In this document: positions 1 to 64,000 of the stretch, one piece after another | Layout of the letters: each line of letters starts with the position of its first letter | Position numbering within the stretch: the first letter of the stretch is position 1 | Origin: Pagrus major | Lineage: Eukaryota; Chordata; Actinopteri; Spariformes; Sparidae | Direction: 5' to 3' | Length of the DNA stretch: 64,000 nt | Assembly (NCBI RefSeq): GCF_040436345.1 | Contig: NC_133224.1 | Location: forward strand, 13,291,703-13,355,702 | Notes under the pieces: generated by a model | What the model saw: the letters and a program-made list of their open reading frames with translations, nothing else | What the model was told of the DNA's origin: nothing | The model's database searches: none | Position numbers and translations under genes: made by a program

Positions 1-712
1 CAGTGGACTGGTTGGCCCGATATGCAAACTGGTACAGGTCCAGGGAGGAAGGTAGGATGGATTTGATGTGCTGCATGACTAACCGGTCGAAGCACTTCAT
101 GATGATGGGGGTCAGTGCCACGGGGCGGTAGTCGTTGAAGCGCGATGGGGAGGTCTTCTTTGGAACCGGGATGATGGTGGTGTTCTTGAAGCAGGTGGGG
201 ACAACGGCTTGGCTCAGAGAGGTGTTGAAGATGTCTGTGAGGACATCTGTGAGCTCCTCTGCACAGACCTTCAGCACACGACCAGGAATGTTGTCAGGTC
301 CTGCAGCTTTGCGAGCGTTGATCCTGGAGAGGGATCTCCTCACGCTGGCTGGAGACAGGGATAGCACCTGGTCATCTGGAGGGGGTGTTGTCTTCTGTGC
401 AGGTGTGGTGTTGTCGGCTTCAAACCGTCAAAAGAAGTGGTTCAGATCGTTCAGCAGAGTGATGTTGTTGTCACAGGTCTGTGGTCGAGGTTTGTAGTCC
501 CTGATGGTCTGTAACCCCTGCCACAGGCTCCTTGTGTCTCTGCTGTCGGTGAAGTGGTGGGTTATCCTGTTGCTGTACTGCCTCTTTGCAAGTCTGATGC
601 CACGGGACAGGTTGGCTCTTGCTGATCTCAGACCAGCCTCATCACCTGCTCTGAAAGCAGCGTTCCGGGCTTTCAGTAACCGATGGACTTCCCCCGTCAG
701 CCATGGTTTCTG
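1..712 (-). mobile_element. L2-like LINE, reverse transcriptase N-terminal fragment
   Basis: Read on the minus strand this encodes the region before and at the start of an L2/Maui-type LINE reverse transcriptase. The pre-RT stretch has LLKARNAAFRAGDEAG and RLAKRQYSNRI, followed by a [11 protein letters not shown]-type motif, a PVPKKTSP motif and [20 protein letters not shown]. The same motif order occurs in the fuller LINE at 43.3-46.5 kb, which supports the family call. The fragment runs off the left edge of the window, so the catalytic part lies outside. The frame changes once near position 430. At about 712 the reading passes without a stop into an unrelated L1-type reverse transcriptase. 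It is a dead relic rather than an active copy. Confidence 0.8.
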
Positions 713-1436
713 AATTTCTGTAATCTGAATTCCTAAATATGTGAATTTCTCTGGAGATATACTAAAAGGGAGGTTCTGCAACCAGGAAATTTTCTGTACA
801 TGCACGGGCATTAGCTCGCTTTTATTCCAATTTATTCTATAACTGGAGAAGGTCCCAAATGAGTTGATTTTATCGAGTATCTGCGGAATCGTGACTTGTG
901 GCTGAGAGATAAATAACAAAACATCATCAGCATATAATGAAATTTTATTTATAGATTTTTGTGTATTATAACCATGAATTAAAGGGTCTGAGCGGATACT
1001 CCCGGCAAGGGGTTCGATTGCTAAAGCAAAAATCAAGGGAGATAGAGGGCACCCTTGTCTCGTTCCTCTATATAGATTAAAACGGGGGGACAATATTTGA
1101 TTTGTGAGTATCTGTGCACAGGGGTTGTTATTGAGAAGCTTTACCATTGAAATAAATTTTTCTCCAAAATTAAATCTCTTTAAAATTTCAAACAGATAAG
1201 GTCACTCGCCTTGGTCAAATGCCTTCTCTGCATCGAGTGACAGAATGGCTAGCTCTTCTTTCGGTCTATTAGTAAAATAAATGATGTTAAATAATCATCT
1301 AAGGTTGAAAAAAGAATTTCTACCTGGTATAAAACCAGTCTGGTCTGAATGCACTAATTTATCTAAAAAGGGGCTCAATCTATTAGCCACATTTTTTGAA
1401 AATAATTTCCTATCCTGATTTAACAGAGAAATAGGA
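713..1436 (-). mobile_element. L1-clade LINE ORF2 fragment (RT domain)
   Basis: The minus strand encodes part of an L1/Tx1-type reverse transcriptase. Visible motifs are SDQTGFIPGR, then (after a break near 1,150-1,200) RGTRQGCPLSPLIFALAIEPLA and the catalytic YADDVLLFI, followed by the L1-type thumb start FTYLGIQI. Frame breaks and a stop separate the upstream and downstream parts. The segment ends abruptly at about 1,436 against plus-strand L1 5' sequence, and at about 713 against an L2-like LINE, so it is a truncated, rearranged copy. The family call rests on the RT motif spellings, which differ clearly from the L2-like elements. Confidence 0.8.
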
Positions 1437-1850
1437 CGAAAAGGGGGGCGCTGTTGGACACTGAGCATGTAGGACGTGTCTCCCTTTTGCTCCGCAAGTT
1501 TGTGTTTATTTTAACTTTTTAACACAGTTTCTTTTCATTAGTTTGGCCGGTACACAATTGTGACAAGTACTTGGTCAGTCTCGGTGTGTTTTTGGGGAAT
1601 TTCAACCGACAATGGCAGCTGCACGTGGAAACTCGGCTCGCACAGGCCGTGCTAAGGCTTCTCCCTCGACTGAGCCCGCATCTCCGCCGAAGGTGGTCAC
1701 CAACCCCGAGTGTGCGCCCAATTTGGATAACCTCCGGGCTATGTTAGACCAGTTGAAAGGGGACATTTGTTGCAAAATAGACTCGCTGTCTTGCGAGCTC
1801 CGAGTGGACATTTCTTCGGTGAGAGAGGAGCTTATAGAGAGGAGCTCATA
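1437..1850 (+). mobile_element. L1-like LINE 5' end (5'UTR and start of ORF1)
   Basis: The plus strand opens with GC-rich leader sequence and then a reading frame from 1,612 (MAAARGNSARTGRAKAS...). It continues through a Pro/Ser-rich stretch into a short amphipathic coiled-coil segment (LRAMLDQLKGDICCKIDSL...DISSVREEL). This resembles the N-terminus of fish L1-type ORF1 proteins, with a disordered basic start followed by a coiled coil. After about 1,845 the sequence becomes AT-rich and the similarity stops, although the frame stays open to 1,971. It lies head-to-head with the minus-strand L1 ORF2 fragment, an inverted arrangement that could come from an aberrant or twin-primed insertion. No RRM or C-terminal domain follows, so this is a fragment. 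Confidence 0.5.
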
Positions 1851-2370
1851 TAAAATATATGACGCTGGTAATGCTATGGTAAATATAGTTGTTATTCACC
1901 AATGGGTTAATGTTTATTTTGTAATGTTGATAATTCAATTTAGATTTGACACATTGTACACACACAAATAAATGTACATGTTTGATAGATTTGAACCAAA
2001 ACAGACTTTAATGCATGAACACCTGGTGACGCAACCAGGAAATACTCCGAAAGCTAGACCATCCCATTTAACAACGGTGGACCAGCCTTCTCTCCGAAGG
2101 ACCCGGCCTTCTTGGACCGCAAAGGCCGCGTCCTTGAAGGATGCTACAGGAAAAGGCGGCAGCAGCAGCACCACCAGTAAAGAAACCTGAACCCACTGTG
2201 AGGTGGAAAAAGAGAGACATAGATGGAAACGTAATCTATGCAAGGTCAAGACCAAGCAGGAATCGGCCAAATCAGGGTCAGTATTGTGTTTTCAATCAAG
2301 ATATTTTGATCATCTAGATTGTTTAGCCACTTTTGAGTTTATCACTGAGTAAGGTTTTTTTTTTTTTCTG

Positions 2371-2868
2371 GTAGAGCTGGTCACGGTCAGAAGACTGATC
2401 CTCCATCCGTGGCTCCTTCCAGGCTGGGAGCTGATTGGTAGCCGGAAATGGGCCGTGGCTATATAAGACCCAAGATGGCGTCGGAGACGGGCAGAGAGGC
2501 AGAAGTCCGCACACTCCTCAGCATCCAACCAGCCACACCAGAGCATTTTGTACTCTTTCTTTGTAGGGGTGGACTGCCATTTTGGTTTATCTGATTTCTC
2601 CTGTGTTTGGTCAGTCAAGGGTCAGCCTTTGTTCTTGAGTTCTTTTTGTTTCTCGGCAGGTCAGTTGTTCTCCTGAGTTAGATTCCTCTTTTGTTTGTTG
2701 TGTTGGCCTGGGTCCACCCTGAAGTCCTTAAGTAACCTTCAGTTTATGTTGTAACAATAAATCCTTTTTCTACTTCTTTAAGTTTGCATCCTGGTGGCTG
2801 CTTGGGTCTTGGGGAGAATGGGGCTTCATCATGTTGCCTCCCAGTCACCCCTGGATGGGGCGTAACAC
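2371..2868 (+). mobile_element. Possible solo LTR or LTR-like insertion
   Basis: This non-coding block sits between unrelated flanks. It has a clear TATA motif (CTATATAAG, about 2,459-2,467) about 300 bases upstream of a polyadenylation signal (AATAAA, 2,757-2,762). It ends in GGGGCGTAACA, like the well-supported LTR at 5,888-6,511, which ends GGCCGTAACA. That order of promoter, poly(A) signal and CA end is what an LTR shows. I could not find a matching TGTTA-type start or a target duplication, so the left boundary is a guess and the call is weak. Confidence 0.35.
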
Positions 2869-2902
2869 CAATTAACGTTATTCTGTAAGAGTTTTTATTT
2901 AG

Positions 2903-5759
2903 ATCTAAGGAACAGGCAATTTTTCAAGGTATATTCATTGCCAAGGACGAAGACGTTTCGAGATATGTGGACCGCATACACAAGACCACCAAACATGTAA
3001 AATTGCAGACTACAATAACCTCCTACTGAAGGGTTTGTTTAGGTGAGTCTTTGGACATTTCCATCAACCATTTTCCATGGTTTAGGTCTCTGGAAGAGGT
3101 GTTTGTGGAAGGGAATGGTCAGCAGCCAGAGAGACCTCCCAAAGATCCACCAGCAAGGTAGACGAGGAGGGACTGGAGCTTGCGGTGTGTCGGCATGGTG
3201 TGCTGCTCCGTGCTTTAAATATGTACAGGGGAGAAATTTTTGCTTATCCCCCTGTACCTGCAAGAACAGCTGGCCAGTAGGCAAATAACTGTTTTCTGCA
3301 TGGATGTGACCTGCAAATATTGGCCCTACCTCCAAAAAGTTGCAAAAAGCTGTCCAGAGCTCCAGCAACTACTCCGCATGAAAACATTCCTTTCGGTATT
3401 TCAATCCAAAGCCCATGATTTCAAATGTGAGGTAAGGAAAAATGAACATGTGATAGAATCACTTAATCTGCACATGAATGTCAACATCTGTTCAGCTTGG
3501 TTGTTGTTTTTTTGTATTTTCAACCAGGTGAAATGGAGTGGGGTGTATCAGGAAGGGGCTGGATCAACACTTGGCGAAGAGGTTGAGCAGTGCAATGCCT
3601 TCCTCTCTAGGATTGCAGTGACCACCAAACACATGTCAAAAGCTGGTGAGATGACCACATACTACACTAGTTAGATCACATGTATAACAAATAAGGGTTA
3701 TAATGGTTACATTAGATTTTCTGTGTTTGCAGGACGCACAGACATGCTGACTCTCATGGCCATGCCCTGGAATCAGCAAAAGTTTGATAATTTGGCCACC
3801 TCACTGTCCCACAGATATCACAAGGTAATGACATCAGTTATGTTTTTTAAGATGTTCACAATTCTGTGTTATCAATAATGTGTTTCTTGTTATCTCTGAC
3901 TGTTTGTTATTGTAGACCACAAAAACTCTGCAAAACCAGCAGCAGAATCTGGAGTCCATGAAAGCTCAACTGGCAGTGACAGAGAGCCAATTGGAAGACT
4001 GGGTCAACGATGTCAAAGAGTGGGCAGAAGGTGATGAAATGATAACTGACAAGACATTTAGTCATGAATAATACATTCATCTTAGTTGTCTCAGAATTAT
4101 AAATAACACTATTGTAAAACTCTTCATTCACTAATTTTCGTGAAGCATTTCTGAACGCGGCAAATGCTTCAAAATGAGATGAAATTGTACTGTTACTGTA
4201 AGTTATTCAAAGTAAATAGCAACCCACGTATTTCTTCACAGCAACAACAAAAACAACAACAACAAATGATGCTGATGCCTTGGCCAGCAGAATAGAGGTG
4301 CTGGTGGCAAGTGCAAGTGTCTTTACAGAGACAACGACGGCAACAAAGGTCGTGCCAGGATCCACCGCAAGATCAGGGAGTAGAAGGGGATCCTGACCTC
4401 TGTTGTGGACCAATACAACCGAACAGTTGTGAAACAGAACAGTTGTGAAATAGAGTGGCCATGGCAGCTACCACACAGTGGTATGTACACTAGTCTGTTG
4501 TCTACTTTCAACAAATCTGACAGATAATGACCACAAAACCAATGCCCTCAAATGAGGACCTGTTACCCCATAGGACTTCAGACATTGTTTGAATGTTGCT
4601 CCTTAATACAGTAGATATGACTTAAGTCTTTGTCAAAATTGCATTCCAGACTCTGTTGATCTAAGGACCAAGAGAAGGGCATTTGACACGATTGTGGCAG
4701 TAAAGAGACTTCAGGAGGAGAAGAAAATACTTGTTGCGGAGATGGACCACCACTGGAAATGGCTTTCAAGTCGTGAAAATGCCTTGAAAGAGTTGTCCTG
4801 CCTGCTTTCTAGTGAGACAATTCAAATGATGTATTTAAATATTATATTGCATACACAACGTGCGCAACAACGATGACTGGTTGTACGAAAGTGTGACTAG
4901 GTCACTGCAGTATCTTTCAGTGCCCCCTGGAGGCTACCAGTGGTACTGTCCCTTTAATTGGTTATGTTTCCTTTATTACTCAGGCATAGTTCAGTCACCT
5001 ATAGAGGGGCCTAATCCCACATGTTCTCCATAGGAGTCGGTTTGACTCTCCACCTGACAGAGTAACAGCCTGTATGCGTTCATGAAGAATGCAAGTTGAA
5101 TTTCTCTATCATTGATGGATAATTTCTATATATTTATGTTACTTTGGCAATGTTTCAGTAATATGCCTGTAGTATTCCTGTATTTTTCCTGTAACGTTCT
5201 GATAATAATTTCTGTGAGATATTTCAGCTTAGATTGTGATTTCATTTCCTTTCATTTCTTTCTTCATTGCATACAACATGTTGTGCATCAGTTTATTAGT
5301 ACAAATTACTGATATTCCATTCCTTGTATTCTGTTTTCAGCAACCATACCTACCTGTACATACTCTGTGCTTATCGGGAACCTGAATAAACGTTGTTAAA
5401 CATATACCTGCCTACCGTGTCCTTATCGACACCCCACAGTAGATAGTCAAACTCCTAAATCCTGATCCAGCCACCTACCTCATCCTTCAAACAGTCCTTC
5501 ACACTGGTGATAAAGTAACTAATGTAGGCCTTATCTTATTGTGTTCTCCTTTTAAGATTCGTTGTGTGACCTCAGTGAAGAGGGGTTAAAAGGCCTGCAG
5601 AGCATCATCCTCCGAAAGCGGCGGAACATCCGAGAGAAGAAGGTGCACGCCAGAGACTGCTATCTGCAAGTTTTGTCTGGAGCAGAGAACATGAGCTTCT
5701 TGCACATTGGTGACGATTTTGACAGTGACTCAGACATTTCTGATGATGATGCACTGTAA
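2903..5759 (+). pseudogene. KDZ-family transposase gene, intron-containing and decayed
   Basis: Blocks of a KDZ (Kyakuja-Dileera-Zisupton) transposase occur in order on the plus strand. They are QGIFIAKDEDVSRYVDRIHK (about 2,923), ELAVCRHGVLLRALNMYRGE (about 3,178), FCMDVTCKYWPYL (about 3,294), FQSKAHDFKCE (about 3,401), then NQEGAG-like and TLGEEVEQCNAFLSRIA motifs (about 3,570). RTDMLTLMAMPWNQQKF (about 3,736), two coiled-coil blocks, and a C-terminus with an acidic tail ending in a stop at 5,757-5,759 follow. Gaps at 3,433-3,527, 3,645-3,732 and 3,824-3,915 have GT...AG ends, so the gene carried spliceosomal introns. Damage is clear: one extra C near 3,250 shifts the frame, a frame break lies near 4,322, and an in-frame TAG replaces a Glu codon near 4,380. 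A 670-bp stretch at 4,870-5,540 that ends after an AATAAA may be an intron or an inserted LTR. KDZ proteins are DDE-type transposases common in fish and fungi. Confidence 0.8.
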
Positions 5760-5887
5760 TTGACACTGTCTCAGCCTCCACTTGTTAATGGATCTGGACT
5801 TACTGACCAGAGCAGGTGCAGCTGGGGAATAATCCTATCCAGCACCCAGACCATCAGTACTGGTGCCCACAGGGCACTCTTTGTTTG

Positions 5888-6511
5888 TGTTACGTGTGGC
5901 CAATATCAGTACACTATGTGTGTGTGTGTGTCCTCTGTCTCCGCCCTGCTCTGCCTTCCTGAGCTCAGGTGCTGGCAATCACCTGAGCAGGGTTAAAGGA
6001 GGCAGCAGCAGGGCGGCTCTCTCTCTCTCATTACAGGTGTGGTGCCAGAGGAGGGAGGTGGCGCTGGCTGCGCAGTCTTTTACAGTGTTTCCTTTGTTCC
6101 TGAGTTGAGTTTGGCTTCAGTTCCCCGGCCTGTTAGAGTGCCAGGGCTTTGTTGTTTTAACTTGGGTTTGAGTTCCCGGTAGTCCTGTTTTCGTACCCTT
6201 CTTGTTTTCCCCCCATAGGTTAGTTGTTTTGGTTAGGCAGCTTTAGTCGGGAGGAGCCCCCGGATACGACGGTCGTGGCTGGCTGGTCTGGGCTCTCTTC
6301 CCTCCTTTTGTTCAGTTTGGCCAGGAACTCCTGCCCTTTTCTTTTGTTTGGTTATTTTCTTCTCGGGACTTGTTGTGTTCGGCTACGGCCGTTTTGCTGA
6401 GTTGAATAAATAAACAAATTCTAATTGACTGTGCTGAGTCGGCGTCCTTCCTATATGTTACTGGCCTCTTTGTGTTCGAGTCTTTGTTTTGTTTACTTCG
6501 GGGCCGTAACA
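5888..6511 (+). mobile_element. Solo LTR with 5-bp target-site duplication
   Basis: This 624-bp block starts TGTTACG and ends CGTAACA, a 7-bp perfect terminal inverted repeat with TG...CA ends. It is flanked on both sides by the identical pentamer GTTTG (5,883-5,887 and 6,512-6,516), as expected for integrase-mediated insertion. Near its 3' end it has tandem AATAAA signals (AATAAATAAACA, about 6,403-6,415) and a GT-rich tail. No coding sequence is inside, so it is a solo LTR left by recombination between two LTRs. A 5-bp duplication fits Gypsy-, BEL- or Copia-like elements, and the LTR alone does not say which. It lies 128 bp beyond the KDZ transposase stop codon. Confidence 0.75.
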
Positions 6512-6760
6512 GTTTGTTTTAGGTGATTGTTAACGTTCTTATTTGTGTGTAAGATGAATTCATAGCACATTGCTATTAGATTACATTGCCTATATTAGGT
6601 TATGCAGGTTACAAACAATGCAAAAAGGTTTTACCATATGGAAATGTCTTTCAACTTCAAGGAGTTGCAATGTTAGACTACATGTATTAATTGTAGCCAT
6701 TCAGTATTGAGCCAGTAGGCTATGTGTCTGGTTGCCAGAGTAATAACTGCCCCCTCTCAC

Positions 6761-7065
6761 TTTAAAGGGGCACTATGTAGTTTTGGATTTGTAACGTGCA
6801 CAATATTATCAAGGTAATAATACAAATTCAGAAATATATTTTTTTTCCATAACTGAATAAACAAGCTGTTCTCAGAGGAAAATAAGCCCCCCAAAACAAG
6901 GTGGCAGGGTCTGCCTAATATAAACAAAGTGAAACAGTGTGAAATTGTCCTTTAAGGTAGGTTTGTTCATTCTGTCGTGAGTTTGTTTAGTTAGTTGGTT
7001 TAGGCATAAAAAAAAACACCAGTCAAAGAATATATCTTCCCCAAAATTACATGGTGCACCTTTAA
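6761..7065. mobile_element. Small non-autonomous inverted-repeat element (MITE)
   Basis: The ends form an imperfect inverted repeat. The left end reads TTTAAAGGGGCACTATGTAG and the right end, reverse-complemented, reads TTAAAGGTGCACCATGTAAT. The interior is non-coding. Part of the interior (the CATAACTGAATAAACAAGC block near 6,847) recurs near 59,276, indicating a dispersed family. The target duplication is unclear, so the superfamily is left open. Confidence 0.6.
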
Positions 7066-7293
7066 TGAAAACTTGATACATCTGATAAAAAGTCCTCACC
7101 AGCTACAGTAGTGAGGGGTGCATATTTGTTCACAATATTCATCACATGTTGCCTGACATGCACTTCTTACCAACTAGAAAACATAAAACACGTTTCTTAT
7201 AAATTAAAAATATATTTAACTCAGGTAAAAATGCTCAAAAACTGCTGGCTTTAATATAGTTGTGCTCGTTATTATTGATTAGTTGTTATTGAT

Positions 7294-7545
7294 ATGTCTG
7301 CGATGGAGTCGAGCCTTCACAACATGTCCGAAAAGGAAAGGATGAAGAGGAATTTGAATACTGCCGAAGCCTTGAAGATGTTTCATAACTTGGACAGTGG
7401 TGATTCTGATGGAGGGGATCCATCAGAGCTCGGAAATGAAAGCGATCGTTCCTGGCTACACGAGACCACCTCCTCAGAGAGTGATTCAGAGTCTGTACCA
7501 AGGAAAAAGAGACCACGTCATCGCGTGTTTAATTTTAGCCAATAG
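7294..7545 (+). CDS. Unrecognised 83-residue acidic Ser/Asp-rich ORF
   Basis: An open frame starts at ATG 7,294 (with MSEKERMKRNLNTAEAL downstream) and stops at 7,545. It encodes an N-terminal charged helix, then an acidic Ser/Asp/Glu-rich segment (SGDSDGGDPSE, SSESDSES) and a basic cluster PRKKRPRHR near the end that could be a nuclear localisation signal. Composition and layout resemble the disordered N-termini of piggyBac-type transposases, but no catalytic domain follows and similarity is not firm. It lies just outside the left arm of the inverted duplication (which starts at about 7,603), so it is present once. It could equally be a chance or relic frame. Confidence 0.3.
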   Translation: MSAMESSLHNMSEKERMKRNLNTAEALKMFHNLDSGDSDGGDPSELGNESDRSWLHETTSSESDSESVPRKKRPRHRVFNFSQ

Positions 7546-10500
7546 GATCCCCCCATGTGACTCTGGCAACCAATCGGATTTAACAGCACATTTCCGCCGG
7601 TTAAGCACTTTGTACATGACAATAAAGGGATATTCTGATGAAATGTTTCAGGGCATCTTACTGGATGACTTTATGTAACAGCCTCATCTCTAATCATACT
7701 GATGTCAGTCAGATTGAAGAAATATTGTCCATGTTACCACAATGTATGGGTGAACACAACATAATGAACACCTCTTCAGTGTATTGCTGTTGTCGTGGCT
7801 CATTCTCCAGGCTAGTAATCGAAACACTAGTTTAGTGGCCAAATGCTCTCTTCTTCCAGCTGCACGTGGACATTAAAGATCATTCAGGCTACACATCACA
7901 TTGACATAAAGCCTACATGAAGTGACACCAGAAACATGTGGCTGTTCCTAAATAAAGCGAAAACATCAACATTTTGGGGGAAAAAACCTTCTGTCCAACA
8001 CTGAGGTAAGAAACGTGTCTCTACAGAGCTGGATTAAGGAAGTGATTAGCCTAGCTTAGCATAAAGACTGGAAGCATAGGCAAACAGCTTGCAAAAATAC
8101 AGCTACCAACACCTCTAAAGCTCACAGTTTATTTGTTGAACGTGTCTAAAAAGAAGTGCAAAAACAACTATGTGTGGAGTTAGCCAACGTCTTGTAGCTA
8201 GTTCTTCACTAACAACAGGAGCTCTTCTGTAGCATCTCTGGCTGCAGTGCAGGTTTCCACACATGATCAGTGAGCACAGACTGTGGCTTTGTTATCTGTT
8301 CGAATTTTTTTATAGATGAAAAGCCGAGTCAATAATCATGGTCAGTGATGAATGAGTGTAACTGGCCAGCCTCCAAACATCTAAACCCAAATTGGGAGAG
8401 CAAACCTAATCAGGATATCTGATCTTTCCCCAGAAAACATTTCATTTCTTTCATTCTAGTGAATTTATGGAGGTATTTTGTTGCAGTAATGTGGAGTCAG
8501 GAGGACTGGGTGGAGAAATGGGATTTTCAGAAGAATCTGGAGGGTTGGCAAGTAGCTACATCTACAAACACTGTATGAAAAGTAAATGAAGGAGAAAAAC
8601 ACAGTAATCAAAGACAGTGGATCCTGCAGGACCATTGTGTCCAAAAAAACAGCAAGCTAGATTTCATTAAAGTAGAAAAGCAGCCTGGACTGATCATACT
8701 GATGCTTCTCCTGACACCTTGGCAGCTAAATGAAGCTACTAACCAAAAGTTCTGTCGGATAAATAAGAGTTAGGATCAATACCAGTGTATGAAGCACTGT
8801 TACAGCATAATGTCTGTCTGTCTGTCTGACCCTGTGCCAGGGAAGTTAATGCCAAGTTGTTTCATTAAGTTGTTTCTTAATGATTTGTTACAACACAAAT
8901 CTCATCGGCCTCGCTTTTATCATGTCAGTAGAGCTGTACTGTCCTTACACTCACTAATATGTGTTTTCCACTGTCAAAAGTTCAGACTGTGAGACACTCA
9001 GTGTGTGTCAGCTGGCCGCCCTGTTAAATGACGTGGTCATTACTAAGCTTTAGTCTGGGTCTCTATTTGTATTTTTTATGCTAATCGAGGCTAATCATAT
9101 CCTGACTCAAACAAACATGAGCTCAAGATCAATCATCTCATCTTCCTCTCAGAAAGAAAGCAAATAAGCTCATTTCTCAAAATGATTAAAGGTCCAGTGT
9201 GTAGGATTTAATGGCATCTAACTATGAGGTTGCAGATTGCAACCAACTGAATACCCCTCCTCTCACCCCGGGACTTTAAACTATTATAAGTTGAGATAAA
9301 AACAAACACCAACAGCTTACATTCAATTTGAGACTGGTACATTTAATGATAACCTGGACATCAATAAGAGTACACATCATATTTCTCAGGGACATCAGAG
9401 TAACTGTTACCTCATACTATGTCTATATGCTATCTAACACAGGCTAATGCTCAGCAATATAAGAAAAAAAGGGAAAAAAATACAGAAACAGAAAATAATG
9501 ATGAACTCTGCAGTCACACGGTGTGTTACGTCCCTGACAGCCCTCTTTATTCTGCATCTTATCATGGATTAAACACTGAGAGACATTATTATTGAGGTTA
9601 AGATAGCGCTGCTCTTTATAGTTAAAAGCATTCTGAACACTGTTTAGCCCATGCCTTGCCCGTAGCCCCATGTCTGCAGATACTGTAATGCAAGTGAGTA
9701 GCTGCTAATGCACTTAACATGTTATCAACCAGCAAAGTACTCCATTCTGTTGAACACTGGTGGTGAATCATCAGTGTGTAAATCTCCAAACCTAAAGGAC
9801 CTCCTGACTGACGTTCAAAGAGCTGCTCTCATGAGTCATGCAAAGAACAATTATTGGATCATTTACAGCAGAAACAAAACCATAACTTTGAGAAGCACTA
9901 CAATATAAATCTGCAGCATACACACATCAGGGACATATCTTTCAGTTTTAGATAGACTTACCGAGCTGAGGAGGATCCGGTGTGTCTTTTCAGTGCATGC
10001 AAACCTCTGAGAAGTGCTTACAGCTCATATAAAAGGCTCTCTTTCATACCCCGGCAGTAGATCACATGATGGGGACAATCATATTGGCGCTGAACCTTGT
10101 GGTTCCCAAGACCCACTTGCCCCAGATCTGAACAACATTGATAGAGCTGAATTTATCCAAACGGGGACAGCAACAACACCACAGGCTTATACCCAATGAA
10201 GTAATGTCAACTTTAAACAAGATGTGTGCCCAATGACAGAACATGGCATATTATAGGATATAAACTGAATGAGCCGAACAGTATGCCTCTGGTAGAATAC
10301 TGTGTGTCAGTTAGGCTGGGGTAATCTGATTAAACACAAATTAATTTAGGAATATGTACAATATAAATTAAAATATTAAAAGCCTTAAAGGAACAGTTCA
10401 CCCAAACATTTTAATTCAGTCATTACTGTTACCAACTGACACAGTGAATTCGAGGCTTTCGGGGCCCCTGATGGTTGAGGGGGTCTGTGAGTATCTGGCC

Positions 10501-10800
10501 TCGGTACTGTCTGAAATAATTATAAAAGATTCCTGTGAGCTTTACATACACAACAATACTTTCAGTGGTTAATTAGAATAAATGCAGTGTAAACATCATC
10601 ACTTGGTTGAGCAGGTTACTTTTCAGACACAATGATTGTCGCCAAGTTCATTATAAATGATATGAACAGTTCCTTCAAAGCTCCTATTGATCCTTAAAGG
10701 AAAGCTGTCAGTTATTGCAGTGTAAATGTCCTGAGGATCAGTCCTTGCTCCTGCAGCTCTGCAGTGGATCACAGCCGCGCTGCTACGTCGACTGCTGAGT

Positions 10801-13397
10801 TCAAGTTTTAACCGAACACACAAAGCGATGACCTCTGCTTGTCTTGCAGTCCCTGATTTGCCACTTTGCCCTCCTCCACACCAGAACACACTTTTTGTTC
10901 CCCTTCGTTTTGGAGCGAGAGGGTGTCTTCCTCCAGTTAGTGTAGCTGACGGGCTCTCCGCCTGCCCACTCCCAATGTCCTCGGCCCTCTCTGTCGTTCA
11001 GGCCTGAAACAAGAGGAAAGGAATCAGTTGGTCACAGTAAAGAAGTTGTACTCATACACAGTCCCACTACAGTGCGTTACAGTGTTGAATATTATAAATT
11101 CTCATGTTGACAAATAACTAAATTAAATACTTTTACTCATTACTACTTATTCATTGACATGATCCAAAAGCCAACTGTGAGTTAAAGCAGTATAAACATA
11201 ACACAACTAATGAGCATTGACCTGGGTCACTCCCTAATAATTCAATCCAACAAGCATCATAGATACTGTTAATAATGACAAGACAGTCAGCCAACTCATG
11301 TGGGATGGATTGAATGTGGATGTACACGTACATATGCAGAATATGTACAGACTTGATATTTATCATCTAGGCTCTGACTGTGTCACTCCCCACGAGGAGA
11401 CACTGACCTGTGCACAGCAGGGCTCGGGGAGTGACGATGACATCTCAGAGTCTACAGGTGGATGTTGGGGTGCAGGTGGAGTTTTTCAAATGTTACATTA
11501 ACAGCAGCAGTAGCAGCAAGTGATTCATGTCACCTATCATATCACACTGACCTTGTAAAGAGGATCAGGTTTCATAAGTGAGGTGGGCTATTTTTGAAAT
11601 GTTAAGCTTCTGTGCTTCAGTGCTCCACACCGGAGCCCCGCAGGGCTGTGTGCTCAGCCCCTCCTGTTCACACTGTACACTCCCAGACATCAGGAGAACT
11701 CTGAAGTATGCAGACATCTGCAAGTCATTTGCTTGGACAAAGTTACTTTTGGTTGAGCTACATGTTTAACAAGGCTTTATGTAAACAAATCCAGCAGATT
11801 AGTGTGTTCTGCCATCAGCTGGTAGCCACTCATTGTGTGCTGCTGCCTGTTAATAGTGACAGAAGCGTGGGTAGTTGGATTGATGACGTTAGACGGGGGC
11901 TCCACTTCCTGATTAAGGTTCCTTGTGGATTATTCAGATTTCAGAACTAGAGAATAAACTTGATATTCACCACATTTCAAATGATGAAGCTCTGTGCAAC
12001 TAGCACAGTCAATCAAGGGCTGCATTTAATCATTACAGAGCAGTTATAATCATAAAACATGTGAAAAATATATATAATTCTATGTTTTTTATAGGTATTC
12101 AAAATGAATTCTTTAATCATCAGACGAGGAACAATAAATACCAGTCACTCATAAAGGGACAATATGACCATAACAATAATATTAATGAATCAACAGTTAT
12201 TATAATAATGATTATTAGACTGTTGATCCACTTCTGGTGACCATCTTGGTCCTCTGCACGTCCACTGAATGTATGTTCAGTGTCTGTGACAGAGGCCCTC
12301 TCATGGAGTAAAGGCTTGTGTATTTTATATTCAGTTTTGTTCCAGTTGAAGTTGAAGTCTGCCTCTACTGTTGGAACAGCTGAGACTGAGACTGCACAGA
12401 TTCCTCTCGACATCTTTGTCTAAAGTAACATTACACAGATAGTGAAGGTAAAAGCAGAAAACTGTTCACTACTTTGGACAGCTCTCATATAAATGTTTTG
12501 AGAGACGCCACCGCAGTGACGGCCACTTGTATAACTCTGGTACTTTGAGAATAAAAGTTGATGGAGCGTCCCTTTAACATGAGAGACTCTGTTTTCCATA
12601 ACAATTCATTTAAGGAATTTTAAATAATCTCCGAACCAGAATTCTTATTGCTGTCTTGCCTGTAATGAAATGTGACGACTGACCTTTGACCTCAGCTCAT
12701 CTAATGGGATCCACTCCTAAGTATACATGTATTCTGGCATTATTTATTCCTTTTTCTGGATGTTGATGTGTGAGGAGCCTTAACACCATACCGTGGTGCC
12801 GGGGTCGGGATAGGTTGAGCATTTTTCAAATTTTTCTGTTTGCCCCAGTTGTTTAATATTGTTGTTTCACTTTAATGTTTGTTTGTTGTTCCTTTTTCTC
12901 CTCCCCATGACTTTAACAAGTGAGAACACACGTGCATCATCCCATCCACACTGGACATGTTATTTCTGAAAGAAAATAAAAATAATAATAAAAAATGAAG
13001 CTGAACGATGTTGCAACAAATGATCCAGATAAATACTTATCCAAAATGGTTTTCTTCCACTAAAGTCCCACAGCCAGTCCATGTCTACTTTAGAGAGAAC
13101 GCTCGCAAGCGTGCCTTTATATCTGAAATCAAGACGACAAGAGGGAAAGCTGTACTCAAAAGAATCATTCACAGTGCATATTATTCTGATGATATAGTGA
13201 CAGACAACTAATCAGAAGCATGTGTGTACATTAAGTCTGTCTCAGTTTCTCTTCGAACACGCAGCTCCATGTTAACCTCACCTCTCCCTGCAGGCCCTGT
13301 TAGCTGTGCTCCATGTCACCTTGTGCTCCGTGCTGAGGGTGTAACAGTGGCCACGGTGAAAGGTCCAGCCCTGGGGACACGTCTGAGCACTCACCAT
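10801..13397 (-). pseudogene. Orphan copy of the FREM1 C-type lectin exons
   Basis: Three exons on the minus strand match the FREM1 lectin exons in the right arm: 13,397-13,282, 13,122-13,037 and 11,003-10,801 (stop TCA on the plus strand at 10,801). Sizes (116, 86, 203 bp) and phases are preserved, and every frame is open. Exon 1 is base-for-base identical to its counterpart. Exon 2 differs by one Val-to-Ala change and by A instead of G as the last exonic base before GT, which weakens the donor and changes the conserved Gly of WIGL to Ser. Exon 3 differs at about four residues, including GHWEW here versus GRWEW in the right copy. The duplication starts inside the preceding intron, so no signal peptide, Calx-beta or linker exon accompanies it, and an L1 relic lies upstream. 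It is probably non-functional unless spliced to a new promoter. Confidence 0.75.
12120..12413 (-). other. Intronic 97-residue ORF, conserved in both duplication arms
   Basis: This open frame lies in the intron between lectin exons 2 and 3. Its counterpart is at 32,585-32,872 on the plus strand (95 residues). From PTVEADFNFNW to the stop the two predicted peptides look identical. The N-termini differ by two small deletions (2 and 4 bases) that together restore the frame. The C-terminus is Ile/Leu-rich and membrane-like (SLIIIIIITVDSLILLLW), but this comes from an AT-rich (ATT)n-like run. No homology is recognised. Chance is the default explanation. Confidence 0.2.
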
Positions 13398-13962
13398 CTG
13401 GGTTTCAGGAGGAAATGGGGACATATGATGACATTTGTAGGCAAACATGATTGATTACAAATGAGTATTTAGGAAATCTTTAGAGACATCAGTGTTTTGT
13501 CTAAGAAAGACAAAAAGTCACTCCAAAAGTATCATCTACAAATTTTTCACATGGAGCTCCACAGGGCTCTATCCTCCATCCACTACTTTTCAGTTTTTTA
13601 ATCATTCACAAGGACATTATTGACTTGTATCACTCCTGGTGATCTGCGCCCCTTTACTCTGTTGAAAAACTACATTTCCAACATTCATTTATGAATGTTA
13701 TTATCCTAGTCATCGTTTTTTTTATCCGTTTGCTGAAAAAATTAATGTAAAGTATTTAAAAATGTGCTACTTTAGCTCTTATGCAACATGGAATCTGCAA
13801 AGTACCTTTTAACTAAAATCAAATAATACATCTATTGGAGGGAAGAGTAGGATGTATTGGAGTGGAAGTATAAAATAGAAAAAAAAATGAAAGCACAAAA
13901 CCTCAAAATTGAACTTGAGTAATATTCTTGAGTAAATGTACTTACTTACATCACATCACTGA

Positions 13963-14312
13963 TGTCCCTGTGGCAGCACCCCCTGCGGTCATGGACCATG
14001 ATTCCTCTCGGTGTGCGCGGCCCCCAAAGGTAGCTTCTTCCTCATCTCGGTGCCCAGCCATGTCTCCTCAGTGACAGCTAGTGTAGGTGTGTGAGTGTGA
14101 GCATGTGGGTATGTGTGTGTGTGTGTGTGTGTATGCCTGCGTATGTGCCTGAGTGTGTATGTATTTGTGTATTTCTGTGTGTATATTTGTGGGGGTGGGA
14201 GGTTTGGGTTTTCATGGTTATTCTTTGTTGTTCATGGTTTTTCTTTGTTGATTTTATCCTCTGTGAGGCACTTTGTGCTACTTGATGTATGAAAAGTGCC
14301 ATACAAATAAAA
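13963..14312 (+). other. Spacer with GT microsatellite and LINE/SINE 3' tail
   Basis: After the duplication arm there is unremarkable sequence, then a (GT)n run at about 14,112-14,133. From about 14,236 follows a retroposon-type 3' tail: a GAGGCACTTTGTGCTAC motif and TGAAAAGTGCCATACAAATA, which precede terminal microsatellites in many fish LINEs and SINEs. The tail leads directly into the pentamer array at 14,313. No coding sequence is present. Confidence 0.6.
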
Positions 14313-14367
14313 GTTGATTTGATTTGATTTGATTTGATTTGATTTGATTTGATTTGATTTGATTTGA
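14313..14367 (+). repeat. (TTGAT)n pentamer microsatellite at a retroposon tail
   Basis: About eleven perfect copies of TTGAT/GATTT follow a retroposon 3' tail (ATACAAATAAAAG). Variable 3' terminal repeats of this kind mark the end of L2/CR1-type LINEs and the SINEs that borrow their tails. The array abuts the truncated 3' end of the minus-strand L1 element. Read on the minus strand it adds an (IKSNQ)n peptide to the L1 frame, which is artefactual. Confidence 0.85.
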
Positions 14368-17300
14368 ACGTCGTCAGCTAAGAGCCCTATGAGATGCTCC
14401 TGCTTTCCTATATGGATTCCTTTTAAGTTGTTACTTTGTCTGATCATTTGTGCCAGTGGTTCAATAAATATAGCAAACAAGGTAGGGCTAAGACAACATC
14501 CTTGACGAGTTCCTTGCTGTAAGACAAATCTATCAGTTAGGTGTCCATTAATTTTTATCCTCGCTGTAGGTTCTTGGTAGAGGCCTTGAATACATTGTAT
14601 TAACTGTTCTTGAATCCCTAGTTTCCCGCAAACCTGATACAGAAATTTCCAATTGACACAGTCAAAGGCCTTTTCTGCATCAAGGCTCACTAGTACTGCT
14701 CTCAGGCCCTGTCTTTGGATCTGATCTATTATGTGGAGGATACGTCTAATGTTATCCTGAGTCTGCCTGCCTGTAATAAAACCTGACTGATCTTCATCTA
14801 TCAAGTCAGGCATAAAATTTTCGAATCTTTTGGAAATTATTGAAGTAAAGATCTTATAATCCACATTTAGAATTGAAATGGGTCTATAGGATTCACAAAG
14901 TTCTTTATTTTTTCCTTGCTTTGGAATAACTGAAATTATGGCCTCTTTCCATGAGGGGGGCAGTTTGCCCTCTGTTAGAGTCAGATTGAAAGAATTCAGA
15001 AGTAGCGGAGGTAATTCCTCCCTAAATGTTTTATACCACTCGCTGGGGAATCCATCACTACCTGGCGTTTTGTTTGATTTTAATCTGCTAATTGCGGCAT
15101 CTAGTTCCTTTTTTGTGATGTTGGAAATTAGTTTTCTATTTTGCTCTTCTCCAATAGCTGGTAAGTCCAATGAATCAAGGAAATCTTTCATTTCACACTC
15201 TCCTTTTGCTGTGGGTTGGGTGTATATGTTTTCATAGTAATCTTTAAAAACCCTTTCTATTTCTTCAGCTTCGAATAGTAGTTGTTTCGCTAAGGGGTCT
15301 CTAATCATATGTATTGTGTGAGAAGCTTGCTGGACCTGAAGTCTTCTTGCCAAATATTTATATGCTTTAGAGCCTGATTCATAGTAGGTCTGTTTAATGA
15401 ATCTTAGTTTTTTCTCAACCTCTTGACTTAGGATGTCATCTATCTGCTGTCTCACACTGATTATTTGTTGTAAAGATGGTTCATCTTTATTATTTTTATG
15501 TTGCTGTTCCAGTGTTATTAATTGTTTAACCAACTTCTTAAAGTCTTCCTCTCTAGTCTTTTTTTGGTAAGCTGCCCTCGCTATTAACCTCCCTCTCATT
15601 ACAGCTTTAACCGTGTCCCATAGTATGGTAAAATCCACTGGGCTGTCCAAGTTGTCCTCCATGCAGCGTTTAATCTCTTTCTTAACCTCCTCCTGTGTTT
15701 TCCGGTTATTCAGCATACCCACATTTAATCTCCATAGTGTATTTTTATTTCTCCGAATTAGACGAACAATGAGGTAAGTAATACTGTGATCAGACAAATC
15801 AGTTACCCCTATTTTACATTCCTCTACTCTATATCTGTCTATTGTGTTTATAAAAAAATAGTCTAACTAAAATAGTCTACTCTGGAGTACACTGAGTGTG
15901 GAGCAGAATAATGTGTGTAGTCCCTCTCTATTGACCAAAGTAACTAGATTATTATCCAATTTCCCTTTTACTATTACATATCTCCCTTCTTTGTCGTTTA
16001 TTTCTTTAATGACTTCAAAACTGACAGAGTTGGAAATTAATATTGCGACTCCTCTCTTTGGACCTTTCTTAAATGAACTAAAGAAGGCATTTTTAAATCC
16101 AAATGTCCTCAGTTTATCGTGTTCTTGCTGAGGTAGATGCGTTTCTTGTAAATATATCACTTGAATCACTTTTCCTCTTTTAATTGGATTGTTTAAGCCA
16201 TTCACATTTAAGGATGCTATTCTCACGTTATTACGCTGCATTACTTATAAGGATAAAGACAAAAGAAAACATCAGTAGCCCCACTAACATTGCCAAAACG
16301 GTGGCATGGAACAAACAGAGCAAATACAACAGATGAACTTCCAAACAATTGAGGATCTTTCCCTCCGGGATCCCTCCTTGCGCTGCCACTCCATCGCTGT
16401 GCGGAGCCGTGGCTCCAGCCCGTCCGCTGCCGCGGTCGTCAGTGTCGGTGTCCTCTCTGCGAGTTCGTGTTTCTCAAATTCCTCCTTCACCTCCTCGGCG
16501 CTGTTGTAGGTTCGAGTCCCCGTCTCCCAATGGATCCTCATCCTGGTGAATGGCGTCTGAAACCGGACGCCTTTCTCCTTCAAGATTCTTTAGCAGCGTT
16601 ATATTCCTTTCTCTTTTGAACAACCTCTGTCGCGTAGTCATGATCGAATGACACGACTTTGTTTCCCAGTTCTATTTTCTTTCTCCATACCTCTCTCAGG
16701 ACTCTCTTTGGTAGTGAATTCCAGAAAGTTCACCATGATGGGTCTCGGCTGGGCTCCGTCTGCAGGCTTCTGTGCAAGTGACCGATGCGCTCTTTGAATT
16801 TGGAAATTAAAAACGTCCGGCAGGTGGAGTTCACGTCTGAGCAGGTCTTGAACAAACTTGGCCGCAGATTCACCCTCTTCTCCCTCTGTAACTCCGTAGA
16901 TACGGAGATTATTTCTCCTCGATCTGGACTCCAAATCGGTTAACTTATCCTGAAGAGCTTTGTGTTCTCTCAGTGAGATAATAAGCGTTGTTAGCCTCCT
17001 GTGCCCAATGTTCCAGCTTTTCAATCCGCAACTCAGCCGCATTGATCTTGCCGCTCTGTAGCTGCTGTTCAGTGGCAAGTTGTTGGTTTATATCTTGTTT
17101 GAAATCATCCAAGTCTTTTTTCACGTCTCTCCTCAGTGTTTCTTCAAATGAGCGAAGGGCATCTTTTATTTCTGTTTTTAAATCCCGTATCTCCTTGCTG
17201 ATAATTTCTAGATCCGAGCCCATTTCCGGCTCACTTCCAGCGAGGTGTGTTGTCTCATGGCCGCCATCTCCTACCATTTCACGGTTAGCTAGCGGTTCCT

Positions 17301-17530
17301 CCATTTCGTCTGTCGCTGTGTTTTTAGTCCGAGTGAGTCGAGTTTTCCTTCCCATTCCAACTTTTCCCCAGTCACATTACAGTCAGTATGATTTCTAGCT
17401 CTAGTTATTCGAGTTTTCGGGGAGTTTTTACCCTTGACTATCAGGAGCTTTGATGCCACGCAGCCTACCACTCCATGTCCAAACCGGAAGTCTCCGATCT
17501 CGATCATTTTCATGATAAAATTCTCCACGA
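14368..17530 (-). mobile_element. L1-like LINE with ORF1, partial EN and RT; 3' truncated
   Basis: Read on the minus strand, ORF1 comes first (17,355-16,284, broken by frame changes near 16,985 and 16,620). It has a basic start, a long coiled coil, an RRM-like block with NNLRIYGVTEGEEGES, and a C-terminal piece with TYNSAEEVKEEF. ORF2 follows from 16,241: an endonuclease start (RIASLNVNGLNNPIKRGK, LQETHL, KRGVAILI) broken off near 15,930, then a long RT frame (15,797 downward). The RT has TPGSDGFPSEWYK, YRPISILNVDYKIF, DQSGFITGRQTQDNIRR, SLDAEKAFDCVNW and QQGTRQGCCLSP. The copy stops at LLADDV, where the catalytic motif would be YADD. The rest of RT and the C-terminus are missing, which is the opposite of normal 5' truncation. 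A large part of the endonuclease is deleted. Confidence 0.85.
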
Positions 17531-17579
17531 TAACGATGATAAATTCATGACATTTATTTTCGATACAGTTATTTTTGAG

Positions 17580-18200
17580 TCCGTTTTCCTTTACCTAGAA
17601 AACACTACATCAACAGCCAATCGCACAGCAGAGAAACAGATGCACGTGGTTGACGCATGTTTCCAGCCCCTCCCACTCACAACTACTCAGAGTGACGGTG
17701 ACCACCTGTGTGTCCAGCCGAAACCGAGTGCGAGAAAACTGCGAAAGACAAAGAAATTGTACCGAAGAAAGGTCATACCACTTCGGTTATTTGGAAATAG
17801 TTCTGCTACCTGAAGTCTGACAAAGGACAGACCACCATTAGGTGCAAAATGTGTCGGTGACCAGTCCTCAGCAGAACTGGAAACACCACCAACCTCTTCC
17901 ATCATCTCAAAAGGTACCGTCCCAAACAGGACTCCGAAAGTATGAGTTAGCGCTATCATGCTAGCGTCAGCCTCCCCTCAAGTAGCCAACAGCCCAGCCC
18001 CACTGCTTCTACTAGTCAAACTTCAGTTCAACCAACAGTTGCCGCTGCTTTTTACCCTATATGAGAAGAAACCGAAGCGACACAAAGACATAATCAGCGC
18101 AGTTATGTACTGTATCGATAAAGATATGATGCCTATAAGCACGGTTGAGGGTGAGGGAAGCGGCTGCCCAGGCTCCAGCTAAAGCCACAGGAAAGACATA
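17580..18200 (+). pseudogene. hAT (ZBED-type) transposase, N-terminal remnant
   Basis: The plus strand encodes a decayed BED zinc finger: SVIWK then a stop, LKSDKGQTTIRCKMCR, a stop, and PVLSRTGNTTNLFHHLKRYRP, which supplies a CxxC and HxxxxH-like pattern. It continues into the typical ZBED linker and dimerisation start, KRHKDIISAVMYCIDKDMMP followed by STVEGEG. Two in-frame stops and loss of similarity after about 18,170 show that it is dead. The catalytic RNase-H-like and C-terminal dimerisation regions are absent. A separate fragment of a similar transposase lies at 54.5-55.7 kb. Confidence 0.75.
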
Positions 18201-19735
18201 ATGATGAAAAACAGGAAAATGCAACAAGGCTCAAGGTTAGATTAGGCAACTGGGTTCAGTTTAAATAAGGCGAGCAGTGAAGTGAAGTGTATTATAACTA
18301 ATTTAAACAGCCTTTAAATCAGTGTACACTCCAAAAAAAGTGACATTTAAGTATTTTAATTACATGTAAAACTTTCATTTAATTCAATATAGTTCCATGT
18401 TACATTTAATGCAAAGTTTTTCTATCATGTTGAGTTCAAAGTGTCTAAATTAAATAACTAGGTGTGGGATGGATCATAGTATGGAGGACTGAAACTGCCC
18501 AAATCATAAATATATAAATAAATATATGGCTCAATAAATATATGAATATGCCATTAAACACGACAAAAATAAAACTGAAAATAAATTTAGGCAATTAAAA
18601 CTGGGGTCGGTAAATTGGAAAAACCATCAAGCCAAGGCTAGTTTTTGAAAATATCCAGCCGGTAAACCCTGCCCCCTGTACTCAGGCCTCTCTCCAAAGC
18701 TGCTCCCCCCGAAATATGAACGCTCACTGTCCGACGACTGCCGAATACCGCCGACGGAGTCCGAATCCTCACAAGTGGCATGGAGGAGAGTGTATCGGTG
18801 CATCGTTTTCATCACAACATTGTGCACCCATTTAACAATATATGCCAAATCAATCAACGTCTCTGTATTTTTATATCAAAATCCAGTCATGTCTTTTTCG
18901 TGTAAAAGAAAATCCTTACAAAAGGCTGAACCAAACAATTTCAACCAATAATATCATGACATCCATCCATCAATCAATCTTCAACTTTAAGCAGTGAGCG
19001 AACAGCACAGAGCTCAGATTTCATGTCAGAAAAACACGACTAGAGCAAAGTGTTTCACTGATTAATTTACTAAAGACAAATGTACAACTTAACTCCCTGA
19101 TTTGGGTAAAACTGATCATATAGAAATGTATATGATCGTAATCATAATTAATATTTTCCTCATTAAGGATGTAGTATTGCAGCCACTTCTCGTTGTGGCC
19201 ACACTTTGGATATTACTTATTTTGTTTCTGGCGTTGTGATTTCTGACATCTGAAACATCTTTATGCATATGGAACAAATGCACTTTTTACTGTGTATTTT
19301 GAATCTATTTTGTTGTTATTATTGTGGCAGCACGGCGCTGCCCAGTGCTGAAGTTGTTCACTTCAGCACCTGAAAGACGTTTTATTCTGTTGTATATTCT
19401 TTTGCCAAATGAAATGACAAACTAAATTTATATTGAATGTGCTGCGTGCCACATTGGCTTTCATTGAAAAAACAAATACTTCCTAATAAAGTAACTCTGA
19501 AGTCATGAAAATCAACTATTTTTGTCATCCCCGCATGTTTTGGTCCAGCCAATTTGTTTGTTTTATATTAATTTAAGTTATTGGATTTTTTTTCATTTTC
19601 AGTTGCATTACATTTTAGGTATTCCATCTAAAAATAAAAAGAAGTTTAAAAAAAAAAAAAAAAAGTTTTGAAAGTTTGAAAAACAAAACATCAAAGGCAG
19701 CGGAATGTGATGATGCAAACAACAAAAAAAATCCA
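18201..19735. other. AT-rich intergenic sequence, no gene seen
   Basis: I see no convincing coding sequence. The stretch contains an (AAATA)n-rich patch at about 18,505-18,560 similar in flavour to one at 27,975-28,180, and a poly(A) run at about 19,648-19,663. No inverted terminal repeats or splice-bounded exons were recognised. Confidence 0.6.
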
Positions 19736-19737
19736 AA

Positions 19738-19790
19738 GATCAAAGCTTCAAGATCAAAGCTTCAAGATCAAAGCTCCAAGATCAAAGACC
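19738..19790 (+). repeat. Short 14-bp tandem repeat upstream of the repeat-protein ORF
   Basis: The unit AGATCAAAGCTTCA is repeated about 3.5 times with small changes, ending about 165 bp before the ATG of the 634-residue ORF. It may be part of its 5' region or simply a small satellite. No promoter motif is evident. Confidence 0.6.
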
Positions 19791-19892
19791 AAAAGTACAA
19801 ATACTACATAAGAACCTCTGAGCTTGACAAGATATACTGAAGGAGGTTTGATAAGATACAGATAACGAGATAACGCTGATTTAGAATTAATA

Positions 19893-21225
19893 CCAAAAAC
19901 ACAAATAGACATCAACAAGAGGCAGGAAGGAGTAGAGATCCATCCGCAACAAATCATGGACATTTCTGAGAGGATGATACATGCTGAAACTGCTAGGAAA
20001 AACAACACAAGACTCCTTCATATGCAGGCGAACCAGGAGAATCTAGAACTGGCTGTATTTAGAAAAGGCCTCCGTCAACAGCAGAGAAAAGAGGAACATG
20101 ATTTTCAAGTCCACAAGATAGAACAGTTTAATCAAATAGACACGAACAACAGGCAGGAAGGAGTAGAGATCCATCCGCAACAAATCATGGACATTTCTGA
20201 GAGGATGATACATGCTGAAACTGCTAGGAAAAACAACACAAGACTCCTTCATATGCAGGCGAACAAGGAGAATCTAGAACTGGCTGAATTTAGAAAAGGT
20301 CTCCGTCAACAGCAGAGAAAAAAGGAACATGATTTTCAAGTACACAAGATAGAACAGTTTAATCAAATAGACACAAAAAACAGGCAGGAAGGAGTAGAGA
20401 TCCATCCGCAACAAATCATGGACATTTCTGAAAGGATGATACATGCTGAAACTGCTAGGAAAAACAACACAAGACTCCTTCATATACAGGCGAACAAGGA
20501 GAATCTAGAACTGGCTGAATTTAGAAAAGGCCTCCATCAACAGCAGAGAAAAAAGGAACATGATTTTCAAGTACACAAGATAGAACAGTTTAATCAAATA
20601 GACACAAACAACAGGCAGGAAGGAGTAGAGATCCATCCGCAACAAATCATGGACATTTCTGAAAGGATGATACATGCTGAAACTGCTAGGAAAAACAACA
20701 CAAGACTCCTTCATATACAGGCGAACAAGGAGAATCTAGAACTGGCTGAATTTAGAAAAGGCCTCCGTCAACAGCAGAGAAAAAAGGAACATGATTTTCA
20801 AGTACACAATATAAAACAGTTTAATCAAATAGACACGAACAACAGGCAGGAAGGAGTAGAGATCCATCCGCAACAAATCATGGACGTTTCTGAGAGGATG
20901 TTACATCCTGAAACTGCTAGGAAAAACAACACAAGACTCCTTCATATGCAGGCGAACAAGGAGAATCTAGAACTGGCTGAATTTAGAAAAGGTCTCCGTC
21001 AACAGCAGAGAAAAAAGGAACATGATTTTCAAGTACACAATATAAAACAGTTTAATCAAATAGACACGAACAACAGGCAGGAAGGAGTAGAGATCCATCC
21101 GCAACAAATCATGGACGTTTCTGAGAGGATGTTACATCCTGAAACTGCTAGGAAAAACAACACAAGACTCCTTCATATGCAGGCGAACCAGGAGAATCTA
21201 GAACTAGCTGAATTTAGAAAAGGAC
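19893..21225 (+). repeat. 231-bp coding tandem repeat (77-residue unit, about 5.7 copies)
   Basis: Units begin at 19,956, 20,187, 20,418, 20,649, 20,880 and 21,111, an exact 231-bp period with no frame-breaking indels. A partial unit precedes the first ATG from about 19,893, and the last unit breaks off after about 40 codons. Copies differ by few substitutions; units 5 and 6 share private changes (DVSERMLHPE), pointing to recent unit-by-unit duplication. The consensus contains ERMIHAETARKNNTRLLH and QQQRKKEHDFQVHKIEQFNQ. Confidence 0.95.
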
Positions 21226-21860
21226 GACGACAAATGGATAAAGAAAGAGACACAAAGTATGGAGAGATGATGCTGTCTCAAGAGGAAGAAAATATCAGGC
21301 AGCATCAGGATGAGGTCTCTCAGAGAAAGCTTCAAGAACTTTCTGGAACAGAATACCTGAGAAAGCAAATGAAAGAAAAGGAGCTTCAGAAACGCAGAGA
21401 AATAATCAAGGACCTTGCACTACAAGAACAGGAGGAAAGACATCAGGCAATTAAAAAGGAAGCTGAGTCAATGAAAAGCCTCTTCAAATCTCAACTGGAG
21501 AAGCACATGGAAACACTTAAAATGGAGGATGAGAAAGCCAAACTTGAACAACTTCAATATGAAGAAAGGGATCTGCAATTCAAGATTAAAAAGTCAGAGC
21601 TGACCACGAAGTGCATTTCCAATACAGTTAAAAACACCTTAGCTGCAAGGGATGCACACAAAGGGAGGGCTGGTGTCAAGTTTGGTGTGGACAGGTCTAG
21701 TTTGGCTTCTGCATCTACCATGAAAAGACAGCCCAGAGATTTCATGACTAAACCTCAGAACACCATAGTGCTGCTGCGTCGAAACAAAGTGGAGTCTAAA
21801 CTGGCACCCTGCCTTCCACCCATCCAAAATTTAGTCAAGAGGGGTTGCAAAAACATCTAA
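19956..21860 (+). CDS. Unrecognised 634-residue repetitive coiled-coil protein
   Basis: A single intact open frame runs from ATG 19,956 to the stop at 21,858-21,860. An in-frame TAA at 19,863 lies upstream, and the open stretch before the ATG already encodes the end of a repeat unit, so an upstream exon or earlier start is possible. Residues 1 to about 425 are roughly six 77-residue repeats, highly charged and helical. Residues about 430-560 form a long Glu/Lys/Gln-rich coiled coil (EKELQKRREIIKDLALQEQE). The last 75 residues are basic and less helical (ARDAHKGRAGVKFGVD, KPQNTIVLLRRNKVESK). There is no signal peptide or membrane segment. I do not recognise the family; the composition suggests a filament, cilium or centrosome-type scaffold, but that is inference. 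Part of the C-terminal region is duplicated as a fragment at 23,222-23,390. A single intact intronless frame is consistent with a real gene or young retrogene. Confidence 0.65.
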   Translation: MDISERMIHAETARKNNTRLLHMQANQENLELAVFRKGLRQQQRKEEHDFQVHKIEQFNQIDTNNRQEGVEIHPQQIMDISERMIHAETARKNNTRLLHMQANKENLELAEFRKGLRQQQRKKEHDFQVHKIEQFNQIDTKNRQEGVEIHPQQIMDISERMIHAETARKNNTRLLHIQANKENLELAEFRKGLHQQQRKKEHDFQVHKIEQFNQIDTNNRQEGVEIHPQQIMDISERMIHAETARKNNTRLLHIQANKENLELAEFRKGLRQQQRKKEHDFQVHNIKQFNQIDTNNRQEGVEIHPQQIMDVSERMLHPETARKNNTRLLHMQANKENLELAEFRKGLRQQQRKKEHDFQVHNIKQFNQIDTNNRQEGVEIHPQQIMDVSERMLHPETARKNNTRLLHMQANQENLELAEFRKGRRQMDKERDTKYGEMMLSQEEENIRQHQDEVSQRKLQELSGTEYLRKQMKEKELQKRREIIKDLALQEQEERHQAIKKEAESMKSLFKSQLEKHMETLKMEDEKAKLEQLQYEERDLQFKIKKSELTTKCISNTVKNTLAARDAHKGRAGVKFGVDRSSLASASTMKRQPRDFMTKPQNTIVLLRRNKVESKLAPCLPPIQNLVKRGCKNI

Positions 21861-22039
21861 CCACACAGGACACAATGTACAGCCAGGTTCTGGCTCAGGC
21901 TAGACCTGTACCAGCTGGCAAAATTATTGTGGCCCAGATCTGGCTGGACCCTTCTGTGTGGAGTTTGAGTGTTCTTGTCGTGACTGTGGGTTTTCTCCAG
22001 GTGCTCTGGTTTCGTCCCACCAATATATGTACATATATA

Positions 22040-23040
22040 TATTCAAAGGAGCTTTATTGGCATGAAAGTTTCAACAATTTTGCCAAAGCATCAAAACACA
22101 AAATACAATATTGACAAAGTAAACAATTACAGAATAAATAATACATATATGATTAATAATAATAATAGTAATAATAATAGTAATAAAACAAATAAATTAA
22201 TAAAGAAAAGAAAAGAAGAAGATGAATTTGGGGTTGTGTGTGTGATTTTGTTGTAGATTTTGTTGTAGAGTTGTGTTCTGATGTCTGTGTATGTGTCACA
22301 GTGCAGCAGGAAGTGCTGCTCTGTCTCCACCTGTCTGAGTGGACAGAGCCGACACAGCCGCTCCTCTCTGGGCAGCCACGTCTGTCTGTGTCGGCCGCTC
22401 TCCAAGGCCAGGCTGTGGCTGCTGAGTCTGTACATAGTCAACGTTTTCCTCAGTCTCGGGTCGGTTACAGAGCTCAGGTATTCTACCGTGGAGTATTGTC
22501 TGTTTAGGGCCAAATAGCATTGGAGTTTGCTTTCGGTTTTGGTTGTAGATGTCCAATAGTTGATGTAATTGTCTTTTTCTTTTGCTATAATTTGGTGGGG
22601 CCGGATTGTGTGAGGGCGGTCTTGGTGCCTGGTGCTGTTGGAGGCTCCAACAGCACCAGGAGCAGAGCCTCTGGACCAGCTGGCTGAGGGGACTCCTGTC
22701 TTTGCTCTCCTCTTGGCATTGTAGGGCTTTGTAGTGGTAGGAGCCGGGCTTGCTGGTTTTGAGGTGTTGGCAGAATTTGATAGCTCTTTTTTGGATCCGA
22801 ATTAACAGGGGAAATTGGCCTAATTCAGCTCTGCATCCGTTGTTGGGGGTGTTCCTGTGGACTTTGAGGATGCTTTTGCAGATCTCTGTGTGCAGGCTTT
22901 CGATTGGGTGTTTGTCCCATTTTTTAAAGTCTTGGTTCATGAGAGGGCCCCACACTTCACTGCCGTATAATATAATTGGTTCAATTATGGATTGAAATAT
23001 TTTGATCCAGATTTTGACAGGTATGTCTATGTTTGAGGAT
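22040..23040 (-). mobile_element. LINE C-terminal and 3' end fragment (I/Nimb-like, tentative)
   Basis: The minus strand encodes the region downstream of a reverse transcriptase: ESLHTEICKSILKVHRNTPN, QFPLLIRIQKRAIKFCQHL, then after a frame change ALNRQYSTVEYLSSVTDP, SGRHRQTWLPREERLC, and a zinc-binding-like C-terminus (CRLCPLRQVETEQHFLLHC, with CxxC and HxxxxC). The 3' end is AT-rich, with a CCAATAAAGCTCC motif next to the end at about 22,040. The catalytic RT part is missing at the other end, so this is a 5'-truncated copy. The clade assignment comes from the zinc-binding C-terminus and is only tentative. Confidence 0.65.
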
Positions 23041-23062
23041 TTTTTTATCGTCCAGAAAGCTC

Positions 23063-23066
<4 letters not shown>

Positions 23067-23135
<69 letters not shown>
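23067..23135. repeat. (AT)n microsatellite
   Basis: About 34 near-perfect AT dinucleotides follow the LINE fragment and precede the first 59-bp direct repeat. Such runs are hypervariable and prone to assembly length error. Confidence 0.95.
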
Positions 23136-23139
<4 letters not shown>

Positions 23140-23446
23140 TGCTAGTTTAGCGATATAAGAGACACCAAATTAGGTATAATATTAATAATAGTCCGCAACA
23201 CCATGGGGGTTCTTTGCAGCTAAACACCTTAGCTGCAAGGGATGCACACAAAGGGAGGGCTGGTGTCAAGTTTGGTGTGGAGGGGTCTAGTTTGGCTTCT
23301 GCATCTACCATGAAAAGACACCCCAGAGATTTCATGACTAAACCTCAGAACACCATAGTGCTGCTGTGTCGAAACAAAGTGGAGTCTAAAGTGCTAGTTT
23401 AGCGATATAAGAGACACCAAATTAGGTATAATATTAATAATAGTCC
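23136..23446 (+). pseudogene. Duplicated fragment of the repeat-protein ORF between direct repeats
   Basis: Positions 23,222-23,390 are a 169-bp copy of 21,632-21,800, the part of the 634-residue ORF encoding AARDAHKGRAGVKFGV through RNKVESK, with only a handful of changes and no indel. It is bracketed by two nearly identical 59-bp direct repeats starting AAAGTGCTAGTTTAGCGATA (about 23,136-23,194 and 23,388-23,446). The frame is open across the fragment but has no start and ends in a stop within the second repeat. It is a broken partial duplicate, not a gene. The direct repeats do not occur next to the parent ORF. Confidence 0.8.
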
Positions 23447-23519
23447 ACGACTATGGAAGCAAATCTGGACCATAATCCAAATTAAAATGGATTAACAGAA
23501 ATGCTTTTTCATTTTCAGA

Positions 23520-23812
23520 GTATAGCTGCATTTTTTAACTCATAAATAAAATTAATAATAAATCATCCAAACTGCATTTTCATTTTCTTCTTCAAGACTG
23601 CTCATTCTGTGACTTAATTAAAATGAAAAAGAAAATGATGTTCAAGATTGAATTTTCAAAAGATGCCCCAGCAAGTAGTTACCAAAATTCAATTTGAAAT
23701 GTCAAATTTGAAAATTAAAATGCATTAGTAGAAAGGCTTTTTCATTTCAAGGTCTTAGCTGCATTATTTGACTCATAAATAAAATTAATAATAAATCATC
23801 CAAACTGCATTT
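23520..23812. repeat. Tandemly duplicated AT-rich motif next to the BEL/Pao fragment
   Basis: A 50-60-bp AT-rich sequence containing ACTCATAAATAAAATTAATA and ATCATCCAAACTGCATTTT appears twice (about 23,538-23,582 and 23,769-23,813), each preceded by a similar stretch with GCTTTTTCATTT. The second copy directly abuts the BEL/Pao coding fragment. It may be a local duplication at the insertion boundary. Confidence 0.6.
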
Positions 23813-25975
23813 TAAGACCCTCTTCATCTCCAACTGCATGTGTGTGGATTGATTGTTTGGGTCAGACGTCAGCTCCTTTCTCACTTGGCGTAACTTCAAC
23901 AGAGCTCTCTTCACCTTGAGGAACCATGCGACCGAGACCTTAAGCCTCTGCCAGCTTGAAACATAAGTGAGCAGTTGGTCAGTAGCACTGGGTGAGTCTC
24001 TCACAATCACTGCACTCACAATGAAGTCTCTTTTTACTTCTGGGTCATCCAATGAAACAGCCGTCTCCACAACGCATTCTGGCCAATGCTCCTCTGACTT
24101 CCGTAGGAAGCTGGGCCCCTCCACCCAACTGCTGCCAGTCAGCAGTGCGTCCACCTTCATACCTCTGGATGCATCATCAGCTGGATTCATCTTAGAACTG
24201 ACATATCTCCATTGTGACACATTGGTGGCATCCCTGATGGTTGAAACTTTGTTTCCCACAAAGGTATGAAATCGTTTATCCTCATTTTTTATATATTTCA
24301 GGACGGAGGTACTGTCTGTCCAGAAGACTGAATCTTCCAACTTTAACTGCAGCTCTGCCCTCAACATCCTGTCCACTCGAACAGCAAGAACCGCTGCTGT
24401 GAGCTCCAAACGTGGGATAGTGACCTGCTCTAATGGCGTCACTCTTGCTTTTCCAAGCAGGAAGGCGACGTGAACATCATGCTGATAGTTCTCCATCCTC
24501 ACATAACTGACGACACCATATCCACATTCACTTGCGTCGGAAAAGTGATGCACACGAGCATGCACAAGTGGTCCAAAATCCTTTGGCTTAATGCACCTCT
24601 CGATCTTAAACTCTACAAGCTTGACAAGCTCCTCCAGCCACTTTGTCCAGTGTTGCTGTATGTCACTTGGCAAATTGTCGTCCCACCCAAAGTTTCTCCT
24701 GCATAGCTCCTGCAGCAACACTTTGCCTGGTAGAGTGATTGGTGCAATGAACCCCAAAGGATCATACACTGAACTGAGCAGAGAAAGCATGCGAAGTGTG
24801 AGGTTTTTCTTTCACCAACATCTTAAACTGGAAGGCGTAACTCTCAATGCACCACTGCAAACCAAGGGCTCTTTCCAAGGGAAGACTGTCTCTGTCTAGA
24901 TCCAGTTCCTTTAAGTCCTTGGCTCTATGCTCCTCTGCGACAGTCTGCAGCACTACATGGTTATTACTGACCCACTTTGTCAGGTGAAAGCCTCCTCGTA
25001 GACAAAGAGCTGTAAGATCTTTAATCAGTTGCACAGCTTCCTCTTCAGATGGTGTGCTCTTTAAACAATCGTCCACATAAAAGCTTTGCTTCACTGGGCT
25101 GGTGACATCAGCAGGGAAGCAGGCTTGTCCATCCTCAGCTGTTTTCCTGAGTGCGTAGCAAGCGCAGCTCGGGGATGAAACAGTTCCAAACAAATGAACA
25201 GTCATCCTATACTCTGTCACCTCTTGATTCATGTCACCCTTAGGCCACCACAAGAAACGAAAGAAGTCTTTGTCTGTCTCTGCTACTTTGACCTGGTAAA
25301 ACATCTTCTGTATGTCTCCCATAACTGCTACAGACTCCTGCCTGAACCTGGTGAGCACTCCCAGAAGACTACTGGTAAAGTTGGGCCCCTGCAGCAGCTG
25401 ACTGTTTAGTGATGTTCCTTTAAATGTTGCTGCACAGTCAAACACCACACACAGAGTGTTCTTCCTTGGATGGTAGACTCCATGGTGCGGGATATACCAG
25501 ACCTTTCCTTCAGAACCATCCAACTGGTGCTGAGGTACCTTCTCTGCATAGCCATTGGAGATTACATCAGTGAAGAAGTTTGCATATTCCTGATGGAACC
25601 GCTCATCTCTCTGAAATCTCCTCTTGAGTCCTAGTGACCTTTGCTTGGCCATAGACAGATTGTTTGGGAGTGTGGGATGCTCTTTCCTGAAAGGCATTTT
25701 TAGACTGTAATGTCCATCCTGAAGCTTTGCAGAATGACTAACAATTTCCAAAAACCTCATGTCTTCTCTTGACATTTCCTCCTTATCATAAGTCTTTTCA
25801 TTGAAGTCATGCATGTACTGACTGGTGAGCAATTCCTCCAACTTCCTCACAGAGATCCTGTTCACTGTGGCAGAGGGAAACTCTGTCTCCAAGGCACCAC
25901 TGCTTCCACTCAGCGGACCATTAACGATCCATCCCAACACTTCTTTTGTTTTAGGCATTATGTGAGAGCTGACAA
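23813..25975 (-). mobile_element. BEL/Pao LTR retrotransposon pol fragment (RT and RNase H)
   Basis: The minus strand carries a BEL/Pao-type pol. It opens with PKTKEVLGWIVNGPL just after the protease-to-RT linker, then GYAEKVPQHQL, the RT core (WYIPHHGVYHP, VVFDCAATFKGTSLN, VMGDIQKMFYQVKV, QSFYVDDCLKS with the YVDD catalytic motif) and the thumb. A frame break near 24,790 separates this from LLSSVYDPLGFIAPITLPG and the RNase H (HHFSDASECGYGVVSY, TIPRLELTAAVLAV, FWTDSTSVLKYI, NPADDASRG). The copy ends after a short linker near 23,813. Gag, protease, integrase and LTRs are absent, so it is a dead internal fragment. The motif wording is characteristic of BEL/Pao rather than Gypsy. Confidence 0.88.
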
Positions 25976-26189
25976 CTTCTGAGTTGTGCTATGGCTTGAA
26001 AGTAAGCAGGAAACCACTCTAAGCCTTTGCATGTGCAGTGCTGCTTATGACATGAAATGGCCTCTTATATACCCTGGGAATACAATTAAGCTTAAGAATG
26101 TCAAATAGGACATGAAGTATTATGTGATCAGCTGCATTTTTTGTCGTGTTCATTGTATTATACCTTTAGTGGTACCAGGTATTAAAATG

Positions 26190-26243
26190 AACAAGAAATT
26201 GAAGAAAACAAGGGTGGTCTAATAATTTTTTCCATGACTGTAG
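26190..26243. mobile_element. Terminal-repeat relic resembling a Tc1/mariner end
   Basis: The sequence GGTGGTCTAATAATTTTTTC followed by CATGACTGTA is the usual look of a Tc1/mariner terminal repeat in fish genomes. A weakly similar stretch in the opposite direction lies at about 23,445-23,475 (CCACGACTATGGAAGCAAAT). If the two are paired, the BEL/Pao fragment would be nested in a decayed Tc1-like element, but the pairing is doubtful. Between 25,976 and 26,190 I see nothing else. Confidence 0.35.
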
Positions 26244-26344
26244 AAACAAAAGCAATGGCCTCAACAGATACTGCCACCTACTGGCACAAATGTGTACAAC
26301 ACTCATGAACAAAGAAAATGACCAATCTGGCTCCTACACTCACT

Positions 26345-26720
26345 TTTAAAAATCCCACTCTTGCAGCTTTGGCGGTGTTATGTGCCACATGACAAGGACA
26401 ACCATGAATATAGGTGTTGGGATGCTGCTGGATGACCCTAGAGGCAATGGAATTATGTGGTCCAATGTTCACAGCTGCATTGTCGACTGAGAGACCAATG
26501 CAGTTTTCCCAAGGGATGCTATGCTCCTCTAAGGTAGAGTTAATTTTGGTGGAGATCTCACTTGCTGTCCCACATCTCGTCCCACTTGTTGTACACATAC
26601 TTAAAAACTGGTGGACAACTTTGCTGCCCATGAAGACCCAGACAGTAAGTGGGTTCATCTTTTCCACTCCTATAATGACACTTAACTTCACAAACTTCAT
26701 TTTGACTCTGACATTACAAC
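26345..26720 (-). pseudogene. hAT-type transposase fragment (DUF4371-like core)
   Basis: The minus strand encodes part of a domesticated or hAT-like transposase core: [59 protein letters not shown] (containing the SVDN motif around a catalytic Asp) and [14 protein letters not shown]. These blocks match the RNase-H-like region of zinc-finger/hAT proteins found in many fish. The frame is open over 26,278-26,829, but flanking residues lose similarity at both ends and no start, zinc finger or C-terminal dimerisation domain is present. It is a truncated relic. Confidence 0.65.
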
Positions 26721-27285
26721 ATAAAGGAACAGTGGTGAGGCAGTGGAATAAATACAGGGACAACAGGTCCAATGGGCGCCACCAAGTCCCACTGTGAGAC
26801 TTCCTTACATGGCTGGACTGTGTCAACATCTAGTGAGATGTCTTCAGTTCACAAGGAGTCACCACAAACCGTCCAAAACCTCCTGTGCTGGTACACCCGG
26901 GAGACAGGAGACTAAACGAACAGCAGAATCAGACATCAGCTGTCTGTGAATAGCAGACTAAAGCCACTCCCAGCATCCACTGGGGAGAGGTCAAAGGTCA
27001 TTGATCAGGAGTCAGTAAACATCCAAAGAAAGATCAAGGAGGACATTGATCCAGGCAGGGTTACCACCTCCATATACAACCACATGCTTTCATATAGTCA
27101 CACTTCCACAGTCAGGTCATGTGAGAAGAACCAAACGTCATCTGCTGATGAAGGCCACACCATGTGGCTAAAAGCTTTTGTCCCGTCTGACCAGTGACTG
27201 AACTTTATGTCGTACAATGCTAAATCACAGAAGTATGCCTCCGAGACAAGGCAGAGTGTAAAAATGTTTGTGTGTGTGTGTGCAG
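26721..27285. other. Gene-free stretch before the first FREM1 exon seen
   Basis: No convincing coding sequence was recognised. An open frame at 26,946-27,197 has no familiar motif. The sequence around 27,135-27,185 (a TCTGCTGATGAAGGCCACAC block) has the look of a dispersed repeat. The 3' end is a (TG)n-type tract leading into the splice acceptor at 27,281-27,285. The FREM1 exon that should encode the first half of the Calx-beta domain was not found here. Confidence 0.5.
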
Positions 27286-30200
27286 GAGTGTCAAAGAGGA
27301 GCTGGCACGCTGAGATCATTCAGGATCACCTGGAGGAGGCTGAGGAGATGTTTGAAGTGCTGCTGGTCTCCCCTGAGGGCACAGTGATCAGCAGCATCCA
27401 CACGGCTCAGGTCACCATCAGGGAGTCGGGAGGAAGAGGTAAAAACAAACTTCTCTCTTTTTGAGAGAAGTTTGTTTTCTCTATTTTTGCATTGAAACTT
27501 ACCAAAGAAAAACATTCTAATTACTGTACAGTATGTGATGTACAATCCTACCATAGCATAGAAATTTAAAAACAGTCATGTTTTTTATCACAAGATGGCA
27601 CCAGTTATTCGGATTAAAAACCCAGTGAGTTGATATTTGCCAAAAGAAATGACTGTTAAAACACATCCACCACAGGAGGGTGCCAGCTGACCCACGATCG
27701 GGAGCCTCCTGTTCTTGGAGGAAAAGAGATCCGGTCAGACACGTACCCCCAGCACGGATCCATCCAACTAGAGAAACTGCCCCTCGGCACAGATTCAGTC
27801 ATCTGGACCCGTGGAGACAGCGTCTCCAGACCTGTCCCAAAGAAGAAACTCAAAGTGAGGGGTAACCCAAAGTCTGTGAGTACCTGTTCTTGAAGATCAG
27901 CACTGGATTGGACTCTATCCACGCTCACATGTTCCTCTTCGTCACAGCTTTGTTTCTGATGCATGGGCCAAAACAAAATATATAAATACAGACATAATTA
28001 TACAAATAAATGCTGAAATAAATGACTGAATAAATAATTTCATAATTTAATGCTTGATAATATATTCTTATAAAATAAAATGCCTAAATGAATATTTAAT
28101 AAATACATTTATTTTAATATATAATTTTCCTTTATTCACACATTTATTTTCATCGATTTATTGATTTTATTTATTGATTGATATATACTTTAGTTTACAC
28201 ATAGCTTGACTTGTTGCTCACCTGACGCCACCAGATGACTGGACTCCCACACAACCATTTGGGAAGTCATTGGACACTGTTTGGTAAAGGGCAGTCCTTC
28301 CAAAAATACTTGGTGTGTGATTGGCCGACACATCTGACCAAGGTACGTTTTATCAGTCTGTTTTCTGGGAATAATTGACACAAGCAGAAACCATAAACAA
28401 GCCGTTTTTTCGTTTTTTTGTTTTTGGGCAAAAAACGAAAATCAAAAGTTCATCTCGTTTTCTCGTTTTTTTGGTTCTTACTTACAAAACGAATGTACCA
28501 CTCAATATTTTGTTTCCGTCGGTGGGCGGGTCCTCTGATTGGCTAGTGTGCTTCCTTGCCCCGTGCTCTTCAAAATAAAAGTTCTTCCGTTTGATAATGT
28601 TGACAAAAATATTACTGTATTATAGACACTAGCAGACACAGAGGTCCCCAACACCCACAGTCAAGACTGACCCGGCTTCAAATAAAATAATAGTATTCAT
28701 AATCATTTGAAAATGAGAACTTATGAAGTTATGATGACTTCAGTGCAGTTGATGTTTAGCCACAAGGTGGCGCAGTTGTTACATGAAGAGTAGACCTCAG
28801 GGCTTTACTACGAAGGAGGCTCAACATCTCCAGGCTCTGTGTTCATAATCCGGCTCAACAAAACCTAAAGCCTCTGTTAACCTTTATCCATTTACAGTAA
28901 ACAAATCTTTTTTTCTTGTTGAAAAATATTTTATATTGTTTTCATATTATTATTTACTGACGGTGATTACAGAATGCGAGTGTGTTATATTGAAAGCGAG
29001 GCTGGGTGTGCCTATGAATATAGGCTACAGTGAGTTTTTTAAGGTGCTGTACAAGCAAATCATATTGTCTACTCTGTACAATGACAAAGAGTGTATAAAC
29101 AAATGATTTTGCTCTTTGCTCATGGCAGTTGTGACAGTCATTTTTGTTTACATGTCAGCAGGCAAGCTTCACTCATTCCAGGGATGTATTATGCTTTGTA
29201 CTATAGCCTACTTAATTGTATCACTTGGAACATGGTATGAAATGGATCTATAGTATAGAAATTTGCTCATAACAGGCCGGCTGGAATACAAAGCAAACTT
29301 ACCTCTCTCAAATGCACATTCATGGAAGTCTTGTATTGTCATCCCAGGACAAAACACAAACAATGCAGTAATGTAATAATATACATCTTTAAATGCACAA
29401 TAATGAGTCATTCAGAGAGTTATTAAATGTTTTTATTATTTAATTACACAGAAATCACATGGCAGGTGCTATTTTCTCATCCATAGGCTACTCTAAGTAC
29501 AGCAATGTGAGGGTTTCATACATGTTGGTTGGATCACTCTTCAGGAGGTGTCCTTACTCTACCAGTAGAGAATGCTTTCCTGAAATTAGTGAGTAAGTAG
29601 AGCATACTTTCCCTGGAAGTACAGACTAAAAAAGGGTTAGGGGAAAATCCTAGAGGAAACACTGCATATATTTTGGAGAGGGGGGTCGAGTATGTGTCGT
29701 GTAAGTGTAAACACTGAGTTACTTTTATCTGAGGAGCACACGTCATAATTGTGAAGGGTTTTTCAGTTGAGCTTCACTGACTGCACAGTGTGCAAATTTG
29801 TTTCATTTTTATTTTATTTGGCAGGGACACCGTATTTTTTGTACCAGATAATGGCTAGAGAAGCTTAGTTATTTTCATACGTAGTCCCTGGGTGTGCCAC
29901 TCACAATGACACACCACCTGTACAGTGAGAAACAATTGTTGCCTGATGTGCTATTAAAAAAGTTGATTAAGAGTTGGGCCTACGAGCATGATTTGTGACA
30001 CACAGTTTAGAAGCCAGTCCTGGTCCAAGATTTAATGTTCAGAAGTGTGATGTGTAAACCTGAAGTGTACAATACAAATTCCTACGATTGACTATAGTGA
30101 AGTACATTAGGATACGCGCACAGAGCACAAAGCTCAGAGCCGGACAATGACCACCGTCGTGATACAGTTGACGCTGACCGGGGCTTTAGGTTTTGTTGAG

Positions 30201-33200
30201 CCGGATTATGAACACAGAGCCTGGAGATGTTGAGCCTCCTTCGTAGTAAAGCCCTGAGGTCTACTCTTCATGTAACAACTGCGCCACCTTGTGGCTAAAC
30301 ATCAACTGCACTGAAGTCATCATATCTTCATAAGTTCTCATTTTCAAATGATTATGAATACTATTATTTTTATTTGAAGCCGGGTCAGTCTTGACTGTGG
30401 GTGTTGGGGACCTCTGTGTCTGCTAGTGTCTATAATACAGTAATATTTTTGCTATATATATTTTTGCTATATATTTCCATGTGGTGAGCAGGGGAGCACA
30501 GCAGCAGGCATCAGCAGGACTCACTGGGTCCAAGTCGGATCATCAAAGACAGATCTCAAAACCTCGGAAAAGTTCACAGTCTAAAGGACATGTGAGTGTG
30601 TTATTGGTCCTATAGAGTCAGTACAGAGTAATTCTCTTTTGCCATGATCTTCAGTTCTGTGATCAGCCACGAACGCTTCAGCCATGAAAGTTCCAAACTT
30701 TCTGTTCTTTATTAGTTATTGATTTATGGGTCATTATTGTGGATAAAAATAATACATTCCAGTTAAAGCAACAGCAAATGAATTCTCCGTTGGCCACAGC
30801 TGACAACACCATGCCCAAGCCCTGTGTGCCAGAACTGATCGGCCTCCTGCATTTCAACCAGACCACCAATCAGCTCTTTCACTGCAACGGTGTGTCCTGG
30901 AAACCCTGGGCACCAACTGATCAGGTACTCCACTTGCTACTAGCATGCACTAGTTTCTTTGCATCTCTGTGGAATAGAAAATGTCTGACCTCGGCAATAC
31001 CGTCATCTTCAAATGATTCAGTGATGTGATGTAAATAAGTACATTTACTCAAGAATATTACTCAAGTTCAATTTTGAGGTTTTGTGCTTCTATTTTTTTG
31101 CTATTTTATACTTCCAATCCAATACATCCTACTCTTCCCTCCAATAGATGTATTATTTGATTTTAGTTAAAAGGTACTTTGCAGATTCCATGTTGCATAA
31201 GAGCTAAAGTAGCACATTTTTAAATACTTTACATTTATTTTTTCAGCAAACGGATTAAAAAAAACACTGACTAGGATAATAACATTCATAAATCAATGTT
31301 GGAAATGTAGTTTTTCAACAGAGTAAAGGGGCACAGATCACCAGGAGTGATACAAGTCAATACTGTCCTTGTGAATGATTAAAAAACTGAAAAGTAGTGG
31401 ATGGAGGATAGAGCCCTGTGGAGCTCCATGTGAAAAATTTGTAGATGATACTTTTGGAGTGACTACTTGTCTTTCTTAGACAAAACACTGATGTCTCTAA
31501 AGATTTCCTAAATACTCATTTGTAATCAATCATGTTTGCCTACAAATGTCACCATATGTCCCCATTTCCTCCTGAAACCCAGATGGTGAGTGCTCAGACG
31601 TGTCCCCAGGGCTGGACCTTTCACCGTGGCCACTGTTACACCCTCAGCACGGAGCACAAGGTGACATGGAGCACAGCTAACAGGGCCTGCAGGGAGAGGT
31701 GAGGTTAACATGGAGCTGCGTGTTCGAAGAGAAACTGAGAAACTGAGACAGACTTAATGGACACACATGCTTCTGATTAGTTGTCTGTCATGTATAAGAA
31801 CTATATCATCAGAATGATATGCACTGTGAATGATTCTTTTGAGTACAGCTTTCCCTCTTGTCGTCTTGATTTCAGATATAAAGGCACGCTTGTGAGCGTT
31901 CTCTCTAAAGTAGACATGGACTGGCTGTGGGACTTTAGTGGAAGAAAACCATTTTGGATAGGTATTTATCTGGATCATTTGTTGCAACATCTTTCAGCTT
32001 CATTTTTTATTATTATTTTTATTTTCTTTCAGAAATAACACGTCCAGTGTGGATGGGATGATGCATGTGTGTTCTCACTTTTTAAAGTCAAGGGGAGGAG
32101 AAAAAGGAACAACAAACAAACATTAAAGTGAAACAACAATGTTAAACAACTGGGGCAAACAGAAAAATTTGAAAAATGCTCAACCTATCCCGACCCCGGC
32201 ACCACTGTATGGTGTTAAGGCTCCTCACACATCAACATCAAGAAAAAGGAATAAATAATGCCAGAACACATGTATACTTAGGAGTGGATCCCATTAGATG
32301 AGCTGAGGTCAAAGGTCAGTCGTCACATTTCATTACAGGCAAGACAGTAATAAGAATTCTGGTTCGGAGATTATTTAAAATTCCTTTAATGAATTGTTAT
32401 GGAAAACAGAGTCCCTCATGTTAAAGGGACGCTCCATCAACTTTTATTCTCAAAGTACCAGAGTTATACAAGTGGCCGTCACTGCGGTGGCGTCTCTCAA
32501 AACATTTGTATGAGAGCTGTCCAAAGTAGTGAACAGTTTTCTGCTTTTACCTTCACTATCTGTGTAATGTTACTTTAGACAAAGATGTCGGGAGGAAATG
32601 TGCAGCTCTCAGCTGCTCCAACAGTAGAGGCAGACTTCAACTTCAACTGGAACAAAACTGAATATAAAATACACAAGCCTTTACTCCATGAGAGGGCCTC
32701 TGTCACAGACACTGAACATACATTCAGTGGACGTGCAGAGGACCAAGATGGTCACCAGAAGTGGATCAACAGTCTAATAATCATTATTATAATTACTGTT
32801 GATTCATTAATATTATTGTTATGGTCATATTGTCCCTTTATGAGTGACTGGTATTTATTGTTCCTCGTCTGATGATTAAAGAATACATTTTGAATACCTA
32901 TAAAAAACATAGAATTATATATATTTTTCACATGTTTTATGATTATAACTGCTCTGTAATGATTAAATGAAGCCCTTGATTGACTGTGCTAGTTACACAG
33001 AGCTTCATCATTTGAAATGTGGTGAATATCAAGTTTATTCTCTGGTTCTGAAATCTGAATAATCCACAAGGAACCTTAATCAGGAAGTGGAGCCCCCGTC
33101 TAGTGTCATCAATCCAACTACCCACGCTTCTGTCACTATTAACAGGCAGCAGCACACAATGAGTGGCTACCAGCTGATGGCAGAACACACTAATCTGCTG

Positions 33201-34191
33201 GATTTGTTTACATAAAGCCTTGTTAAACATGTAGCTCAACCAAAAGTAACTTTGTCCAAGCAAATGACTTGCAGGTGTCTGCATACTTCAGAGTTCTCCT
33301 GATGTCTGGGAGTGTACAGTGTGAACAGTAGGGGCTGAGCACACAGCCCTGCGGGGCTCCGGTGTGGAGCACTGAAGCACAGAAGCTTAACATTTCAAAA
33401 ATAGCCCACCTCACTTATGAAACCTGATCCTCTTTATAAGGTCAGTGTGATATGATAGGTGACATGAATCACTTGCTGCTACTGCTGCTGTTAATGTAAC
33501 ATTTGAAAAACTCTACCTGCACCCCAACATCCACCTGTAGACTCTGAGATGTCATCGTCACTCCCCGATCCCTGCTGTGCACAGGTCAGTGTCTCCTCAT
33601 GGGGAGTGACACAGTCAGAGCCTAGACGATAAATATCAAGTCTGTACATATTCTGCATATGTACATGTACATCCACATTCAATCCATCCCACATGAGTTG
33701 GCTGACTGTCTTGTCATTATTAACAGTATCTATGATGCTTGTTGGATAGAATTATTAGGGAGTGACCCACGTCAATGCTCATTAGTTGTGTTATGTTTAT
33801 ACTGCTTTAACTCACAGTTGGCTTTTGGATCATGTCAATGAATAAGTAGTAATGAGTAAAAGTATTTAATTTAGTTATTTGTCAACATGAGAATTTATAA
33901 TATTCAACACTGTAACGCACTGTAGTGGGACTGTGTATGAGTACAACTTCTTTACTGTGACCAACTGATTCCTTTCCTCTTGTTTCAGGCCTGAACGACA
34001 GAGAGGGCCGAGGACGTTGGGAGTGGGCAGGTGGAGAGCCCGTCAGCTACACTAACTGGAGGAAGACACCCCCTCGCTCCAAAATGAAGGGGAACAAAAA
34101 GTGTGTTCTGGTGTGGAGGAGGGCAAAGTGGCAAATCAGGGACTGCAAGATGAGCAGAGGTCATCGCTTTGTGTGTTCGGTTAAAACTTGA
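27286..34191 (+). CDS. frem1: FREM1, 3' seven exons (Calx-beta end, linker, C-type lectin domain)
   Basis: FREM1 is a secreted basement-membrane protein that acts with FRAS1 and FREM2 in epithelial-mesenchymal adhesion. Exons: 27,286-27,438; 27,676-27,875; 30,502-30,591; 30,763-30,924; 31,583-31,698; 31,876-31,961; 33,989-34,191 (TGA). Donor/acceptor phases agree throughout, giving 335 complete codons before the stop. Exon 1 has the Calx-beta end (EEAEEMFEVLLVSPEG). The second has a conserved linker (SIQLEKLPLGTDSVIWTRGD), the fourth LIGLLHFNQTTNQLFHCNGV. The last three form a C-type lectin domain: CPQGWTFHRGHCY, FWIGLND, GRWEWAGGEPVSYTNW, CVLVWRRAKWQIRDC, FVCSVKT. EPN and WND calcium/sugar motifs are replaced (EPV, IRD), so classical sugar binding is unlikely (inference). 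Starts of the third and fourth exons are less certain. Upstream CSPG-repeat exons are not in the window. A TIR element sits in the second intron; a 6.3-kb inverted duplication has copied the lectin exons. Confidence 0.85.
28604..30451. mobile_element. Element with 270-bp terminal inverted repeats in a FREM1 intron
   Basis: The left arm (28,604-28,872) and right arm (30,182-30,451) are near-perfect reverse complements. The outer end is CAAAAATATTACTGTATTAT and the inner end AACAAAACCTAAAGCC on the left. The roughly 1.3-kb interior (28,873-30,181) has no recognisable transposase and only short frames. Long inverted repeats around a non-coding centre mark a non-autonomous DNA transposon, or an inverted duplication. 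Immediately outside on the left (28,395-28,590) is a T-rich stretch with CGTTTTTTCG-like motifs that could be another small repeat. The target duplication was not resolved. Confidence 0.75.
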
Positions 34192-37100
34192 ACTCAGCAG
34201 TCGACGTAGCAGCGCGGCTGTGATCCACTGCAGAGCTGCAGGAGCAAGGACTGATCCTCAGGACATTTACACTGCAATAACTGGCAGCTTTCCTTTAAGG
34301 ATCAATAGGAACTTTGAAGGAACTGTTCATATCATTTATAATGAACTTGGCGACAATCATTGTGTCTGAAAAGTAACCTGCTCAACCAAGTGACGATGTT
34401 TACACTGCATTTATTCTAATTAACCACTGAAAGTATAGTTGTGTATGTAAAGCTCACAGGAATCTTTTATAATTATTTCAGACAGGACCGAGGCCAGATA
34501 CTCACAGACCCCCTCAACCACCAGGGGCCCCGAAAGCCTCGAATTCACTGTGTCAGTTGGTAACAGTAATGACTGAATTAAAATGTTTGGGTGAACTGTT
34601 CCTTTAAGGCTTTTAATATTTTAATTTATATTGTACATATTCCTAAATTAATTTGTGTTTAATCAGATTACCCCAGCCTAACTGACACACAGTATTCTAC
34701 CAGAGGCATACTGTTCGGCTCATTCAGTTTATATAATATAATATGCCATGTTCTGTCACTGTGGTGTTGTTGCTGTCCCTGTTTGGATAAATTCAGCTCT
34801 ATCAATGTTGTTCAGATCTGGGGCGAGTGGGTCTTGGGAACCACAAGGTTCAGCGCCAATGTGATTATCCCCATCATGTGATCTACAGCCGGGGTATGAA
34901 AGAGAGCCTTTTATATGAGCTGTAAGCACTTCTCAGAGGTTTGCATGCACTGAAAAGACACACCGGATCCTCCTCAGCTCGGTAAGTCTAACTAAAACTG
35001 AACAGATATGTCCCTGATGTGTGTATGCTGCAGATTTATATTGTAGTGCTTCACAAAGTTATGGTTTTGTTTCTGCTGTAAATGATCCAAAAATTGTTAT
35101 TTGCATGACTCATGAGAGCAGCTCTTGGAACGTCAGTCAGGAGGTCCTTTAGGTTTTGAGATTTACACACTGATGATTCACCACCAGTGTTCAACAGAAT
35201 GGAGTACTTTGCTGGTCGATAACATGTTAAGTGCATTAGCAGCTACTCACTTGCATTACAGTATCTGCAGACATGGGGCTACGGGCAAGGCATGGGCTAA
35301 ACAGTGTTCAGAATGCTTTTAACTATAAAGAGCAGCGCTATCTTAACCTCAATAATAATGTCTCTCAGTGTTTAATCCATGATAAGATGCAGAATAAAGA
35401 GGGCTGTCAGGGACGTAACACACCGTGTGACTGCAGAGTTCATCATTATTTTCTGTTTCTGTATTTTTTTCCATTTTTTTCTTGTATTGCTGAGCATTAG
35501 CCTGTGTTAGATAGCATATAGACACCATAGTATGAGGTAACAGTTACTCTGATGTCCCTGAGAAATATGATGTGTACTCTTATTGATGTCCAGGTTATCA
35601 TTAAATGTACCAGTCTCAAATTGAATGTAAGCTGTTGGTGTTTGTTTTTATCTCAACTGATAATAGTTTAAAGTCCCGGGGTGAGAGGAGGGGTATTCAG
35701 TTGGTTGCAATCTGCAACCTCACAGTTAGATGCCATTAAATCCTACACACTGGACCTTTAATCATTTTGAGAAATGAGCTTATTTGCTTTCTTTCTGAGA
35801 GGAAGATGAGATGATTGATCTTGATCTCATGTCTGTTTGAGTCAGGATATGATTAGCTTCGTTTAGCATAAAAAATACAAATAGAGACCCAGACTAAAGC
35901 TCGCTAATGACCACATCATTTAACAGGGCGGCCAGCTGACACACACTGATTGAGTGTCACACAGTCTGAACTTTTGACAGTGGAAAACACATGTCAGTGT
36001 GTGTAAGGACAGTACAGCTCTACTGACATGATAAAAGCGAGGCCGATGAGATTTGTGTTGTAACAAATCATTAAGAAACAACTTAATGAAACAACTTGGC
36101 ATTAACTTCCCTGGCACAGGGTCAGACAGACAGACAGACATTATGCTGTAACAGTGCTTCATACACTGGTATTGATCCTAACTCTTATTTATCCGACAGA
36201 ACTTTTGGTTAGTAGCTTCATTTAGCTGCCAAGGTGTCAGGAGAAGCATCAGTATGATCAGTCCAGGCTGCTTTTCTACTTTAAAGAAATCTAGTTTGCT
36301 GTTTTTTTGGACACAATGGTCCTTGCAGGATCCGCTGTCTTTGATTACTGTGTTTTTCTCCTTCATTTACTTTTCATACAGTGTTTGTAGATGTAGCTAC
36401 TTGCCAACCCTCCAGATTCTTCTGAAAATCCCATTTCTCCACCCAGTCCTCCTGACTCCACATTACTGCAACAAAATACCTCCATAAATTCACTAGAATG
36501 AAAGAAATGAAATGTTTTCTAGGGAAAGATCAGATATCCTGATTAGGTTTGCTCTCCCAATTTGGGTTTAGATGTTTGGAGGCTGGCCAGTTACACTCAT
36601 TCATCACTGACCATGATTATTGACTCGGCTTTTCATCTATAAATGCCTTCGAACAGATAACAAAGCCACAGTCTGTGCTCACTGATCATGTGTGGAAACC
36701 TGCACTGCAGCCAGAGATGCTACAGAAGAGCTCCTGTGGTTAGTGAAGAACTAGCTACAAGACGTTGGCTAACTCCACACATAGTTGTTTTTGCACTTCT
36801 TTTTAGACACGTTCAACAAATAAACTGTGAGCTTTAGAGGTGTTGGTAGCTGTATTTTGGCAAGCTGTTTGCCTATGCTTCCAGTCTTTATGCTAAGCTA
36901 GGCTAATCCCTTCCTTAATCCAGCTCTGTAGAGACACGTTTCTTCTGTCGTGTTGGACAGAAGGTTTATTCCCCCCAAATTTTGACGTTTTCACTTTATT
37001 TAGGAACAGCCACGTTTCTGGTGTCACTTCATGTAGGCTTTATGTCAATGTGATGTGTAGCCTGAATGATCTTTAATGTCCACGTGCAGCTGGAAGAAGA

Positions 37101-37346
37101 GAGCATTTGGCCACTTAACTAGTGTTTCGATTACTAGCCTGGAGAATGAGCCACGACAACAGCAATACACTGAAGAGGTGTTCATTATGTTGTGTTCACC
37201 CATACATTGTGGTAACATGGACAATATTTCTTCAATCTGACTGACATCAGTATGATTAGAGATGAGGCTGTTACATAAAGTCATCCAGTAAGATGCCCTG
37301 AAACATTTCATCAGAATATCCCTTTATTGTCATGTACAAAGTGCTT
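31018..37346 (+). repeat. Right arm of the 6.3-kb inverted segmental duplication
   Basis: This is the reverse complement of 7,603-13,962. It starts 93 bp after the donor of the FREM1 exon ending at 30,924 and therefore includes the last three FREM1 exons, their introns, and about 3.1 kb downstream of the stop. The downstream part (34,192-37,346) holds dispersed repeats (the element ending AATCCTACACACTGGACCTT at about 35,741-35,760 and the AGTTCACCC-type repeat near 34,590) and no gene I can support. Because the functional FREM1 order continues from upstream exons into this arm, it is probably the original location. Confidence 0.92.
32585..32872 (+). other. Intronic 95-residue ORF, partner of the one at 12,120-12,413
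   Basis: This lies in the FREM1 intron between 31,961 and 33,989. It begins MSGGNVQLSAAPTVEADF and ends in a hydrophobic stretch. Compared with the left-arm copy it has two small deletions near the start that cancel in frame, and no visible amino-acid change after PTVEADF. No family is recognised. Confidence 0.2.
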
Positions 37347-38064
37347 TCAGCAGTTGTGAAGCATCAGAAGAAGAAGAAGAAGGTTGTTAACCTTCACACT
37401 CCAAACTACTTTTGTCATTTTGACTTTATACCTTCAGACTATTCCAGTGGTTGTTGATTGGGTCGATGTTTCAGAGGATTGCGGCTGTGTTCATCTTTTC
37501 AAACAAGTATTTGAAAAAACATGTTGTTGTGAGCCTTCTGACTGTTCAACAATCCTTCAGTCATTTAAGATCTCCATCTAAAATGTTGTATGAGCCACAA
37601 GCCGGTTCTGTTTTACTACCTCCATGTTTCTGACCCTCCCTGAAGGAAGTCTCCTTATGTTACCCCATGGAAGGCCAATATGAGCAGAAAAAAATAAATT
37701 CATTCCATAGACATGGAAAATATTTATGCACTGAGCACCATCTCAATCAGATGCCATCAATCTCTTTCCACTGAGCTGGTTACTGGAAGCATTTTTATTC
37801 TGATTGGTTGTTTATCCTGATTATTACTGGAATATTAGGGTCCATGTAAATGCAGCTAACATCGGTGAGTGTAGCCCCTGTAAGCCTGTAGAATAAACTG
37901 TGCCATGTGTTAGTTGTAATCAGCCTACAGTGTCATCTCTTTCTCTCTTTACCATTTATTTTTTTTGTGGTTTAGGTTTGATCATGACATAATCATCTGA
38001 CGTCTCTCCTGATCTCCATCTCTACAAGTGGGTTTGAAGAGGTCACAGTGCAGAGGGATCTGTC
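37347..38064. other. Intergenic stretch between the duplication and the LRR gene
   Basis: It begins with an (AGA)n run (about 37,368-37,382). No coding sequence is recognised. The last 150 bases before 38,065 include a pyrimidine-rich run followed by (A)TTTTTTTTGTGG and TAG at about 37,975, so a 5' untranslated exon may begin there. No clear TATA box is seen. Confidence 0.4.
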
Positions 38065-40785
<2,721 letters not shown>

Positions 40786-41192
40786 GATATGCTACATTTA
40801 TGAACCCTTCCCTTCAAGTCTCCCCTTTAATGTTTATTTCAACATATATTTAAAACTACAGGATGTTTCACAGAGTTTCATATTCAGATCCATGTTTTAT
40901 ATAGCTACATTATCAATTAAAGAAATGAAATACTCTACATGTCTTATGTGTCATTTTCTACACCTCACCCAGAATTCAACTTGACACACTCGTTCCACGC
41001 AAGTGGAACCTGGCTGTAGCTGCATTCATCATTCTGTAATTCTCTAGTGCTGCCAACAGGGGGAGCTAAAGCCAAACAGAAAGCACCAGTGGGAACTATG
41101 GTGATCTCCCAGAGAGAGTTGATTCAACAGACATGAGTTTACTGGTGTCAGTTACCCAGATATCCATCTAATACATGAACACAAACGTATGA

Positions 41193-43305
41193 AGGAGATT
41201 CCTGAGACTACCACGACTACTGAGACTGCTGAGACTACTGCGACTACTGAGACTACTGCGACTACTGAGACTACTGAGACTGCTGAGACTACTAAAACTA
41301 CTGAGACTGCTAAGACTACTGCGACTACTGAAACTACTGAGACTACTGCCACTACTGAGACTACTGAGACTGCTAAGACTACTGAGACTACTGCGACTAC
41401 TGAGACTACTGCCACTACTGGGACTACTGCCACTACTGCCACTACTGCGACTGCTGAGACTACTGCCACTACTGAGACTACTGCCACCACTGCAATTACT
41501 GCAACTACTGCGACTGCTGAGCGTGTTGAGACTACTGCAACTACTGAGACTACTGAGACTGCTGAGACCACTGTGACTGCTGAGACTGCTGAGACTACTG
41601 AGACTACTGCCACTACTGAGACTACTGCGACTGCTGAGACTGCTGAGACTACTAAGACTACTGAGACTTCTGCGACTACTGACATTACCGAGACTACTGA
41701 CACTACTGCAATTACTGAGACTACTGAGACTACTGCCACTACTTCCACTACTGCAATTACTGCGACTGCTGAGAGTGTTGAGACTACTGTGACTACTGAG
41801 ACTACTGAGACTGCTGAGACCACTGTGACTGCTGAGACTGCTGAGACCACTGTGACTGCTGAGACTGCTGAGACCACTGTGACTACTGAGACTACTGAGA
41901 CTACTGCCACTACTGCAATTACTGAGACTACTGAGACTACTGCCACTACTGACACTACTGCCACTATTGCAATTACTGTGACTACTGAGACTACTGCCAC
42001 TACTGAGACTACTGCCACTACTGCAACTACTGCCACTACTGCAATTACTGCGACTACTGAGACTACTGCCACTACTGCGACTACTGAGACTACTGCGACT
42101 ACTGAGACTACTGAGACTGCTGAGACTACTGACTACTGACACTACTGCAATTACTGTGACTACTGCCACTACTGAGACTAATGAGACTACTGTGACTGCT
42201 GAGACCACTGAGACTACTGAGACTGCTGAGTCTACTGAGACTACTAAGACTAATGAGACTACTGAGACTGCTGAGACTACTGAGACTACTGCCACTACTG
42301 AGACTACTGCCACTACTACAATTACTGCGACTGCTGAGACTGCTGAGACTACTGCGACTACTGAGACTACTGCGACTACTGACACTATTGAGACTACTGA
42401 CACTACTGCAATTACTGCGACTACTGAGACTACTGCCACTACTGGCACTACTGAGACTACTACCACTACTGCAACTACTGACACTACTGAGACTACTGCG
42501 ACTACCGACACTACTGAGACTACTGAGACTACTGCCACTACTGCAACTACTGACACTACTGAGACTACTGCGACTACTGACACTACTGAGACTACTGCCA
42601 CTACTGACATTACTGAGACTACTGCCACTACTGCAATTACTGAGACTACTGAGACTACTGCCACTACTGACACTACAGCCACTATTGCAATTACTGTGAC
42701 TACTGAGACTACTGAGACTACTGCCACTACTGCAACTACTGCCACTACTGCCACTACTGCAATTACTGCGACTACTGAGACTACTGCCACTACTGCGACT
42801 ACTGAGACTACTGAGACTACTGACTACTGCCACTACTGACACTACTGCAATTACTGTGACTACTGCCACTACTGAGACTAATGAGACTACTGTGACTGCT
42901 GAGACTACTGAGACTGCTGAGTCTACTGAGACTACTAAGACTAATGAGACTACTGAGACTGCTGAGACTACTGAGACTACTGCCACTACTGAGACTACTG
43001 CCACTACTACAATTACTGCGACTGCTGAGACTGCTGAGACTACTGCGACTACTGAGACTACTGCGACTACTGACACTATTGAGACTACTGACACTACTGC
43101 AATTACTGCGATTACTGAGACTACTGCCACTACTACCACTACTGCAACTACTGACACTACTGAGACTACTGCGACTACCGACACTACTGAGACTACTGAG
43201 ACTACTGCCACTACTGCAACTACTGCCACTACTGCCACTACTGAGACTACTGCCACTACTGCCACTACTGAGACTACTGCCACGACTGCAATTACTGCCA
43301 CTATA
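41193..43305. repeat. Degenerate 9-bp/3-bp satellite array, left part
   Basis: About 2.1 kb is built almost entirely of ACTACTGAG-type nonamers with variants (CCACTACTG, GCGACTACTG, GCAATTACTG, GAGACTGCT). Triplet periodicity is strict, so several frames on both strands remain open for hundreds of codons (Thr/Glu-rich on the plus strand, Val/Ser-rich on the minus strand). A higher-order duplication is visible: the block from about 42,135 recurs from about 42,838, an offset near 703 bp. It begins about 400 bp after the LRR gene stop. Conceptual proteins from it are not regarded as genes. Confidence 0.93.
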
Positions 43306-46300
43306 TGGCGAAAAAAGATGGTGGCGCTTGCAGTAGCAGCAGTGGCTCGGCTCTCTCTCGGTTTTTTATTGTTTGTGTACTTTTTAGCTTTTGTAAACAA
43401 GACAGCGGCCTATATCAGTTATGATCGTTCACAGCTGTTGTACATCCGTGAACATCATATTGTCCCTGAAGTTGACACAAATTCGCTACCGCCAGAGATT
43501 CTTCGTTCCCCGGAGACTCTCGGACCAGTCGCCATAACAACGAGGCAGCGTCGGCGGCAGAGAGAAAGGAAGCAGAAGCGGGGAAAGCGTGCAGGTCTGC
43601 GGGCTAGGCTAAAGGCTAACCCGTATAAACCAGCACTACCAAGCCTTTTCCTCGCGAACTCCAGGTCAGTCGTCAACAAGATGGACAAGATCAGAGCGAG
43701 AATCATGCCCTTCTGTGCGACCATCATCACGGAGACCTGGCTCAACGACATCACACCGAACACCGTTATCCAACTAGCAGGCCTCTCTGTTTACAGAGCG
43801 GACCGCACGAGTGACTCCAGTAAGAGCCGCGGGGGAGGTGTGTGTATCTTCGTGAACAATAAATGGTGCACAGCTGTGGACATGGTGGAGAGACATTGCT
43901 GCCCTGACCTGGAGCTCCTGGTGGTAAAGTGCAGACCTTTCTTTTTGCCAAGGGAATTCACAAACATAATAATCATGGCTGTTTACATCCCCCCACAAGC
44001 TAAGGCTAAGCTTGCTCTGGAAAAGCTACATGATAGCGCTAGCAAACAGCTCACAGTGCACCCGGACAGCATGGTCACTGCGTGGTCATTGCAGCTGGGG
44101 ACTTTAATCATGTGGACTTTAAACTGGTCATGCCGAAATTTCACAAAAATGTGACTTTTGCAACTCGAGAGAACAATATACTTGACCAAGTCTAGACCAA
44201 TATCCCAGGAGCATTCAAAGCAACTCCATCTGCACACCTAGGCCAGTCAGATCACATCTCTCTCAGCCTGACCCCAGCCTACAGACCACGGATCTGCAGA
44301 GAAAAACCCACCATCAGAACAGTGCAGGTATGGACTGAGGAAGCCACCTCAATGCTGCAGGACTGTTTTGAAGACACAGACTGGGGTGTGTTTGCAGAGG
44401 GGGCAGACCTAGAGGAATATACTGACTCTGTCTTGGGATATATCAATTTCTGCACAGGAAATGTCACAACACAGAAGACAATAAGGGTGTTTCCTAACCA
44501 GAAACAATGGTTTAATACAAATGTGAGAGCACTACTGCGGGAGCGAGATGCAGCCTTCAGGTCAGGAGACAAGCAGGCCTACACTGAAGCACGGGGGAAT
44601 CTCCACAGAGGCATCAGGGAGGCAAAACGGGAATACAAACAGCGCATTGAAGAACACTTCAACACCAACAACTCCCGCAGCATGTGGAATGGCATCAAGG
44701 CACTGACGGACTACAAATCCACCAACCTGCTGCCTGAGGATGACGCCACACTGTCTGATGCCCTAAATCAGTTCTTTGCTCACTTTGACACCCAGAGGGA
44801 GGAAGCAGCTCCACTTTTCACCCTGGCTGATGAGGAACCAGTGCTGGCCCTTGAGCAACATCAGGTGAGGACCGTCCTGAGGGGACTCAATGTGAATAAG
44901 GCAGCTGGTCCAGACGGAGTGCCCGGGCGGGATCTGAAAGCATGTGCCGACCAGCTTACAGGTGTGATAACCAACATATTTAACCTGTCACTACAACAAG
45001 CTGCTGTCCCAACATGCCTCAAAACCTCCACGATCATCCCGGTGCCCAAAAAATCCCCTGCGAAGTGCCTAAATGACTACCGGCCTGTAGCACTAACACC
45101 AATTATTATGAAGTGCTTTGAGAGGCTGGTGCTCTCACACCTAAAGGCTACTATCCCACCTGACCTGGACAAGCACCAATTTGCATACAGGACCAACCGC
45201 TCCACAGAGGACGCCATCATAACAGCCCTCCACCCCGCCCTGAACCACCTGGAGACACCAAACAGCTATGTGAGGATGTTATTTGTGGACTTAAGTTCTG
45301 CATTTAACACAGTCATCCCTCACAAGCTGGTCTCCAAACTGTACATCTTGGGTCTCAGCTCCTCCCTGTGTGCATGGGTCATGGATTTCCTCATGGACCG
45401 TCCACAGCAAGTCAGAGTGGGCAAAAACATCTCCTCCACCCTCACTCTCAGGACCGGAGCCCCTCAGGGCTGTGTGCTGAGCCCAATGCTCTTCACACTA
45501 TTCACACATGACTGCACCCCCATCTACCCCTCAAACACTGTCATTAAATTCGCCGATGACACGACTGTAGTGGGCTTGATCTCAGAGGAGGATGAGACAG
45601 CTTACAGGCGTGAGGTGGATCATCTCATACAGTGGTGCGGAGCAAACAACCTCATCCTCAACACCTCCAAAACCAAGGAGATGATCGTTGACTTCCGTAG
45701 GACTAGGGTGGAACCGCACGCCCCCCTCCACATAAATGGGGAGACAGTGGAGGAGGTAGAAAAGCTGAAGTTTCTGGGAGTCACACTGTCAAACCAGCTG
45801 GCATGGACAAACAACACCATGCAGCTGGTCAAGAAAGCTCAACAGAGACTCTTTTTCCTGAGGAAACTGAAGCGGGCCAAACTACCTCCAAAACTACTCC
45901 TCAACTTCTACAGAAACACAATAGAGTCCATCCTGACCAACAGCGCCACAGTGTGGTACGCCAGCTGTACAGCCGCAGAACGCTACAGTCTCCATCGTGT
46001 GGTGAAGGCAGCTCAGCGCATCATCAGGTTGGAGCTCCCCGGACTGGACACCATTTACACAAAAAGGCTCAACAAGAAAGCCCTCATTATCCTCAGAGAC
46101 ACCACACACCCAGGTCACTCCATGTTTGAGCTGCTACCATCTGGCAGAAGGTTCAGGACAATCAGAACCAAAACAAACAGACTGAGAAACAGCTTCTACC
46201 CCAGAGCTGTTGCCTCCATCGTCCCACTTCCATCATAACAGTCACTGTTATACACATGCATGTTATACATGCTGCTGCTATCGCTTATTATTATTATTAT

Positions 46301-46470
46301 CATTATTTGAAGCTGCACTGACACTGACACTTTCTTTCTTTTATATATACTGCTGCTCTTGTCTTGTTTTGTTGATCTCCACATGTGCCTTATATTTTTA
46401 AATATTTTTTTTATATATATATATATTTTATATTGTCTAACTTATGATGTCTTTTACCGAGAATGTCTTT
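43306..46470 (+). mobile_element. Nearly full-length L2-like LINE inserted in the satellite
   Basis: The element starts around ATGGCGAAAAAAGATGGTGG. The first coding part (to about 44,150) carries an N-terminal segment (SYDRSQLLYIREHH), a basic stretch and an AP-type endonuclease: LFLANSRSVVNKMDKI, ITETWLND, SRGGGVCIFVNN, NIIIMAVYIPPQA and, after a frameshift near 44,090, AGDFNHVDFK and [10 protein letters not shown]. One stop interrupts near 44,190. An intact 638-residue frame (44,322-46,238) then encodes the reverse transcriptase: [57 protein letters not shown], the catalytic [10 protein letters not shown], and [19 protein letters not shown] 230-bp AT-rich 3' end runs to TTTTAA at about 46,474. 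One frameshift and one stop make it inactive, but it is young in appearance. Confidence 0.9.
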
Positions 46471-46474
46471 TAAA

Positions 46475-47742
46475 GACTACTGCCACTACTGCAATTACTG
46501 TGACTACTGCCACTACTGAGACTGCTGAGACACTGCGACTACTGAGACTACTGAGACTACTGAGACTACTGAGACTGCTGAGACTACTGCCACTACTGCA
46601 ATTACTGCAATTATTGCGACTACTAAGATTACTAAGACTACTGAGACTGCTGAGACTACTGCGACTACTGCCACTACTGCCACTACTGCAATTACTGCGA
46701 CTACTGAGACTACTGCCACTACTGAGACTACTGCCACTACTGCAACTACTGACACTACTGAGACTACTGCGACTACTGACACTACTGAAACTACTGAGAC
46801 TACTGCCACTACTGCCACGACTGCAATTACTGCGACTACTGCCACGACTGCAATTACTGCGACTACTGAGACTACTGCCACTACTAAGACTACTGAGACT
46901 GCTGAGACTACTAAGACTACTGAGACTGCTGAGACTACTGCGACTACTGAGACTGCTGAGACTACTGCGACTACTGAGACTACTGAGACTGCTGAGACTA
47001 CTAACACTACTGAGACTGCTGAGACTACTGAGACTGCTGAGACTACTGCGACTACTGAGACTACTGAGACTGCTGAGACTACTAAGACTACTGAGACTAC
47101 TGACACTACTAAGACTACTGAGACTGCTAAGACTACTGAGACTACTTAGACTGCTGAGACTATTGTGACTACTGAGACTGCTGAGACTACTAAGACTACT
47201 GAAACTACTGCAACTACTGCGACTACTGCGACTACTGCCATTACTGCGACTACTGCGACTACTGAGACTTCTTAGACTACTAAGACTGCTGTGACTGCTA
47301 AGACTACTGCCACTACTGCCACTACTGCAATTACTGTGACTACTGAGACTTCTAAGACTACTAAGACTGCTAAGACTGCTAAGACTACTGCCACTACTGC
47401 AATTACTGTGACTACTGAGACTTCTAAGACTACTAAGACTGCTGAGACTGCTAAGACTACTGCCACTACTGCAATTACTGTGACTACTGCCACTACTGCG
47501 ACTACTGAGACTGCTGAGACTACTAAGACTACTGAGACTGCTGAGACTACTAAGACTACTGACACTACTGACACTACTACAATTACTGTGACTACTGCCA
47601 CTACTGAGAGTACTGAGACTACTGTGACTGCCAAGACTGCCGGGACTGCCGAGACTGCCATGACTATTAACACTACTGAGACTACTGAGACTACTGGGAC
47701 TACTGAGACGACTAAGACTACTGCAAGTACTGCGACTACTAG
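46475..47742. repeat. Degenerate 9-bp/3-bp satellite array, right part
   Basis: Same repeat as at 41,193-43,305, continuing after the LINE. The LINE therefore inserted into one pre-existing array of about 3.4 kb. The right part has more GACTGCTAAGACT variants and contains a smaller internal duplication (units with GAGACTTCTAAGACTACTAAG recur about 75 bp apart near 47,345 and 47,420). Confidence 0.93.
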
Positions 47743-48250
47743 CTAGCTTCCTCTAAGACCCATCATGAGCCTGGCCACCGACGTGGGATCAGGGCATGTG
47801 TTGATTCATACTCTGTGATGTTGAACAACCAATGGGCAAAAGCGGACTCAGTAACCCCCTGGTATGCATCATGAGGCAGAAATGTATAAAGAAATGTAAA
47901 AAGAAATACAGAAATTAATTGTTTGTGGAAATAAATAGTGGATAAATACAGCAGCCACAGCAGTAATAACAGCTTTACTCATTGAGATATGACTATTAAT
48001 AATCAAAGTATAATAATAATAATAATAATGATGATGATGATTATAGTAGAAGTCTAGCAGGACCGCAGCAGCAGGGCCACCACCATCCATGGGAACTTGT
48101 GAGACGAGAGAGCACAGAGACTCCGGGGAAGAAGCCAAGACAGTAACATGTATTAATGAGACATTAATAAATACATAAGAGAGAGGAGCTCAGTGCATCA
48201 TGGGAAATCCCACGGTAGTCTAAGCCTATGGCAGCATAGCTAAGAGCCTG
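47743..48250. other. Gene-free stretch after the satellite
   Basis: No coding sequence is recognised. It holds (AAATA)-rich sequence at about 47,880-47,945 and an (ATA/ATG)n run at about 48,008-48,040. Confidence 0.6.
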
Positions 48251-48254
48251 TGCA

Positions 48255-48500
48255 GGCCCTAACTACAGGCTTTATCAAAAAGGAAGTTCTTAAACAGAGA
48301 GAGGTTGTCTGCCTCCTGAACTGAACCTGGAAGATGGTTCCACAGGAGAGGAGCTTGATGGCTGACGGTTCTCCCTCCCATTCTACTTTTGGAGACTCTA
48401 GGAACCACAAGTAACTCTGCATCCCGAGAACAGACATTAGCAGCAGAGTCATGAGAAGGCAGACTTTTAGACATGTAGTCCCACTAATGCCCCCAGTCTG
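48255..48500 (-). mobile_element. LINE C-terminal fragment
   Basis: Read on the minus strand the sequence gives ELLVVPRVSKSRMGGRTVSH, then PLLWNHLPGSVQEADNLSLF and KNFLFDKA. This is the familiar C-terminal end of fish L2/Rex1-type LINE proteins (GGRAFSYQAPLLWNSLP-like, ending in LF..A). Only about 80 residues remain, without catalytic parts. Confidence 0.65.
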
Positions 48501-49734
48501 CACCCAGCTGGATTCCCTGCTTGTGTTTTAAAACTGTGGTGTGTTTCAAGGCATCAGTAGTGAGAAGGAAGCAGAGGCTGAGATTTGTGGTGGTTCATGT
48601 TTGTGTCCTGTTCCCGTCTCAGTGCTATCGTGTTTTCTTTCCTTTTGTTTGGCATTCTCCGACTTTCCTTTGTCTCAAAGGTTGAGGCTTAGTGCTGTGC
48701 TGAATTAGGTTGAAGGAGAACAAAATGTTCCCCCGAGCGCCCCCCTTACCTCATCACGCTGTGACAGCGAAAGCAAAGTCTTGACTGCACGTCAATTAAC
48801 ACTTAGTTTCAGGTCTAAACGCAGTTTTAAAGCAGTTTTCACGTTGACAGAAGTCAAATTCTGATTCTGGTGAAGAAATGATCTGCATTTATTTATTTTC
48901 AGTTCAACAGTAGTTAATTTTAAAGATTAACAGCGCTGGAAGCAGCATTTGTATGTTTTCATTGTAAAACGTTAACTTCCACTAAGTTCCTCCAGATTAC
49001 CTCAAGTAAAACATAACAAATTCAATATGTGTTAGAAGTTACTGAAATCACATTATTATATGTTATTATTAATAGGAAATAATGCAAAACAGATGAATGA
49101 ACATAATACAGTGCATTAGGAAAAGCATAAATAAATACCCACTGAATATACCTCATTACTCAGTAGAGTGCATACCTCCACAATTTCAAATAACACAGAA
49201 TTAAATCCGCCAGATCCAGATTATTATTTGGATCTGCATCACACTGTACTCACTCACACATACCATCTCACAATGTTGAAGAAAGTGAGAAAACGTGTCA
49301 GGATCCGTCCCTTTATCTGGATCCACACCATCTTATCTATTTGCGAGCTGGTGCATCACCACATGCTTGAACAGTGTCCTCAGATCAGGAGAGGTCTGCT
49401 TGCCTCCGCCATCCACTGCCAGTCTAATGAGACAGTGACCTTGCTGCATGTTTATGTATTCAGAGTCATTTCATTAATATCTGAGGAGGACGTATGTAAC
49501 TCTGCAGCTGCTACACTGTGCAACCACAACTCCAAACATATGTGGGTACAAAGTAGTGCAGCTCATTACCAGATCAATAGATTTATGGTCTAACTAACAA
49601 CATGTGATGAGTTATTAGCAGTTTAGTGACATTACATTACTCTCTTTAAAATGTCAGTGTTACAGTTTACATGGGTGCTCCAGTAATGTAGTACTGTTCT
49701 TCCTTGTACTGTACTTGTTGAAGACACATTAAAA
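48501..49734. other. Intergenic stretch, no gene seen
   Basis: An open frame at 49,168-49,593 (141 residues) shows no recognisable domain, and its codons look like ordinary non-coding sequence. The short stretch around 49,200-49,260 (AATTAAATCCGCCAGATCCA) resembles a common dispersed repeat. Nothing else is supported. Confidence 0.5.
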
Positions 49735-50935
49735 TCCATAATGCAGCTCAGCTATTTCATGCCTTTACCATTTCAGTTTGCCACATGCTGACTTCCTGTA
49801 GATCATATGAACACACTAACAGGACTGCAAGCATTCACTTCCCCAGCAGAGAGCAGCTGTGGCTCTGCTGTTGACATTAGCAGTATTTTCAGGTGGTGTA
49901 ACTATAAAACGATGGCAGGTGAGATACAACAGGTCTATCTTTCTTGTGAAATGTTTGCTATTTCCACATTGTTTCCCACATGCCTGCCTCTGACCACATG
50001 CTTTGTGCTGTTCCTCTACTTTCTGTACTTTTGCGCTGCATCAGTGGCTCATATCTGTGTTGCTCTCTCCAGCCTTATCTCAGTTCCTTCCTCTGCCTGT
50101 GTTCGACTCCTTACTCTGGTGCTCGATGTGTTTTCCCTTCCTCTGTCTGCAGATGCCTGTCTGTCTCTGTGCAACGTCTCTTCCTAGCTAACTAACTAGC
50201 TAACTGTAGCTGCTGTTAGCTAGTTAGCAAGTATTTCTTGTCTTATGGACTAACATTAATTAATGGGGGGTTTACCTATTAATCCATTCCTTTTGAGAGT
50301 TGCTGCCTTGTATTTACACACAGACATAATATATCAAATGCTCATGACAATAACACATTTGCAATATCTTGTAGAATCTTAACTTGAAAATGTTGTACAC
50401 ATTGCAGGAAACAGCACAGTTGTGTGTGTGTGCCAGCCGGGCCTCATGTTTCATGTAAGTGAATCAAAGTCTGCTGCGAAACATTTGTCTTTACGGAAGA
50501 GACGTTGCACAGAGACAGACAGGCAGAGAGAGAGGAAGGGAAAACAAGTCGAGCACCAGAGTAAGGAGTTGAGCACAAGCAGAGGAAGGAACTGAGATAA
50601 GGCTGGAGAGAGAAACACAGATATGAACCACTGATGCAGCACAAAAGTACAGAAAGTAGAGGAACAGCACAAAGCATGTGGTCAGAGGCAGGCATGTGGG
50701 AAACAATGTGGAAATAGCAAACATTTCACAAGAAAGATAGACCTGTTGTATCTCACCTGCCATCGTTTTATAGTTACACCACCTGAAGATACTGCTAATG
50801 TCGACAGCAGAGCCACAGCTGCTCTCTGCAGGGGAAGTGAAGTGAACACTTGTAGTTCTGTTAGTGTGTTCACATGATCTACAGGGTTAACCCTAACCCT
50901 AACCCTAACTGAAATGGTAAAGGCATGAAATAGCT
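49735..50935. mobile_element. Fold-back (hairpin) element with 450-bp arms
   Basis: Two arms (about 49,735-50,187 and 50,497-50,935) are reverse complements with moderate divergence, separated by a 309-bp loop. Paired landmarks: GGAAGAGACGTTGCACAGAG at the inner edge of the right arm matches the left arm's CTCTGTGCAACGTCTCTTCC. GAAATGGTAAAGGCATGAAA near the outer edge matches TTTCATGCCTTTACCATTTC on the left. The arms contain open frames of about 60-126 codons on both strands, which mirror one another and are not regarded as genes. The loop contains TAGCTAACTAAC-type repeats. Near its right end an 18-bp stretch is replaced by telomere-like repeats. Confidence 0.8.
50886..50910. repeat. Interstitial telomere-like repeat (CCCTAA)n
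   Basis: Three uninterrupted CCCTAA units plus partial units on either side lie inside the outer end of the right fold-back arm. The left arm instead has GTTTGCCACATGCTGACTT at the matching position. CCCTAA is the vertebrate telomere repeat. Confidence 0.9.
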
Positions 50936-52430
50936 GAGGTGGTGATGCTGCCCCCTATTTGTTTGGAGTATTAATTCACCTGGTGGCCATTTTTTTACAT
51001 CCTCTATGACAGTATATGCAATTGTATATGGCGGTATGATAGATATCATATGTATCCTGATATAGTACATTTTACAGGAAGTCAGTTGAGAAGCTGACAA
51101 CCGCAGTTGAACACGTTTGTATGAAACAGGTTTGATATTTATTGGGGCGGCCCCGATGAGTATGGAGCAGTTCGGGAGGTCGGCCCAGATTTCTCCTCTG
51201 ATTGTCAGGAGGGGCAGATTAGGGTCAAATCAGCCTGATGCTCCTGTAGTGTGAGCCTGACCTAACTCTGGATCACTAACACGCCGTTAACAAGCGCAGC
51301 TTTTCAGCACCACTGTTTGTAGGTACAGAGTTGCTAGCATGCCCGCAGATGCTCAGTCCTGAGTGACTGAATGGACCAGCAGTGGGTCTAAAAGCTACAG
51401 GCGACTCCCACTGAGGAGGTGGAATAAGACTCAAAGCTACTACCTGGTAATAGCCTCCTCCATTTTGCTCTTTATTGTTCAGATTTGTTGTCAAAGTTTG
51501 CAAAAGTTGAAGTACAGATGAAAAATTGTGTGTATTTATTACACCGACTCAGGTCAGTCCACTGACTGTTCCCACTGTTTCTACTGCTGGTGGACCAGGC
51601 CTTTAAACTAGCTATATTTAACAATGCATCTTATTCTCTCTATCTCTGCCTTATATCGCTAACACAAAGCAGAGCTTTTCTCAGCAGTTTCCAGACTGGA
51701 TATATCTTGTAGGGAAATGTAATGACATACATCTGTGCTCTCAAGATCAGTCAGTGTGTGGAAGCAGAGCTCTGGTGCCTCCAAACACAATATGGAGAAC
51801 AAGTGTGGACATCTGTCCTACGGGACTGTATCCATCATATCATGTAGTCATGTGACTCACAAACAAGCAGTGTTGGTGGTCAGTGAAGTGACCGTGCTGT
51901 TTCTGTCAGAATGTAATCGTCACACATCAGACAGCTGACAAGAGGAGCATCAGAGTTAAAGTTTACCACAGCACCTTCCACGTGCTGCAGGAGCCTGAGC
52001 CTGACCTGCTCAGCATTGCAATCGGTCGAAGGGCGTCATGTACACTATAGGTGCTTGTTTGTTATGTGTGAATTTGTGTGTGTCAAGTGTACTGTCTGCT
52101 GTTGAATGGTAGGAAGGAAGGCAGACTTTCCCTTCCTCCAATAGACAGCCATTGCATCTGTTTTATGATCCCCACTGAGTGCGTGTGTGTGTGTGCTTTC
52201 TTGTGTAATTACTATTGGTTCAGCACTCTTCAGGTAATAAATACAGCAAACAGTTCTGTCAAGGTTGCTGACACACTGAGACCGTTCATACTCGATTGAC
52301 GTGTGTGTATCTGTGACTGCCGAGGCACTTTGTCATTCAAAGCATTTTGGGAGATACACATTGTTTACAGCTTTTTTTCAAGAGTGAGCTGAGCAGAGAG
52401 GATCAACATCAGGCTCATGTATGTGTGTTC
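50936..52430. other. Intergenic stretch, no gene seen
   Basis: The sequence is of mixed composition with no exon bounded by splice sites and no transposon motif that I recognise. Short open frames at 51,735-51,938 and 52,078-52,299 look like chance. A TGTGTGTGTGTG run occurs near 52,183. Confidence 0.5.
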
Positions 52431-52432
52431 AA

Positions 52433-53130
52433 GGTACAGTTCACCCAAAAATGGAACCTTCAGTCATTCCCTCCTCCCCCCATGCTGATGGAAAGTTAGG
52501 TGAAGTTTCGTAGTCCACACATTATGACACATTATTATAAGAATAGAGCTGGAGTCAGGATGTAGTTAGTTTAGCTTGATATAAAGAGTGGGAGCAGGGG
52601 GAATTGTAAAAGCTAATTATAGCTTGACAAGTAAAGTAGATCAGAGTCATACAGTCAGTGAACTCACTCAGGGATGATAGTTCCAACATTATCTATCTGT
52701 ATCCAACATTAGCCGTTATAAACTTCTGGTCATTAGCAGCAAAACTGAGTACTATGGTGCCTGTACAGAGACTAGAACCAACACCTGTGCTAACAGACAG
52801 AGGAACATAAAGGGCTTGGTGGATTGATTCACCAATAAATTGTTCCAGCCACGTCCTCTAATCTAACACCTTCCTGTTTTTACTGTCTGAACAAACAGGC
52901 TGTTGATCAGTGAGCTTCAGAGGGGATTGTCAGTGTGTTTTTGAACTTTGGACAGAGCCAGGCTAGCTGTTTCCCCCTGTATCCAGTCTTTATGCTAAGC
53001 AACGCTAGCTACATCTTGATTCCAGCTTCGCAGGCGACTGAACACAGAGACATGAGATCGATGCCTATCTACTCAGGAAGGAAAGCCGATTACTTCCAAC
53101 AATGTTGAACTGTTACTTCAGCATTCTGTT
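52433..53130. repeat. Degraded dispersed repeats
   Basis: The left edge reads AAGGTACAGTTCACCCAAAA, a common start of fish inverted-repeat elements that also occurs (as AAGGAACAGTTCACCC) inside both duplication arms. Around 52,985-53,010 the sequence CCAGTCTTTATGCTAAGC matches the repeat with GCATAAAGACTGGAAGC near 8,070 in the left arm. No coding content is seen. Confidence 0.45.
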
Positions 53131-53204
53131 CGTTGTGTCTTCTTCTTACCTTTTTATTATATTGTTTAATTTTTACTATTATTATTGTTTATTGTTATAT
53201 TGAA

Positions 53205-53282
53205 CTGTCCTTTGGCTGCTGTGACGCACAAATTTCCCCATTTACGGGACTAATAAAGGAATTTCTGATTTCTGATTCTGAT
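53205..53282 (+). mobile_element. LINE 3' tail with short terminal repeat
   Basis: The sequence ACAAATTTCCCCATTTACGG followed by GACTAATAAAGGAATTTCTG is the standard 3' end of L2/Rex1-type LINEs in fish (a cap such as AATTTCCCC...AATAAAG, then a short tandem repeat). Here the terminal repeat is TTTCTGA/TTTCTGATTCTGATT. The rest of the element is not recognisable upstream. Confidence 0.6.
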
Positions 53283-54511
53283 TCATGTGAGACTCTTCAG
53301 TTAGTTAAACTGCATCAGCATTGCTTTGGTTACTTTCATCTTAAAATAGGCTGAACACTTGCTAATTTAGAAAGACGACTAACCTCATTACTAGAACAAT
53401 GGACTTGAATGGATCAAACATTGTGTCCTCATCAGTCTCTGAGGGTTCCAGCCTTCTTTTGTGAGAATGATCTGAGATGTGAGAGCAACCATTGACCACT
53501 TCCACTGCATCGACGGAGGAGACAGCAGGCTGCCACAGTTTATATTCTGCCTGATCCCACCTGTAGTGTCTTTGAAATAAATATACAGAACAGAAGACAT
53601 ATTGCTACAAAAGGAGAGGAACCTTTGACTCATGCTAACAAATCTGTTAACAACCCTTCAGCCTCTCTCTCCTCTTTGTCTTATTCTTTTTATTAGCAGA
53701 GAGCAATGACAACATTACCATCAGCAGGCCGCCCACATTCAGCTGCTATGGCTCTCATTGGTTAAAGAGAAAACAAACATAACTGTAGGTAAGTGTCAAT
53801 TATTAAATAGCTCCAATGACTGTGGGCTGCTGTCTGGTTAATGTGCTCTTTACAAGCTGCTGCCGGTACTCGGATCAATTTCAGGAGAAGTTCACAGTTA
53901 ATGCTGGGGCTGGTGTGATTGTAGAGACAGCAGGAGAACGTTAACAAGATGAACTTTGAAAGTATCCAGCCAAAAAGATTCAACCTCCGCCCTTAAGGGA
54001 CTTCCTCCAGAGACACTCCATGTGTGCTACAGTTGGTTTGCTTTGTTAAACAGGTTCTCTTAACATTTAAGTCTAATAAACCCTTAAATAAACAACTTTG
54101 TTAAATGTTTATTAGAGGCCTGTGACAGCCACCAGCACAGGATTTATTTGATTTATTGACAGCCATCAGGATGTTAAGATGTATTCTACAAATACAACAA
54201 AAATGCTTCTAAACTAAATGACCATCCCTCACTTTAATCTTTGTATGTTTATCATATCAATATTTTAGGCTATCACCTGAATAGCATCAGATGTATTTGT
54301 AGCTTGTGGAAAATAAGCCGTAAAGGTTGTATGTGTATCTGTATGATACATTTTAAGTCGACATTTCATATCTTCTGGGGTTCATCTAATATCCAGGTTG
54401 TAGCTGCAGGTTTTTCAACACTGATTGATGAATGTTGTTTCCATCTCAGCTGACAAAAGCTGATTACATGTCATTTTATTACTTTTTTACTTCAATAAAA
54501 AATATGAACCT
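53283..54511. other. Intergenic stretch, no gene seen
   Basis: No coding sequence, splice-bounded exon or clear transposon is recognised. The composition is AT-rich with short open frames on both strands that show no familiar motif. Confidence 0.5.
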
Positions 54512-54519
54512 AATTAGAT

Positions 54520-55659
54520 TAGGGATGCGCGACATATGTTGGGGCGATGGATTATCGACCCGATAACAGGAATTTTATAGTATTATTTAATGGATCGGAT
54601 GATGAAATTATTGCCGATAAATAGTCCGACAAAAAGAGTGCGCGTTCGTCAAGCTCATGACATCACACTGCTGTGCCTGTGTAGTGCCGCGAAGTGTTTA
54701 GAGCTCATGTAGCCACTGGTGTGGAGGATTTTCACCGAGGCTTTTGCCAGCTAATGGCACATTCGGAGCCCCCGCACACTCTGCAAAGCCACCGCTGCTT
54801 TTCAGACGTGTCCCTGCCAGCTCTGTATGATGTGGTCACCAGACACATTCACAGTCTGACTGACATATGAAGTTTGACGGCTCAGTTGCTGGATGATGAC
54901 TTCAACATAAATCAGATATTATTGATGCACAGGAGTGCTCTGGGTCGCATACAGTGATATGTGAAGCTTTTGAAACTATGTCCAGGCAGTGGATCATTAC
55001 AAAGGAGAGGGTCCACGTTGTACTTCGGGACAATGCTCGCAGTATGGCCAAGGCTATGGAGGACTGTATAGCCCTCACTTTAAAGCTCGCTGTAAACAAG
55101 GCTGTACTGAGCCAAAGAAGTATATCTGACTGTGTTTCGATCGGCAGCAAGGTGGCAGGCCAAATGTGAATTGCCTGTGTCAGTGTTTTATCTGCAGACT
55201 AAGCAGCCACAGGCTCGCCTTTCAGTTCTATAACAGCCTTTATTTTTGCATTGAGGGATGTACTTTTATTTTTTGTTGCAATTACGTATGCTTTAATACA
55301 TCAACATGTCTGATTTGAGATATTGTCAGTGCATTTAATTGATTTTGAATGTATATGCAGAACAGTTGATAAGCCAGAGTACAGAGAAACCTTCCTCACT
55401 CAGAATGAATGAGTTTGGGTCAGAACTGTTCTTTGTTTTTGTTCTGTTAACAGTAGTGATGTCAGAGCTATGGAATATTAAATCATTCATCTTTGCTCAC
55501 TACATCTGAGCCTTTTTACCCTCAGGGCTGCATAAAATACAGGTTATGAACTTTTAAAATACAAAAAATGTGAAATTATTATCAGTATCAGCCATGAGAA
55601 GCAGGTAATTATCAGTTATCGGTATCGGCTGAAAAAAAAATCCATATCGTGCATCCCTA
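54520..55659 (+). mobile_element. hAT element with TIRs and 8-bp target duplication, internally deleted
   Basis: The ends are inverted repeats: TAGGGATGCGCGACATATG on the left, and on the right a sequence whose reverse complement is TAGGGATGCACGATATGGA. They are flanked by AATTAGAT (54,512-54,519) and AATTATAT (55,660-55,667), an 8-bp duplication with one mismatch, as expected of hAT transposons. Inside, about 54,955-55,165 encodes part of a ZBED-type transposase core (ICEAFETMSRQW, then RVHVVLRDNARSMAKAMEDC and LKLAVNKAVLSQRSI). Other reading frames around 54,740-54,900 preserve shorter shreds. BED finger and C-terminal domain are gone and frames are broken, so it is a deleted, non-autonomous copy. 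Confidence 0.85.
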
Positions 55660-55667
55660 AATTATAT

Positions 55668-56400
55668 TCAACAATCAAACAAGCAAACAATCAAAATGCT
55701 ACTGAAACAGGTCTTTATGTTGTAGTAATAGATGTACAATATATGGCTTTCTTAGACCAAGGAGTGAAGTCAGCAGCAGTTAGTGGACACTACTCCAACA
55801 CGACGTCTGTCAGGAAGCTATAAACATGAATATAAAGTCACAGTGTGATTAAGACAAAAGTGTCATTTTGTATTGATGGCAAAAGACAGGCTCTGATGAG
55901 TGACAGGCCACAGAGGTCAGCAGGAAAGTGCTGCTGCAGCGTCCGTCTGTTCAGTCCACACTGAGTCAGGATTCAAAAGGTGTCCAGCCTTGAAAAGATG
56001 TGGGCAGTCGATCAACTCAGAGCCTGTCTGCATCCACACATTTGTTAAAATGGAAGCATGCTCCATTAGACAGACAAGAGAAAGATGTCACAGATGCTTC
56101 AGAAACACTTTCTATATAAAAGCAGAATGTCATGCAGCTTCTCCTTCAGTGTGTCCACATCTCTTCCATTCCAGTTTAAGTACTGGTGAGAAGAACTGTG
56201 CAAATCTGTATTTTGAATCTAAATAGAAGTAACTGTTAACCATGTTATAAACTCAATGACTCATCCGTTACTGTTCAGACATGTTCCTGCAGGACTGCAG
56301 TTCTTAGTACATGAATGCTCTCAGTTTTAAATAGTTTGGACTGATTCATCACTCTTGTTACCTTGCTCTTTGTTACATTTTAATCATTTCATTCCATACT
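55668..56400. other. Intergenic stretch, no gene seen
   Basis: An open frame at 55,900-56,226 (108 residues) has no recognisable domain. No other support for coding was found. The last part (56,390-56,435) is pyrimidine-rich and ends in the splice acceptor of the possible exon that follows. Confidence 0.45.
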
Positions 56401-56435
56401 CATCCTTCTTTTTTCCATGTTTCATTGCCTCCCAG

Positions 56436-56632
56436 GCATCCCCGCTGGCTTTATTTTCCACCTCATGTACAAGCTGAATGTCCAGCAGCCTGTAGTGGTC
56501 ACTACAGTGGAGTCCGGCCTGATCAGCACACACCATTCTCCCAGGATTCACCACACAACCTTTAGGGAGAGAAAGGCAGCTGCCCAGGACTGCAGGGACA
56601 GACGGGCAAAAATGAAGAGAAAGAAAATTTAA
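56436..56632 (+). CDS. Possible terminal exon of an unrecognised gene
   Basis: A pyrimidine-rich tract ending TTTCATTGCCTCCCAG precedes an open stretch of about 65 codons ending in TAA at 56,630-56,632. The predicted peptide begins GIPAGFIFHLMYKLNVQQP, which has a short hydrophobic start, continues VVVTTVESGLISTHH, and ends in a strongly basic tail (DRRAKMKRKKI). The layout of acceptor, open frame and stop is that of a last coding exon. I do not recognise the protein, and no matching upstream exon was found on the plus strand in this window. It may therefore be a chance frame or a relic exon. Confidence 0.3.
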
Positions 56633-56699
56633 AAATTGAGAATAGGTTTATCATTTTTTGTACATGTATAGGCAATATTCAAGTCAGACAAATAATCTA

Positions 56700-56990
56700 T
56701 TCGTAATGAAGTGTTGATGATGAGTTGAGGAGTGTCTCAGTCTGAGGAGTGAAGCTGCTCTGTAGTCTGGTGGTACAGCAGCAGATACTTGTGTATCTGT
56801 TGTCAGATGGCAGCAGGGTGAACAGACTGTGGCTGGGTGGCTGTTGTCTTTTAGTATCTTTGGGCTCTGTGCTGACGTCTCACTTCACTGATGTCACTGA
56901 TGCTCTGTAGATGGTACCAGTGATGTTCTGGGCGGTTTTAGTCACCCACTGTAGAGCCTTCCTGTCTCTGAACCACGCCACTTTGTGATG
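56700..56990 (-). mobile_element. L2-like LINE 3' coding end fragment
   Basis: The minus strand, with frame breaks, gives WFRDRKALQWVTKTAQNITG, a block equivalent to the end of an L2-type LINE. It continues into PSHSLFTLLPSDNRYTSI and a Leu/Ser-rich end. This corresponds to the stretch in the LINE at 43.3-46.5 kb that reads [20 protein letters not shown]. Only the last 90 or so codons remain, out of frame in places. Confidence 0.65.
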
Positions 56991-57338
56991 TTTTTCCTTC
57001 TTAAGTTTCCTTTAGAAGTAGAGCCTCTGCAAAACAAGACCAGTCAAGTGAGTGACTTGCTGCATATTTGTTGCGGCTGTGATGAATCTCTGTCTTGTTT
57101 ACACATGCAGACTGCTCCTGCATTTCTTTCTGCACTTCAAAATGAAACACAGGCTTTGTGCAATCATGTTAGAAGGTGAAAGCACTGATCACAAAACCAG
57201 CACTGTAACACGTACAGATGGGGGAGGGACATGGTACTGTGCACTCCACTGTCATTGGTTGTTGCATAAGCTCATGAGCTAACAGTTTGGGTCAGGCGTA
57301 GAGAGTGTATAATGTGTAATAATGTTTAGTTTTGCTTG

Positions 57339-57779
57339 CGGCTGGTTTGTATAACAAACAGCCAGCAGCGGCGATACTCATACAGGGATTGTGATCTGTA
57401 GTTTCCCCATAAAGAAGCTGACTTTTTTGGCTGTCGCAGTCCCTCCTGACTGACCTGCTGCTGCTCTCCTGGGGTTACGCTCTGGGCGAGAGAGAATATA
57501 CAGGCTGGCTGTATGAAGGGTGGGCTGCCCCTCCATAAGCAGGCTAGTGGCAGAACCCGCCTTGCCAAAACCAAGTAACGTTTCCTGCATCCAAGCTCGG
57601 TGTGTGTGGAGGGGCAGTCCACCATGCGTACACCCGGCCTGTCCGCTCTGCCTCGCCCAGAGACACAGCTGCGAGCTTGCTCGTCCAGCCAAAGAGGACG
57701 TTGTGTTTTCTGGGGAAAGTACAACCTGCAGTCCGCTGCATCACCACCTCCGCTGGCTGTTTGTGATACAAACCAGCCG
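57339..57779. mobile_element. Fold-back MITE, 441 bp, hairpin over its whole length
   Basis: The termini are CGGCTGGTTTGTATAACAAA on the left and TTTGTGATACAAACCAGCCG on the right, reverse complements apart from one or two bases. The pairing continues with mismatches along both halves (for example TCTGTAGTTTCCCC on the left against GGGGAAAGTACAACCTGCAG on the right). The whole element could form one long hairpin. Open frames on both strands are side effects of this symmetry. No transposase is encoded. Confidence 0.75.
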
Positions 57780-57782
57780 TCA

Positions 57783-58780
57783 CAAAAACACCGACACAAC
57801 CAGAGAATATTTGATTAGTATGAGTGCATATCTGATATCTCCAAAACTCTCAACTCACACCAAAACAATCTAGATGGATTAGTAGCACTCCAGGTAAGAG
57901 GGAAAATGTGTTTTTTTGGTGTGTATTGTCCCTTTAAGGTGGAACCAAAGAAGCTCCTGAGAGGTTTTCGTGGTTCGAATATAAAGACATTAATGGATCC
58001 TTCAGGGAATCAAATGGTGAACCAGAATGTTTATAAAGTCAGTAGCTAGATTTAAAATGAATGTCCTTCAGATAGTTCTGCTGAACATAATATTTCTGTT
58101 CATCATGTCAGTCTTTCTGAAGGCTCCGTGGTGTAAATCTACCCAGCATCGTATGACCATTAAGTCATGATATCCAGCCAAGTCCTGAGTGCCTGTCAAT
58201 CACTAATTAAAGAGGCATGTTGTAGCTCTCTCCCAGTCTGCTTCGCACTCCAGTGTGGCCTGTTTCTCATTCCTCAAGGGAATTTGGAAAGTAGCGACTC
58301 CACCCCCGCCACCTCCACCCCATCCTGCCAAAATTGCTGGTTCAAAGACTTCCTGACATCTGGCCACAAGAGTCTCTGCTGGAGGGTGAATGGGAGGATG
58401 GATGGGCTTGACTGATTTACAGGACATGATAGAGGGAGCGACTCTTTGTTTCCTCGGTGTGTGATGTTGTAAAGAGCAGCCATGCAGAGACTTCAGAATA
58501 AGTCTTGTTTGTACACCCACTCTATATAGACAGCATCAATACATTTAAAGTGAAATGGTATGAAAGCCCATGCTTGCAGAAAGCTACGTGGCTACATGTG
58601 ACTATAAATGGCTTGAAATTATAACTACAATGACTCTTCTGATCAACTGATGTTTTCCTGGATGTGATGTAATGTACACAAGTCAACAAAATATATAACA
58701 AAGGTCTAGTCATTTTTAGACATTTTAATGCAGAAATCACATAATATATCTTTAAAAGACCTACACATGACCCTCACCCG
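57783..58780. other. Intergenic stretch, no gene seen
   Basis: No exon or transposon motif is recognised. A short TGTCCCTTTAAGGTGG motif near 57,928 resembles the ends of common inverted-repeat elements. Open frames around 58,167-58,520 on both strands lack recognisable features. Confidence 0.45.
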
Positions 58781-58781
58781 T

Positions 58782-59125
58782 CCCCTATGGGAAAACCATG
58801 TAAAGTTTGGCTAGCAGGCCTGACTGCTGCCAAGAAGATTCTTGCTGGAAGCCTCCTCATGATATTTCCAGTATATCCAGTATATAGTTTTTTGGACATC
58901 TCTTACCTGGAGCTGTCATCAGCAAGAATAAATGGTGCACGAACAGATTTACTGTCAAAAACAGGTATTCCCTGTGTGTATGTACGGTGATGTTGCTGGT
59001 GGAGGGGGTGGGGAAAGCTTCGGGGGATGGGCTGGGTTAAACTCTAAAATGTACTTAGCAAACTGTTATTTTGAATGTAATGTGCTGATTTTGCAATAAA
59101 AAAATAATGATGAAAAAACAAACCT
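58782..59125 (+). mobile_element. L1-like LINE ORF2 C-terminus and 3' end
   Basis: The plus strand encodes KVWLAGLTAAKKILAG followed by FLDISYLELSSARINGA, which is the characteristic C-terminal end of fish L1/Tx1-type ORF2 proteins (a W-LAGL-AAKK-ILA block, then a Y-LELSTAR-NGA block). A GT-rich linker and an end containing TTTTGCAATAAAAAAATAATG and an A-rich tail follow. Everything upstream is missing, so this is a normal short 5'-truncated insertion in the plus orientation. Confidence 0.75.
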
Positions 59126-59623
59126 AGACATTAAAAGCCTAATTCAACTTCTCAGAACTTGGCTATGCTAAGATTGGAAATTCTCTTTAAAGTTTTGGAG
59201 AAAAAATTCAGAGTCAGAATTTTAATATTTACATTATTAATGAAGTAATAATACTAACTCAGAAATAGGTATTTTCCATAACTGAATAAACAAGCAGTTA
59301 TCAGAGGAAAACAAGGTCTCAGACCACTTCTTTACAGTACAGAGAACTAACACAGCAAACTCTAACATGCAGTGAGATCACACTGTATAATAACAGCGCC
59401 TGTCAACAGCCTGCAGGGCTGTGAGGTAACACACCAGGACAGTGACTGTCATATGCTCCTGCTTGTATGTTGCTGCTGTCGCATATCATGAACAGTGTGT
59501 CCGATGAGGCAGTTTACACTGGGAACAGACGAGGAGAGGAGGGAGGGGGGCAGAGAGGTGCTCTGGCAGGATTACTCAACAGGACGGAGCGTGCATTTTA
59601 AACAGATAAGAGAGAGACCGTTA

Positions 59624-59650
59624 GCACGGCACGGCACGGCACGGCACGGC
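59624..59650. repeat. (CACGG)n microsatellite
   Basis: Five or so perfect pentamers GCACG/CACGG in a row, GC-rich and containing a CpG in each unit. Confidence 0.9.
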
Positions 59651-59842
59651 TTTACTCCTGACGTTCTTTAACATTCATTTGGTGTCTTCATTGAGCGTCA
59701 CTAACACAGACCTGCACAGACGGAAAGGAGACAGCAGAGTGTCAGATCTGAGTGATCTGCATCTGCGTCAAACTGCCGCGAGGCACGCTAGAACGGGACC
59801 GGAAATTAAGTGAATTCGCCTTCAAAATAAAAGTGTCAGGTT

Positions 59843-59844
59843 TT

Positions 59845-59875
<31 letters not shown>
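59843..59875. repeat. (TTTC)n microsatellite
   Basis: About eight perfect TTTC tetramers in a row. Confidence 0.95.
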
Positions 59876-60650
59876 GTCTTCTCAAAGTCCAGTTTCCAGC
59901 ACAGTAATTTTCCAAGCCTTTCAGTGTAACAATTCAGAATGCAAGAAAAACAACAACACATGTTTGGACATTACTCTGTTAGCTGCTACCTATATATAGG
60001 TTTTTTGCAGATGTGTTTAGGAAAGGTTGGCCAAACGTGGTCAGATTACCCCTTTAGTTTGACTGTATATTCTAAAAAGCTAATAACACACAGATGACGA
60101 CACCAAGGTAATTTGTGGCATGTTAAAAATGTATCAGACAAATTTACCGTATATTAGAAATGCCCTCAAATATGTTTGCATAAGTGACTTTATGTGTCGT
60201 CCTAGTTGCTCCCACATCTGACTCCATTTCTCTGTTTTGTCTCTCACAATTACCATTTTTACAATCGTCTTGTTGTGTATATTTTTATCTATATTTTTTC
60301 AACATTGTGTTTTCCGTTTTTATTATAGTATATAGTAGGATTAATCATATTGTATTTTTTTCTTGCATTTGATGATTACATAAATTAATACTCATAATGG
60401 CTTCAAGGTACATTCTGCTTTGACAAAACTGTAGAGAATTATATTGCCATGCCAGTAGATAGTACTATATACAATATACAAAAAACAATAAAATACTATA
60501 TACAATAAAATGCTTAAGTAGTTATAAAATAAAATATTGAGGTAAATAAAATAAAATGCCGAGGTATCGAGGAGTAAAGGTAAGTGGAACATAAGGTGCA
60601 GGAGGATAAGGTGTTATGACAAACATCAATCACATCCATTTGGCTAATAA

Positions 60651-61659
60651 CAGACGTTGAAGCAGCGGTTTAGTTTGAAACTCTCCACCGGAAGTCCAGC
60701 TAAAGGCGCGTGTAACTTGACGCTACCTGTCGCGGCGCAGTCCTGTGAGCAGTGTGTCGGTGAAATGCCGGCTGGCCCAGCAGCACAGGACACAAGACTG
60801 ACGGCTCGGCGGCAGCGGACACTATGTGCTGTAGTACCCGGTCAGAAAATGGCGTTTTTCATCGTGACCTTGTGTTAAAGGACTAAAGGACAACGTTTTT
60901 CTCCAGAAGCCCGGGGATTTCGTCTCCTCCGCAGAGCCCCGCATTGTAACGGAATGGGAAGCGGATGAATTGAAAGTGGGACGTGGATACGGGCTGATGG
61001 ACCGGGGACAACAGGAGGAGCAGCCTGATATAGTGCTCAACGCCAGGATGACCTAAATAGCTGAGAGCTTAATGGACGCTGTGCTGTATGGATACATGAG
61101 ACACCCACTGACGTCCTGTTAGACCTTGTAACATAGTAATAAGTGACCTTCGTTTAGATGTGCTGCTGCAGTACTGTGTGTAACAAGACACGTGAATGTG
61201 CATATGACTGAACAAAGAGGAACATCCCTGCAGCCGGTGTCTAATGCAGAATAAGGGAACAGGAGACGCTGTATGGAAGGCATTGTGTTCTGGATGTGTC
61301 GCTGACCGCTTGGGTCAGGAGGAAACCAAAAGGAAAATCGAACCCTGCAGGTGGCCCGAGGCTTCAGGGTACTGCACTCTGTTGGTACGCTGACCGTCCA
61401 GCAGCTCTGCTCTGTGGATTAGTACGCGGCTCACGAGGCGGAGTGGAGCCCGGGTTCAAAGGTCCACAGAAGAGCGGGGCTGAAAGGTCTTTTCAAAGTG
61501 AACCAGCCCGCAGATGCCTTATCTACTCATAAGCATAAGATTGTGTGATTATTATCACCAATTTTACTCTGACCAGCAATAAAGTCAATAGTCAAGCAAT
61601 AAAAACTGAAGAGTCGGATCTAAAAAGACTTTCTGTCAGCAACATAAACTGCAGCCGTC
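60651..61659 (+). promoter_or_regulatory. Likely 5' region / leader of the PAQR gene
   Basis: From about 60,660 the base composition turns richer in G, C and CpG (for example GACGGCTCGGCGGCAGCGGAC near 60,800) than the AT-rich sequence before it, as is common at vertebrate promoters. No TATA box stands out. Several short upstream ATGs and stops occur. A splice donor or transcription start cannot be fixed from sequence alone, so this is only a probable promoter/leader zone. Confidence 0.35.
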
Positions 61660-62820
61660 ATGCTTCTGGACTGCGGCCAGCCGTTACCTCTTCTGAGGCA
61701 CACAGACGTGCCGCCTCGGGTCATAGAGAACTTCATCCTGACTGGCTACCGCTTCCCGAACTACAGCCTGAGGGAGTGCTTACTGTCAGCGTTCAGGCCC
61801 ACTAATGAAACGGGAAACTTCTGGACACACTTCCTCCCAGTTTTCATCTTTTCCTACTATTTTGTGGAGGTGTTTGGTTGGGAAGGTGCTCCACATGGTG
61901 ACGCCCCGTTCTTCTACCCGCTGTGGAACTACTATATCGGCGTGTTCTGTCTGCTGATGGCGAGCAGCATGGCCCACCTGCTCAACTCCATGTCTCTGGT
62001 GGTAAGAGAAGTCTGCTTCTTTGTGGATTACGGCACTATCAGCTCCTACACTGTGGGCTCATCGTTAGCTTACTACTACTACATCCATCCTCGGGCAGGG
62101 ATTGTGGAGACTGGAGGGCACAACGGCTCCCATATGGACCTGAATAATGAACCCTCAGGGGCTCCTACATCGTCCTATGCAATCCCAGAGTTCAGTGTGT
62201 TCTTTGAGACCTTCTACATCCCGTCCGCATGTTTTGTGGCAATCATTTGCGTCTTGTCTTGCTGTAATACTCGCCAGAGGTGGAGGAAGCATCGATACGT
62301 AATCCGAACCTTTGTTTTCCTCCTCCCGTTCCTCGTCTCTTCCACGCCAGTCTTCTACCGCCTCCTCACCAGATCGCCTTACTCCACCACTTCCCCCTCC
62401 TTCGTCGCTTCCACCTCCACCTCCATCTTCTTCTATCGCCACTGCCTCTGGCTTCTGGTGTCTGCTGTCTTCAACATCAGCAAGTTCCCTGAGCGGCTAG
62501 CCCCGGGTCGCTTCGACATCTGGGGGCACAGTCACCAGTGGTTCCACTGCTGCACCTTTTTGTCCATCCTCGACGAACTCCACATGATCAAGGCTGAGGT
62601 GAGGGCGATCCTGCTCAGCCCGACTCTGTTGCTGCCCCCTGCCACCATGGCCCGCCTACCTGGACCTACCATAGCTTCCACCTATGGGGTGATGCTCCTC
62701 CTCCAGACCACCATCATCTCCATCATTGTGTGGTTCTCCTGGTGTGCCAACTGCATCTACGGACCCCAGAGAGACCAGCTAGTGAAGGAACACCCCAAGA
62801 AACACCTGAAATGTCACTGA
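61660..62820 (+). CDS. paqr9: Membrane progestin receptor, PAQR family (closest to PAQR9)
   Basis: A single-exon frame of 386 residues with an in-frame TAA 15 bases before its ATG. PAQR proteins are seven-pass plasma-membrane proteins; the mPR subgroup responds to progestins. Family motifs: FILTGYR (25-31), PTNETGNFWTHFLP (47-60), SSMAHLLNSMS with His106, CFFVDYGTISSY with Asp123, KFPERLAPGRFD (275-286) and GHSHQWFH (289-296), whose His292 and His296 with His106 match the conserved zinc-binding positions. Hydrophobic segments lie near residues 57-72, 87-108, 118-141, 183-203, 215-233, 257-274 and 342-362. The closest mammalian match I recall is PAQR9 (mPR epsilon): the ECL..(K/R)PTNET.NFWTHF, RTFVF and TFLSI wording agrees and PAQR9 is also intronless. 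A fish-specific paralogue is possible. Odd points are a Gly/Asn/Ser-rich insertion near residues 150-175 and a Ser/Thr-rich loop near 240-255. Length is usual for the family, and the frame is intact. Confidence 0.85.
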   Translation: MLLDCGQPLPLLRHTDVPPRVIENFILTGYRFPNYSLRECLLSAFRPTNETGNFWTHFLPVFIFSYYFVEVFGWEGAPHGDAPFFYPLWNYYIGVFCLLMASSMAHLLNSMSLVVREVCFFVDYGTISSYTVGSSLAYYYYIHPRAGIVETGGHNGSHMDLNNEPSGAPTSSYAIPEFSVFFETFYIPSACFVAIICVLSCCNTRQRWRKHRYVIRTFVFLLPFLVSSTPVFYRLLTRSPYSTTSPSFVASTSTSIFFYRHCLWLLVSAVFNISKFPERLAPGRFDIWGHSHQWFHCCTFLSILDELHMIKAEVRAILLSPTLLLPPATMARLPGPTIASTYGVMLLLQTTIISIIVWFSWCANCIYGPQRDQLVKEHPKKHLKCH

Positions 62821-64000
62821 TCACAAAGACTTTCTTAATTGTCCTGACTGTGAAGGAAGATTTGCACATGCACACAGAGCCAAGTCACTAAGAGAAGCGC
62901 ACAACTCGAACAATATTTCCCTTCCGATTTCAAGTCCGTCGTATATTCCAGCCCCGTTGGGAGCGTTTTACAAGCTTTCAGAGGGGAAAATTGGGGACAA
63001 GGAGAGATGAGAGGATTATATTCTGAGCTCACCACAGGGTGGCTGTCTGGTTGAGTGGATATTGAAAGACCTTGCCAGTTCTCTCCCCAGAGCTGCTCCA
63101 GCATGTTCCAACAGGATGTCTGATGATAATAACTACCTCGAGGGACTGTACACTTCAGGACAGAGGAAAGATGTTGGTAACCAGGAGAACACGTTCCATA
63201 TAACATTTGGGTAATGTGGTTTAAATGTCAGCGTTACTATATGTGTCATCTGTTGTCGAGTACTTCCTCCTGTTGCGCTTCCCCTTCCTCCAACTGGATC
63301 TTTTGAAATGTCTGTGCTGCGGCCACAGTCGAGCCCATTGTTTCACATTGAACAAATCCTATTTTCTGACCTTTGTTAAACATACCTTCACTCACACGCC
63401 GCCTCATTTCCTCTCTCTTCTAAGTGACCCTTGCAGCAGGAAGTGCGGTGGCCTTGACGATGCAACAGAAATAACTGAGAGCTCATATCAGTGCTTCCGT
63501 AGAGCACTTTCAGGGGGCCGCTCAAACTCGCCCTGTCATTAAGAAGCCATGTTCGCTTTTTAACCGCAAAGGACTAAAACATCTCTGAAGCATATAACGC
63601 TGTCCTGCTGAACAGTTCTGTTGGGTTAATGTGTTCATAGTGCGTGAATACATCTGCTGTGTATGACTTTCATTACACTGATGACTAGTTCCTCATAGAT
63701 TATGTCCACACTGCTTAGAGTGCTTTAGTTCAGATTAAATGTGATGTAAGTCATTTTTTTTAATAAGTATGAAAAGTGTTCTGGATTTGTGTGGAGCGCA
63801 CAGAAGTGGTACACACTCATGTTAGTAATATTTTATCATTCAAAAAATAATACGGCAGCCACAGCTCCAGTTTGAAGGCCGGTGCTGTGAACATAGATGA
63901 GATGAGGACGATGAAACCAGAGGCTGATGTACACGTCATGTGATGTACAGATGCATGTCATGTGATGTACAACAGCCCCTCCAAGCAAAAGCCATAGTTT
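62821..64000. other. PAQR 3' flank, no further gene seen
   Basis: No coding sequence is recognised. The region probably contains the 3' untranslated part of the PAQR gene, but no single AATAAA could be assigned with confidence. A short direct repeat (GTCATGTGATGTACA, at about 63,936-63,950 and 63,958-63,972) lies near the right edge. Confidence 0.5.

Follow-up and report, generated by a model that had tools for sequence, protein, structure and literature searches.

Triplication of the FREM1 3' end with an inverted middle copy in Pagrus major

A stretch of 64,000 nucleotides from Pagrus major (C10:13291703-13355702), hereafter the window, carries the 3' end of a FREM1 gene twice, in opposite orientations. 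How did this pair arise, and which copy belongs to the gene? An earlier note had described a simple inverted duplication in which the right arm was the original and the left arm its reversed copy. All positions below are window coordinates unless a contig or locus is named, and negative values lie upstream of the window.

The inverted pair and a third copy

Self-BLAST of the window placed the two arms exactly where the earlier note had them: 7603-13962 is the reverse complement of 31018-37346, with about 97.6% identity. The aligned parts are 7603-10184 against 37346-34759 (97.68%, 2591 columns) and 10234-13962 against 34758-31018 (97.57%, 3748 columns). The substitutions and small indels described between the arms were also found, the largest size difference being 49 bp that are absent from the right arm at 34758/34759. 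As had been proposed, the breakpoint at 31018 falls in a FREM1 intron, between the exon pieces at 30793-30924 and from 31598 onward, and the other one lies about 3.1 kb past the stop (the arm ends 3.16 kb beyond the stop codon at 34189-34191). The window thus contains an inverted segmental duplication that involves the FREM1 3' end.

Chance similarity of the arms was rejected because base-shuffling the left arm 20 times never gave a match in the window at E ≤ 1e-10. The left arm was also rejected as a retrocopy, because the alignment runs through the introns between its lectin exons, and as a transposon-like insertion, because the bases immediately outside its two ends differ, as judged by eye.

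The initial 2 kb of the left arm served as the query for a search of the genome (786 Mb, 25 contigs), in which the best 40 candidates were scored. Besides both arms, the search returned two more strong pieces from the contig of the window: 7603-8943 matches C10:13276710-13278044 (98%) and 8945-9603 matches C10:13269536-13270171 (94%). The other 37 of the 41 matches listed were weak and short (at most 184 bits, identity 71-93%). The neighbouring 100 kb were then fetched and joined to the window, and the resulting 164 kb were compared. In the joined sequence the two upstream pieces belong to one copy, C, which lies just upstream of the window at -30766 to -8874 (C10:13260936-13282828) in direct orientation relative to the right arm. 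The left arm (A) matches C over four BLAST pieces with 97.8, 97.8, 95.9 and 95.7% identity. C and the right-arm copy (B) share 26695-28336 and 30476-39114 in seven direct blocks, with insertions or gaps between them. Because this sharing continues beyond the arms, the full copy B is 26695-39114, and the right arm is only its core. The copies in the window are as follows.

7603-13962, minus strand: copy A, inverted copy of the triplicated core, with E6-E8, the lectin exon pieces of FREM1, and about 3.1 kb beyond the stop (BLAST)
26695-39114, plus strand: copy B, direct copy of the duplicated unit, with the FREM1 pieces E1-E8 except E3 and about half of E4, and with two LRR-like exon pieces; matches C
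31018-37346, plus strand: core of B, present in A, B and C; the right arm of the earlier note (alignments)

The order along the contig is C(+), A(-), B(+), so that the inverted core sits between direct units. The core occurs in all three copies and lies strictly inside the unit, and 26695-31018 and 37346-39114 are, in the compared 164 kb, confined to B and C. The copy number profile is 1-2-3-2-1, and the array reaches about 31 kb upstream of the window. The FREM1 tail is triplicated with the middle copy inverted, and this layout is the DUP-TRP/INV-DUP pattern, although the original joins, which in that class form two junctions that are direct or have microhomology, are unreadable here. The order, orientation, nesting and divergence of the copies, and which copy joins which remaining part of a gene, are read directly from the joined sequence.

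A 14-bp inverted repeat is found at the two ends of the unit (26718-26731 and 39106-39119). Inverted repeats of at least 13 bp occur in 0.1% of random 100-bp pairs, and the repeat is rarer than expected by chance. It fits none of the template-switch paths worked through.

The copy that joins FREM1

Open frames of FREM1 lie upstream of C, from -47.5 to -31.1 kb. In these frames Pfam detected Frem_N just over its cut-off (E = 2.6e-06; 27.8 bits against 27). Among the frames of C's FREM1, Cadherin_3 was above cut-off in all five repeat-exon frames tested, and the Calx-beta-like exon tested in C had no Calx-beta match in Pfam, only a meaningless one to Tom5 (E = 0.04). Lectin_C was scored on the last exon of B (32.1 bits), and the last exon of C is identical to it at 64 of 66 residues. 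To our knowledge, the lectin domain is restricted to FREM1 among the FREM proteins. By its domains, Frem_N, CSPG/Cadherin_3 repeats and a C-terminal C-type lectin, the gene at copy C fits FREM1, orthologs of which are described in teleosts (PMC4009816). An apparently intact FREM1, from Frem_N to the C-type lectin exons, thus runs into copy C; self-comparison found no match within the window for the exons upstream of C.

Eight FREM1 exon pieces (E1-E8), a subset of the exons of the gene, were followed inside the unit. C has all eight, B six, and A three, which are the lectin exons. E3 is missing from B, and E4 of B matches C at 30 of 58 residues, because 2.1 kb replace 745 bp of C at this place.

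27288-27434, plus strand: FREM1 E1 in B, protein identical to C
27678-27878, plus strand: FREM1 E2 in B, identical to C
28337-30475, no strand: 2.1-kb stretch in B replacing the 745 bp of C that bear E3 and half of E4; contains a 1.85-kb element with 270-bp inverted ends (28604-28872 / 30182-30451)
30793-30924, plus strand: FREM1 E5 in B, preceded by CCGTTG where C has CCATAG; the AG acceptor is lost
33991-34191, plus strand: last FREM1 exon (C-type lectin) and stop in B (Pfam Lectin_C, E = 2e-07)
starts at 13382, 13121 and 11001, minus strand: lectin exon pieces of A (exon tracing)
38140-40761, plus strand: exon pieces of the LRR-like gene; those at 38140 and 38471 lie inside the unit and also in C, that at 40597 only beyond B

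The view that the right arm is the original because FREM1 exons lead into it does not hold. Exon pieces at 27288, 27678 and 30793 do precede the right arm, but they belong to a larger direct duplicate, which lacks the earlier exons, E3, the first half of E4 and the E5 acceptor; the intact-looking FREM1 enters C, outside the window. A and the FREM1 part of B are likely to be decaying fragments, and annotating the right arm as the end of the FREM1 gene would be wrong.

The downstream edge was followed with three LRR-like exon pieces, all of which are present on the B side, two in C and none in A. The Pfam matches on which the name of this gene rests are both below cut-off (LRR_4, E = 0.071; LRR_9, E = 0.082), and the frame of the third exon has no match; the gene may be LRMDA-like. 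From the exon counts, C is where FREM1 continues into its earlier exons, and B is where the LRR-like gene continues into its later one. The gene joins are as would be expected if tandem duplication had produced C as its left copy and B as its right one. Judged from the exon pieces followed, which are not all the exons of either gene, both host genes appear to have survived the formation of the array.

Some other features lie in this neighbourhood. Just after an exon piece of the LRR-like gene, two long degenerate minisatellite stretches of one family, open in several frames (41195-43303 and 46474-47755), flank a LINE (RVT_1 frame 44196-46238). A 390-residue open frame at 61648-62820 has a HlyIII match (Pfam, 110.2 bits) and is presumably a single-exon PAQR-type receptor gene.

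Divergence and the DNA between the copies

We estimated the distances among the copies from block-wise alignment. In 6267 gap-free columns of the core, A and B differ at 111 sites (1.77%), A and C at 96 (1.53%), and B and C at 89 (1.42%). Unique sites number 59 in A, 52 in B and 37 in C, there are no three-state sites, and equality of the three counts was not rejected over the whole core (p = 0.077). Because the distances are nearly equal, nothing in the sequence suggests that A was copied later from B or C, and since A lies between the direct copies, it is unlikely to be older than they are. Outside the core, the B-C distance is 19/1618 (1.17%) and 19/1512 (1.26%) in two long blocks, and 24/543 (4.4%) and 6/254 columns (2.4%) in two short ones.

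The variable sites of the core are clustered (82 runs against 98 expected, p = 0.003). The strongest cluster spans 1.07 kb, in which 21 of 23 variable sites are unique to B, which leaves just two gap-free differences between A and C; its segment score was reached in none of 20000 shuffles.

34151-35217, no strand, B coordinates: probable conversion tract, A almost the same as C and B different (shuffle test)

This tract covers the end of the last FREM1 coding exon and the sequence that follows. It is probably the result of gene conversion between A and C; the alternative is that B was overwritten from a diverged source, and no such source was seen in this analysis. It had been suggested before that the inverted pair could promote gene conversion. 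The pattern of variation supports conversion, but the partner of the left arm in the tract is C, the copy outside the window, and not the right arm. Thus, A is likely to have exchanged sequence by gene conversion with the 3' end of an apparently working FREM1.

When the tract was removed, the unique sites became 58 in A, 31 in B and 36 in C (p = 0.007), with A as the outlier; when CpG transitions were removed as well, they were 56, 24 and 33 (p = 0.0007). That A is an outlier outside the tract argues against A as a late copy of B or C, and also against a perfect one-event clock. The excess divergence of A would be accounted for in any of three ways: A was copied from the other homologue, it evolved faster, or there were two events.

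The copies are separated by repeat-rich DNA, 16.5 kb between C and A and 12.7 kb between A and B, about 29 kb in all.

1-7602, no strand: part of the C-A spacer in the window (the spacer starts at -8873), with a LINE reverse transcriptase (431-1201), a KDZ transposase remnant (3219-3671) and repeats at 6602-7254 and 7251-7513 (Pfam, genome relatives)
13963-26694, no strand: A-B spacer, with a repeat at A's edge (13964-14340), a reverse transcriptase-bearing LINE, an ORF of 231-bp repeats (19866-21860), BEL/Pao and a hAT-like fragment (26324-26680) (Pfam, genome relatives)

The earlier note had listed L1, hAT, LINE and BEL/Pao relics between the arms. Pfam bears out a reverse transcriptase at 14388-15866 (104.7 bits) and a Pao peptidase at 23747-24811 (157.2 bits), but the L1 RNA-binding domain (16641-17087) is below its cut-off, as is RVT_1 at 24762-25988 beside the peptidase, and neither the hAT piece (26278-26829) nor the second LINE (22130-23141) has a Pfam match. 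The former piece, which we presume to be hAT, is dispersed, with relatives elsewhere in the genome. The ORF at 19866-21860 consists of 5.7 copies of a 231-bp unit; Pfam gives for it only two bacterial families barely over cut-off, with no single stretch passing, and they look implausible.

We compared the junction sequences and saw no clean join at the ends of A, B or C. Past the end of C come 50 bp with two other matches and then a hAT-like element with relatives at 85-93%, whose Pfam hAT dimerisation match is below cut-off. On the outer side of A, the first 89 bp have no match; a 263-bp piece (7251-7513) follows that occurs at two other loci and partly at a third, and the next stretch (6602-7254) is found at full length at one other locus (93%), its middle being a common repeat. 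A repeat family begins at the inner end of A: of the 40 listed matches, 10 begin at base 2 or 3. Before B stands a 357-bp hAT-like fragment (26324-26680), and the adjoining sequence has 97-99% identity in 37 of its 40 listed matches. Because two relatives share sequence past both its ends, this fragment was cut inside the element.

C carries insertions of 6.5, 1.1 and 0.2 kb that are absent from A and B. The 6.5-kb insert, of BEL/Pao type, lies downstream of FREM1 (-21530 to -14993) and has open frames 530 and 1356 codons long; a search of it for terminal direct repeats gave none. The 1.1-kb insertion has the target-site duplication TTTAAA. A 3.0-kb hAT-like insertion in C (-12147 to -9127) has matching ends and an 8-bp target-site duplication (CCTGTTAC), and its 740-residue open frame matches Pfam DUF4371 (612 residues scanned). 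It is absent from B, and A stops short of that site; the element is probably younger than the duplication. The insertions with target-site duplications in C indicate that transposons were still arriving after the duplication. Elsewhere, self-BLAST found an 844-bp direct repeat of 99.9% identity with copies about 5.2 kb apart (L018:2404-3247 and L018:7575-8418), which resembles the ends of a young LTR element.

Origin and meaning of the array

We consider it somewhat probable that one replication-based event produced the duplication, inverted triplication and duplication, and that transposons later filled the junctions. A formerly single-copy unit, made of the FREM1 3' exons and part of the LRR-like gene, would have been duplicated head to tail to give C and B, and a shorter nested piece would have been copied in reverse between them to give A. 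One template-switching event, of MMBIR/FoSTeS or ODIRA type, may have made A and the direct duplication together, and transposons would have filled the 16.5 and 12.7 kb afterwards. The ends of the unit and of the core are placed as DUP-TRP/INV-DUP predicts. Against a single event, neither junction is direct, both being occupied by repeat-rich DNA, A is the outlier outside the tract (p = 0.007), and the short blocks found only in B and C are more diverged (4.4% and 2.4%) than the long ones (about 1.2%). The first two of these points would suit a history of two events, in which tandem duplication gave C and B and A was reverse-copied later or separately into the intervening repeat-rich DNA: direct junctions and one shared age are then not required, and dispersed repeats do flank A (7251-7513; 13964 onward). 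However, a later copy should be closer to B or C, and A is not; outside the tract it is farther from both. We regard this history as possible but rather unlikely.

An artefact of assembly, in which C and B would be the haplotypes of a single locus set one after the other and A would be a misjoin, is improbable. The C-B divergence of 1.4% is within the possible haplotype range of an outbred fish. Yet no N, which would mark a scaffold join, occurs in the 164 kb. The flanks differ from copy to copy, C carries private insertions with target-site duplications, and an inverted allele between two direct alleles would take two misjoins. The simple inverted duplication of the earlier note can appeal to E1, E2 and E5, which stand before the right arm; the rest of the gene is joined to C, and in B every earlier exon is missing, as are E3, about half of E4 and the E5 acceptor, so that this model is refuted provided the assembly upstream of the window is correct, and we give it very little credence.

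Ordinary intrachromosomal segmental duplications are local copies of low divergence with partial genes and gene conversion. The present array resembles them in being local and little diverged, with partial genes and an exchange tract, and differs from them in its nested layout of mixed orientation. DUP-TRP/INV-DUP rearrangements are known at the human PLP1 and MECP2 loci (PMC4352052; PMC10766186), and the class is described in these papers from human patients and yeast. As outlined there, the human rearrangements share with the array the 1-2-3-2-1 profile and an inverted inner segment flanked on either side by a direct copy of a larger unit. Unlike theirs, the junctions of the array are covered by 16.5 and 12.7 kb of repeat-rich DNA, neither a junctional inverted repeat nor microhomology is readable, and its copies have diverged by 1.4-1.8% in a fish genome assembly, whereas those in the patients are new. 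It has been proposed that inverted triplications are stabilised by loss of palindrome arms, which leaves DUP-TRP/INV-DUP, and that palindromic junctions are later rearranged (PMC10766186). The array is like the ODIRA-type inverted triplications outlined in that paper in its end product, and unlike them in that closely spaced short inverted repeats at the junction are not demonstrable. Among the titles and abstract openings covered by our literature search, we saw no DUP-TRP/INV-DUP event in a fish, and we do not claim that none has been reported.

The array adds a case to a class of rearrangement that is already known, and resembles the type best known from human disease. What appears to be a simple inverted repeat becomes a gene-preserving complex rearrangement, in which both edge genes are apparently whole, and sequence seems to have passed between the inverted fragment and the working FREM1. 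If A was templated from the other homologue, its excess divergence would be a fossil of interchromosomal template switching. At typical substitution rates, a divergence of 1.4-1.8% would correspond to the order of a million years or more. Tentatively, a germline DUP-TRP/INV-DUP may have persisted in the fish lineage to this divergence because its breakpoints left both flanking genes whole, and the inverted copy may since have been a conversion partner of the working FREM1 3' end. The array offers a concrete, datable case for how the products of such rearrangements persist in evolution.
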